Source of the DNA: a virus
Reading direction: 5' to 3' (one strand)
Virus record (IMG/VR): IMGVR_UViG_3300025913_000080
Coordinates: 1 to 34,652 of that record
DNA length: 34,652 nucleotides
The position numbers and the translations under genes were made by a program. The notes below the pieces were generated by a model, which was not told where the DNA came from, ran no database searches, and saw nothing but the letters and a program-made list of their open reading frames with translations. This document shows positions 1-34,652 of the stretch, one piece after another. Position 1 is the first letter of the stretch. The number at the start of each line of letters is the position of its first letter.

Positions 1-96
1 AGGGCGTCGATAGCCTCCAGCGCCTCCCCAGGAGGATTGGCCCACGGACTCCGTCACGGCGCGCACAGAGGCCGCGCTGGAGGCTATCGACGCCCT
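1..96. repeat. 23-bp perfect inverted repeat at the window edge
   Basis: Bases 1-23 are the exact reverse complement of 74-96, with 50 bases between the arms. The left arm begins at base 1 of the window, so the true length of the match outward is unknown. It breaks the reading frame of the gene ending at 166, because an in-frame TAG lies inside the left arm (11-13). A fold-back assembly or library chimera is the simplest explanation; a genuine hairpin is the alternative. Confidence 0.85.
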
Positions 97-166
97 TCGC
101 TGTCTCGTTGGTCCAATGCGAACGGCACACCTTCTCTATCAGGCCATTGGGGCGATGGAAGAATGA
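26..166 (+). CDS. 3' end of an unrecognised early gene (5' part missing or scrambled)
   Basis: This frame runs from inside the window-edge repeat to TGA at 164-166. It encodes an acidic, helical-looking tail containing EAALEAIDALRCLVGPM and ending YQAIGAMEE. No ATG or GTG precedes the body of the frame, and a TAG (11-13) lies in the suspicious left arm, so the beginning is either off the window or destroyed by a fold-back. Its stop overlaps the ATG at 163 (ATGA), the coupling style used throughout the following operon, which supports it as a real gene end. No function can be assigned. Confidence 0.4.
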   Translation, partial: PQEDWPTDSVTARTEAALEAIDALRCLVGPMRTAHLLYQAIGAMEE

Positions 167-228
167 CCGGCGTCCTCCGCGCTCACATGGCCGCTCAGGC
201 AGCTTTCGCGCAGGCCATGTCCGCATGA
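163..228 (+). CDS. Possible 21-residue coupled leader peptide
   Basis: ATG at 163 overlaps the upstream stop as ATGA, and the TGA at 226-228 overlaps the next ATG (225) in the same way. This gives a chain of two stop/start overlaps within 66 bases. The predicted peptide is MTGVLRAHMAAQAAFAQAMSA. A purine-rich GGAAG lies just before the ATG, though very close to it. It could be a small translational-coupling peptide, or the tail of a longer protein whose start was disrupted by the window-edge repeat. No family is recognised, and the double overlap is the only support. Confidence 0.3.
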   Translation: MTGVLRAHMAAQAAFAQAMSA

Positions 229-950
229 TCCTGAGCGCCGAAACCCTCCAGATGCTTTTCGACCTTCACATCCCCGGCGACAAGCTGGCGGCACTGCTGA
301 AGGCAATCGATGCGGACGCTGAGGCTTTCCGCGCGCCGGCTGACATCGCGTTGGAACTGAGGCGCGAACAGGACCGCGAACGTCAGAAGCGCCTGCGAGA
401 GAAAAAGCAACGTGACGCTCACGTGAGCCAACGTGAACAAACGTTGCCGTCACATGACAAGGATGCGCGCGACGCGCCCACGCGCCCACGCGTAGAGGAT
501 AACTCTTCTAGGATTATATCCCTGGAGGCTGCTGCTGATGTTGCTGAAACGCGCGAGCAGCCGAACGATTGGCCGAAAGGGGACGCCAAGCGCCACGCCG
601 CAGAGTTGGTGGCCGAGATTGCCAGTCCCTGGCTCGATCCGAACAAATCTCTCGACCTGAACACGACCACGACTTGCCTAGCCGCCTGGAAGCGGGAGGG
701 GGCAAGCTGGGTTCACGACGTAGTGCCGATCGTCGCCAAGCTCTGCCAGCGCAACGGCAGGCCGGTGAAATCGTGGAAGTTTTTCAACGACGCGATTGCC
801 CAGAGCATCGCTGACAGCCGCGCCGCGCTGGTCATCCCGCTGTCCAGTCGCGTCCGACAGACCGGCCCGCCGAGCTTGGTGGATCGCATCGCCGAGGAGA
901 ACGCCGAAGCCCGCCGCAAGGCCATGAACCTGATGAAATCCAATGGCTAG
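225..950 (+). CDS. Putative phage replication-type protein
   Basis: The product has 241 residues. The ATG at 225 was chosen because it forms an ATGA overlap with the preceding stop; the frame is open further upstream but reads as low-complexity shadow. The first 45 residues are helical, followed by a highly charged stretch rich in Arg, Lys and Glu (about 45-70), a polar linker, and a C-terminal domain from about 125. That domain has WLDPNKSLDLN and the pattern VVPIVAKLCQR...SWKFFNDAIAQ. This C-terminal arrangement resembles the tail domain of phage replication-initiator or primosomal proteins that lie just before a loader gene. It overlaps the next gene by 8 bases. The replication role is inference from resemblance and gene order; no catalytic motif is visible. 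Confidence 0.5.
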   Translation: MILSAETLQMLFDLHIPGDKLAALLKAIDADAEAFRAPADIALELRREQDRERQKRLREKKQRDAHVSQREQTLPSHDKDARDAPTRPRVEDNSSRIISLEAAADVAETREQPNDWPKGDAKRHAAELVAEIASPWLDPNKSLDLNTTTTCLAAWKREGASWVHDVVPIVAKLCQRNGRPVKSWKFFNDAIAQSIADSRAALVIPLSSRVRQTGPPSLVDRIAEENAEARRKAMNLMKSNG

Positions 951-1479
951 CACTGACGAAATCATCGACACCCTGGACGCCCTGGCAACCCATTGCCGGC
1001 CTCCCGTGATGAGCACCGATGCGAAAGCCATGTGGCTGCGCGACTGGTGCGGGGACCTGCAATCGTTCCCGATCGAGAGCATCCGTGGCGCGGCTGGCGT
1101 GTGGCGCCAGAGCGGCCAGACGAAGTTCCCCACGCCTGGCCAATTCCTCCCGCTGGTGCGAGCTGCGGATCGTGCGCCGGCTCCGGTCACTCGGCCCGAG
1201 CCATGGGGTCCGATCACGGACGAAGCCTATCAGGCGTTGAGCCTGACCGACAAAATCTGGACGCACCAGAAGCTTGCCCATGAGGCCAACATGAAGGCCG
1301 CTCAGCTCTGGCGAGCGCTCCCAGAAACGCGAGCCGGCAACCCGCCGAGCTGGGTCAAGTTCGAGACCACAGAGCCCAGCGACTGGAAGGCATGGCGGCA
1401 ACGTGAAGCCAACCACCTCGCTGAAGCCAAGCGGCTCTTGGTTGGTCTCAAGCAATCCAAGGAACGGGGGGCGGCATGA
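943..1479 (+). CDS. Putative replication accessory or loader-like protein
   Basis: The product has 178 residues and overlaps the preceding gene by 8 bases, so the two are probably translated together. The N-terminal half carries TDAKAMWLRDWCGDLQSFP followed by an IRGAAGVWRQSG...KFPTPGQFLPLV segment. This pattern (helical pair, Trp-Arg, then Phe-Pro-Thr-Pro-Gly) recurs in small phage proteins placed next to replication initiators and likened to helicase loaders. There is no Walker A motif, so it is not a DnaC-type ATPase. The C-terminal half is Trp- and charge-rich. Its stop overlaps the next ATG (ATGA, 1476-1479). Function is inferred from resemblance and position. Confidence 0.45.
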   Translation: MASTDEIIDTLDALATHCRPPVMSTDAKAMWLRDWCGDLQSFPIESIRGAAGVWRQSGQTKFPTPGQFLPLVRAADRAPAPVTRPEPWGPITDEAYQALSLTDKIWTHQKLAHEANMKAAQLWRALPETRAGNPPSWVKFETTEPSDWKAWRQREANHLAEAKRLLVGLKQSKERGAA

Positions 1480-1772
1480 AGGAACCCAGAGAGCCCGGAT
1501 ATGCAGGCATCTGCATTGGCGGTCCGCGCGACGGACAATGGATTGAGTGCCAAAGCAACACTTATCAAGTGCCGTTCATCGCGTCGTTCCCAAACCGGTC
1601 ATTCGGCGAACGCAGTGCCGAGGTGCGGTACGAGTATTACGGGTGGCACACCTTCGGAGACTGTCAGTTCTGGTGGGCGGCGGGGCGTGGCGAGGAGCCT
1701 ACACCACGCAACCTCATACGGCGACTGTTCGATGGCTATCGCAAGCCGGTGATCGCGGAGACCACCCCATGA
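1476..1772 (+). CDS. Small unrecognised early protein
   Basis: The product has 98 residues, with the ATG in a four-base ATGA overlap with the previous gene and its own stop overlapping the next ATG (1769-1772). Features are an N-terminal GGPRDGQWIEC turn-rich motif, many aromatic residues (YEYYGWHTFGDCQFWW) and a basic C-terminus. The GGPxDGQ opening followed by beta-like segments is seen in many small phage and phage-island proteins of unknown function. The bases before the next ATG (GACCACCCCATGA) recur before the ATG at 2581. No function assigned. Confidence 0.7.
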   Translation: MKEPREPGYAGICIGGPRDGQWIECQSNTYQVPFIASFPNRSFGERSAEVRYEYYGWHTFGDCQFWWAAGRGEEPTPRNLIRRLFDGYRKPVIAETTP

Positions 1773-2584
1773 AGGAAGAAGTTGTGGTTCATACGGTGTC
1801 TGAACAGACCAGCGAGAGTGGACGCGAAGGCGCGCCACCAGACGAGGCCTTCATCATCGAAGACCCGGAATGGGTCATGACCTGGACGGCTGCAGAGCAG
1901 GAGCGCCACAACAAGCCGGCAGAGAAGCCCCGCTTCGAGGAGGAGCGGGGCCTGGCCGTGCTGCTTAACACTGAGGCGGTGTTCCTCAACGATCACTGGT
2001 GGAAAGACGACTGGCCGAAGGACGCGCGGCGGACGATCTCGCTGAACGTCAACTGCAACGACGTGTTCGCATGGGGCTGCGCCGACGCCGAAGAGATGAC
2101 ATACGCGGACATCGAGGATGTCTATCAGCACTGGAAGAAGGACCGCGTGAATGGGACGACCATCTGGTGCATCAAGCGCCGGAAAGAGTTGCCACAGCGT
2201 CCGGTCGCCAAATCCATTCAAGCCGGCGGCGTATGGGACTTGGATTCGCTGACGAATGAGTTCGGGCTGCGGCCGAACCACTACGACGGCGTGAGCGGCG
2301 TGTTCGCCGGCCGGAAGTATGCTGCCTACTGTGCTTGGATGGCATCGCTCGGAAAGAAGGCCGTCAAGTGGACCGCCGATTGGTGGCAGACCGGATGGAA
2401 GCCATTCACTGAGGCGCACCCTGATTGGTGCGACGATGCTTGGAAAGCTGCCGACGATGCTGCGCGCGAAAAGTGGCAGATTGACAACGGCCATGCTGAT
2501 GTTGGCGACGCGAAGCTGTCGTCCACGCTCGATACAGAAGACGCCCACCGTATGAACAATAATACTGATCGGACCACCCCATGA
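1769..2584 (+). CDS. Unrecognised early protein with a hairpin-repeat-encoded tail
   Basis: The product has 271 residues. The frame is open upstream, but the ATG at 1769 makes an ATGA overlap and begins plausible coding. It is rich in Trp and acidic residues, with blocks such as FLNDHWWKDDWPKDARR, VNCNDVFAWGCADAEE and WWQTGWKPFTEAHPDWC. No known fold was recognised. The last about 28 residues (GDAKLSSTLDTEDAHRMN...) are encoded by a hairpin repeat copy (2504-2526) and its conserved downstream sequence. A similar tail occurs on an unrelated gene at 31059, so the tail looks like an added module. Its stop overlaps the next ATG. Confidence 0.7.
   Translation: MKEEVVVHTVSEQTSESGREGAPPDEAFIIEDPEWVMTWTAAEQERHNKPAEKPRFEEERGLAVLLNTEAVFLNDHWWKDDWPKDARRTISLNVNCNDVFAWGCADAEEMTYADIEDVYQHWKKDRVNGTTIWCIKRRKELPQRPVAKSIQAGGVWDLDSLTNEFGLRPNHYDGVSGVFAGRKYAAYCAWMASLGKKAVKWTADWWQTGWKPFTEAHPDWCDDAWKAADDAAREKWQIDNGHADVGDAKLSSTLDTEDAHRMNNNTDRTTP
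2504..2526 (+). repeat. Hairpin repeat copy A
   Basis: GGCGAC (2504-2509) pairs with GTCGTC (2518-2523) across an 8-base loop, followed by CAC. It differs from copy B (31333-31355) at two positions that compensate each other in the stem (C-G versus T-A). The second pair is G.U in RNA sense. It lies inside the 3' end of the gene at 1769. The next about 33 bases, to the ATGAAC at 2552, resemble the sequence after copy C. Confidence 0.75.
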
Positions 2585-2853
2585 CCATGCTGGAGAGACT
2601 CGCGAGGGAAGAGCATGAGGGCTTGCGTCGGGTGTATCCTGGCCCGTCCTACGCCCCAGCGCCTGCTTGGGAAAACATGGCGGAGAGTTATCGCGTCGGT
2701 CGCATCCTAGGTGTGCGCCTGCTCTTAGAAGCCCTCCGCAACCCGGATGAGGGGATGCTGGAGGCGATCGGCGTTGGGCCTGATGAGACCGGATACGCCG
2801 AATGGCTGTACAGAGCCTACTTCGACCACATCCTCAATGAAGAAGCGGAATGA
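2581..2853 (+). CDS. Small unrecognised early protein
   Basis: The product has 90 residues and starts in an ATGA overlap. Predicted to be mostly helical, with a central WENMAESYRVGRILGVRLLLEAL helix and a C-terminus YFDHILNEEAE. The final codons (2830-2848) are duplicated exactly at 3605-3623. There the same frame would read ILNEEAGAE and then run into the ATG of the NusG-like gene. It therefore appears that this gene was once directly coupled to the NusG-like gene and that the cassette at 2854-3604 was inserted between them. Function unknown. Confidence 0.7.
   Translation: MTMLERLAREEHEGLRRVYPGPSYAPAPAWENMAESYRVGRILGVRLLLEALRNPDEGMLEAIGVGPDETGYAEWLYRAYFDHILNEEAE
2830..2848 (+). repeat. 19-bp direct repeat, left copy (cassette boundary)
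   Basis: Identical to 3605-3623. It encodes the C-terminal ILNEEA of the gene ending at 2853, and the TGA of the leftward cassette's last gene begins 6 bases later. The pair brackets the XRE cassette. Confidence 0.85.
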
Positions 2854-3051
2854 TCACAGCGCCTCCAAATCCTCGATCGTCATGGCTCCGCGCTCCATCA
2901 GCCGCAGGAGCAGCGCGACGCTACGAGGCACAGGAACGGCCCCGGTGGCCCAACGGCTCGGGGTCGACTTGTCGGTCTCCAGCAGACGCCCAAGGCGCGC
3001 CTGGGAGAGCCCGAGCGCGTCAAGGGTGGCGCGGTAGTCTTTCGAGGTCAT
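2854..3051 (-). CDS. XRE/Cro-type helix-turn-helix regulator
   Basis: The product has 65 residues. LDALGLSQARLGRLLETDKS followed by TPSRWATG is a clear helix-turn-helix of the Cro/CI type (about residues 9-37): helix two contains SQARLGRLL and the recognition helix covers KSTPSRWATG. The rest is a short helical tail, so this is a minimal DNA-binding protein without a cleavage domain. It is last in a leftward three-gene operon, its ATG overlapping the previous stop. It ends immediately against the stop of the rightward gene at 2853. The two palindromes at 3546-3604 are natural candidates for its operators. It may be the lysogeny switch or the regulator of a mobile cassette. Confidence 0.8.
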   Translation of the reverse strand: MTSKDYRATLDALGLSQARLGRLLETDKSTPSRWATGAVPVPRSVALLLRLMERGAMTIEDLEAL

Positions 3052-3257
3052 GCGACGGGCCGATACTGCTCGACAAGTTCGAGCCCGTCACCTTCGATAA
3101 CCTCGACCAGTGCGGCGCCCAAAGGGATCAGCGCCATCTTGGGCCAGTCACGCAAGCGCCCGTCTTTGCCATCGGTCGCGTGGCTGGCCCAAAAGCGCGC
3201 TCCGGCATGGGGACTATCCGGCCCCCATTGCCACAGGACGTTCAGCAGGAGGGCCAC
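3048..3257 (-). CDS. Unrecognised small protein of the XRE cassette
   Basis: The product has 69 residues. GTG at 3257 follows directly after the TAG of the preceding gene, and the stop overlaps the ATG of the XRE gene. The sequence has an aromatic N-terminal part (LWQWGPDSP, ARFWASHATDG), then PKMALIPLGAALVEVIEG, which looks like a short beta/hydrophobic segment. No family is recognised. Its place between two coupled genes suggests it works with the regulator, but this is only context. Confidence 0.5.
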   Translation of the reverse strand: MALLLNVLWQWGPDSPHAGARFWASHATDGKDGRLRDWPKMALIPLGAALVEVIEGDGLELVEQYRPVA

Positions 3258-3518
3258 CTAAGCGGCCCTCGCTGCCAGGGTCTCGACCTGAGCACGGGCG
3301 ACCCACCAGATGCGCTCCAGGTTGTTGAACCAGCTCAGTTCGGAACGAGTGTAGCCATACTTCGCGAAGGCGAGCAGTTCGGTGCGCTTCGCATTGCTGG
3401 CATTGGCGCAGGCGCGGCAGACCGCCGCCCAAGCTTGAACGGGGCGCTCGTTGCTCTCGCCGCGGATGATGCGGCCCTGAAGAGTGACGGCTTGTTGGTA
3501 GAAGCCTTCGGCGGTCAT
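3258..3518 (-). CDS. First gene of the XRE cassette, unrecognised
   Basis: The product has 86 residues, with ATG at 3518 about 24 bases downstream of a strong promoter -10 (3542-3547) and a GGAG ribosome site a few bases before it. The sequence is helical and Ala-rich with paired Cys (AAVCRACANASNAK) and a Trp-rich C-terminal part (SELSWFNNLERIWWVARAQ). No known family. As the promoter-proximal gene under two operator-like palindromes, it should be the most strongly regulated product of the cassette. Confidence 0.55.
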   Translation of the reverse strand: MTAEGFYQQAVTLQGRIIRGESNERPVQAWAAVCRACANASNAKRTELLAFAKYGYTRSELSWFNNLERIWWVARAQVETLAARAA

Positions 3519-3541
3519 CTGCGTGCTCCGTTGATGTCCCC

Positions 3542-3569
3542 ATCATACGCATTATGCGGAACGCGTCAA
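3542..3569 (-). promoter_or_regulatory. Sigma70-like promoter of the leftward XRE cassette
   Basis: Read on the minus strand, TTGACG (3569-3564) and TATGAT (3547-3542) are separated by 16 bases. The spacer contains the perfect palindrome CGCATTATGCG (3548-3558), so a regulator bound there would block polymerase. It drives the gene starting at 3518. Confidence 0.75.
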
Positions 3570-3604
3570 CGATGACTTGTGACCTTTCTACGCATTTTGC
3601 GGAA
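3546..3604. promoter_or_regulatory. Pair of operator-like sites
   Basis: Two 16-bp sites differ at one base: TACGCATTATGCGGAA (3546-3561) and TACGCATTTTGCGGAA (3589-3604). The core of each is a CGCA...TGCG palindrome, and centres are about 43 bp apart, close to four helical turns. The first sits between the -35 and -10 of the leftward promoter. The second ends directly at the right copy of the 19-bp repeat. Likely bound by the XRE protein at 2854-3051. Confidence 0.65.
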
Positions 3605-3623
3605 ATCCTCAATGAAGAAGCGG
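3605..3623 (+). repeat. 19-bp direct repeat, right copy (cassette boundary)
   Basis: Identical to 2830-2848. Downstream it reads GGGCGGAATGA, so the duplicated tail would end in an ATGA overlap with the gene at 3631, like other joints of the operon. Confidence 0.85.
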
Positions 3624-3630
3624 GGGCGGA

Positions 3631-4059
3631 ATGACACCCATCTACGCGCTATACGTCCAACACGAACGCAAGGCTGCAGAGGAGCTCGCGGAAGCCGGCT
3701 TCGAAGCCTGGGCGCCAACCTACAAGCGCTTGCGCCAACCGAGCCAGAGAAGCCGCCAGATCGCCAGCCTAATCGAGGCTCCGCTCTATCCCGGCTACGT
3801 GTTCGCCAGGATTCCGCCTGAGCGCATCTCGCACGCCAAAGCCTGCGAGCGCGTGATCGGCATCGTCAGCAGCAACGGCTTTCCGGCTGTGATCCCCGAG
3901 GATGTATTCGGCGGTGTGGTGGCGCTGGTGCTCTCGGGTAGGCTGGACGAGCGCTTGCCCTGGACGAAAGCCAGGCCGCGCGGCGTGCGGCGTCGTGGGC
4001 TTTCGGCGCTCAACGAGTGGTTCGAACTGGTGGGCCAGAACCTGCGACAAGCAGCCTGA
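3631..4059 (+). CDS. NusG/RfaH-like antiterminator (NGN domain only)
   Basis: The product has 142 residues. The N-terminal half matches the NGN domain of NusG, RfaH and UpxY-type elongation factors: IYALYVQHERKAAEELAE, then FEAWAPTYKRL, an Arg-rich segment, the hallmark APLYPGYVFARI (about 50-61), and VIGIVSSNGFPAVIPEDVF. In this family the domain binds the RNA polymerase clamp and suppresses pausing. The C-terminal part (about 100-142) shows no KOW-like motif and is basic (KARPRGVRRR), so it is not a full NusG. It lies at the end of the early operon and directly before the structured leader of the virion operon, which suggests operon-specific antitermination of late genes. That link is inference. 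Confidence 0.75.
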   Translation: MTPIYALYVQHERKAAEELAEAGFEAWAPTYKRLRQPSQRSRQIASLIEAPLYPGYVFARIPPERISHAKACERVIGIVSSNGFPAVIPEDVFGGVVALVLSGRLDERLPWTKARPRGVRRRGLSALNEWFELVGQNLRQAA

Positions 4060-4071
4060 GCCATAGGGCTT

Positions 4072-4108
4072 GCGTTCCGAAACGAACGCCACCACAATAT
4101 GCGGCGTT
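4072..4108 (+). promoter_or_regulatory. Two mutually exclusive hairpins in the late leader
   Basis: GCGTTC (4072-4077) can pair with GAACGC (4084-4089), while AACGCC (4085-4090) can instead pair with GGCGTT (4103-4108). The two stems share bases and cannot coexist, an attenuator-like arrangement. A further small hairpin, TGGC-CTA-GCCA, lies at 4128-4138. No U-tract follows any of them. Confidence 0.5.
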
Positions 4109-4146
4109 TATAGCCTGATCCGCTCACTGGCCTAGCCAGAAGATGC

Positions 4147-4195
4147 TTAGGGCGTGACAGCCCCATACACGGGGCAGAGCGAAGCTTTGCCCTAA
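4147..4195 (+). ncRNA. Three-way-junction RNA element in the late-operon leader
   Basis: TTAGGGC (4147-4153) pairs with GCCCTAA (4189-4195), closing two stacked hairpins: GCCCC/GGGGC (4160-4164 with 4171-4175, loop ATACAC) and AGAGC/GCTTT (4176-4180 with 4184-4188, loop GAA, one G.U). Only GTGACA (4154-4159) is unpaired at the junction. There is no following U-run, so it is not a simple terminator. It lies 112 bases before the first virion-operon ATG and just after the NusG-like gene, so a nut/put-like antitermination site or a pause element is plausible. The rest of 4060-4307 holds no gene that I can see. Confidence 0.6.
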
Positions 4196-4307
4196 CAGAC
4201 CGCGCACCGACAGGCCCTCACCCCCCCGACGCGATTCCTCCCCTAGGCGCGTCCCATTGAGCCAGTCGTGTGCGCGACCCATCAACTCAGCCTCTCAAGG
4301 AGCCACT

Positions 4308-4721
4308 ATGGCAACCGTTGACCGAGTGTTCCTCAACAAGCGTGGCGACGTGACTGCGATCCGCTCCAAGGTCGCCGCGGGCGTCACCCTGACCATGGCG
4401 GCAGGCGCCACCACCACGCTCAGCTTCACGCCACCGGAGGGTTCGCGTGTCTCGGCGATCAAGTGGCACACCGCCACCACCTTCACCGGCTCCCCGACCA
4501 ACATCTACCTGACCGTAGGCAAGACCGCCGGCGGACAGGACTACGTCGCCAACACCGACGTGAAGACCGCCACGGCCCCGACAGCGGCATCCCTGGTCGC
4601 CATTGCCGACTGGGCGTCCTGGCCCGTGCAGGCGATGTTCTGCACGCTCACGGCCAACGGCGGCACCAACCCGGCTGGAACCTGCGTGGTCGAAATCGAC
4701 TACGCCCCCGCCAACCCGTAG
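4308..4721 (+). CDS. Putative small virion protein (decoration or head-associated)
   Basis: The product has 137 residues. The ATG at 4308 is preceded by AGGAG at an ideal distance, so it is preferred over the upstream in-frame ATG at 4257. The sequence is Thr/Ala-rich and beta-like: VTLTMAAGATTTLSFTPPEG, YLTVGKTAGGQDYVAN, TCVVEIDYAPANP. It resembles the products of 6606 and 7094 in composition. First gene of the virion operon, before the terminase. A head decoration or other structural role is plausible, but no family motif is present. Confidence 0.55.
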   Translation: MATVDRVFLNKRGDVTAIRSKVAAGVTLTMAAGATTTLSFTPPEGSRVSAIKWHTATTFTGSPTNIYLTVGKTAGGQDYVANTDVKTATAPTAASLVAIADWASWPVQAMFCTLTANGGTNPAGTCVVEIDYAPANP

Positions 4722-4732
4722 GACCCGACACC

Positions 4733-5032
4733 ATGGGCTTCTACGAAGGCAGTCCTAACGTCCCGCGCGAGGGCATGGTTGTGATGCTCAAGAGCGGAGG
4801 CCCGCCCATGACGATCACTCGCGTCAGCGGCAACCCCGAAATCGTTGAATGCAAGTGGTTCGACCCCAGCACGCGGGAACTCAGCACCGCTCTTTTTGAC
4901 GTTCGCGCCCTCAGCCTGCGCCCAGACTGCGACGCGAAACACATCACCCGATCGGAGAAGCCCCATGGCCAAGAAGTCCAAGGGCAAGATGCCCCCGAAG
5001 TCGATGCCCAAGGGCAAGCCCGGCAAGGGTAA
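4733..5032 (+). CDS. DUF2158/YodC-like small protein
   Basis: The product has 99 residues. The core, GMVVMLKSGGPPMTITRV followed by VECKWFD and FDVRALSLRP, matches the DUF2158 (YodC-like) pattern: a short SH3-like beta protein with the signature LKSGGP-MT and a CxWFD strand. Family members are small and their role is not established. The last about 22 residues are encoded in the region that overlaps the Lys-rich gene at 4965 in another frame and look unstructured. No strong Shine-Dalgarno precedes the ATG, and the previous stop is 11 bases upstream. Confidence 0.65.
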   Translation: MGFYEGSPNVPREGMVVMLKSGGPPMTITRVSGNPEIVECKWFDPSTRELSTALFDVRALSLRPDCDAKHITRSEKPHGQEVQGQDAPEVDAQGQARQG

Positions 5033-5039
5033 GTGCTAG
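4965..5039 (+). CDS. 24-residue Lys/Pro-rich basic protein
   Basis: ATG at 4965 follows GGAG by 7 bases and the frame ends TAG at 5037-5039. The peptide is MAKKSKGKMPP followed by KSMPKGKPGKGKC, nearly half Lys and with no acidic residue. It overlaps the end of the preceding gene in a different frame. Tiny KGK/MPPK-rich proteins occur in other phages near terminase genes without known function. Its charge suggests nucleic-acid binding, which is inference. Too short for most gene finders. Confidence 0.5.
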   Translation: MAKKSKGKMPPKSMPKGKPGKGKC

Positions 5040-5065
5040 GACGGCCTCAGTGCCGTTGAGTGCCG

Positions 5066-5359
5066 ATGGCTGCGCCGAAAGGAACCAAACCGCCTGGCGG
5101 CTCTCGAAAGGGTCGCCCAAACAAGATCACGGCGGACATCAAAGCCCTCGCCCGAGAACATGGGGCAGCGGCGATTAAGGAACTCCTCCGCATCGCCACT
5201 GCGGCCGAGAACGACAGCACCCGCGTCGCGGCGATCAAGGAACTCCTCGACCGCGGCTATGGCAAGGCAACCCAGCCGATCAGCGGCGATGACGATGGCC
5301 CGCCTGTCCTGGTGGAGCTGAGGCGCACGATTGTCCGTCCTGGACATTCCAACCGCTGA
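5066..5359 (+). CDS. terS: Putative terminase small subunit
   Basis: The product has 97 residues from ATG 5066 (a GTG two codons upstream at 5060 is the alternative). It begins with a basic GTKPPGGSRKGRPNK tail, then a helical domain: ADIKALAREHGAAAIKELL, RVAAIKELLDRGYGKATQP. This GGSRKGRPNK...LLDRGYGKxxQ layout is typical of a phage protein found immediately upstream of large terminases, and a DNA-recognition role fits the position. It overlaps the large-subunit gene by 29 bases, so translation is probably coupled. Assignment rests on that pattern and gene order. Confidence 0.7.
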   Translation: MAAPKGTKPPGGSRKGRPNKITADIKALAREHGAAAIKELLRIATAAENDSTRVAAIKELLDRGYGKATQPISGDDDGPPVLVELRRTIVRPGHSNR

Positions 5360-6605
5360 AGTCTTCGAGCCGCTGCTAGCACCCGCCCGCTACAAGGGCG
5401 TGCATGGCGGTCGGGGATCTGGAAAGTCGCACTTCTTCGCCGGCCTGCTGGTTGAGGACAGCCTCTATCACAAGGGCTTGCGCTCGGTCTGCATCCGGGA
5501 AGTCCAAAAGACCCTGGCCCAATCGGCGAAGCTGCTGATCGAGGACAAGATCAGGGAGTACGGCCGGGCCTGCGACTTCCGCATATTCAACGACTGCATC
5601 GAAACGCCCGGCGACGGGATCGTGATCTTCAACGGGATGCAGGACCACACAGCGGAGTCGATCAAGTCGCTGGAGGGTTTCCACCGGGCCTGGGTCGAAG
5701 AGGCCCAGACGCTCACCGACCGCAGCCTGACGCTGCTTCGCCCGACCATCCGCGATGAGACCTCGGAGATTTGGGCGAGCTGGAACCCGAGGCGCAAGGT
5801 CGATGCGATCGACAAGTTCCTACGCCACAACGCGCCGCAAGACGCGACGGTGATCCAGGCCAACTGGCGAGACAATCCCTGGTTTCCGAAGGTGCTCGAA
5901 GCCGAGCGCCTACACGACCTGGAGCACTACCCCGACAGATACGACCACATCTGGGAGGGCGACTACGTCAAGGTGTTCGAAGGAGCCTACTTCGCCAAGC
6001 AGCTTGCCGAGTGCAGGCGCGAAAACCGCATCGGCAAGGTTGCCGCTGACCCGCTCCTCCCGCGCAAAGCCTTCTTCGATATCGGGGGCTCTGGCGCAAC
6101 GGCCGACGCCAACGCGATCTGGATCGTCCAGTTCGTCGACCGCGAAATCCGGGTGCTCGACTACATCGAAGGCCAGGGCCAGGTCCTGGGCTACTACGCC
6201 GCGGAGCTGAGAAAGCGCGGCCACGGCGACGTTCAAATCCACCTGCCCCACGACGGGGTCAACGAGAACAACCTCACCGGCAAGCGCTACGAGGACCATT
6301 GGCGCGAAGCCGGCTTCGACGTTCAGGTCATCAAGAACCAGGGCAAGGGCGCGGCGATGATGCGGATCGAGGCGGTCAGACGCCTCCTGCCGCGCATCTG
6401 GTTCAACGAGGCCACCACGGAAGCGGGCAGGGACGCCCTCGGCTCCTACCACGAGCGCAAGGACGACGAGCGCAACGTGGGCCTCGGCCCCGAGCACGAC
6501 TGGTCAAGCCATGCCGCCGACGCCTTCGGGCTGATGTGCGTCGCCTACGAAGAGCCGCGCAAGAAACACGAGCGGCTGGAAATCCCGAACTACGGAGCGG
6601 TGTGA
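5331..6605 (+). CDS. terL: Terminase large subunit
   Basis: The product has 424 residues and is the ATP-driven DNA packaging motor and headful nuclease. TTG at 5331 gives MSVLDIPTAEVFEPLL. Walker A is GGRGSGKS (26-33), Walker B HRAWVEEAQ (118-126) with its acidic pair, and a coupling motif WASWNP lies at 148-153. The nuclease domain shows FFDIGG (Asp250), PHDG (Asp308) and a final HDWSSHAADAFG (389-400), the RNase H-like acidic triad of PBSX-type (Terminase_3) enzymes. Length is normal for the family and nothing appears truncated. Confidence 0.95.
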   Translation: MSVLDIPTAEVFEPLLAPARYKGVHGGRGSGKSHFFAGLLVEDSLYHKGLRSVCIREVQKTLAQSAKLLIEDKIREYGRACDFRIFNDCIETPGDGIVIFNGMQDHTAESIKSLEGFHRAWVEEAQTLTDRSLTLLRPTIRDETSEIWASWNPRRKVDAIDKFLRHNAPQDATVIQANWRDNPWFPKVLEAERLHDLEHYPDRYDHIWEGDYVKVFEGAYFAKQLAECRRENRIGKVAADPLLPRKAFFDIGGSGATADANAIWIVQFVDREIRVLDYIEGQGQVLGYYAAELRKRGHGDVQIHLPHDGVNENNLTGKRYEDHWREAGFDVQVIKNQGKGAAMMRIEAVRRLLPRIWFNEATTEAGRDALGSYHERKDDERNVGLGPEHDWSSHAADAFGLMCVAYEEPRKKHERLEIPNYGAV

Positions 6606-7097
6606 ATGGACCTCACCTTTCTTGACGAGGACTTGATCAATGCCCGCCCCGTCTCCGAAGACGACGGGCTTCCGGTCGCGCCGATCAGCATCGATCAGAG
6701 TACGCCAGGCGTCTCGAACGGCGTGGTGTTGCTGCCTCCCTATGGCGGGGCGGTCGTTCCGTTCGGGGTTTCGTCCGGCAATGCCGCCAACGCCATCGCC
6801 ACGGCCACTGCGCCGGCCACTGGCGGCAAGCGGTTCTACCTGACGCACCTGAACGTCACGGCCAGCGGGGCGACCTCGGGCCTGGCTGTGGCGCCCACGG
6901 TGACGGGCCTGGTGGGCGGAACGCGGACCTTCGCCTTTGTCTACCCGGCCGGCGTGCTGGTGCAGTCCCAGCCCCTCGCGCTCAGTTTCAACCCACCGAT
7001 CCCCTCGACCATCAACACCGCTGTCGTCGGCACACTCCCCGCTTCCGGTTCTGGGGGAACCAACGCCGCTATCAACCTGGAAGGATTCTACCTGTGA
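6606..7097 (+). CDS. Putative structural protein
   Basis: The product has 163 residues and starts directly after the terminase stop. After an acidic N-terminus it becomes beta-rich and Gly/Ala/Thr/Val-rich: GGAVVPFGVSSGNAANAIATA, YLTHLNVTASG, FNPPIPSTINTAVVGT. The C-terminal part resembles a jelly-roll or decoration-type strand pattern. It overlaps the following gene at GTGA (7094-7097). Probably a head decoration or fibre-associated protein, inferred from composition and location. Confidence 0.5.
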   Translation: MDLTFLDEDLINARPVSEDDGLPVAPISIDQSTPGVSNGVVLLPPYGGAVVPFGVSSGNAANAIATATAPATGGKRFYLTHLNVTASGATSGLAVAPTVTGLVGGTRTFAFVYPAGVLVQSQPLALSFNPPIPSTINTAVVGTLPASGSGGTNAAINLEGFYL

Positions 7098-7708
7098 GGC
7101 TCATCACTGGAAACAATGTGGCTGGCGGCCTCGGCGACGGCCAGGGCATCGATCAGCGCGCGACCCGCATGGGCGACCTCGTGGCGGACACCCTGGGCGG
7201 GCGCTATCAGGAGCTCGCCTCTCGCGGCAAGCTGTTCGTGGCCCATGCCATCGTCACCGCCCCGGTGATCTACTCCACCGCGGCCGGCACGGGTGGCCCG
7301 CTGCTCTACAACGGCGCGACGACCACGAATGCGGTCCTGCTCGGCGTCGGCTTCGGCGTGACGACCGTGACCACGGTTGCCGCGGCCCTGGGCATCACGG
7401 GCGGCCCGACCACGGCCCCGTCGTCCACCACGGCGATCGACTCGCGCTCGAACTGCCTGCTGGGCGGTGCGGCCTCGGGCGCCACGCCCTACCGCATCGG
7501 GACCGTCTCGGCGGCGGGGACGTTCTTCTTCCCGTTCGCGCATCTGCACACCGGCGCTCTGACCACGGACACCGCGGGCGTGCAGTGGTTCGACCTCGGC
7601 GGCATGTTCGTCGTGCCTCCGGGCTACTTCGCGAGCGTGGCGGCTTCGGCGACGGCGTCGACCACGGTCGCGTCCATCTCGATGCTCTACACGGAAGTGC
7701 CGGTCTAA
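7094..7708 (+). CDS. Putative structural protein
   Basis: The product has 204 residues starting with GTG in a GTGA overlap with the preceding stop. It has a polar N-terminus with GQGIDQRATRMGD, then strand-like segments: LFVAHAIVTAPVIYSTAAG, VLLGVGFGVTTVTTV, GTFFFPFAHLHTG, WFDLGGMFVVPPGYF. The Ala/Thr/Val/Gly-rich beta composition is like the gene before it. Placed between terminase and portal, a capsid-accessory role is likely, but no family signature is visible. Confidence 0.5.
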   Translation: MRLITGNNVAGGLGDGQGIDQRATRMGDLVADTLGGRYQELASRGKLFVAHAIVTAPVIYSTAAGTGGPLLYNGATTTNAVLLGVGFGVTTVTTVAAALGITGGPTTAPSSTTAIDSRSNCLLGGAASGATPYRIGTVSAAGTFFFPFAHLHTGALTTDTAGVQWFDLGGMFVVPPGYFASVAASATASTTVASISMLYTEVPV

Positions 7709-7711
7709 TCC

Positions 7712-7900
7712 GTGGACGAAGAGCCGTTCTCGATCTTCTACGGCTTCGGAAGCTGTTTCGATCTGCGGGACCAACCGCAGGTCGATACTTCCCGGCTGGA
7801 TGGACTCCGGAGCGTCTCTTCCGCGGCGCGGCGGGCCTTGTGCAAGCCGAAACCCCCGAAGCCGGGGCAGCCCATCGGCTATCGGCACGTCAGGCGCTAG
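7712..7900 (+). CDS. Small unrecognised protein before the portal
   Basis: The product has 62 residues, GTG start 3 bases after the previous stop, ending next to the portal ATG. The N-terminus is acidic and aromatic (EEPFSIFYGFGSCFD) and the C-terminus basic and Pro-rich (CKPKPPKPGQP). Coupled position and tight spacing support a real gene. Function unknown. Confidence 0.55.
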   Translation: MDEEPFSIFYGFGSCFDLRDQPQVDTSRLDGLRSVSSAARRALCKPKPPKPGQPIGYRHVRR

Positions 7901-10021
7901 ATGGCGCTGAGTGACACCGAACTGCTGAGGATCGTGGGCGAGGAGCGCAAACGCTCCATCGGCTTCGATCAGACGCAAGAGCTGCGAGACGAGCGCGAAA
8001 AGGCGCTCGACTACTACAAGGGCGTGATGGACGACGTTCCGTCCCTGCCCAACAGGTCCAAGGCGGTCTCCACCGATATCTCCGATGCGGTGGAGACCAT
8101 CCTGCCCGATCTGGTGGAGATATTCACCGGCGGGGATGACGTGGCGACGTTCATCCCTCGGGGGCCTGAGGACGAAGAGGGCGCGCAACAGGAGACCGAT
8201 TACACGAACTTCGTGGTGTTCCAGCAGAACGACGCGTTCCTGACGTTCTACACCCTGTTCAAGGACGCCCTGCTCACCAAGACCGGCGTGGTGAGCTACT
8301 GGCGCGAGGACTACGACGAAGAGACCGAGACGTTCACCGGGATTGATCAGCAGACCGCCGCGGCGCTCGCAAGCTCGGCCCAGGTCGTCAGCCAGGAAGA
8401 GGGCGAGGAGCCCGGAACCGTCAACGTGACGGTGAAGAAGCCCGGCAAACCGTCCAAGGTCTGCATCAAAGCCTGTGCGCCGGAGGATTTCACGGTCGCG
8501 CAAGACACCGTGGTTCTCAGCGAGGGGACCTATTGCGCGATGAGAGCCCGTCCGCGGGCTCAGAAGCTCAAGGCCGATGGCTACGACGCGGACATTGTCG
8601 ACAAGCTGCCTCAGTACAGTTCGAACACCGATGACGAGACGCAGCAGGCCCGGGACGGAAGCGGGGAGCACACCGCTGGCCAGCAGAACGACGGCGCGAC
8701 CCACGATCTGCGCCAGGTGGAAACCGTCACCCACTACATCCGCCTGGCGGACGACAACGGGACGCTTCAGCTCTGGAAGGTGATTACGGGCGATCAGGAG
8801 ACGATCCTGATCGACAAGCAGAAGGTCAACCGCATCCAGATCGCGGCTCTGACGCCGTACATCGTCACGCACAGGTTCTACGGCCGGTCGATGGCGGACA
8901 TGCTGTTCGACCTCCAGCGGATCAACACCGCGATCACCCGGGGGTATCTGGACAGCATCTATTTCGCGCTCAACCAGCGGATGGTTGTGAACATGCAGGC
9001 GGCGAACGAGTACACGATTTCCGATCTGCTTCGGAACGAACCCGGCGTACCGATTCGGGCGAAGTCGGGCGAGGCGGTTATGCCCGTCCAGGCCGGCGGA
9101 GCGGGCTTCAACGGGCTCGATGCCCTGGAGTTCTTCGCCACCAAGGTTGAGCAGCGCACCGGGATCGCCCGCAACGCTCAGGGGCTCAATCCGGACACGC
9201 TGCACGACACCGCGAAGGGCGCCCTGACCCTGATGAACGCGGCTCAGCGCCGGGTGAGGCTGATCGCCCGCATCTTCGCCGAGACCGGCATCAAGGATCT
9301 GTTCCTCGGTGTCCACGCCCTCCTGAGGGAAGGCCCGCAACAGCAGATCGTCAGCCGCCTCAGGGGCAAGTGGGTTCCGATCGACCCGACCAACTGGGGC
9401 GAGCGCGAGGACATGTCGATCGAGATCGGCATCGGGTCTGGAGGCAAGGACGCGGAGCTGATGTCCCTCGGCGCTCAGATGGGCGTGATGGAGAAGATCA
9501 TCGAGGCCCAGGGCGGACCTCAGGGACCGATCGTCAAGGCCAAGAACATCTACGCCATGGCCAAGCGGTTCATGGAGAAATCGGGGAACAAGAGCCCGGA
9601 ACTGTTCCTGAGCGACCCGGGCGATGCGGAAATCCCGCCCCCACCGGACCCGAACGCCCACAAGGCCCAGGAAGCGCAGATGACCTTGCAGCTCCAGGCG
9701 GCGAAGAACCAGGGCGACATGCAACTCCAGCAGGCCAAGGCGCAGTCGGACGCCCAGATCGCCGCGCAGAAGAACGCCAACGACCTCAACATCGCCACGG
9801 CTCAGATGCAGAACGAGCACAGCCTGAAGAGCCAGACGGCCCAGGCCGAGTTGGACATGAAATGGCAGATCGCCCAGGCCGAACTGGCGATGAAGCGCGA
9901 GATCGCGCAGCAGGAATTGGCGTCGAAGCACGCGCTCGCTCAACAGGGCATCGCGTCCAAGGCGGCGACGGACCAGGCCGGGATTGAGGCTCAGGTCCGT
10001 GTCGGCGGCGAGGCGGGCTGA
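7901..10021 (+). CDS. Portal protein (P22-like)
   Basis: The product has 706 residues and forms the dodecameric channel at the packaging vertex. The N-terminus (ELRDEREKALDYYKGVMDDVP, SDAVETILPDLVEIFTGGDD) and central region (TPYIVTHRFYGRSMADMLFDLQ followed by TAITRGYLDSIY) match large portal proteins of P22-like short-tailed phages. From about residue 580 the C-terminus becomes a long Gln/Ala-rich coiled coil (MTLQLQAAKNQGDMQLQQAK and similar repeats), comparable to the C-terminal barrel of P22 portal. It follows terminase and small structural genes, and its stop overlaps the next ATG (TGATG). Confidence 0.9.
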   Translation: MALSDTELLRIVGEERKRSIGFDQTQELRDEREKALDYYKGVMDDVPSLPNRSKAVSTDISDAVETILPDLVEIFTGGDDVATFIPRGPEDEEGAQQETDYTNFVVFQQNDAFLTFYTLFKDALLTKTGVVSYWREDYDEETETFTGIDQQTAAALASSAQVVSQEEGEEPGTVNVTVKKPGKPSKVCIKACAPEDFTVAQDTVVLSEGTYCAMRARPRAQKLKADGYDADIVDKLPQYSSNTDDETQQARDGSGEHTAGQQNDGATHDLRQVETVTHYIRLADDNGTLQLWKVITGDQETILIDKQKVNRIQIAALTPYIVTHRFYGRSMADMLFDLQRINTAITRGYLDSIYFALNQRMVVNMQAANEYTISDLLRNEPGVPIRAKSGEAVMPVQAGGAGFNGLDALEFFATKVEQRTGIARNAQGLNPDTLHDTAKGALTLMNAAQRRVRLIARIFAETGIKDLFLGVHALLREGPQQQIVSRLRGKWVPIDPTNWGEREDMSIEIGIGSGGKDAELMSLGAQMGVMEKIIEAQGGPQGPIVKAKNIYAMAKRFMEKSGNKSPELFLSDPGDAEIPPPPDPNAHKAQEAQMTLQLQAAKNQGDMQLQQAKAQSDAQIAAQKNANDLNIATAQMQNEHSLKSQTAQAELDMKWQIAQAELAMKREIAQQELASKHALAQQGIASKAATDQAGIEAQVRVGGEAG

Positions 10022-10281
10022 TGGACGACGAACAGATCATCCGCAAGGCCAACCGTGCGGCCATTGAGTACCTGGAGACGGAAGAAGCGTTCGCCGCGGT
10101 CAGGCAAGCCCTGATCAACAAGTGGGCGGGCTCGGAACTGGGCGCGTCGGCCGAACGCGAGCGCCTGTTCTTCTCCATCCAAAGCCTGGACGCCGTGCAG
10201 ACCGCGCTCCGCGGCGTGATCGAGGACGGCAAGGTCGCCCGACACGTCGCCGATCTGCAAGCGCAGCTGAACCCGAGGTAA
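10021..10281 (+). CDS. Small helical head-assembly protein
   Basis: The product has 86 residues, overlapping the portal stop by one base. It is wholly helical and charged (AAIEYLETEEAFAAVRQALIN, SLDAVQTALRGVIEDGKVAR). Similar short helical proteins occur between portal and scaffold genes in related podoviruses, with unproven roles. No motif allows a firmer call. Confidence 0.55.
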   Translation: MDDEQIIRKANRAAIEYLETEEAFAAVRQALINKWAGSELGASAERERLFFSIQSLDAVQTALRGVIEDGKVARHVADLQAQLNPR

Positions 10282-10282
10282 C

Positions 10283-11260
10283 ATGTCCGACGAATCCACC
10301 GGCTCCCTGAGCGTCGATGCTGCCGTGAACCTGCTTGCGTCTCCCGCTGAGGAGCCGAAGAAGCAGCCGGAAGCGTCCGCCGAGCCGCCCGAAGACCAGG
10401 GCTCACCCGCCGAGCCCGAAGACGCCAGCGAGGCCCCAGAGCCCGGCGATGGCGAGACTGCGGAAGCTCCGGAGCCGGCCGAGGCCCAAGCTCTTGAGCC
10501 CCCGCAATGGTGGGATGCGGAGGACAAGGCGCATTTCTCGACCCTGACGCCCGAGGCGCAAGCCGTCGTGCTGAAGAACGAGGAAAAGCGCGAAAGCGTC
10601 CTGCAAAAGGAGAAGGGCAGGGCTCTCGAAGCCCGCAAGGCCGCGGAAGCGGAGATCGCAGGTTTCCAGAACATCGTGTCTGGGCTCAACCAGTGGCTTC
10701 CCACGGCAGTAGAGCAGTTCAAGTCCCGTTGGGGCGACAACCCGGATTGGGGGGCCGCTGCCAGAGAGTACGGGGCGGAGCAGGCTCTGCAATGGCGCTC
10801 GGAGTACGAGCAGGAGCAGAAGACCCTTCACCAGGCGATCCAGAGCAAGCAGCTCGCCGAACAACAGGCCCATGCGCTGTTCATGCGTGAACGGACTGAG
10901 CAGTTGGTCAGCATCTGCCCCGATCTCTCTCCGGACAAGACCGGGGAGAAGGCGCTGGAAAACCAGACGGCGCTTTCACAGTACCTCCTCAAGGGGGGCG
11001 CACGACCGGATCGCGTGACCAAGATGGACGCTCTTGAGATGTCCATCGCCTGGAAGGCGTTCCAGTACGATCAGGGCAAGCAGGCCCTGGCCGCCCCCAA
11101 GCCCAAACCGCCGCCGCAGCGCAACGTCGCCCCCACGGGCTCGACCTCGCAGCGGTCAGAATCCATGCGCGCCCAAGACCTCCTCGGCAAGCTTTCCAAG
11201 ACCGGGAAGCAGGAAGACGCCGTGGCCGTCCTGCTGGCGCGACAATCTCAAAGGAAATAG
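10283..11260 (+). CDS. Putative scaffolding protein
   Basis: The product has 325 residues. The first about 75 are a disordered Glu/Pro/Ala-rich acidic tail (EEPKKQPEASAEPPEDQ). Then come PPQWWDAEDKAHFSTLTPEA and long charged helices with coiled-coil character (EKRESVLQKEKGRALEARKA, SEYEQEQKTLHQAI), and a basic C-terminal segment of the kind scaffolds use to bind capsid. It sits immediately before the major capsid gene with 3 bases between. Acidic disordered N-terminus, coiled coil and position together support a capsid scaffold. Sequence identity alone would not prove it. Confidence 0.75.
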   Translation: MSDESTGSLSVDAAVNLLASPAEEPKKQPEASAEPPEDQGSPAEPEDASEAPEPGDGETAEAPEPAEAQALEPPQWWDAEDKAHFSTLTPEAQAVVLKNEEKRESVLQKEKGRALEARKAAEAEIAGFQNIVSGLNQWLPTAVEQFKSRWGDNPDWGAAAREYGAEQALQWRSEYEQEQKTLHQAIQSKQLAEQQAHALFMRERTEQLVSICPDLSPDKTGEKALENQTALSQYLLKGGARPDRVTKMDALEMSIAWKAFQYDQGKQALAAPKPKPPPQRNVAPTGSTSQRSESMRAQDLLGKLSKTGKQEDAVAVLLARQSQRK

Positions 11261-11263
11261 GCG

Positions 11264-12226
11264 ATGACCGCCGCGACCAACAGCGTTACCACCCTCATCA
11301 ACATCGGCAACCGGGAAGACCTGGAAGACGTGATCTATCGCGTCGCTCCGGAGAAGACCCCGTTCATCTCCAACATCGGCTCGTCCAAGGCCAACGCGGT
11401 CTACCACGAATGGCAGACCGAAACCCTGGCGACCCCGGTCTCCACCAACGCCCAGCTCGAAGGCGACGACATCGCGATCTCCGCGTATGACGCCGCCAAC
11501 CTCACGACCCGCGTCGGCAACACCTGCCAGATCCTCCGCAAGACGTTCATCGTCGCGCGGACCGCGGAAATCGTGGAGAAGGCCGGGCGCGACTCGGAAA
11601 TCGCCCGCCAGAAGGTGATCAAGGGCATCGAGCTGAAGCGCGACCTGGAGATGCGCGCCATCGGCAACTACTCGGCCGTGGCCGAATCCGGCGCCACCAC
11701 CCGCAAGCTCGGCGGGGCGCTGGCCTGGATCGTCACCAACGACTCCCGCGGCGCCACCGGCACTGACGGTGGGTTCTCGGCCACGCCTGGGCCGACGCTG
11801 GCCGGCAACGGCACGCAGCGGACCTTCACCGAAGCGCTGGTCAAGGCGGCGATGTCGACCACGTTCAGCTCGGGCGGCACGCCGACCCAGGCGTACATGG
11901 GGCCGACCCACAAGCAGCAATTCTCGGCCTTCACCGGTATCGCCAACATCCGCAAGGATGCGGGCACGGGGATGGCCACGATTGTGGGCGCCGCCGATGT
12001 GTACGTGTCGGACTTCGGCAACCTGACCCTCATCCCGCACCCGTACGGCCTGACCCGCGACTGCCTGATCATCGATCCGGACATGTGGGGCATCGCCACG
12101 CTGGACGGAACGAAGGTCGCGCAGATGGCCAAGACCGGCGACGCCGAGAAGTACATGCTGACCATGGAGAAGACCCTGGTCTGCAAGAACGAGAAGTCCT
12201 CCACCGTCGTGGCGGACCTGACCTAA
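11264..12226 (+). CDS. Major capsid protein (SU10/DUF5309-like)
   Basis: The product has 320 residues. LEDVIYRVAPEKTPFISNIG near the N-terminus, EWQTETLATPV, and the helical ARTAEIVEKAG...GIELKRDLEMRAIG segment match the SU10-type (DUF5309) HK97-fold capsid family. The C-terminal half has FGNLTLIPHPYGLTRDCLI, a characteristic strand segment of this family. It directly follows the scaffold gene, with AAAGGAAATAGGCG before the ATG. It is followed by two very strong hairpins (12226-12282) before the next gene. Confidence 0.9.
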   Translation: MTAATNSVTTLINIGNREDLEDVIYRVAPEKTPFISNIGSSKANAVYHEWQTETLATPVSTNAQLEGDDIAISAYDAANLTTRVGNTCQILRKTFIVARTAEIVEKAGRDSEIARQKVIKGIELKRDLEMRAIGNYSAVAESGATTRKLGGALAWIVTNDSRGATGTDGGFSATPGPTLAGNGTQRTFTEALVKAAMSTTFSSGGTPTQAYMGPTHKQQFSAFTGIANIRKDAGTGMATIVGAADVYVSDFGNLTLIPHPYGLTRDCLIIDPDMWGIATLDGTKVAQMAKTGDAEKYMLTMEKTLVCKNEKSSTVVADLT

Positions 12227-12282
12227 GGGCTTCGGCCCTGAACCCGGGCGGGGCGGCTGCGTCCCTCGGCGGTCCCGCCCGG
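12226..12282 (+). promoter_or_regulatory. Tandem strong hairpins after the capsid gene
   Basis: AGGGC-TTCG-GCCCT (12226-12239) is a UUCG-tetraloop hairpin starting at the capsid stop codon. A second hairpin has a 9-bp GC stem, CCGGGCGGG (12244-12252) with CCCGCCCGG (12274-12282). Neither is followed by a U-run, so they may protect the 3' end of capsid mRNA or act as a partial terminator or processing boundary. Confidence 0.7.
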
Positions 12283-12301
12283 ACCTTCTCAAGGAACATC
12301 C

Positions 12302-12571
12302 ATGACCGAAGAAGCCGTTGATCGGATGGCCGCGATGCGTGCTGCCAAGGCCAAGAAGGCCGAAGACATGAAGGCCGCGGAGGAAGCCGCCCCGGCCCTG
12401 CCGCCCGGCTACGTCTGGGCGCGCGTCCTGAAGAAGGGCCACGACAAGATTTCCACCGGCGAGCACATCGGCGGTCAGGGCGAACAGCATCATCCGTTCG
12501 GAACCATCTTCCAGGTTGAGCAGGCCATTGCCGAAGACCTCGAAGAGCGGGGCTACGCCGAAATCCAATGA
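12302..12571 (+). CDS. Small protein after the capsid gene
   Basis: The product has 89 residues, with AAGGAAC before the ATG. A charged, Ala/Lys-rich helix at the start (MRAAKAKKAEDMKAAEEAA) is followed by a compact domain with WARVLKKGHDKISTGEH and a His-rich GGQGEQHHPFGTIF. The stop overlaps the next ATG. Location between capsid and adaptor suggests a head-completion or accessory role; no family recognised. Confidence 0.55.
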   Translation: MTEEAVDRMAAMRAAKAKKAEDMKAAEEAAPALPPGYVWARVLKKGHDKISTGEHIGGQGEQHHPFGTIFQVEQAIAEDLEERGYAEIQ

Positions 12572-12924
12572 GCTACGTTCCGCTGTTCACCTCCGAGCAG
12601 GGGGTGACGTGGCTTTGGCGAGACGATCCAGACGGCCCCGGCGCAACCGCTGTGGCCGTGCAGGACGTTGGCGGGCTGCTCGAGCAGAACAAGGCCATGT
12701 CGACCCACAACGACGGCTACACCCCGTCGCGGGAGATGCGCCGTGTCGCCTCCATCCCGGCGGTTATCCAGATGAAATGGATGATCGAAGAGGGCTGGGA
12801 CTGCATGTCCAACGACCCGGGCTGTCAGAAGAAGCTCGCCGAGAAGCTGGACAGCAACGAGTACATGTACCTGAGGACGGCCCCGGGCCGGCTCGGGGAT
12901 CACTACAAGCATAGCCGCAAATGA
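12568..12924 (+). CDS. Small head/neck-region protein
   Basis: The product has 118 residues in ATGA overlaps at both ends. The C-terminal half carries MRRVASIPAVIQMKWMIEEG followed by a Cys pair and LDSNEYMYLRTAPGRLGDHY. That recurrent pattern (RRVASIP..v...W...G, then l.d.e...lRT..GrlG) is common in short-tailed phages just upstream of the adaptor gene. Its exact role is not established. Structural neighbourhood inferred. Confidence 0.6.
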   Translation: MSYVPLFTSEQGVTWLWRDDPDGPGATAVAVQDVGGLLEQNKAMSTHNDGYTPSREMRRVASIPAVIQMKWMIEEGWDCMSNDPGCQKKLAEKLDSNEYMYLRTAPGRLGDHYKHSRK

Positions 12925-13547
12925 CGCTCTCGACCTACACCGGGCTCCGGGATGCGATCGGGACCACGCTGGGACGGTCTGACCTGACCTCTTCCAACGA
13001 TGTCACGGCGGACTTCATCACCCTGGCGGAAGCCGAGATCAACCGCCTGCTGAAGATCAGGCGCATGATCGGTCGCGCCTCGGCGACGATCAACCAGGAA
13101 TATTCGACCGTCCCGAGCGACTTCGCGGCTCCACGGTCGATGAAGATCACCTCGGTAACGCCCACCGGAACCCTGGAATGGACCAGCCCGGAGGCCATGG
13201 CTGACGACAAGGCGCTGTGGAACACTTCCACCGGCCAGCCGACCAAGTACACCGTGGTCGGCAACGAGTTCGAGTACGACCCGGTCCCTGGCGGCGACTA
13301 CACCGTCGCGCTGACCTACTACAAGCGGATCACGCCCCTAGCTGACGGGGTGAACTGGCTGCTGACAGCCTGGCCGGACATCTACCTGTTCGGAGCGTGC
13401 AAGCAGGCCGCCGCCTACCTTGACGACGGCCAGACCGAGGACCGCTTCGAGGGGAAGTTTCAGAAGGCCATCGCCCAGGCGCAAGCCGCTGACATCCACG
13501 AAAGCACCGGCGCCCGTTTGAGTGTCGGACAGCCGTTCGCGCCCTGA
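12921..13547 (+). CDS. Head-tail adaptor protein
   Basis: The product has 208 residues starting in an ATGA overlap. The N-terminal helices (FITLAEAEINRLLKIRRMIG) followed by a beta region (INQEYSTVPSDFAAPRSMKI, YTVVGNEFEYDPVPGGDYTV, LTYYKRITPL) and a final helical part (WPDIYLFGACKQAAAYLDD) match the SU10/P22 gp4-like adaptor family that docks on the portal after packaging. Length and position (after capsid, before tail genes) fit well. Confidence 0.75.
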   Translation: MTLSTYTGLRDAIGTTLGRSDLTSSNDVTADFITLAEAEINRLLKIRRMIGRASATINQEYSTVPSDFAAPRSMKITSVTPTGTLEWTSPEAMADDKALWNTSTGQPTKYTVVGNEFEYDPVPGGDYTVALTYYKRITPLADGVNWLLTAWPDIYLFGACKQAAAYLDDGQTEDRFEGKFQKAIAQAQAADIHESTGARLSVGQPFAP

Positions 13548-13561
13548 TTTAGGAGGCGACA

Positions 13562-13978
13562 ATCGCAGCGTTTAACAAGTTCGACAGTTTTGTCGAGGCG
13601 ATGGCCGAGAAGGTCCACAACCTCGGCTCCGATACGCTGAAGATCGCGCTGACCAATTCGGCTCCGATCGCGTCCAACACTCAGCTTTCGAACATCACGC
13701 AGATCGCCAACGGCAACGGCTACACCACGGGCGGCTCTGCCGTGACGATCACGTCTTCGGCTCAGACCTCCGGAACCTACAAGCTGATCGGCAACGATCT
13801 GGTGTTCACCGCCTCAGGCTCCATGGGGCCGTTCCGGTATGCCGTTCTCTACAACGACACGGCCACCAACGACGAGCTGATCGGCTGGTGGGACTACGGG
13901 TCATCCCTGACCCTGGGGGCGTCGGAAACTTTCACGGTGGATCTGGACCAGGTTCAGGGCGTGTTGACCATTGCCTGA
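13562..13978 (+). CDS. Conserved phage virion protein with an ATC start codon
   Basis: The product has 138 residues if initiated at ATC (13562-13564). A perfect AGGAGG (13551-13556) lies 5 bases upstream of that codon, while the first in-frame ATG is 13 codons later and has no such site. The residues before that ATG (AAFNKFDSFVEAMAEKVHNLG) match the usual beginning of this phage family, FNKF..F.E..AEK.HNLG, so they are clearly coding. The rest is beta-rich (YTTGGSAVTITSSAQTSGTY, FRYAVLYNDTATN). Probably a tail or fibre-associated structural protein. The last 47 bases overlap the convergent endonuclease gene. Confidence 0.75.
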   Translation: MAAFNKFDSFVEAMAEKVHNLGSDTLKIALTNSAPIASNTQLSNITQIANGNGYTTGGSAVTITSSAQTSGTYKLIGNDLVFTASGSMGPFRYAVLYNDTATNDELIGWWDYGSSLTLGASETFTVDLDQVQGVLTIA

Positions 13979-14597
13979 CCGGGGTCGTCAGCGCCCGTTC
14001 GTCCGACCAGCCCTGCCTCAGGCGGTCGGAGAGCGTGCCGCGGTTCATCTTCAAGGTGTCCGCCCACTCGGCCAGTGTAGCCGTGCGCCCGTCGGGATGG
14101 CGCAGGATGTGGTTGCTGCGCTTGTTCCGCGCTTGTTCGATTGCGGTCGCCCAGCGGCAGTTGCCGGGACCATAACCCCGGTCGTTGTCGATGCGTTCCA
14201 GGCTAGTACCGGGCGGCTTTTCGCCCATGTCGGCCAAGAAAACGGCGAAGTCGCGCCAAGACTCGTCAACGGTGAACCCTCTTCCGCCGTAGTGAACGAA
14301 TGCGCCGTGCTTGGGATTGGTGGAGCGCGCCCACATACCGGCCCAGGAGTAATAGGTCGGGGAAGCGCCCGCCGCCGCCGCGTGGCCGTGCTTCGTGCTT
14401 CTTGCCGCCAGTCCCTCCAGCTTGCGGCAACCGCAGGACTGAGAACGCCCGTCGCGGAGCACTATCCCGTTGATGACGCGCTCGACGCCACAAGCGCATC
14501 GACACCGCCACCGAGTGCCGCCAGCCGGGGAGTTTTCGGCCCGTGCGAGGACCGCCCAGCGGCCTACCGTTTGCCCAGTCAAGTCGATTGCTCTCAT
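13932..14597 (-). CDS. Homing-endonuclease-like protein (HNH/AP2-type with HTH tail)
   Basis: The product has 221 residues and is the only minus-strand gene clearly inserted within the virion operon. The N-terminus has GQTVGRWAVLARAE and a zinc-type CRCACG...SCGCRKLEG set. The middle has YYSWAGMWAR and YGGRGFTVDESWRDF, then SLERIDNDRGYGPGNCRWAT, the hallmark of a widespread phage mobile family related to HNH/AP2 endonucleases. The C-terminus (RTATLAEWADTLKMNRGTLS followed by RLRQGW) is a NUMOD-like DNA-binding helix-turn-helix. Such free-standing genes spread by cutting related phages. It overlaps the end of the upstream gene by 47 bases. Confidence 0.75.
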   Translation of the reverse strand: MRAIDLTGQTVGRWAVLARAENSPAGGTRWRCRCACGVERVINGIVLRDGRSQSCGCRKLEGLAARSTKHGHAAAAGASPTYYSWAGMWARSTNPKHGAFVHYGGRGFTVDESWRDFAVFLADMGEKPPGTSLERIDNDRGYGPGNCRWATAIEQARNKRSNHILRHPDGRTATLAEWADTLKMNRGTLSDRLRQGWSDERALTTPVRQWSTRPEPGPDPP

Positions 14598-14656
14598 GAC
14601 ATTAACCTACGTCATAGAGCGCCTAAGGTCAACAAAATCAACGCGATGGTCGCGTG

Positions 14657-14992
14657 ATGCCCCACACCCGCGACGCCATCGTCTACGACCCGAACACCCT
14701 GATCATGCAGATGATCATCATTCCCGATGATGACGACGAATTGCGCGATCCGGCCTTCAACCCCCCAGGCATGGCGCAACTGCACGTCGACCGTCTCGAC
14801 GCTGATGCGCAAGACCCCCTGCCGAAGGTGGATGATCAGCCCGTCGCCGTGGCCAGAGCGATCATTGACCGGGCGGTTGCGGCTGCCGCAAGCCTCGGCG
14901 TGGCCCTCCGGCCAAGCGCGGAAGTCGCCGACGCAAAACCCGTGGATGCCTCGCCCGTAGACGACGCCGGAGCGCAAGAGGCCGTCCCCTGA
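14657..14992 (+). CDS. Small acidic tail-region protein, possible frameshift partner
   Basis: The product has 111 residues from ATG 14657 (GTG at 14654 is adjacent). It begins MPHTRDAIVYDPNTLIMQMI, has an acidic PDDDDE segment, then an Ala-rich helix and an acidic tail. It ends GTC CCC TGA at 14984-14992. The downstream Gly-rich gene opens in the -1 frame at exactly this point without an ATG or GTG. The product may therefore be made alone or as a fusion to that gene by slippage on CCC. No family recognised. Confidence 0.55.
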   Translation: MPHTRDAIVYDPNTLIMQMIIIPDDDDELRDPAFNPPGMAQLHVDRLDADAQDPLPKVDDQPVAVARAIIDRAVAAAASLGVALRPSAEVADAKPVDASPVDDAGAQEAVP

Positions 14993-15990
14993 CCACGGTC
15001 GTTCTGACCTCCGGCACGTCGTTTTCCAAACCGGCGGGCTGGGATAACGCCAACAACAAGAGCTACGGTATTGCCGGCGGCGGCAAGGGCGGCGTCGGGC
15101 AGGCCTTCGGCGTTGCGGGGGGTGGCGGCGGCAGCGGCTCTTATGCCGAGGGCGTCAACGTCACGATCTCTGGCAGCGCGGCCTATCAGGTTGGCGTCGC
15201 CAAGACCACGACCGGAGCGGGGACGGTCAGTGATACTTCGGCGACGTGGTTCAATGGCACGGCCGCCAATGCAGCGTCGCTGGGCGCTCGCGGTGGCGGC
15301 GCTGGTGTTGCGGGAGCATCGGGGGGGACTGGCGGCGCGGCCGGCGTGTCAGTTGGCAATTCCGGCTCCAACCTGCGAGCCGGCTCCGCTGGCGGCCTTG
15401 GTGATCCGGCGGGCGGGACGGGCGGCGGCGGCGCTGGCGCTCCTGGCCCGAGCGCCGTGGGCGCGGTCGGCCAAGCCGGAGCCTCAGGCGGCCTTGGCGG
15501 TAGCGGCGATGGCGGTGCGGGCGGTGCGGGCGGCGCAACCGATACCGCTGGCAGCGCTGGCACGGAAATCAGCGGTGGCGCTGGCTCTGGCGGTGGGGGC
15601 GGCGGCGCGGCCAGCAGTGGCGGCGGCCAGGGCGGGGCCTATGGCGCGGGCGGCGGCGGTGGCGCGGCCTTTGCGACGACGGCCGGGGCTGGCGCTCAGG
15701 GAGTCATCATCGTCACCTACGTCTCGGGCCTCACGGCGGCCCAAGGCTCTTTCACCCTCACCGGCCGATCGGCAAACCTCCTCGTTGGACGCAGCCTGAC
15801 CGCAGCCCGCGGCTCATTCGTCCTCACCGGCAAGGCCGCGAACTTCATCCGCACCCTTCGGTTTGCGGTTCAGACCGGCCTTTTCAACCTCAGCGGCTCT
15901 GACGCCGACCTCCTCGGGCTCTGGCGCGAGATTTCGCAGAACCCCGAGTTCTGGACGCCCATCGCCGACACCGACGAAACCTGGACGTGA
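14989..15990 (+). CDS. Gly-rich tail fibre or receptor-binding protein
   Basis: The product has 333 residues if counted from CTG 14989. The reading frame has no ATG or GTG before residue 120, but the sequence from TTVVLTSGTSFSKPAGWDN onward is a typical phage tail-protein beginning, followed by a long Gly/Ala-rich collagen-like region with many GGxG repeats (about 35-245). The C-terminus has three related units (GSFTLTGRSANLL, GSFVLTGKAANFI, GLFNLSGSDADLL), common at the ends of fibre proteins. Initiation is either CTG overlapping the previous TGA, or -1 frameshifting at CCC-UGA from the gene before. Confidence 0.75.
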   Translation: MTTVVLTSGTSFSKPAGWDNANNKSYGIAGGGKGGVGQAFGVAGGGGGSGSYAEGVNVTISGSAAYQVGVAKTTTGAGTVSDTSATWFNGTAANAASLGARGGGAGVAGASGGTGGAAGVSVGNSGSNLRAGSAGGLGDPAGGTGGGGAGAPGPSAVGAVGQAGASGGLGGSGDGGAGGAGGATDTAGSAGTEISGGAGSGGGGGGAASSGGGQGGAYGAGGGGGAAFATTAGAGAQGVIIVTYVSGLTAAQGSFTLTGRSANLLVGRSLTAARGSFVLTGKAANFIRTLRFAVQTGLFNLSGSDADLLGLWREISQNPEFWTPIADTDETWT

Positions 15991-15993
15991 TGC

Positions 15994-16479
15994 ATGGCTG
16001 ACACCACCACCACTACCGAGGCTTTTACCAAGCCTGAAGTGAACGCCTCGGCGGACACTTGGGGAACGAAGCTCAACACCGATCTCGACCAGATCGACGC
16101 CGCGTTCGCCCTGCGTCCGAAGACCTTCAACGTCCGCGCCGTGATCGACGGCTCTGGCTCGGCCATCACGACCGGCGTCAAGGGCGATATCGAGTTCCCG
16201 TTCAACGCCACGATCACCGCGGTTCGTCTTCTCGCGGATCAGTCCGGATCGATCGCCATCGATCTCTGGAAGGACACCTACGCCAACTATCCGCCGACCA
16301 TCGCGGACACCATCGTGTCGGCCACTCCGCCGACCATCACGACCGCCACCAAGGCGCAGGACTCGACCCTCTCCGGCTGGACGAAGACCATCACGGCGGG
16401 GGACATCATCCGTTACAACGTGAATAGCTGCACGGCGATCACCCGCTGCACGCTGATGATCACGGTCGCCACGCGGTAG
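15994..16479 (+). CDS. Tail fibre-type protein
   Basis: The product has 161 residues. The N-terminal [20 protein letters not shown] followed by [12 protein letters not shown] is a recurrent virion-attachment motif of phage fibre and tail proteins. The remainder is a beta-rich domain ([42 protein letters not shown]). Location between the Gly-rich fibre and the gp10-like tail factor agrees. Host-surface binding is inferred. Confidence 0.65.
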
Positions 16480-16480
16480 G

Positions 16481-17971
16481 ATGTACCTCCCGCTCGCTTT
16501 GCCCCCTGGGGTCTGGGCCAATGGCACGGACTACCAGACCAAGGGGCGCTACCGGACGCAGAACCTGACCCGCTGGTCCGCCGGCGCGCCTGGCTCGACG
16601 CTCCAGCCTATCGGGGCCTGGCGGGCGAAGACCGCGTCCACCGTGACCGGCAAGGCCAGGGCAATCCTGACCTGGAAGACCAATTCCTCCCTGACCTACG
16701 CGGCGATTGGAACCCACTCGCACCTCTACGCGATGAACCGGGCCGGGACGGTCTACGATATCACCCCGGTGGGCTTTGCCTCGGGCCGGGCCGACGCGGT
16801 GGCGGGCGGGGGCTACGGAACGTCGAGCTATGGCTCTGCCAGCTACGGCGCGCCTCGTCCGGATACGACCCTCGTTCAGGACGCCTCGGTGTGGGACCTG
16901 GACACCTGGGGCGAGGACCTCGTTGGCTGCATGGCCGACGATGGGGTCATCTACGAATGGGGCCTGAACACCGGAACCCCGGCCGCCGCCGTCTCCGGGG
17001 CTCCGACCGCCATCGGCATCCTGGTCACGGAAGAGGGATTCCTGTTCGCGCTCGGGGCCGACAGCGACTTCCGGACCATCGCCTGGAGCGATCAGCAGGA
17101 CAACACGACCTGGACGCCCGATCCGACCAACCAGGCCCGGAATTTCCCGCTCCAGACCTTCGGCAAGATCATTTGTGGGCGGAGAGCCACCGGCGCGGTT
17201 CTGATCTTCACCGAAGTGGACGTATGGCGCGGGTCCTACGTCGGCCCCCCTCTGGTCTACGGCTTCGAACGCCTCGCTTCCGAATGCGGCATCGTCTCGA
17301 AGGGCGCCGCGCTCAACGCCGGGGGCAACTGCTACTGGATGGGGGCGGCGAATTTCTGGATCTACAACGGCTACGTCGAGCCGCTTCCGTGCGACGTGAA
17401 CGATCGGGTGTTCCAGGACTTCAACCGCACCCAGGCATCCAAGGTCACGGGCTTTCACAACAGCGAATTTGGCGAGGTATGGTGGTTCTACCCCTCCGCC
17501 GCCAGTGTCGAGAACGACCGCTACGTCTTCTTCGACTACCGCCACAACCATTGGGGCGTCGGTGAGCTGAGCCGGCTGTCGATCACTGGACGAGGGGTGT
17601 TTCTCTACCCCCTGGCGGTCGATTCCAGCGGGAACATCTGGGAGCACGAGGTTTCCTCCGGGGGGACCTTCAGCGGAACCCAGCCCTACGCCCGCGGGGG
17701 GCCGATCGAGCTCGGCAACGGCGACAAGGTGTTCATGGCCCGGGAGCTCGTTCCGGACGAGCGCACGGCCGGCGACGCGACCGTGACCTTCTACGCCAAG
17801 TTCTGGCCGAACGGCGACGAAGAGACCATCGGCCCTTACGCGGCGGCCAATCCGATCGATGTCCGGTTCACCGCCCGTCAGGTGGAGGTGGAGTACATGT
17901 TCAGCGCCACCCCGACATCATCCCAGATCGGCGTTCCCCGGCTGGAAGTCGTTCCGAGGGGAAGCCGGTGA
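16481..17971 (+). CDS. Tail accessory/hub protein (P22 gp10-like)
   Basis: The product has 496 residues with Trp- and Gly-rich strand repeats expected of a beta-propeller-like tail hub: YAAIGTHSHLYAMN, EDLVGCMADDGVIYEWG, WSDQQDNTTWTPDPTNQ, TGAVLIFTEVDVWRGSYVG, GGNCYWMGAANFWIYNG. Size, motif layout and place after the adaptor match the P22 gp10 packaged-DNA stabilisation/tail factor family in short-tailed phages. Its stop overlaps the next GTG (GTGA). Confidence 0.75.
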   Translation: MYLPLALPPGVWANGTDYQTKGRYRTQNLTRWSAGAPGSTLQPIGAWRAKTASTVTGKARAILTWKTNSSLTYAAIGTHSHLYAMNRAGTVYDITPVGFASGRADAVAGGGYGTSSYGSASYGAPRPDTTLVQDASVWDLDTWGEDLVGCMADDGVIYEWGLNTGTPAAAVSGAPTAIGILVTEEGFLFALGADSDFRTIAWSDQQDNTTWTPDPTNQARNFPLQTFGKIICGRRATGAVLIFTEVDVWRGSYVGPPLVYGFERLASECGIVSKGAALNAGGNCYWMGAANFWIYNGYVEPLPCDVNDRVFQDFNRTQASKVTGFHNSEFGEVWWFYPSAASVENDRYVFFDYRHNHWGVGELSRLSITGRGVFLYPLAVDSSGNIWEHEVSSGGTFSGTQPYARGGPIELGNGDKVFMARELVPDERTAGDATVTFYAKFWPNGDEETIGPYAAANPIDVRFTARQVEVEYMFSATPTSSQIGVPRLEVVPRGSR

Positions 17972-18180
17972 GGCTCGGCAAGCCTCCGGAAGCCTACAAC
18001 CAGCTTGAGCAGGCTCGCCTGAGGGCCGCGCTGGAACAGGCCGACGCGCAGAACCTGAAGAAGGGCGCCGACATCCTCATGGGGGGATCGGAGCGGATCG
18101 TTCTCTACTCGCCCAACGGCACGGCCTACGCGCTCCAGGTGAACAACGCCGGGACGCTTTCCACGGCGGCTTATCCATGA
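17968..18180 (+). CDS. Small unrecognised tail-region protein
   Basis: The product has 70 residues, GTG start in a GTGA overlap and its stop overlapping the next ATG. The N-terminal half is a charged helix (NQLEQARLRAALEQADAQN), and the C-terminal half looks like a short beta hairpin (RIVLYSPNGTAYALQVNNAG). Coupling on both sides supports the gene. Role unknown. Confidence 0.55.
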   Translation: MRLGKPPEAYNQLEQARLRAALEQADAQNLKKGADILMGGSERIVLYSPNGTAYALQVNNAGTLSTAAYP

Positions 18181-18578
18181 CCCCCGAAGAGTTCGAAGAC
18201 GCCTGGGAACGGGCCTCCCCGTGGTTCGAGATTGCCCTGAGACACGGCGGCAACCTCTGGACGCTCGACGCGGTGAAGGCCGAAATCCTCGCCGGCCGGG
18301 CGCAGTTCTGGAGCAACGACACGGCCTCCGCCGTGACGCAGTTCGTCTATTCGCCGTCGGCCAAGACGCTCAGCTACTGGCTCCTGGGAGGGGACACCCA
18401 GGGGCTGCGCGACCTCCTTCCGCAGGCCGAGCGCTGGGGCATCGAGAACGACTGTCTCGTCTTCACCGGGACGGGCCGCCGGGGCTTTGAGCGCCGCTTC
18501 GGAAGCGCCGGCTACAAGGCCAGGGCCACCGTCTACGTCAAAGACCTTCGGCCGATGGTGGGGGCTATGATCCAATGA
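18177..18578 (+). CDS. Tail-region protein, weak GNAT-like resemblance
   Basis: The product has 133 residues with ATGA overlaps at both ends. The middle and end (TLSYWLLGGDTQGLRDLLPQ, GIENDCLVFTGTGRRGFERRF, GYKARATVYVKDL) recall small phage proteins compared with acyltransferase-like internal virion proteins, especially the GRRGFERR turn. No acetyl-CoA loop can be pointed to with certainty, so enzyme activity is not claimed. It precedes the three large internal-type proteins and may be part of the ejection machinery. Confidence 0.5.
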   Translation: MTPEEFEDAWERASPWFEIALRHGGNLWTLDAVKAEILAGRAQFWSNDTASAVTQFVYSPSAKTLSYWLLGGDTQGLRDLLPQAERWGIENDCLVFTGTGRRGFERRFGSAGYKARATVYVKDLRPMVGAMIQ

Positions 18579-21500
18579 GCGCCAACGAATCCACCTCCTC
18601 CTCCCAGCAGCAGGCCACGTCCCAGCAGCAGCTTGATCCGCAGATCAAGCAACTCCTGCTCGGGAACGCCGGAACCGCCCAGCAGCTCGGCCAAACGCCG
18701 TTCCAGCCCTACACCGGGGAGCTGACGGCCCCGCTTACGCAGGCTCAGAACGACGCCGGCAACCTGTTCGCCCAGGCTCCGAACGCCGGAACGGGAGCGA
18801 TCAACGCCGGGATCATGGCGGCCCAGAACGTCGCCAACGCCGCTCCTCCGAGCCTTAACGCCACCGGCTACAATCCGACGGGAGCGGGGGCCGCCGGTTA
18901 CGGCCCGACCATGGGCAACACCGCCCTGGCTGGTTCGACAGGCTACGGCGCGAACCTGTTCAACCCCACGGGCTATCAGGGGCAGGGCTACAACGCCTTC
19001 AGCGTGACCCCGTCGAGCGCGGGTGCCGCCGGCTATGGCGCCGCTCGGACGGGCGCGGCTCAGGCCGGATCGCAAGGTTACGATCCCACCAGTGCAATGG
19101 CCGGGATTTCTGCGTCCCAGGGCTACGACGCCAGCCAGGCCGGGTCTGCCCAGGCCGGGTCTCAAGGCTACACCGCCAATCAGACCGGCTCGGCTCAAGC
19201 TGGCTCTACCGGCTACGGCGCGGCGATCTCGCAGGCGGGCCTGACCGGCTCGCAGGGCTATGACGCCGCCAGTGCGAACGCCGGCATTGCAGGCTCTCAG
19301 GGCTACGGGGCCACCCAAGCCGGGTCGCAGGGCTACCGCGCCCAGCAGTCGCAGGCGGCTCAGGCCGGCTCGCAGGGCTACCAGGCCACCAACGCGGGCT
19401 CCCAAGGCTATGGCGCCGCCAACGCCGGGGCGACGGGCTACACAGGGGCTCAAGCCGGGTCTCAAGGCTATACCGGGGCGCAGACCGGGGCGACGGGCTT
19501 TACGGGCGCTCAGACGGGCTCGCAGGGCTATACCGCCAACGGCTACACCGCCGGCAATATCGGCCCGTACTCGAACGCCAACGCCGCGTCGATCAACCCC
19601 GGCTCGGTCGGAGCGGTCAACGGCGGTCAGGTCTCTCAAAGCCAGATCGACAACTACCTCAATCCGTACACCTCGGATGTGGTCAACACGTCCCTGGCGG
19701 ACCTCGAACGCCAGCGTCAGATCGAGCAAACCTACAACAACGCCAAAGCCACCGCCGCCCATGCTTTCGGGGGCACGGGCTCGGCGATCCTCGCGTCGCA
19801 GACCAACGACAACTATGCGCGCACGGCGGCGTCGACCGCGGCGCAACTGCGATCGAGCGGCTTCGACAACGCCGTCTCGAATGCCCAGCAGGACTTGGGC
19901 CGGTCCCTCACCGCCCAGCAGTCCAACCAGTCGGCAAACCTGAACGTCGCGAACGCGAATGCAGCGAACCAGCAGCAGGCGAACCTGTTCAACGCCGGGA
20001 ACAGCTTCACGGCGGCCCAAGGCGACCAGGCGGCTCGCAACGCCGCAGCGCAGTACGGGGCCGAAGCGGGCAACCAGGCCAACCTGTTCGGGGCTCAGTC
20101 GGCGAACACTGCCGCCCTGGCCAACCAGGCGTCGACCAACTCGGCGAACCTCTTCAACGCCGGGGCCGCGAACACCGCGTCGCTGGCCAACCAGGCGTCG
20201 ACCAATCAGGCGCTGCAATTCGGGGCGGGGGCCGCAAATACGGCCGCCTTGAGCAATCAGGCGTCGACCAACGCCGCCAATCAGTTCGGGGCTGGCGCGC
20301 TCAACACCGCCTCGCTGGCCAATCAGCAGGCGCAAAACACCGCCGGTCAGTTCGGCGCGAACGCCGCCAATACCGCTCAGCTCGCCAATCAACAGGCCCA
20401 GAACACGGCCGGCCAATTCGGAGCAGCCTCGGCCAACCAAGCGGCGCTGGCCAATGCCGCCGCCCTGCAACAGAACAACCAGCAGAACGCCGCAGCGGTC
20501 AACGCCGCGCGCCAGTTCGGCGCAAGCTCTGCCAACACCGCGGCCCTATCCAACCAGCAGGCGGCGAACCAGGCCAACCAGTTCGGGGCCAACGCCGCGA
20601 ACACCGCAGGACTGGCCAACGCCCAGAACATCCAGCAAGCCAACCTGACCAACGCCGCGGCCCTGAACCAGGCGCGCCAATTCGGAGCCGGAGCGGCCAA
20701 TCAGGCGGGGATTGTCAACGCCGGCAACATCCAGCAGACGAACCTCGCCAACGCTTCCAACGTCAATCAGGCGAGCCAGTTCGGCGCGAACGCGGCTAAC
20801 ACCGCCGCGCTCTCCAACGCCCAGAACCTGCAACAGTCGCTGCTGTCCAATCAGCAGGCCCAGAACACGGCGAACCAGTTCGGCGCGTCGGCGGCCAATC
20901 AGGCGAACCTCTTCAACGCCGGCAACCTCCAGCAGTCCCTGCTGTCGAACCAAGCGGCCAACAACACCGCCGCCCAGTTTGGGGCCAACGCGGCGAACAC
21001 CAACTCGCTGGCCAATGCGGCGAACGTCCAGCAGGTCAACCTGGCCAATTCGAACGCCGCCAATCAGGCGTCTCAATTCGGGGCCAATGCCGCCAATCAG
21101 GTCAGCCAGTACAACGCCGGGAACACCCAGCAGGCCCTGCTCGCCAATCAGGCGGCGCAGAACCAGGCGCGGCAATTCACGGCCGGCAATCAGCAGCAGA
21201 CCAACCTGTTCAACGCCGGGAATGCTCAACAAGCGGGCCTCGCCAATCAGGCCGCGGGCAACGCAGCCTCGGAGTTCGGCGCGAACGCAGCCAACTCGGC
21301 GAACCTCTTCAACGCCACGTCGGCCAACAATGCCGCCCAGGCGAACGCGGGCGCGCTCAACACGGCGGGCCAGTTCGGCGCGGGAGCCGCCAACCAAGCC
21401 GCGCTCACCAATGCCGGGGCGATCAACAACCAGACGGCGCTCAACCAGTCGGCGGCGAACACGGCCAACCAGTACAACGCCTCGAATGCCCAGCAGGCGA

Positions 21501-21898
21501 ACCTGTTCAACGCCCAGGCGGGGAACGAGGCGGGTCAATTCAACGCCCAGGCCCAGAACGCCGCCAGCCAGCAGAACGTCCAGAACCTGCTCCAGGCGCT
21601 CGGGCTGAACCTGAATGCCGCCTCGACCCTGGGCAACCTCGGGACGGCGCAACAGCAGAACCTGATCAACGCGGCCACGGCGCTCAACCAGTCGGGCGCC
21701 CAGCAGCAGGCGACGCAGCAGGCGGCGGACTCGGCGGCTTACGGCCAGTACCAGAACCAACAGCAATGGCCGCTGATGCTGCAACAGCTCGTCAATCAGA
21801 GCCTCGGGCTGGTGGGCAATCCGGTGCTCACCAACTCGCAATCGAGCGGGACGGGCTCCGGCCAAAGCTTCGGCTTCAACCTGCTGCCTCCTAAGTAA
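18575..21898 (+). CDS. Giant low-complexity virion protein, ejection-type candidate
   Basis: The product has 1107 residues. After a short N-terminus (DPQIKQLLLGNAGTAQQLG), residues about 99-324 hold around 20 aromatic repeats of the type AGSQGY-x-A, a Gly/Ser/Gln/Tyr low-complexity domain with an aromatic every 9-15 residues. Residues about 352-430 form a normal domain (SQIDNYLNPYTSDVV, ERQRQIEQTYNNAKATAAHA, AFGGTGSAILASQT) found in other phage internal proteins. From about 450 to 1030 there are roughly 22-residue repeats such as NQQAQNTAGQFGANAANTAQ, very rich in Asn, Gln and Ala. There is no Cys. Its place among tail and ejection genes suggests an internal or DNA-transfer role. Confidence 0.7.
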   Translation: MSANESTSSSQQQATSQQQLDPQIKQLLLGNAGTAQQLGQTPFQPYTGELTAPLTQAQNDAGNLFAQAPNAGTGAINAGIMAAQNVANAAPPSLNATGYNPTGAGAAGYGPTMGNTALAGSTGYGANLFNPTGYQGQGYNAFSVTPSSAGAAGYGAARTGAAQAGSQGYDPTSAMAGISASQGYDASQAGSAQAGSQGYTANQTGSAQAGSTGYGAAISQAGLTGSQGYDAASANAGIAGSQGYGATQAGSQGYRAQQSQAAQAGSQGYQATNAGSQGYGAANAGATGYTGAQAGSQGYTGAQTGATGFTGAQTGSQGYTANGYTAGNIGPYSNANAASINPGSVGAVNGGQVSQSQIDNYLNPYTSDVVNTSLADLERQRQIEQTYNNAKATAAHAFGGTGSAILASQTNDNYARTAASTAAQLRSSGFDNAVSNAQQDLGRSLTAQQSNQSANLNVANANAANQQQANLFNAGNSFTAAQGDQAARNAAAQYGAEAGNQANLFGAQSANTAALANQASTNSANLFNAGAANTASLANQASTNQALQFGAGAANTAALSNQASTNAANQFGAGALNTASLANQQAQNTAGQFGANAANTAQLANQQAQNTAGQFGAASANQAALANAAALQQNNQQNAAAVNAARQFGASSANTAALSNQQAANQANQFGANAANTAGLANAQNIQQANLTNAAALNQARQFGAGAANQAGIVNAGNIQQTNLANASNVNQASQFGANAANTAALSNAQNLQQSLLSNQQAQNTANQFGASAANQANLFNAGNLQQSLLSNQAANNTAAQFGANAANTNSLANAANVQQVNLANSNAANQASQFGANAANQVSQYNAGNTQQALLANQAAQNQARQFTAGNQQQTNLFNAGNAQQAGLANQAAGNAASEFGANAANSANLFNATSANNAAQANAGALNTAGQFGAGAANQAALTNAGAINNQTALNQSAANTANQYNASNAQQANLFNAQAGNEAGQFNAQAQNAASQQNVQNLLQALGLNLNAASTLGNLGTAQQQNLINAATALNQSGAQQQATQQAADSAAYGQYQNQQQWPLMLQQLVNQSLGLVGNPVLTNSQSSGTGSGQSFGFNLLPPK

Positions 21899-21910
21899 GG
21901 CTTGACCAGC

Positions 21911-24061
21911 ATGGCGAACCCTTTCAGCAGCCTAGTTCCGCCGCAGATGCCGATGCCGCAGCAACCAGCGCCTGCGGCTCCATCGAGCGGGGAGGGCAAC
22001 TTCTTCTCGAACCTCTTGGCGTTGCCGGGGGCCGCGCTTAGTGGAGCGGTTGCCGAGTGGAAGTACCTGCCGCAACGCCTCCAGGCGGAACTGCAAGCCA
22101 AGCTGGCGGAGCAGCACCACGCCGAAGCGGTCATGGAGGCGATCAACTCCATTCAGGACCCAGAGGAGCGCAAGATTGCGCTGCTCAACCCGGCTGAATG
22201 GGCGAAGTCAAACGCCACCAATCTCGAAGCCGCGACCATCCCCCAAGGGGACATGCGTGCGTATCGAGGCGGCTCGCAGAACGCTGCCCACGGCGGCTAT
22301 GACGTTACCGCCCCGCGCTTCGGCCTATCGGACGGCACCCCGTACACCCAGACGCCGACCGGCATCAATGTCACGGGGCAGCGTCTCCCCGGTACGATCT
22401 CGAACAGTGACGGCGGACTGATCGACAACCACCTTGGTCCGGTGGGGACTGTCAGCAAGTCCGTCATTGATCCTCAGACTGGCGACGTTTCCGAGTTCAC
22501 GCCGACGATCAACTTTCGGCCGCCTCAGATGCCGCAACTTGGCCAGACAGCGCCGCCTGCTGGCCCCATGGGCGCATCCGCCAGCCCCGCGCCGGCCTTT
22601 GCGCCTCCCCCGCCCCCGATCCCCCAGGCGGCGGCTGGTGGGCAAAACAATCCGCCAGCGCCTCCCGCGCCTCCTGGGCTGGATGAGGTTATCCGCACGG
22701 TCTGGGCGGAAGGCGATCCTAACCCCGCCGGCTGGCAGGCTGTGGCTGGTGTTATCGCCAACCGAGCTCGCCAAAGCGGTCGCGGACTCTCGGACGTTGT
22801 TGCCCAGCGACACCAGTTCGAGGGCTACGGGAACCGCCGCTACCAGAGCCTGCAACCGGGATCGCCCCAATATCAAGCCGTGGCCGCAGCAATTGCTCCG
22901 GTGCTCTCTGGGCAGACCGATCCGACCAACGGCGCTGACAGCTTCTACAGCCCAGGTCTGCAAGCGAAACTCGGTCGTTCCGCCCCGTCCTGGGATGATG
23001 GGACCGGGCAGATGATCGGAAGCCAGCGGTTCTTTCAAGGGAAGTACGGTGGCGCACGGGCTATGGGCAACCGCGTGCCCATGCCGCAAGTCGGCGGGGG
23101 GCAAGCGCCAGGGCCGATGGCGGGGAGCCAATTCACCCCAGGCGGCGGTGTTGGTGCTGGCGTCCAGATTCAGGGCGGGACACCTCCAGCCAGTTCGGAT
23201 GCAATCGGATCAATGACGACTGCCCCCGATGGGTCTGTCCACATCCAGGGTGGAGTTCACCAGCTTACCCACGGCACGAACCCCGACGACGCTCCCCTGA
23301 AGGACAACACCATCGATTACGTGGCCCAGCAGTACATGCTGACGGGCCAGCTTCCGGCGATGGGGATGGGGCGTGCAGCGGCGGCCAACCGCGATCGCAT
23401 CCTGAACCGTGCCGCCGAAATCGAACAAGAGACCGGCGCGACCGGGGCCGACGCGGTTGAGCGCCACATGACCGTTCGCACGGCCACGGCGGCCCTGACG
23501 ACAGTGTCCCGTCAGCGCGCCGTTATCGGCCCAGCCGAGCACACCGCCAACCTGAACGCCGATCAGGTGCTTGCGCTTGCCCCGACCGGCGGAGGCCCTT
23601 CGGGCGCGCCGATCCTCAATCGCTGGATTCAGGCCGGGCGACAGTCGGTGCTCGGCGACCCGGATGTCAGCAGGTTCAATCTCGCCGTTGGCACGCTGGC
23701 GGATGAGTACGCCAAGGTGGTCAGCGGAGGAACCGGCGCGCAGGCCGCCACGGACTCGGCACGAGCGGAGGCCTACCGCCGCATCAACGGGGCGATGAAC
23801 CTCCAGCAACTCCGGGGGGTCGTCGCCCAGATGCGGGTTGAGATGCAGAACCGCATGAGCTCGCTCGCCGATGAGGAGCAGCGCCAGCGCGCCGTCATCC
23901 ACGGTGGCGGGCGCGCTTCGCCGCCAGACGCTAGCGCGGGAAGCGCAGGAACTGCACCGGCCAACGCCGTGCCTCCGCCTGCCCAGCGCCGGGTCGGCCA
24001 GACCTACCAGACGCCCAGCGGCCCGCACGTCTGGACGGGCGCCGGTTGGCAGGCGCCCTGA
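21911..24061 (+). CDS. Virion protein with SleB/CwlJ-type cell-wall hydrolase domain
   Basis: The product has 716 residues from ATG 21911, which has UAAGG 11 bases upstream; a TTG at 21902 is the alternative. A helical N-terminus and Pro-rich linker (about 205-255) lead to a domain at about 256-360: DEVIRTVWAEGDPNPAGWQA, VAGVIANRARQSGRGLSDVV, QHQFEG-like RHQFEG and SFYSPGLQ. This is the SleB/Hydrolase_2 pattern, with the catalytic Glu expected in WAEGD. The family cleaves peptidoglycan glycan strands. The C-terminal half is helical (about 440-650). It ends in TYQTPSGPHVWTGAGW. Most likely a virion-borne lysin that opens the wall during DNA entry. Confidence 0.75.
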   Translation: MANPFSSLVPPQMPMPQQPAPAAPSSGEGNFFSNLLALPGAALSGAVAEWKYLPQRLQAELQAKLAEQHHAEAVMEAINSIQDPEERKIALLNPAEWAKSNATNLEAATIPQGDMRAYRGGSQNAAHGGYDVTAPRFGLSDGTPYTQTPTGINVTGQRLPGTISNSDGGLIDNHLGPVGTVSKSVIDPQTGDVSEFTPTINFRPPQMPQLGQTAPPAGPMGASASPAPAFAPPPPPIPQAAAGGQNNPPAPPAPPGLDEVIRTVWAEGDPNPAGWQAVAGVIANRARQSGRGLSDVVAQRHQFEGYGNRRYQSLQPGSPQYQAVAAAIAPVLSGQTDPTNGADSFYSPGLQAKLGRSAPSWDDGTGQMIGSQRFFQGKYGGARAMGNRVPMPQVGGGQAPGPMAGSQFTPGGGVGAGVQIQGGTPPASSDAIGSMTTAPDGSVHIQGGVHQLTHGTNPDDAPLKDNTIDYVAQQYMLTGQLPAMGMGRAAAANRDRILNRAAEIEQETGATGADAVERHMTVRTATAALTTVSRQRAVIGPAEHTANLNADQVLALAPTGGGPSGAPILNRWIQAGRQSVLGDPDVSRFNLAVGTLADEYAKVVSGGTGAQAATDSARAEAYRRINGAMNLQQLRGVVAQMRVEMQNRMSSLADEEQRQRAVIHGGGRASPPDASAGSAGTAPANAVPPPAQRRVGQTYQTPSGPHVWTGAGWQAP

Positions 24062-26142
24062 TGCCCGGCCGCATCCTCACTGACGCCGAAGTCGGCCTAG
24101 CCCCCGGCGGGCGAGTGCTCACTGACGCTGACGTGGGACTCGCCCCCCCACAAGCGCCGGTCGGTCAGGTCGCCAGCGGCCAGGGCGCTGGGGCCGGCGT
24201 TCAACTCCGCACGCCCGTTACTGCTCAAGGCGTGACTGGGCAGGCGGGCCGCGGTGCGGTTGAAGGCGCGGTCGGGATCGGCAACCAACTGATCAATGCG
24301 GCCAGCAACTCGCCCATGGGGCCGCTCGCGTCCGCCTCGGCCACGACGGACAATATCGCTGGCCTGCTGCAAGGGGCGTTCGGGCCGTCCAACCAGCCTC
24401 CTGCGCCGATAACCAACCCCGCCATGGTAAACGGCCCTCAGCCGGTTACGCCCCCCAAGCCGGTGGGTGACTGGCTTGACCAGCAGCCGCAGAACGCCGC
24501 CGAATGGTTCGGGCGGGCTGTCGGCAACTTCCTGCCGGCCGCAGCCATCCCCGAGTCTGAGGCGGGCCTCATCCCGGGCATGATCAACAGGGCCAAGAAC
24601 GTCCTCCTGCCCGCGGCTGGCTCCGTCGCCGGTCGGGCTGCAGTGCGCGCCGTTGGTGGCAACCAGGAAGCCCAGGACATCGGGGCCGGGTTCGGGTCCG
24701 TCATCGGTGGCGTTGGCTCGCAAGTCAGTCTTCGCCCGGGCGCTCCCAGGCCGCCTATTCCTCAGGTCGGGGATGCCCCCGAGAGCGTGGCTCGGCGCGC
24801 GGCGCAGTACGTGTCCTCCCGCGCCCAGGCCCCTAATCCGACGATGGAGGAAGCCGCGGCGGCCGGGAAGCCGGTCACGCTCGCGCAGCGCATGGGATCG
24901 GCCGGACAACGAGCTCTGGAGGCTACCGGCAAGCGCCCCGGAGCCACGGGCGACGCGCTGCAAACCTACGCCTACGATCCGGCGGAGGGGGTCCTGCCGA
25001 CCCAGCCGGCGCGCCTGCAAGCGGACTTCCAGCAGGCTACTGGCATCTCACCAGAAGCTGCGAATGGCGACATGCAAGCCTATGTGGCCGCGGGCCGGCA
25101 AAGAGCCTCGCCGCTCTACGACCGCGCCTATGCACAAACGCCCGCGGTCACGCCCCAACTCGACGCCCTCATGCGTCGCCCTTCGATGCGCGATGCGCTC
25201 GGGCGGGCGGTGAGCATCGCAGCCGAAGAGGGGCGCGATCCGAACGACCTCGGGTTTCGGTCCACAGCCTCAAATGGCGGCTACCTTGTCGAGGTGCAGG
25301 CCCCGAGCGTTCAAACGCTGGACTACGTCAAGAGGGGCCTCGATGACGTGCTTAACACTTACCGTGACAGCACGACCGGCCGCCTGAATCTGGACGAGCG
25401 CGGGCTGGCGATCCAGGCGACCCGCAATGCGTTCATGCGGATCGTGAAGGACCCAAATACCGTCGCAGGCCGAGCCTACGGCGCAGCCCTGGCGGAATCG
25501 GGCGACTACCTGAGCGCCATGGATGCGTTCCGGAAGGCCAAGAATCTGGTCTTCAATCCGAACGTGTCGGCCGACGTGATCCGCTCGACCGTGGGCCGGA
25601 TGACACCGGCCGAGCTCGGGGCGTTCCGCGGCGGCGTCGCCAATGAGATCTACAATCGAGCTCAGAACCTCAAACTGAAGCCCGAAACGTTCAGCACGCC
25701 GAACTTCCAAGCGAAGCTCTCGGCTGTGGTGGGTCCTGAAGCCGCTCAGAGGCTCATCCAGGCCGCCCGGCAGGAAGGGGCTATCGGTGGCTCGCTTCGC
25801 CGTATGGCGCCCTCCAACGGCTCTCCCACGGCTCCGCTGAGCGCGGAGATGGCGGCACAGGATGGGATGAGCCCCAACCTGCAACGTGCGGCGGAGTTCG
25901 TGAGCGCCCCCAAGAAGAGCATGGCGCAAGCTGTGGTCCGTGGTCTTCAGGGTGCGGCCGACCATTTCACCGGCATGACGCCTGAGGTGCGGGACGCGGC
26001 AGGGCGGCTGTTGATGAGCCGGGACATCACGCCCGAGCAGATCGCCGCCTATCAGCGACAGCTCAGGGCTTCGAAGGTTCCGCGGCTGACGATGAACTTG
26101 CCGCAGATACCGCAGTATCAGCCGGGTGGTGGGCGGCCCTGA
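24061..26142 (+). CDS. Putative internal/ejection protein
   Basis: The product has 693 residues. ATG 24061 overlaps the previous stop (TGATG). The N-terminus holds a tandem motif, GRILTDAEVGLAPGGR then VLTDADVGLAP, common at the start of phage injection-type proteins. Then comes an Ala/Gly/Pro-rich segment with amphipathic or membrane-seeking stretches (AAGSVAGRAAVRAVGG, FGSVIGGVGSQV), and a long helical C-terminal region (DALMRRPSMRDALGRAVSIA, LDYVKRGLDDVLNTYRD, RGLAIQATRNAFMRIV). No enzyme motif. It is third of the big proteins between tail and lysis genes. The ejection role is inferred. Confidence 0.65.
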   Translation: MPGRILTDAEVGLAPGGRVLTDADVGLAPPQAPVGQVASGQGAGAGVQLRTPVTAQGVTGQAGRGAVEGAVGIGNQLINAASNSPMGPLASASATTDNIAGLLQGAFGPSNQPPAPITNPAMVNGPQPVTPPKPVGDWLDQQPQNAAEWFGRAVGNFLPAAAIPESEAGLIPGMINRAKNVLLPAAGSVAGRAAVRAVGGNQEAQDIGAGFGSVIGGVGSQVSLRPGAPRPPIPQVGDAPESVARRAAQYVSSRAQAPNPTMEEAAAAGKPVTLAQRMGSAGQRALEATGKRPGATGDALQTYAYDPAEGVLPTQPARLQADFQQATGISPEAANGDMQAYVAAGRQRASPLYDRAYAQTPAVTPQLDALMRRPSMRDALGRAVSIAAEEGRDPNDLGFRSTASNGGYLVEVQAPSVQTLDYVKRGLDDVLNTYRDSTTGRLNLDERGLAIQATRNAFMRIVKDPNTVAGRAYGAALAESGDYLSAMDAFRKAKNLVFNPNVSADVIRSTVGRMTPAELGAFRGGVANEIYNRAQNLKLKPETFSTPNFQAKLSAVVGPEAAQRLIQAARQEGAIGGSLRRMAPSNGSPTAPLSAEMAAQDGMSPNLQRAAEFVSAPKKSMAQAVVRGLQGAADHFTGMTPEVRDAAGRLLMSRDITPEQIAAYQRQLRASKVPRLTMNLPQIPQYQPGGGRP

Positions 26143-26269
26143 CGGCAAAGCCCAGCGCGGCAATTACGGCCAGCACGAAGAGCCAACCCGGAGCCAGGCG
26201 GAACGGCAACCCCTCGGTGGGCTCTCGAACCACCTCAAATTCGGCGTCGATGATCTCGCGCTCATCCAT
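26063..26269 (-). CDS. Small single-pass membrane protein, antisense
   Basis: The product has 68 residues on the minus strand, its 3' half overlapping the end of the ejection gene by 80 bases. DEREIIDAEFEVVREPTEG is a plausible cytoplasmic start resembling short phage and host membrane proteins. LFVLAVIAALGFAVRAA forms one membrane segment (about 29-46), followed by a Ser/Ala tail. It is the only plausible gene in the gap between the virion operon and the lysis genes. Function unknown. It could be a superinfection or lysis-timing membrane protein, but nothing proves that. Confidence 0.45.
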   Translation of the reverse strand: MDEREIIDAEFEVVREPTEGLPFRLAPGWLFVLAVIAALGFAVRAAHHPADTAVSAASSSSAAEPSKP

Positions 26270-26316
26270 CGCCCACCCCTACCACACTCCGACGCCTCTA
26301 GCGACATGGAGACGCC

Positions 26317-26676
26317 ATGACCATTGACTGGGCAGCAGTGATGGCTGTGCTCGCTCTTTTGGGTGCAGCCGCATCTTATGGCGTGCTGCGCCAGCGGGTG
26401 AGCGAGCTGAGGGAGCGGGCCGACAAGCAGGAAAACAACGCGGCCGACCGGCTGAAAGAACAGGCTTCCCAGTTCGAGCGGGTGTGGAAAGCCCTTGAGG
26501 GGCTGAACCACACCAACCAGGCCGTGACGGCGTTGCAGGGGAGCATCGAGACGCTGACCGCGCAGATGAACGCCGGCCATACGCTCATGCTCTCCAAGCT
26601 GGATGCGTCGGACAAGCTCACCGCGGCGAAGCTGGACACGCTGGCGACCTCGATGGGCAAAGCGGTGAAGGGGTAA
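26317..26676 (+). CDS. Membrane-anchored coiled-coil protein of the lysis module
   Basis: The product has 119 residues with GGAG before the ATG. One N-terminal membrane segment (AAVMAVLALLGAAASYGVL, about 6-24) is followed by a long heptad-rich coiled coil (LRERADKQENNAADRLKEQA, LNHTNQAVTALQGSIETL, LDASDKLTAAKLDTLATSMG). It lies directly upstream of the endolysin candidate. This layout resembles XhlA-like lysis helpers or antiholin-type proteins but is not diagnostic. Confidence 0.6.
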   Translation: MTIDWAAVMAVLALLGAAASYGVLRQRVSELRERADKQENNAADRLKEQASQFERVWKALEGLNHTNQAVTALQGSIETLTAQMNAGHTLMLSKLDASDKLTAAKLDTLATSMGKAVKG

Positions 26677-26683
26677 GCGAGAG

Positions 26684-27043
26684 ATGTGGCGCTATCAGCA
26701 GTCGACCGGCGATCTCTACCATCTCGGGTCCTACGAGGGGAAAGGCTACTCGGGTCATGGGGAGGGAGTGAACAACCACGCCCTCGAAGCTGACCAGGGT
26801 ATTGGTCCGATCCCGTGCGGGATGTGGCGGATTGGGCATTCACGCACCAGCCACAACACCGGGCCAATAACCATGGACCTAACACCGGTTGGTCACGACG
26901 CCAATGGCCGGTCCTTGTTCAGAATCCACGGCGATAATTCAGCAATGAACGAGACAGCCAGTCGGGGTTGTATTATACTAGGGCGGTCGATTAGGCAAGT
27001 GATTGCGATGAGCAACGACCACGACTTGCAGGTCTACCCATGA
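26684..27043 (+). CDS. L,D-transpeptidase-like (DUF2778/Tlde1-type) endolysin candidate
   Basis: The product has 119 residues. WRYQQSTGDLYHLGSYEGKG then YSGHGEGVNN, GPIPCGMWRIG, and IHGDN...ASRGCIILG (His82, Ser93, Gly95, Cys96) match the YkuD-like fold with the H-G...S-x-G-C-I catalytic motif, in the short DUF2778 variant. Enzymes of this type act on the peptide stems of peptidoglycan (exchange or carboxypeptidase reactions). No lysozyme or amidase gene is seen nearby, and holin and spanin genes follow, so this is the best endolysin candidate. No signal peptide, so it would need the holin. A non-lytic wall-modifying role cannot be excluded. Confidence 0.7.
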   Translation: MWRYQQSTGDLYHLGSYEGKGYSGHGEGVNNHALEADQGIGPIPCGMWRIGHSRTSHNTGPITMDLTPVGHDANGRSLFRIHGDNSAMNETASRGCIILGRSIRQVIAMSNDHDLQVYP

Positions 27044-27213
27044 AGCCCGCGACGAATATTCTACATGGCCAGCCGGTCAGAGACCATGTCGAAGAGACCG
27101 CCTTCAAGGTGAAGGTGCTCAAGGCTGTGAGTGAAGCCTGGGAGACCGGAGCCATGCTGATCGTGGACGTAGGCAAGCGGGACGTTCACCCGGCCGAGAC
27201 TGAAACCCGCTGA
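27040..27213 (+). CDS. Small unrecognised lysis-module protein
   Basis: The product has 57 residues, ATG in an ATGA overlap with the endolysin gene. Sequence: MKPATNILHGQPVRDHVEET, then FKVKVLKAVSEAWETGAMLI and a charged end. It is soluble and helical in the middle. The coupling and clean coding frame support it. No function recognised. Confidence 0.55.
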   Translation: MKPATNILHGQPVRDHVEETAFKVKVLKAVSEAWETGAMLIVDVGKRDVHPAETETR

Positions 27214-27226
27214 AAGGAACCAAACC

Positions 27227-27436
27227 ATGGACGACACCAAGAACCCGCTGGCCTCCCTCGGCGTCTGGGGCGCTGTGTTTGCGATTGCGCTGCAACTTGC
27301 TCCGGTCCTCGGCAAGCAGTTGTTCAACCTGGAACCCACGGACAGCACGGCCGTCCTGGACCAGATCGGAACCGTGATCGCAGGCGTTGTGGCGCTGTAT
27401 GGGCGGCTGAAGGCTACTCACGTGCTGAAGTTCTGA
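27227..27436 (+). CDS. Holin
   Basis: The product has 69 residues, with AAAGGAA before the ATG. SLGVWGAVFAIALQLAPVLG is a first hydrophobic segment (about 10-29), and IGTVIAGVVALYGRLKAT (about 47-64) is a second, followed by a basic end. The ALYGRLKAT(H/K) ending is characteristic of a large class of small phage holins. It lies between endolysin and spanins. It would open the inner membrane for the cytosolic endolysin. Confidence 0.75.
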   Translation: MDDTKNPLASLGVWGAVFAIALQLAPVLGKQLFNLEPTDSTAVLDQIGTVIAGVVALYGRLKATHVLKF

Positions 27437-27651
27437 TGACCGCCTGGCTGATCGTCGGCGCTGTCGTCCTGGCGGCCGGCTTCATCGCCTGGATCGTATT
27501 TCGCGCTGAATCCACCGGAGCCGACCTCCAAGCCGCCAAAACCACGGAGACCGTCAATGCAGACGTTGCGAAGGCCATTGCTGCTGGGCGTGCTAGCTCT
27601 GCTGAGCCTGACAGCCAGTTGCGAGCACCTGACTCCGACTCCCGTGACTAG
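27436..27651 (+). CDS. i-spanin candidate (Rz-like)
   Basis: The product has 71 residues. ATG overlaps the holin stop (TGATG). One N-terminal membrane segment (LIVGAVVLAAGFIAWIVF, about 5-22) is followed by a periplasmic helix (DLQAAKTTETVNADVAKAIA) and an acidic polar tail. The gene for the lipoprotein partner begins inside it in the +1 frame at 27557. A single N-terminal anchor with a short helix fits an inner-membrane spanin, on the short side for the type. Confidence 0.65.
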   Translation: MTAWLIVGAVVLAAGFIAWIVFRAESTGADLQAAKTTETVNADVAKAIAAGRASSAEPDSQLRAPDSDSRD

Positions 27652-27769
27652 CGCCTGCACAGCGTTCCCGAGGATTTCGTTCGACCGGCTGAACGATACG
27701 CTCGATACGATCCGGCAGGTGAAGGCTTACGACGCCGGCCGAGATGCAATCTGCGGGAAGGGCAAATGA
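27557..27769 (+). CDS. o-spanin candidate (Rz1-like lipoprotein)
   Basis: The product has 70 residues, GGAG 8 bases before the ATG, starting within the i-spanin gene in another frame. The signal peptide has basic start MQTLRRP, core LLLGVLALLSLT and a permissive lipobox LTASC, so Cys22 would be lipidated and the protein placed in the outer membrane. The mature part has SACTAFPRISFDRLNDTLD followed by a C-terminal Cys. This Cys-bounded pattern with DT-L-T-I is common for phage proteins in this position. Nested i/o-spanin genes are the lambda Rz/Rz1 arrangement. Confidence 0.7.
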   Translation: MQTLRRPLLLGVLALLSLTASCEHLTPTPVTSACTAFPRISFDRLNDTLDTIRQVKAYDAGRDAICGKGK

Positions 27770-27966
27770 GCGAGGAACTCGTTCGGCGCGTTCTGGCGGA
27801 AATGCCTCCCGAACCGGCGAGCCCGGCTTGCGATGGCTGCGGCCGTCCGCTTGGAGATTTCAGCGCCTTCGTAACCTATTCGGCGTTCGGTCGCGTCCTC
27901 AAGCAACACCTCTGCGAAGAGTGCATCGCCGCCGATCCCCCCGCAGATCGTGCCTGCCTTCCATGA
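27766..27966 (+). CDS. Small zinc-ribbon protein
   Basis: The product has 66 residues in ATGA overlaps at both ends. CDGCGRPLG and LCEEC supply two CxxC pairs 22 residues apart, a classic zinc-ribbon spacing; the first half is acidic and helical. It sits between the spanins and a tiny membrane protein, so it is co-transcribed with the lysis genes. Its role is unknown; a regulatory or nucleic-acid-binding function would be inference from the zinc fold only. Confidence 0.6.
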   Translation: MSEELVRRVLAEMPPEPASPACDGCGRPLGDFSAFVTYSAFGRVLKQHLCEECIAADPPADRACLP

Positions 27967-28061
27967 CCCTCAGCTTCTTCGGAACGGTGAAGCTGATATT
28001 CGGGCTTATCGTGCTTGTGGTGCTGGTAGCGGTTTCGCGTGATCCGCTAGATTGTATCTAG
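27963..28061 (+). CDS. 32-residue single-pass membrane protein
   Basis: ATG overlaps the stop of the zinc-ribbon gene (ATGA). The peptide MTLSFFGTVKLIFGLIVLVV continues LVAVSRDPLDCI: almost entirely one membrane segment (about 9-24) with a short charged end. Last gene of the rightward operon. Tiny membrane proteins at the end of lysis modules can modulate holins, but no direct evidence is present. Confidence 0.5.
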   Translation: MTLSFFGTVKLIFGLIVLVVLVAVSRDPLDCI

Positions 28062-28081
28062 GGCTGGAGGTCGGGCGCTAC

Positions 28082-28284
28082 TCCGACTTTGAGCCCTTGG
28101 ACCGCGAGGCGGATGGTCAGGCTCAAGGCTTCCGCGACGCCCGCGTGTCCAGCTTTCCACGCCGCTCCAGCCTCCTCATCATATCCCAAACCCCAGGAAA
28201 CTCATAGCGTCTTCAGGCGGAATAGCGTATAGGTGAGGGTAGCTGGAGCGGCGTGGATGGACACGCATTGATGTGGAAGTCGGA
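28082..28284 (+). ncRNA. Large multi-stem structured region, no gene seen
   Basis: A long stem joins GCGTGTCCA (28143-28151) with TGGACACGC (28258-28266) and, after a 4-base bulge (28152-28155), a 16-bp perfect pair (28156-28171 with 28242-28257). It continues with CCTCA/TGAGG (28174-28178 with 28234-28238). Outside it TCCGACTT (28082-28089) pairs with AAGTCGGA (28277-28284), and TTGAGCC/GGCTCAA forms a side hairpin (28089-28095 with 28120-28126, sharing one base). No coding frame here looks real on either strand. It could be a small RNA or a 3' UTR element of the lysis transcript. Confidence 0.6.
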
Positions 28285-28382
28285 CGGGCTGCTCCGTGCC
28301 GAAAGGCCGAGTCCCCCTCCTAGCCCTGGACGCTAGGACCGTGATCCGAAGCCGGTATCGAACCTGGCCTCCAGCGCGTGCA

Positions 28383-28409
28383 TCTGCCCCGTATAGGCAG
28401 ACGGGTTTT
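28383..28409 (+). terminator. Weak terminator-like alternative hairpins
   Basis: CCCGT (28388-28392) pairs with ACGGG (28401-28405), followed directly by TTTT. An overlapping stem TCTGCC/GGCAGA (28383-28388 with 28396-28401) excludes it. The first is a short terminator and the second an anti-terminator-like alternative. Confidence 0.4.
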
Positions 28410-28449
28410 CCAGCACTCCCGAGATAGGTGTTGGTGGCACCCCACGGTG

Positions 28450-28479
28450 AGCCCTCCGGTCACAAGCCGGGGGGCTTTT
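28450..28479 (+). terminator. Intrinsic terminator of the rightward late transcript
   Basis: AGCCCTCCGG (28450-28459) pairs with CCGGGGGGCT (28467-28476), a 10-bp stem with one G.U and a 7-base loop, followed by TTTT. Correctly oriented to end the virion/lysis transcript. It overlaps the end of the leftward gene at 28460. Confidence 0.8.
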
Positions 28480-28633
28480 CCGTTTCCAGCGCCCTCACAA
28501 TCCACCGATCATCCGGCCAGTAGCGCAACCAATACCCAGCAAGCCAATCTCCATTCCAAGCCCTCAAGCATGGAATACAGGACCCGAGGATAGGGGTCTT
28601 GCAACGGGGGCAGGGGTGGGCGAGGGCGCTCAT
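28460..28633 (-). CDS. Small zinc-ribbon, Trp-rich protein
   Basis: The product has 57 residues, with ATG 28633 in an ATGA overlap with the GIY-YIG gene. CPRCKTPILGSCIPC gives two CxxC pairs close together, followed by WNGDWLAGYWLRYWPDDRW, an unusually Trp-rich stretch. The 3' end runs into the terminator of the opposite strand, so the two transcripts converge here. No known family; a small metal-binding accessory protein. Confidence 0.55.
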   Translation of the reverse strand: MSALAHPCPRCKTPILGSCIPCLRAWNGDWLAGYWLRYWPDDRWIVRALETEKPPGL

Positions 28634-29091
28634 GGGCTCTCGATGAACCGGACCATGTCGTCGTCTGGCTTGAACCACTCGCCGCGGATACGACAGTCAG
28701 CCCACCGTCGATGGAATAGGCGCTCAAGGAAGAAGCCGGAAGTGTCCGGGACGACCTTTCTTAGCCGCAACGCGCTCGAGCTGCCGGTTTGGAGCTTTTG
28801 AAGCCTCTCCTCCACATTCATTGCGGAGCCGATCTTGATCAACCCGCTATCAACCGCCTCCACGAAATAGACATGCGTGGGGCGCAGCTCGCCTCGAGAT
28901 ATTCGTTCACTCATGGAAGCTGCCAGCCGGCGCCCGGATTGCGTTTTGTGGCCATCACAGGCGAACCTGTAGGACTCTTCGAACTCAGGCGTTCCGGGCT
29001 GGCCGAGAACGCGCATGCGCGACAGGCGGTGATAGAAGTAGTCGCCCCCATCCGGTCGCTTGATCCTCTGGACGTGGCGGTAGGAGGTCAT
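28630..29091 (-). CDS. GIY-YIG/T5orf172-type protein with integrase-like N-terminus
   Basis: The product has 153 residues from ATG 29091 (GTG 29109 is an alternative). Residues about 3-48 (RIKRPDGGDYFYHRLSRMRV, GQPGTPEFEESY) closely resemble the arm-binding N-terminus of alphaproteobacterial phage integrases. Residues about 73-140 (HVYFVEAVDSGLIKIGSAMN, VEERLQKLQTGS, ERLFHRRWADCRIRGEWF) match the T5orf172/Mug113 branch of the GIY-YIG fold. The gene sits immediately beside the attachment site. An integrase-domain/GIY-YIG fusion is therefore likely. Whether it cuts DNA is unknown. Confidence 0.65.
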   Translation of the reverse strand: MTSYRHVQRIKRPDGGDYFYHRLSRMRVLGQPGTPEFEESYRFACDGHKTQSGRRLAASMSERISRGELRPTHVYFVEAVDSGLIKIGSAMNVEERLQKLQTGSSSALRLRKVVPDTSGFFLERLFHRRWADCRIRGEWFKPDDDMVRFIESP

Positions 29092-29095
29092 CGAA

Positions 29096-29308
29096 GGTTT
29101 TACAGCCACGAAAAGTCCTCTAACGATTTCAAAGGGCCGGAGATCGGGCGTTTTGGACGCATCTCTTTGAGTCCGCTCAAGTCTATTCCGGTTTACACCC
29201 AGGAGGTCGGGGGTTCGAGCCCCTCGCCGCCCACCACGTTGTTTTATAACACGAAACGACCATTTCCGCGAGCGCCTTCAGGGGCTCGGTTTTACAGCCG
29301 TTTTACAC
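29096..29308. promoter_or_regulatory. Integrase arm-type site candidates around attP
   Basis: GGTTTTACAGCC occurs at 29096-29107 and again at 29288-29299. Related GGTTTACACC (29190-29199) and GTTTTACAC (29300-29308) lie at the core edge and beside the integrase stop. Four TTTACA-containing sites on both sides of the tRNA-like core fit the arm-type layout of lambda-like attP. A small hairpin, TTGAG/CTCAA, lies near 29167-29180. Confidence 0.5.
29198..29235 (+). other. attP core: 3' end of a tRNA gene
   Basis: The sequence has a T-arm with loop TTCGAGC (29214-29220) and stems GGGGG/CCCTC (one G.U), a 3' acceptor strand GCCGCCC, discriminator A and encoded CCA (to 29235). No 5' half of the tRNA precedes it. 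Phage genes lie on both sides and the integrase gene ends 67 bases away, so this is most likely the attP core matching the 3' end of a host tRNA whose acceptor begins GGGCGGC. Confidence 0.75.
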
Positions 29309-30340
29309 TTTCCCGTTCCGGCCGCGTTCCAGGTCCATGCGCCGGATACGATCCAGGAGGATTTCGTCACGCTTCACGTAGGCGTTGACGAGCCGTTCGA
29401 CCTGTTCCTCACCCCATGTCATAATCTCGGCAATTTCCCGGATGGAGAAGCCGGCGCGATAGAACATGGTCGCGGCGGTTCCCCTCAAATCGTGGAAGTG
29501 CAGGGGGATGCGCTCGCGGGCCAGCTTGTCTGGCGTCGACGGCTCGGCGCGCACAGCCTTGTTCCAGGAAGCGCCGAAGCCAGTCCCCCATGGCGTCCCC
29601 GCTTCGGTCGTCAGGACCGTCGTGGCGCGCTTGGGGATGCTGTCCAGCAACTCGCGCAGCTCGGCGTAGATCGGAATGAGCGTCGTCTTCCGGTGGCGGC
29701 TCTTGCCCGTGCTGATCTCGATCGCCAGCGGGCGGACATGCGACCACGACAGCCGCAGCAGATCGCCGCGGCGCAGGCCCGTGAGCGCAGCCAGGCGAGC
29801 CGCTCGGTAAACTTCCGGTGAGGCTCGCCGTTCAAGCTCGGCGAAATGCTCCGGCTCCCAAATCTTCGCGGCTCGGTTGGCCTTGTAGAGCCGGGGGATG
29901 TGCTTGCACGGCTCGCCGCTCAGAAGCCCCTCGGCTCGCCCGTAGGTCAGCAGCCGGGAGAACGCCTCCAGGGCCACGTCGGCGCTCCTGGGCGCGCTGG
30001 CGTAGCCGTCTCGCCAACGCCTAATGGCCGGGACCGCTTTGGGCTGGTCGAAGGCGCGAAGGGGCAGGGCGCCGAACTTTTCCTGGATCCGATCCAGCCA
30101 GCGCACCCATTCCTTGCGGGTCTTGTCAGAGAGCCCCTTGTAGGCCGCCGAAGCCTTGTAGGCGGCGATGAGCCCTGAGAGCTTGGACTTGTCGCCCTGG
30201 ACGCGCCCAGCGCGCGCGGCGGCCACTTCCTGTAGAAACTCTTCCGTGTCGGGCTTGGCCTTGAGCCTCGGACCGCCGCGCCAGGCGTAATGGTAGGTCC
30301 GCCCCTTGCTGACGACGGTGTGGACGCCCCTAATCCGCAT
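29303..30340 (-). CDS. int: Tyrosine recombinase integrase
   Basis: The product has 345 residues and recombines attP with the host tRNA attB. The N-terminus is an arm-binding domain (TYHYAWRGGPRLKAKPDTEE), then a core-binding helical domain (about 50-150). Catalytic residues are visible: Arg190 in TGLRRGDLLRLSW, Lys213 in TGKSRHRK, His283 and Arg286 in HFHDLRGTAATM, Trp309 in MTWGEEQ and nucleophile Tyr321 in RLVNAYVKRDE. Full length. The start overlaps the small gene upstream by 11 bases, and the 3' end touches arm-type repeats. Confidence 0.92.
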   Translation of the reverse strand: MRIRGVHTVVSKGRTYHYAWRGGPRLKAKPDTEEFLQEVAAARAGRVQGDKSKLSGLIAAYKASAAYKGLSDKTRKEWVRWLDRIQEKFGALPLRAFDQPKAVPAIRRWRDGYASAPRSADVALEAFSRLLTYGRAEGLLSGEPCKHIPRLYKANRAAKIWEPEHFAELERRASPEVYRAARLAALTGLRRGDLLRLSWSHVRPLAIEISTGKSRHRKTTLIPIYAELRELLDSIPKRATTVLTTEAGTPWGTGFGASWNKAVRAEPSTPDKLARERIPLHFHDLRGTAATMFYRAGFSIREIAEIMTWGEEQVERLVNAYVKRDEILLDRIRRMDLERGRNGKV

Positions 30341-30530
30341 CGAACCCTTCCCACAGGTCTTCCTCGCCCGTGGGGGTGGAAGGGTCTACAGTGGCGGGCA
30401 CGGCGTCAACGGGGAGGATCACAAGCTCGCCGGTCTTCTTGTCGATGCGGATGGCTGTCGGCACGCCAGACCGCTTGCTGGCGCGGAAGATGCGCTCGAG
30501 GTCGGCTTGCTTGAATGCCACCTTACCCAT
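30330..30530 (-). CDS. Integrase-partner small protein
   Basis: The product has 66 residues, overlapping the integrase gene. MGKVAFKQADLERIFRASKR followed by VPTAIRIDKKTGELVILP is a well-repeated opening of small proteins encoded directly upstream of phage integrases in alphaproteobacteria. A role like excisionase or integrase modulation is often supposed but not shown. The C-terminus is acidic (GEEDLWEGFDAD). Confidence 0.7.
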   Translation of the reverse strand: MGKVAFKQADLERIFRASKRSGVPTAIRIDKKTGELVILPVDAVPATVDPSTPTGEEDLWEGFDAD

Positions 30531-30536
30531 GCCGGA

Positions 30537-30881
30537 TCACCGATTATACCGCGCGAGTTCGTTGGCGCGCTGTTCCAGCCAACCGCGGAAATCATTGGTG
30601 ATCCCCGCTCCGCGCCATGCGAGCCATGTCAGGCTGTAGCGCTTGGCATCCACGCCGAGATGCTGTCCCTTCATCCCACGATGAAGCAGCGGGGCGCTGA
30701 TCCGATCATAGACGATATCCGCGGCGATCGAGAGCCCCAGGCCTAGCAGCCGCAGGAAGCCCTCCGCATTAGACTGGGCGACGAAGGTCATGCGGGGCGT
30801 GTAGTCCCGTGACCAGCTCGGCGGTCCCTGCCTGCGCCAGGCGTTCTTCAAGACGAAGCGCCAGTCTGTCACCTTAGCCAC
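30537..30881 (-). CDS. Unrecognised accessory protein
   Basis: The product has 114 residues, with GTG 30881 overlapping the end of the upstream gene. Trp- and Arg-rich: DWRFVLKNAWRRQGPPSWSR, LRLLGLGLSIAADIVYDR, WLAWRGAGITNDFRGWLEQR. The start (WRFVLKNAWRR..PSWSRDYTP) recurs in small phage proteins of unknown role. No catalytic motif visible. Confidence 0.6.
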   Translation of the reverse strand: MAKVTDWRFVLKNAWRRQGPPSWSRDYTPRMTFVAQSNAEGFLRLLGLGLSIAADIVYDRISAPLLHRGMKGQHLGVDAKRYSLTWLAWRGAGITNDFRGWLEQRANELARYNR

Positions 30882-31059
30882 GCTGGTCCCCTGGGCGCCC
30901 GGCCCGAACTGTGAGTTTCAGACGTGGCTTGGCCTGGCGCTCTCGGGCGCGCCGAATGCAGTCGGGATCGGCCAGGATATCGGCGCACACTCGCCACGTG
31001 GCCGCTGCTGCGAGTGAAACCAGGACAAGGCCGACGACGCAGATCAGCTCGGTAAGCAT
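30874..31059 (-). CDS. Small single-pass membrane protein
   Basis: The product has 61 residues, with ATG 31059 overlapping the previous stop (ATGA); an in-frame GTG lies at 31062. One N-terminal membrane segment (LICVVGLVLVSLAAAATW, about 5-22) is followed by a basic cytoplasmic tail (RRARERQAKPRLKLTVRAG). Function unknown. Confidence 0.55.
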   Translation of the reverse strand: MLTELICVVGLVLVSLAAAATWRVCADILADPDCIRRARERQAKPRLKLTVRAGRPGDQRG

Positions 31060-31355
31060 CACTCTCCGTCCCCTGGGGGAGGGGGTTGGTTCATCCGGTG
31101 TTCTGCATCAGTATCGAGAGTGGACGATGCAAGTGCATCGCCATCCCCGATAAGGCTACCGATCTCTCTCAAGCTGTGTCTGTGTCGTTCGAACACGGCA
31201 GCGCTCGTCGCCGCGACAGCCTCCCAAAAACCGGGCGCCTTAGTTTCAGCGACGCATTCAGCGCAAATAGCGCAGCCGCCAGTATATGGCCCCATATCTT
31301 TGGCGCAGCCGCCACATAACAGCCTTCGTGTTGGCGATGCGAAGCTATCGTCCAC
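31059..31355 (-). CDS. Four-Cys zinc-ribbon protein bracketed by hairpin repeats
   Basis: The product has 98 residues if it starts at GTG 31355, which has GGAGG 8 bases upstream. ATG 31361 and GTG 31385 are in-frame alternatives. LLCGGCAKDMGPYTGGCAIC then AECV supplies the Cys pairs of a small zinc ribbon, loosely like the N-terminal zinc domain of ClpX. Hairpin copy B (opposite orientation) covers the start codon region, and copy C lies at the 3' end. It encodes a tail (GDGDALASSTLDT..EHRMN) similar to that of the gene at 1769. Its stop overlaps the next ATG. Confidence 0.6.
   Translation of the reverse strand: MDDSFASPTRRLLCGGCAKDMGPYTGGCAICAECVAETKAPGFWEAVAATSAAVFERHRHSLREIGSLIGDGDALASSTLDTDAEHRMNQPPPPGDGE
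31120..31142 (-). repeat. Hairpin repeat copy C
   Basis: On the minus strand GGCGATGC (31142-31135) pairs with GCATCGTC (31130-31123) around loop ACTT, followed by CAC and preceded by GGGGAT. Same G.U second pair as the other copies. It lies in the 3' end of the zinc-ribbon gene. The following sequence (CTCGATACTGA...CACCGGATGAAC) resembles that after copy A. Confidence 0.75.
31333..31355 (+). repeat. Hairpin repeat copy B
   Basis: GGCGAT (31333-31338) pairs with ATCGTC (31347-31352), loop GCGAAGCT identical to copy A, then CAC. It is oriented opposite to the gene it touches; its CAC is the reverse complement of the likely GTG start codon of that gene. Confidence 0.75.
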
Positions 31356-31433
31356 GGCCATTCCCTCCGCTACAGCGATATGCACTATACATTACTTTCA
31401 TGACGAAGAACCGTAGGAACTAGAGTCTTCCAT

Positions 31434-31772
31434 CTACTCCCCCCGAGCCGGAATGGCGGAATGCAACGTCGCAACGATCAATCGACAGTCGCCACAGACA
31501 AGATCGGCGGCAGTTCCATCTAGATGATCGACCACCATCGACTTTACTTCGAAGCACCCTGGACACCAAATGTGCTTGTGCTCCACTCCTCCTTGGGGAA
31601 GGAGCGCGAGAGCTTCTTTGAGTGCGGCGCGCAACGCGAAAACCAGACGCGCTTCGCCCCGAGGATTATCTGGGTCCCATTGGTCCTCAGCCGCGCAAAA
31701 CGCTTCGCAAGCGGAACCGACGGAGTCGTCAATCCAGTTTTTCACGATCTCGTCTGACCACTCAGCCGGCAT
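31434..31772 (-). CDS. Accessory protein with C-terminal zinc ribbon
   Basis: The product has 112 residues from ATG 31772, chosen because it overlaps the previous stop and has GGGGGAAG upstream. The acidic, Trp-containing N-terminus (MPAEWSDEIVKNWIDDSVGS) is followed by a helical middle (ARLVFALRAALKEALALLPQ). A zinc ribbon follows, CPGCFEVKSMVVDH then LVCGDC, with two CxxC pairs 19 residues apart. The region 31386-31433 upstream of the next gene is short and holds nothing clear. Function unknown. Confidence 0.6.
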   Translation of the reverse strand: MPAEWSDEIVKNWIDDSVGSACEAFCAAEDQWDPDNPRGEARLVFALRAALKEALALLPQGGVEHKHIWCPGCFEVKSMVVDHLDGTAADLVCGDCRLIVATLHSAIPARGE

Positions 31773-31944
31773 TGAGCTTCCCCCGAAGCGCCCGTGAATA
31801 TGCAGCTTCCATCGCGATTTCGGCGTTGTGCTGATTTTGGCAGATGCGATCCCACACCAAGACGCTGTTGCGCTTGATAATGGCCTGCCAGCGACCGTCT
31901 GGCAGTTGCACGACATCAGCGCCGAGAATGCCCCGCTTAGACAT
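31762..31944 (-). CDS. Small unrecognised accessory protein
   Basis: The product has 60 residues from ATG 31944, with GGAGG 8 bases upstream and an 8-base overlap with the previous gene. The sequence MSKRGILGADVVQLPDGRWQ continues as a compact domain with QNQHNAEIAMEAAYSRALRG. The VQLPDGRWxAIIK strand and C-terminal helix suggest a small alpha/beta protein. Family not recognised. Confidence 0.55.
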   Translation of the reverse strand: MSKRGILGADVVQLPDGRWQAIIKRNSVLVWDRICQNQHNAEIAMEAAYSRALRGKLNAG

Positions 31945-33091
31945 CTCTGGCCTCCAGGGCTTTGCGGGCGAGGACGAACACGTTCGACAATGGGTCGTCA
32001 TCGAGTGCGCCCTCGGTGAAATCCTTGATCTCCCGCAGAGCCCCCACCACCTCCCCGAGTCGAGACTGGATGCGGGAGATTGCTTCGCGCGCAGCCGAAA
32101 TCTTCTCGCCGGGGTAAGTTGCGGCACTGAGCGCCTCCCTCACCGCCTCGAACTCCGCGTCGAGTAAAGGGGCGGGGATCATTTTCCCGGCGTCGGCAAC
32201 ATGATCGGCTCGCGCTACTTCCTCAGGATGCACAAGGGACGGGGAGGCTGGCCACATATGCTCGCGCGGCTCGTATTGGCCATCAGTCAACCAACGGGGT
32301 TTCCCGACAAGCCATGCCGCCGCATCTTCGCGAGTGGTGAAGCGCATCGCCTCGTTCGGGTCATTGGTTGCAATCTTCTCGGCTCGGCGTCGAACCGGCA
32401 GGTCGCGCGCATGCTCCGCTAGGAACCTGTCAACATCGAAGCTCTTGTGGATGTAAAGAGGCGTGCCGGGGCCATCCATCCACACGTCCTCGATCAGCCA
32501 AGCCGTCTCGTTTGAAAGCGGTTGCGTGGGCTCCGTCGCCTGATGACTTCCAAGGGACGGCACGACACTACCACTACCTTCCTCCGTCCCTCCCGGTGCT
32601 GGTTGGAGGAGGGCGAGAGCTTCCTTCAGCCGGTTTTCTGACCAAGGAGTCATAGGCTCGCTGAGTGCGCTTTCGATCATAATCTTGGCGATGTCCGTAT
32701 CTGCGCCTGATGGGCGCGTCATCGCTTGAGGTGTTGGCTGAAGATTAACGTCAACGTGCTCAGTTGCCGTTGCCTGTTGCCAACCTTCGTAGGCGATCAG
32801 CGTCTCGGCATCCCGCTTCCGCGCGAACCGCAGCGCTTTCTGAGCGTCGCGCGTCCAGTTCTCCTGCCAGAGCCGAGGATCGATGGCTTGCCGCTCAGTC
32901 CAACTGGAGTGCGGAGCCGCCGCGTACCACTCGCCGCCGCGCTCGATCAGCCAATACCCAGCCTCTCGGTCCAGGCGGGCGGTGAGGGCGAGAACACAGC
33001 GGTCAACCAGTCGCGCAACCGTTGCGGGACGACAGTTGTAATCGTCGGGTGTGAGCGCGCGGAGATCGGCGATCAGGTCTTCGGTTGTCAT
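31937..33091 (-). CDS. Accessory protein with two WLIE-type repeats
   Basis: The product has 384 residues, starting in an ATGA overlap. Two related domains are visible: GYWLIERGGEWYAAAP with WTRDAQKALRFARKRDAETLI (about 45-102), and AWLIEDVWMDGPGTPLYIHK with NDPNEAMRFTTREDAAAWLVG (about 195-265). Each has WLIE, an aromatic strand and an A.RF..R.dAe helix. This unit occurs singly in many phage proteins of unknown function. A helical C-terminus follows (EAVREALSAATYPGEKISAA, LGEVVGALREIKDFTEGAL). Large accessory protein; role unknown. Confidence 0.65.
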   Translation of the reverse strand: MTTEDLIADLRALTPDDYNCRPATVARLVDRCVLALTARLDREAGYWLIERGGEWYAAAPHSSWTERQAIDPRLWQENWTRDAQKALRFARKRDAETLIAYEGWQQATATEHVDVNLQPTPQAMTRPSGADTDIAKIMIESALSEPMTPWSENRLKEALALLQPAPGGTEEGSGSVVPSLGSHQATEPTQPLSNETAWLIEDVWMDGPGTPLYIHKSFDVDRFLAEHARDLPVRRRAEKIATNDPNEAMRFTTREDAAAWLVGKPRWLTDGQYEPREHMWPASPSLVHPEEVARADHVADAGKMIPAPLLDAEFEAVREALSAATYPGEKISAAREAISRIQSRLGEVVGALREIKDFTEGALDDDPLSNVFVLARKALEARDV

Positions 33092-33315
33092 GGGCGGTCC
33101 TTCGAAAGGCTGACACGTCGTTTGTGAATGTTGATGTCGTTAGCCGCCATCCGGTCAGCAATGGCGTTGGCAAGCGCGCGACCCTCAGTCCAATCAGGGT
33201 CATCCTTGCATGGGCGCGGCCAATGATTTGGCCGGCCACAATGCTGGCAAAGATCAAGCGGACGCAGCATCGTCCCCTCCCACGTCGTGGTGAAGCTGGG
33301 CGAGGGCGCGCTCAT
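33088..33315 (-). CDS. Small protein with CCHC zinc-knuckle spacing
   Basis: The product has 75 residues, ATGA overlaps at both ends. LCQHCGRPNHWPRPCK gives C-x2-C-x4-H-x4-C, exactly the spacing of retroviral-type zinc knuckles, which bind single-stranded nucleic acid. The rest is charged and helical (EGRALANAIADRMAANDINI). The match is to spacing only; such knuckles are rare in phages, and a simple metal site is the alternative. Confidence 0.6.
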   Translation of the reverse strand: MSAPSPSFTTTWEGTMLRPLDLCQHCGRPNHWPRPCKDDPDWTEGRALANAIADRMAANDINIHKRRVSLSKDRP

Positions 33316-33431
33316 CGGCCATCGTCGGACACCTTCGGAGGGGTCAGCCTCTCCTTGGCTTGTTCCCAGTCGGTTATGGGAGGAGTCATGTATTGCTTCC
33401 CGCCGCTTCGCGTTGCTTCGCTAGACTTCAT
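33312..33431 (-). CDS. 39-residue accessory protein
   Basis: ATG 33431 to TGA 33312, the stop overlapping the next ATG (ATGA). The sequence MKSSEATRSGGKQYMTPPIT continues DWEQAKERLTPPKVSDDGR; polar, probably with one short helix. It starts just after hairpin copy D. Too short for most gene finders. The overlap is the main support. Confidence 0.45.
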   Translation of the reverse strand: MKSSEATRSGGKQYMTPPITDWEQAKERLTPPKVSDDGR

Positions 33432-33442
33432 CGACAACAGTG

Positions 33443-33472
33443 GTGGACGCGGAGCCTCAATAGCTCCGCGCC
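33443..33472 (-). repeat. Hairpin repeat copy D
   Basis: On the minus strand GGCGCGGAGC (33472-33463) pairs with GCTCCGCGTC (33455-33446), a 10-bp stem with loop TATTGAG, then CAC, preceded by GGGGAT. It begins 9 bases after the TAG of the Acb2-like gene, so this copy is intergenic. Same conserved ends and G.U pair as the others. Confidence 0.8.
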
Positions 33473-33480
33473 ATCCCCGA

Positions 33481-33729
33481 CTAGCTGGTGAGTTCCTTCA
33501 CCGCCCACATGACGGCTTCTTCCAGAGCGGTGATGCCGAGCGAGCGGTAGCGGCCGGGCTTCACCGTCTGAAACAGGTTCAGCAGTTCTGTCGCCTTGGA
33601 CTTGATGTCGTCGTGCAGCGTCTTCTCGTTGTCGGTGAGCGCTCTATAGGTCGGCCGAAATGGATTCTGCGACGGATTGGGGCTCGCGGACTGGCGGCCA
33701 TCGGTCGCGCCTTCGTAAACGTTGGTCAT
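33481..33729 (-). CDS. Acb2/Tad1-like anti-CBASS or anti-Thoeris sponge protein
   Basis: The product has 82 residues from ATG 33729, with AGGAGA 7 bases upstream; ATG 33747 is an in-frame alternative. NPFRPTYRALTDNEKTLHDD, IKSKATELLNLFQTV and the terminal ALEEAVMWAVKELTS match the small helical Acb2/Tad1 family: two helices, the second ending LEEAVMWAVK. Known members bind and sequester cyclic nucleotides or gcADPR-type signals and so block CBASS or Thoeris immunity. The gene lies in an accessory operon, as is usual for anti-defence genes. Ligand and activity here are inferred from family likeness. Confidence 0.7.
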   Translation of the reverse strand: MTNVYEGATDGRQSASPNPSQNPFRPTYRALTDNEKTLHDDIKSKATELLNLFQTVKPGRYRSLGITALEEAVMWAVKELTS

Positions 33730-33739
33730 GGGATGTCTC

Positions 33740-34033
33740 CTAGGCATGGCCCGCGGGTTGCAGGCGCGCCTCTATTCGGGCAAGAATGTCTTTAAGCATT
33801 GTACGCACGTCTAGTTTATCAGCGTTGCTGATGTAGTTGAAGCGCCCTTCCTCACCAAAGTTGAATGTGGTAAGAAAGAATCCGATCTTCTTCTCGGACG
33901 CGGGGCAATCAATCCCGTTGAACACCTCATCCAGCGTCTTGGCGAGCGCGTTCATCAGGTCGTGCAGAGCCGGGTCAATCGGCCCGTGATCGGCGCTCTG
34001 CGGGTGCGCGCGGCGGCGTTTTGCTTTGCCCAT
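33740..34033 (-). CDS. Conserved phage accessory protein of unknown function
   Basis: The product has 97 residues, its start sharing one base with the previous TAA. Basic start (GKAKRRRAHPQ), then helix LHDLMNALAKTLDEVFNG, a strand region KIGFFLTTFNFGEEGRFNYI, and SNADKLDVRTMLKDILARIE. The F..GE.GR.NYISNADR/K-D pattern recurs in small phage proteins and often lies beside Acb2-like genes. Function not known. Confidence 0.65.
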   Translation of the reverse strand: MGKAKRRRAHPQSADHGPIDPALHDLMNALAKTLDEVFNGIDCPASEKKIGFFLTTFNFGEEGRFNYISNADKLDVRTMLKDILARIEARLQPAGHA

Positions 34034-34449
34034 TATCTGAACGTGTTCCTTGATTGGAGGGGCCGTTTCGAGGGCTCTCGCGGCTGTGTAAGCCGGCTCT
34101 GCCTTTTGGCTTTCGCTATGCGCGCGATGTCAGCCCGAGTTTTCGTTCGGTGGCAGGCGACGCACCTCAGCTCGCGGTTCCCGACCGTCTCCGGGCCGCC
34201 CAGGGCCAGTGGGACGCGATGGTCTAACTCCATCTCGGAAAGCATGAACTTGCCGCCACAGGCCACGCAGCGCCCTTGCTGAGCCACGAAGGCGTCCAGC
34301 TTCTGCCGTGGCGTGAAGCGCCGCTCTGTCCCCTCTCCCGGAGTCCCGACGACTTTTGGATTGGCGGCTCGGTCTTCAGCCTCGAAGCGCTTTAGCTCCC
34401 GAAGCTCGGCCTCCAACGCTCTACGGCGGATATGGGTGGGGGAGGTCAT
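34033..34449 (-). CDS. HNH endonuclease
   Basis: The product has 138 residues, ATG in an ATGA overlap. CVACGG (61-66), ELDHRVPLALGG (74-85, with the catalytic His of the DH pair), Asn91 and CVACH (96-100) form a full HNH motif with its structural zinc Cys pairs. The N-terminus is helical and charged, and the C-terminus basic. In phages such enzymes serve in DNA packaging, recombination or as mobile elements. Its distance from terminase makes a packaging role unsure. Confidence 0.85.
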   Translation of the reverse strand: MTSPTHIRRRALEAELRELKRFEAEDRAANPKVVGTPGEGTERRFTPRQKLDAFVAQQGRCVACGGKFMLSEMELDHRVPLALGGPETVGNRELRCVACHRTKTRADIARIAKAKRQSRLTQPREPSKRPLQSRNTFR

Positions 34450-34652
34450 GGGGTCATCCCGCCGCTGCGCTGCACCTCACCTTGTTCCGCGGTGGACGCG
34501 GAAGACGCGCCATCCCCGAAGATGCGATGACTACTCAGATCGAGCGCCGTCTTTAGTCGCCTGAGGGCCAGTTCTCGATGTTCTGACTTTCCAGTCATGA
34601 GCGCGTCGTTCGCGATGCGGAGCGCTTGCACCAAATGAGGCCAACGCGTGCG
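34446..34652 (-). CDS. Unrecognised accessory gene cut by the window end
   Basis: The frame is open to the window edge on the minus strand and reads LVQALRIANDALMTGKSEHR, then ELALRRLKTALDLSSH, a helical pair, before the hairpin-encoded tail IFGDGASSASTAEQGEV...GGMTP. TTG 34634 is only a possible internal start; the true start may lie outside. The stop overlaps the HNH start. The tail is again encoded by a hairpin repeat (copy E). Confidence 0.55.
   Translation of the reverse strand, partial: RTRWPHLVQALRIANDALMTGKSEHRELALRRLKTALDLSSHRIFGDGASSASTAEQGEVQRSGGMTP
34492..34511 (-). repeat. Hairpin repeat copy E
   Basis: On the minus strand GGCGCG (34511-34506) pairs with CGCGTC (34500-34495) around loop TCTTC, then CAC, preceded by GGGGAT. 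It lies at the 3' end of the gene that the window cuts. Conserved ends and G.U pair as in copies A-D. Confidence 0.7.

Follow-up and report, generated by a model that had tools for sequence, protein, structure and literature searches.

How phages gain and swap small accessory genes has long been a question. Proposals of dedicated boundary sequences exist, but to our knowledge few cases are known of one that recurs, with constrained orientation, in distantly related phages. REP sequences and the ends of IS200-IS605 elements are imperfect hairpins with a conserved unpaired base and a conserved foot sequence. Integron attC sites are bulged hairpins with a conserved base and a variable top, are linked to gene cassettes, and carry R boxes of the form RYYYAAC/GTTRRRY.

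The association of the attC hairpin with cassettes is described in PMC3053210. Rickettsia palindromic elements (RPEs) are chromosomal elements of ~150 bp found in frame within unrelated protein genes of Rickettsia (PMC10969869). In cluster K mycobacteriophages, start-associated sequences with inverted repeats (SAS/ESAS) have been described; the 13-bp SAS (GGGATAGGAGCCC) is found where translation starts, almost always in the same orientation, with 11-19 copies per genome (PMC3203893). Furthermore, two short repeats flank gene 60 of the cluster O mycobacteriophage YungJamal, while relatives that lack the gene have a single one at the junction; the source calls these repeats inverted in a legend and direct in the text (PMC4351075).

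The sequence analyzed here, hereafter the window, is the 34,652-nt record IMGVR_UViG_3300025913_000080 of a soil phage. Inspection located all five hairpins of the form GGCG-...-CGTCCAC at exactly the coordinates given in the original prediction. The pattern GGCGN{6,26}CGTCCAC gave nine matches against 1.33 expected, a count reached by none of 100 shuffles. Among the four additional matches, one was a perfect sixth hairpin (GGCGCG-CCTT-CGCGTC); those at 7400, 16620 and 16624 were dropped for want of a proper stem or context. Short patterns alone produced mostly chance matches, and candidates were kept only with a perfect stem together with family flanks or tail. A PWM trained without any window copy found all six copies, and none of 100 shuffled windows gave any. 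A seventh copy of the same phage, G001:93(+), lies just past the window end on a contig that is 100% identical to window positions 17-4196. The expected restriction to early and accessory genes held, with no qualifying hairpin at window positions 4-29 kb. Using the ORFs predicted in this analysis, we found that copies within coding sequence outnumber those between genes, which corrects the original prediction. One window copy adjoins an anti-CBASS-like gene, a small accessory phage gene.

Table 1. Element copies and adjoining genes in the window, with covariance model (CM) and PWM scores; PWM scores are from the matrix trained without window copies.
Feature	Coordinates	Strand	Sequence or match	Placement	Scores
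Gene, 271 aa	1769..2584	+	ORF; no Pfam/PHROG match	Between inverted element pair
Element copy (sixth, absent from the earlier list)	1785..1844	-	Hairpin 1818-1836, GGCGCG-CCTT-CGCGTCCAC; tail CACCGTATGAACC	Antisense, 5' end of gene 1769-2584	CM R1 41.1 bits, E=1.1e-7 (in training set); PWM 26.4 (no shuffle >=19.9)
Element copy	2496..2559	+	Hairpin 2504-2526, GGCGAC-GCGAAGCT-GTCGTCCAC; tail CACCGTATGAAC	Sense, in frame, 3' end of gene 1769-2584	CM 58.2 bits, E=4e-12 (in training set); PWM 22.0
Small Cys-rich ORF	31059..31385	-	N-terminus VDDSFASP and C-terminus GDGDALASSTLDTDAEHRMN, both element-derived; no Pfam/PHROG match	Both ends formed by inverted element pair
Element copy	31087..31150	-	Hairpin 31120-31142, GGCGATGC-ACTT-GCATCGTCCAC; tail CACCGGATGAACC	Sense, in frame, 3' end of gene 31059-31385	CM 57.9 bits, E=5e-12 (in training set); PWM 45.5
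Element copy	31325..31387	+	Hairpin 31333-31355, GGCGAT-GCGAAGCT-ATCGTCCAC; diverged tail	Antisense, 5' end of gene 31059-31385	CM 26.7 bits, E=6e-4 (outside training set)
Element copy	33410..33480	-	Hairpin 33443-33472, 10-bp stem GGCGCGGAGC/GCTCCGCGTC	Begins directly past stop codon of Acb2/Tad1-like gene	CM 24.6 bits, E=0.002 (outside training set)
Acb2/Tad1-like gene	33481..33747	-	PF24729, E=8.9e-16	Immediately upstream of hairpin 33443-33472
Element copy	34450..34519	-	Hairpin 34492-34511, GGCGCG-TCTTC-CGCGTCCAC; tail GCGGGATGACC	Sense, in frame, 3' end of gene running off the window (155 codons in L093); antisense partner at its 5' end is G001:93(+) / L093 1687(+)	CM 43.1 bits, E=3e-8 (in training set)

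The conserved element is longer than first described, at ~65-70 bp, and consists of (TCGGGGA)TGGCG-stem-loop-CG(T)CCAC followed, after ~20 nt of linker, by CCCGGGATGAACC. The spacing of this second motif to the hairpin is near-constant, and the flanking blocks are TCGGGGA ahead of the hairpin and (C)CGGGATGAACC ~20-26 nt beyond it. The stem base and a one-base bulge are conserved, the upper stem is variable yet perfectly paired, and the loop sequence shows no conservation. Compensating changes had been reported for the stem, and we confirmed that its inner part covaries across 13 family members: two variable pairs occur as A-U, C-G, G-C and U-A, with 15 both-sided changes and neither one-sided changes nor broken pairs (covariation score 0.399, versus 0.071 when shuffled). 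These first two variable pairs are Watson-Crick in every copy, without wobble. As for the invariant G.U pair originally proposed, a G does stand opposite a T in every copy, but in the minimum-energy fold UGG and CCA are paired and that T (A on the other strand) forms a bulge; judging from predicted folds, the position is better read as an invariant one-base bulge. Folding predictions also gave equal stability and the same bulge on both DNA strands.

An intrinsic terminator was rejected, as no window copy has a T run after CGTCCAC; the three terminator-like sites in 30900-34652 all lie elsewhere than the element copies. We also discarded long-range pairing of one gene's two ends: fully complementary outer ends occur only at gene 1769-2584, and such pairing is therefore not general.

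Orientation is strict among the 16 copies placed. Ten are sense and found only at gene 3' ends, six are antisense and found only at gene 5' ends (P ~1e-4, or 5e-4 without near-duplicates). The TCGGGGAT side always points toward the gene body and the GGGATGAACC side outward, so that inverted copies enclose several genes and, in one phage, a block of two genes. Four inverted pairs are clear, enclosing window genes 1769-2584 and 31059-31385, a gene in L093, and the L271/G005 block, which consists of a 66-aa ORF and an HTH gene. For eight copies no clear inverted partner was seen; three of these (L029, G006 and G007) have degenerate candidates, two of them exceeding the 95% background level and that of L029 falling just short of the 90% level. 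Members of one pair are no more alike than random family members. Most copies are fused in frame to unrelated genes, the frame staying open through the element, and two sit just past a stop codon.

The 16 distinct copies belong to ~10 phages, one of them a Caulobacterales prophage; besides the window phage there are about nine, mostly distant relatives, and most phages carry one or two copies. The covariance model recovered left-out window copies (31333, E=6e-4; 33443, E=0.002; next best unrelated match 0.16) and located additional copies in other phages, again at gene boundaries; the predicted family thus withstood the search that could have refuted it. Rfam gave no match above the gathering score in the window, in keeping with the earlier statement that no described family was recognized; weak matches in 30900-34652 were unrelated. 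Across 385 alphaproteobacterial genomes we found one chance-like match, and two overlapping sets of Caulobacterales genomes yielded a single clear copy, that of the prophage, the other genomic matches resembling chance matches in coding sequence. A host REP repeat was therefore rejected, the element being absent from the host chromosomes searched apart from this prophage copy. Bradyrhizobium phage ppBeUSDA76-2, the nearest by terminase, has no clear copy.

In the related phages G004 and G005, it forms an 85-bp island of 86% identity, 40 nt of it exact, with unrelated sequence on both flanks. The same 23-mer occurs in antisense orientation at the start of an L093 gene, and in sense orientation where genes end in L029 and at window position 2504. 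Homologues of three element-bearing genes lack the element, in Xanthomonas phage XacN1, Agrobacterium phage Atu_ph08 and Sinorhizobium phage NV1.1.1. The XacN1 homologue of gene 1769-2584 aligns to the core only (residues 52-241), stopping where the 3' element starts. Homologues of the element-bearing L093 and L477 genes were found only within the same phages or genome. No target-site duplication was seen by eye at the inverted pairs, and the contigs compared included neither a clean empty/occupied site pair nor a closely related empty site.

The family is new, rare and phage-borne, and its kind is already known, that of gene-boundary or in-frame palindromic repeats. Like RPEs, it is a short palindrome in frame in unrelated genes that keeps the reading frame open, but it is shorter, phage-borne, confined to gene ends and bound by a strict orientation rule. 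With SAS/ESAS it shares restriction to phages, an inverted-repeat part, a conserved G-rich motif and a position at boundaries of non-structural genes; it differs in occurring also at 3' ends and in both orientations, and in a stem that varies while pairing is kept. Among the three roles first offered, a REP-like mobile hairpin comes nearest. The conserved unpaired base and foot of REP and IS200-IS605 ends are both present. However, the copy number is low, host chromosomes lack it outside the prophage, the foot faces inward in pairs, and none of 10 element-bearing records, some of them partial, encodes a Y1 transposase (PF01797). The bulged hairpin, with its conserved base, its variable top and its association with gene cassettes, also recalls attC, but attC is present as one site per cassette rather than in inverted pairs, the conserved ends read GTTCATCC/GGATGAAC rather than containing a GTTRRRY box, and no integron integrase is linked to the element. 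The YungJamal repeats likewise enclose one phage gene, but at one locus and with no recurrent hairpin family.

The hairpin sits at the beginnings and ends of small genes that are otherwise unrelated, and the side turned toward the gene is always the same, which suggests a tag used at boundaries when phage genes are shuffled. We favor, with about even confidence, a boundary element that acts at the DNA level, is carried by phages and caps small gene cassettes at their ends. Its copies would act as terminal inverted repeats or as joints at which exchangeable cassettes recombine; the cassettes would move through homologous or annealing recombination between copies in different phages, or through a putative enzyme recognizing the bulged hairpin in single-stranded DNA; we found no recombinase or transposase partner. 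Insertions would be kept because the needed frame stays open through the element, which often also preserves a stop/start overlap with the next gene. It may have an RNA or protein-binding role in addition to mobility. A more specific scheme, in which temperate alphaproteobacterial phages carry small accessory genes between inverted, strand-asymmetric bulged DNA hairpins and shuffle them integron-like without a resident integrase of known type, seems unlikely. If the element is a cassette end, it offers a sequence handle for finding such cassettes and testing their movement.

The original prediction was right about an undescribed, covarying hairpin family at gene boundaries, but selection on a transcribed RNA hairpin was not supported. 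A cis-acting mRNA element of early and accessory operons, serving as a 3'-end stabilizer, processing site or protein-binding site, is rather doubtful. It would account for the covariation, the predicted RNA folds, and the 10 sense copies at 3' ends near the next gene's start, but not for the six antisense copies at 5' ends, the equal folding of both DNA strands, the unconserved loop, the missing wobble or the missing terminator T run; RNA folds of the entire 80-nt element were mostly no better than shuffles. Strict orientation with antisense copies, together with homologues devoid of the element, argues against a purely transcribed-RNA function. We consider it still less probable that a DNA-binding protein of the phage, whether repressor, stoperator or replication protein, recognizes the element through half-sites CGTCCAC and GGGATGAACC ~20 bp apart. 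Two conserved blocks at near-fixed spacing, confinement to non-structural regions and a likeness to the dispersed regulatory sites of mycobacteriophages (PMC3203893) speak for it; the perfectly paired, covarying stem of variable length, the in-frame position at gene ends and the orientation rule are left unexplained, and most phages carry only one or two copies.

An antitermination or RNA-loading site for the NusG paralogue at 3631-4059 (PF02357, E=3e-10; phrog_6386 antiterminator), comparable to RfaH-ops or LoaP, is largely refuted and highly improbable, because the window phage species is the only one of seven element-bearing phages examined in which a NusG domain was found; this domain also occurs in two of ~40 unselected contigs, and a sense-strand factor would not be loaded by antisense copies. 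Equally remote is conservation of an N- or C-terminal peptide with DNA similarity as a by-product, as tails (GDGDAKLSST, for example) and leaders (SASGRGAVAHAIPEAE, for example) shared between copies might suggest, since the same DNA is read from either strand and in more than one frame (SRDEP, HRMNQ), coding gives no reason for stem complementarity, and the core is identical at 40 of 40 nt between G004 and G005, two phages with 65-79% identity in most aligned stretches.

All five hairpins of the original prediction lie at the positions given for them, and a direct scan of the 34,652-bp window, an IMG/VR virus record (GC 64.5%) carrying portal and capsid genes of SU10 type along with a Terminase_3 large subunit and a tyrosine integrase, yielded a sixth. 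A second record, G001 (IMGVR_UViG_3300009093_000095), is 100% identical to window 17-4196 and 99.98% identical over the 12.6 kb where compared, and is essentially the same phage. With ~4.5 kb of additional sequence upstream of the window, G001 adds a seventh copy, at G001:93(+). Pattern scans of IMG/VR, from which hits were kept only with a perfect stem plus family flanks or tail, together with one copy in a Caulobacterales genome, brought the total to 16 distinct copies. The Caulobacterales copy lies inside a prophage whose terminase shares ~47-51% identity with the terminases of the window phage and of G008, another element-bearing phage.

Comparison of the copies extended the conserved sequence beyond the predicted motif, with (TCGGGGA)T ahead of GGCG on the 5' side and a block, CCCGGGATGAACC, at a near-fixed distance 3' of CGTCCAC; the spacing from CGTCCAC to GGATGAAC is usually 23-26 nt. 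When contigs were picked by the sequence blocks alone, the stem not being a criterion, those with the family spacing had a perfect stem in nearly all cases and those with other spacings almost never. The predicted covariation of the stems was borne out (100% paired cells; covariation 0.399 vs 0.071 shuffled), and the first two variable pairs include all Watson-Crick types and no G.U in 26 cells. The supposedly invariant G.U pair reads better as a one-base bulge, T in TGGCG..CGTCCA and A on the complement, with which both DNA strands of each element tested fold into the same hairpin at nearly equal energies. The main rival reading, a role of the element as sense-strand RNA, seems to us unlikely. 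Loops vary, several having GCGAAGC or a GAA triloop; GCGAAGC, a DNA mini-hairpin of unusual stability, occurs within the stem-loops at 2504 and 31333 and in contigs L029, L093, L344 and L477.

A weight matrix trained only on copies from outside the window scored the six window copies at 19.9-45.5, a level reached in none of 100 dinucleotide-shuffled windows. Elsewhere in the window a single site exceeded 12 (27004, 16.3), and it was stemless; in ~300 kb of relatives only known copies exceeded 20. Furthermore, a covariance model built from 13 copies recovered copies that it had not been given, namely the window hairpins at 31333 (E 6e-4) and 33443 (E 0.002) and the one in L071 (E 5e-5); no other match scored better than E 0.16. 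Because the external copies were partly selected for stem presence, the strongest independent evidence comes from statements on the window copies.

Every copy was placed relative to ORFs on both strands. Copies in sense orientation are found at the 3' ends of genes or directly after the stop codon and antisense ones at the 5' ends, with no exception (P ~1e-4; 5e-4 without near-duplicates), and therefore the TCGGGGAT side faces the gene in every case.

Copies of the element and neighbouring features (window coordinates unless a contig is named)
Feature	Location	Context
Copy	2504-2526(+)	sense, gene 3' end
Copy	31120-31142(-)	sense, gene 3' end
Copy	34492-34511(-)	sense, gene 3' end
Copy	L029	sense, gene 3' end
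Copy	L271 (G005) 6736	sense, gene 3' end
Copy	L296 (G007)	sense, gene 3' end
Copy	L344 (G400)	sense, gene 3' end
Copy	L477 (G754), Caulobacterales prophage	sense, gene 3' end
Copy	33443-33472(-)	sense, directly after stop codon
Copy	L289 (G006)	sense, directly after stop codon
Copy	1818-1836(-)	antisense, gene 5' end
Copy	31333-31355(+)	antisense, gene 5' end
Copy	G001:93(+)/L093 1687	antisense, gene 5' end
Copy	L041 (G004)	antisense, gene 5' end
Copy	L271 (G005) 6319	antisense, gene 5' end
Copy	L071 (G008)	antisense, gene 5' end
Acb2/Tad1 hairpin-domain protein	33481-33747(-)	PF24729, E=8.9e-16; directly adjoins one copy; likely cyclic-nucleotide sponge against CBASS/Thoeris-type defence
HNH endonuclease	34033-34449(-)	
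NusG-domain protein	3631-4059(+)	PF02357; phrog_6386 transcription antiterminator
T5orf172/MUG113-domain protein	28630-29109(-)	
Tlde1-domain protein	26684-27043(+)	PF10908, E=7.8e-11; downstream of tail genes; possibly a lysis enzyme
Probable attP	29181-29245(+)	resembles tRNA 3' half, ends ...GCCCACCA; adjoins tyrosine integrase 29303-30340(-)
Second repeated start-associated block (CGTTTCACTCCGACCCGAG..)	G006 ~34640-35450 (L289 contig)	ahead of two neighbouring gene starts

Inverted pairs enclose window genes 1769-2584 and 31059-31385 and a gene of contig L093, and in L271 a two-ORF block (a 66 aa ORF and an HTH gene). Since L093 bridges the window end (93.6% identity) and the start of G001 (98.7%), the copies at 34492(-) and G001:93(+) bracket one 155-codon ORF. 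Degenerate partners may exist for L029, G006 and G007; the candidates of the latter two lie above the 95% background level and that of L029 slightly under the 90% level.

Homologues indicate that the element is an addition to otherwise unrelated genes. In Xanthomonas phage XacN1, the homologue of the 1769-2584 protein stops at the point where the element starts, the counterpart of the L029 protein in Agrobacterium phage Atu_ph08 is missing the terminal element stretch, and homologues of the G004 protein (e.g. Sinorhizobium phage NV1.1.1) start right after the element-encoded leader. The related phages G004 and G005 are mostly 65-79% identical where they align, and between them the element forms an 85-bp island of 86% identity with unrelated flanks on either side. 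L029 and the copy at window 2504 share a 23-mer at gene ends, and in L093 and G001 this 23-mer stands in reverse at the start of a gene. The orientation rule, two-gene block, island conservation and absence from homologues fit a DNA-level end of exchangeable cassettes. The conserved bulge suggests that a folded single strand may be recognised, or may anneal in recombination.

The element may function like REP/IS200-605 or attC; membership of either failed on the tested features, and a Y1 transposase was found in 0 of 10 element-bearing records, some of them partial. A host chromosomal repeat was rejected, as 385 alphaproteobacterial genomes gave one chance-like match and the prophage copy was the sole clear one in Caulobacterales (398 order-level and 299 family-level genomes, overlapping sets). 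A link to the NusG paralogue was likewise rejected, the other element-bearing phages tested being without a NusG-domain protein; an intrinsic terminator was ruled out and there was no Rfam match. The known systems closest to the element are the in-frame palindromic elements found in Rickettsia (PMC10969869) and, in cluster K mycobacteriophages, the start-associated inverted repeats (PMC3203893); gene 60 of YungJamal is a single gene flanked by two repeat copies (PMC4351075).

The block repeated in G006 lies directly 3' of CCCGGGAYGA-type motifs. Sequences resembling the probable attP (81-89% identity) occur in several plasmids where no gene is listed.

Follow-up and report, generated by a model that had tools for sequence, protein, structure and literature searches.

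Specialised NusG paralogues are known from virulence, capsule, antibiotic and conjugation operons, and the review section consulted (PMC7819879) names no phage case. At the ops pause, RfaH of Enterobacteria recognises a small hairpin of the non-template strand, formed by a GGTA loop and its C3:G8 pair (PMC5995543). LoaP of Bacillus velezensis, encoded near its operon, needs a hairpin in the dfn leader RNA for read-through of a NusA-dependent terminator (PMC12691694), and UpxY of Bacteroides acts on the leader of its own operon (PMC7819879). In phages, the lambda Q gene is the last early gene, followed by a leader with a terminator (tR') and the late operon, and the leader RNAs put of HK022 and nut of lambda modify polymerase. 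Here we describe a phage locus that has features of several of these systems.

The window, which is the whole stretch of DNA analysed, is a 34.65-kb virus record from a temperate podovirus-like phage, with the following genes and leader.

3631..4059, plus strand: phage NusG paralogue with an NGN domain (residues 1-102), without KOW, with a C-terminal tail (PF02357, phrog_6386, AlphaFold2/Foldseek)
4060..4307, plus strand: untranslated late leader, 248 nt, no coding ORF, z −3.8
4308..4721, plus strand: first late gene; also present in relatives L038 and L043, which have no NGN gene before it
5060..5359, plus strand: terminase small subunit, TerS (phrog_2538, weak; phrog_15261)
5331..6605, plus strand: terminase large subunit, TerL (PF04466, phrog_3717)
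7901..10021, plus strand: portal protein, SU10/LUZ24-type (PF23899, phrog_1216)
11264..12226, plus strand: major head protein, the major capsid protein (phrog_1328)
29303-30340, minus strand: integrase

The virion operon that the original prediction had placed behind the leader was thus identified by its TerS, TerL, SU10/LUZ24-type portal and major capsid genes. A sister contig, IMGVR_UViG_3300009093_000095, extends 4.5 kb further leftward than the window, and in this extra sequence a cI-like gene lies divergent from a cro-like gene (weak HTH matches). Since the divergent cI-like and cro-like genes are followed rightward by early genes, the NGN gene, the leader and the late genes, in a lambda-like layout, the window NGN gene stands in the place of lambda Q. 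The window matches the sister contig from base 17 onward (sister position 4500). Its left end departs from the sister contig and its bases 1-23 match a nearby stretch in inverted orientation, so that this end is probably an assembly artefact.

The same slot holds different proteins in relatives. In L038 and L043, which have the first late gene in common with the window, it holds another protein without a Pfam match, with a terminator-like hairpin behind it in L043. One Camelimonas genome contains both a prophage with a non-NGN slot protein of unknown family (L111) and a prophage with an NGN gene (L198), and the start of a DnaB-like protein matches in both. The slot therefore exchanges regulators. 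Candidate proteins in this slot of NGN-less relatives (L038:1137-1700, the L043 gene ending at 2488, L111:2048-2692, L015:4369-5010 and L035:2141-2809) gave no Pfam match in the three of the five that were searched, and they may be antiterminators of the Q type in phages of Alphaproteobacteria. In L198, the NGN gene is followed downstream by a minus-strand gene (5610-5834) for an Acb2/Tad1 hairpin-domain protein (PF24729, 52.5 bits), a member of a known anti-defence family.

Three small minus-strand genes (3258-3518, 3048-3257 and an HTH-like gene at 2854-3051) form a cassette between an early gene (2581-2853) and the window NGN gene. Together with the 19-bp direct repeat ATCCTCAATGAAGAAGCGG that flanks it (2830-2848 and 3605-3623), the cassette spans 2830-3623, and it looks like a moron inserted at the junction of the early gene and the NGN gene. 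A minus-strand promoter (TTGACG-16-TATGAT, 3569-3542) overlaps the palindrome CGCATTATGCG at 3548, and a near copy, CGCATTTTGCG, lies at 3591. Because neither the left nor the right part of the sister contig (L217, L218) yielded a copy of the motif, the palindrome is probably the cassette's own operator.

The product of ORF 3631-4059 meets the criterion for an NGN domain of the NusG/Spt5 superfamily (PF02357, 41 bits against a cut-off of 22.2) and matches PHROG 6386, 'transcription antiterminator'. AlphaFold2 models residues 1-102 as an NGN domain (pLDDT about 90); a linker and a C-terminal helix of low confidence follow, and the model contains no beta-barrel. In agreement with the prediction of an NGN protein lacking KOW, the product has no KOW match and no KOW-like frame occurs in 3901-4307; the phage relatives of the protein have kept this domain. 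A KOW-less NGN protein could still modify polymerase but should lack the KOW contacts with NusA, the ribosome or Rho, which is a prediction and not a result. The frame is intact, with a strong third-position GC bias. In a Foldseek search with the model, the best solved matches were RfaH structures, including RfaH on the ops-paused polymerase, and NusG was also matched. None of the NCBIfam tests for described paralogues was met, whether for the RfaH equivalog (TIGR01955, 23.2 bits against a cut-off of 144.5), LoaP (NF033641, 13.1 against 125) or UpxY (NF033644, 34 against 100), the last being the best NCBIfam match. By sequence, the nearest relatives are NGN proteins of phages that carry the leader element described below (L214/L249, L269 and L240), together with the phage-located L198; the element-bearing phage proteins reach 36.6 bits, against 26.9 at best for NGN proteins of polysaccharide operons.

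The 248-nt leader behind the NGN gene (4060-4307) is non-coding, as had been proposed. It folds better than its shuffles (z −3.8), and only 1 of 115 other 248-nt windows in a genome-wide tiling is as low. Besides the junction at 4147-4195, two of its regions deserve mention.

4072-4108, plus strand: two mutually exclusive hairpins proposed in the original prediction, GCGTTC/GAACGC (−7.0 kcal/mol) and AACGCC/GGCGTT (−7.8 kcal/mol)
4196..4307, plus strand: C-rich, G-poor stretch (50 C and 25 G of 112), a possible Rho-loading region, the role of Rho being inferred

The alternative hairpins at 4072-4108 do exist as pairings, but nothing supports a function or a switch, and no counterpart was found in relatives. 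Likewise, the three-way junction proposed at 4147-4195 has pairing potential (7, 5 and 5 bp, −18.1 kcal/mol) but is not the minimum-energy fold, as an extended form of its hairpin P2 reaches −24.4 kcal/mol; in folded prefixes of the leader, its hairpin P1 is the first to form. No intrinsic terminator was found in 4190-4307, and a stop in this leader is probably not intrinsic. The base composition of the last 112 nt would suit Rho, a possibility that we only infer. Rho is opposed by RfaH-type factors. Since the leader and its junction occur in only one other contig, the sister (99.98% identical over 10 kb), covariation was not testable there, and leaders of other phage NGN genes were compared.

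With NGN genes as the entry, leaders behind other phage NGN genes were examined for a common element. NGN genes lie directly before HNH, TerS and TerL genes in prophages with several terminase types (L205, L207, L208, L210-L212, L214 and L215, judged from gene order and sequence), whereas further NGN genes of similar hosts belong to polysaccharide operons. The leaders of L214 and L215 have GTGCGYAAGCTATGYC in common, with a shortened form in L213. The element consists of a covarying hairpin, P1, followed by an ops-like part, P2 (GUGC-GYAA-GCUAUG), both inside a short closing stem, P0. The P2 search pattern AGTGCGNAAGCTATGYC matched 62 of 2.9 million viral contigs, and in 55 of these the match follows the stop codon of a same-strand NGN gene at a distance of 98-163 nt. 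Three more (L221, L237 and L251) have less than 250 nt of upstream sequence, and the remaining four (L258, L272, L273 and L276), which lack the P1 hairpin and any phage late context, are chance matches. These counts include redundant contigs; the distinct elements number 46.

In the alignment of the 46 distinct copies, P1 is a 7-bp stem (GCCCUGA/UCAGGGC) with 97.5% of cells paired and double changes in four of its seven pairs. Its covariation score is 0.276, against 0.154 ± 0.012 in shuffles and 0.00-0.17 (at most 0.168) with slid partners, and P1 was not part of the search pattern. For P0 (GGRC/GYCC), 80% of cells are paired and the covariation is weaker. P2 is invariant among the collected copies apart from a loop base; as P2 was the search key, its conservation and part of that of P0 are partly due to ascertainment. 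Of 48 distinct leaders, 36 have an intrinsic terminator behind the element, where shuffles give 3.75. TerL lies downstream in 29 of the 30 loci with more than 3.5 kb of downstream sequence, and in nearly all loci the element is 0.9-3 kb upstream of it. With one mismatch allowed, each phage has a single site (24 of 24 records). In Rhizobiaceae, the element was found in 6 of 297 genomes, at seven sites, all with an NGN gene. For most element-bearing viral contigs the host is not known; where a host is named, it belongs to the Rhizobiaceae, with one Nostoc record as the exception.

The element cannot be recognised from folding energy alone, since other NGN leaders give a mixture of fold z-scores, from −5.5 to +1.7. 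Among the NGN leaders examined, that of L205 (1402-1663, reverse strand) folds most strongly (z −5.5), with a very long terminator hairpin and no recognisable P2, and may represent another site class.

As an out-of-sample test, annotated phages were searched with one NGN protein, from L220, and not with the element. The search returned five named phages in six records, namely Agrobacterium phage Rivra, Sinorhizobium phages phi2LM21 and phi3LM21, Rhizobium phage PPF1 and Nostoc phage JY10, whose annotators name the gene NusG or antiterminator. In all five, the element lies behind the NGN gene (covariance model R1, E-values of 8e-10 to 3e-18; all E-values of the covariance models are rough), and a terminator-like hairpin with a T-run lies behind the element. 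In Rivra and PPF1 the P2 loop is UACA and not GNAA, and the loop therefore varies. A study of phiLM21-like prophages reports that every one of them has an antiterminator ORF, located next to HNH where the early region ends (PMC12429752). A DNA search of named phages with an element-bearing locus gave no match, nor did a search of 385 genomes drawn from the class Alphaproteobacteria. TerL relatives did not serve as a route to NGN relatives, 73 of 75 records lacking PF02357. The original prediction would have been refuted by junctions without the NGN gene or by the reverse. Wherever upstream sequence existed, no true element was found to lack an NGN gene, but the reverse does occur: in L068, L091 and L150 an NGN gene stands in this slot and no element can be recognised behind it; either other sites exist in these phages or their elements have diverged.

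The window junction matches the family element in order and spacing and, with some divergence, in P2 sequence, and its parts are as follows.

4147..4195, plus strand: three-way junction, probably a divergent form of the NGN-associated leader element (descriptor of core, P1 and P0; models R1 and R2)
4147..4153, plus strand: P0 5' arm, TTAGGGC, which pairs with 4189-4195 (family P0, GGRC/GYCC)
4160..4175, plus strand: P1 hairpin, GCCCC-ATACAC-GGGGC (from sequence; the family P1 covaries)
4175..4189, plus strand: ops-like P2, CAGAGC-GAA-GCTTTG, with a putative pause at T4188/G4189 (family, CAGTGC-GYAA-GCTATG)
4189..4195, plus strand: P0 3' arm, GCCCTAA (from sequence)

The element lies 116 nt behind the NGN stop, with TerL 1.2 kb downstream, which meets the family position (98-163 nt, before terminase). 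The family arrangement of a P1 that abuts P2 inside a closing P0 is also met, with a P1 of 5 bp, shorter than in the family, and a P0 of 7 bp; a P1 of at least 5 bp with a P0 of at least 7 bp occurs at 0.0076 of random sites. The window P2 is the unique best match to the family P2 consensus on both strands, with about 0.002 expected per 248 nt by chance. A descriptor (a P2-like core, an abutting P1 of at least 4 bp and a P0 of at least 4 bp), written post hoc with the window known, gave two matches in 4.74 Mb strand-bases of the other loci and the window: the true site of L215 and the window junction, its only match in the window. The top match in the window of model R1, built without the window, is the junction site, at a weak 9.6 bits (E = 0.39). 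Model R2, in which P0 is modelled, places the junction second to a chance match elsewhere when applied to the whole window (8.1 bits, E = 0.97) and gives it E = 0.008 in the leader alone; the inclusion of P0 did not raise the window score. In L213, the site GCGGAAGCTATGTCC behind its NGN gene is scored at 9.4 bits by the same model, no better than the window, and a low score therefore does not exclude a divergent member.

It is conceivable, though unlikely, that the family system is real and that the window junction is a chance structure, the KOW-less NGN protein acting elsewhere or being in decay. The weak model scores would fit this, as would the divergence of the window from the family: a GAA triloop in place of a GNAA tetraloop, a 5-bp P1 without an inner hairpin, a protein without KOW and a leader without the downstream terminator, a trait that is not universal in the family. 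The triloop core alone is not diagnostic either; a scan with it for close window-type relatives found it in 14 other viral contigs, none of them with an NGN gene nearby. Against a chance origin, P0, P1 and P2 are all present in the right position and order, the combination is unique in the window and nearly so in the 4.74 Mb, and the original prediction had picked out the same 49 nt (4147-4195) from structure alone. The intact, strongly GC-biased NGN frame also speaks against decay. We therefore consider it likely that the window junction is a divergent member of the family element.

The family system resembles RfaH/ops in its NusG paralogue, in the predicted fold of the window protein, which is closest to RfaH, and in P2, whose GC-GYAA-GC followed by UAUG resembles ops, GGCGGTAGCGTG. 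P2 is not ops itself, as it differs in sequence, and what it shares is the small hairpin and the geometry of a T-G pause. Unlike RfaH, the factor is phage-encoded and adjoins its target, with one site per genome; the site has a covarying RNA hairpin, P1, before the ops-like part, its loops are GNAA, UACA or GAA, and the relatives face intrinsic terminators. With LoaP and the dfn leader, it shares a NusG paralogue encoded near its operon and a leader with an RNA hairpin, a pause and an intrinsic terminator (PMC12691694), whereas the LoaP hairpin has a UNCG tetraloop and serves antibiotic operons of Bacillota. UpxY is likewise a NusG paralogue acting on its own operon's leader (PMC7819879), but its site lies upstream of upxY, in capsule operons, and the window protein scores below its cut-off. 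Lambda Q, with qut and tR', has the same genomic setting, and processive antitermination would be expected in both; Q has no relationship to NusG, and its loading takes place at the late promoter, in contrast to a NusG paralogue whose site is about 0.1 kb downstream of its own gene. HK022 put and lambda nut are also phage leader RNAs that modify polymerase, but put acts without a phage protein and nut needs N and Nus factors.

We conclude, with a probability of roughly 0.78, that the virus uses a self-encoded NusG paralogue as a late-gene antiterminator in the place of lambda Q, loaded at an ops/LoaP-like site. The proposal that a NusG paralogue controls the late genes through an RNA or ops-like leader element is thus supported for a family of phages, in which the NGN gene, the hairpin with the ops-like element, usually a terminator, and terminase follow one another. 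The gene, its position, the element with its covariation, the linkage to NGN and the terminators in most relatives are established at the level of sequence. Antitermination by the NGN protein is inferred, without an experiment, and so are pausing, binding and read-through, and the assumption that the divergent copy of the window works in the same way with a Rho-type stop.

In the mechanism that we propose, the NGN gene would be the last gene of the early rightward operon, and polymerase fresh from it would enter the leader, make the RNA hairpin P1 and then meet the ops-like pause sequence P2. The element would thus present an RNA hairpin, then the GC-GYAA-GC hairpin between P1 and the presumed pause, then UAU/G. 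The bases around this presumed pause, G at −11, T at −3, a pyrimidine at −1 and G at +1, agree with the elemental pause consensus. The end of the family P1 is about 15 nt upstream of the presumed pause (13-14 nt in the window), so P1 may sit at the mouth of the RNA exit channel while P2 is in the bubble. The NGN protein may dock at P2, probably as a non-template DNA hairpin as in RfaH/ops, and/or at P1, as LoaP does at its RNA hairpin. It would then stay on the polymerase and carry it past the following terminator into the HNH/terminase and virion genes; this loading and read-through are inferred by analogy with RfaH and LoaP. Before the NGN protein accumulates, early transcripts would stop in the leader, and the arrangement would therefore work as a timer.

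An attenuator or riboswitch-like RNA that works without the NGN protein, for example in NGN autoregulation or in response to a host factor, seems improbable. A strong structure followed by a terminator is attenuator-like, and the window leader has alternative hairpins; however, the sequence of P2 hardly varies and closes with a pause-like UAUG, which sets it apart from a simple attenuator, we saw no conserved antiterminator that could pair with the terminator stem, and where upstream sequence was present no true element was found without NGN. We give very little weight to a packaging (cos/pac) site or terminase-binding DNA dyad kept beside terminase and not NGN: the proximity to TerL in nearly all loci would suit it, but the terminase types differ among element loci (TerL with HNH; gpA-like with Nu1-like TerS), the element tracks the NGN gene at a tight 98-163 nt and occurs in no TerL relative without NGN, transcription terminators follow it, and P1 covaries as RNA. 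A role for the NGN protein as an activator of host genes or of capsule operons of the host, in the manner of UpxY and with its position incidental, is equally doubtful, for despite the UpxY match and the NGN paralogues in polysaccharide operons of the same hosts, the window protein is nearer to the element-bearing phage proteins, and phage NGN genes repeatedly lie directly before terminase genes, across terminase types.

Returning to the NusG paralogue as late-gene antiterminator, no description of the cis element was found in the literature searched, and twelve of the element loci gave no match to it in Rfam 15. We think it likely that these phages represent a class of late-gene control that has not yet been described, at work in temperate phages with mainly alphaproteobacterial hosts, whereby a NusG paralogue occupies the lambda-Q slot, an RNA hairpin and an ops-like pause site are combined in one junction whose loop diversifies along with the protein, and one polymerase-bound factor times the whole virion operon; the window would be a minimal, KOW-less form. 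If this is right, phages have in NusG paralogues a third kind of late antiterminator, in addition to Q and N-type systems, and its cis site is open to immediate testing in isolated phages. The combination of a LoaP-like RNA hairpin with an ops-like pause in one site is relevant to the question of how RfaH-type factors came to use either DNA or RNA as their signal, and the GNAA, UACA and GAA variants of the loop make recognition specificity testable. The element would also give annotators a marker for the early/late boundary in rhizobial prophages.
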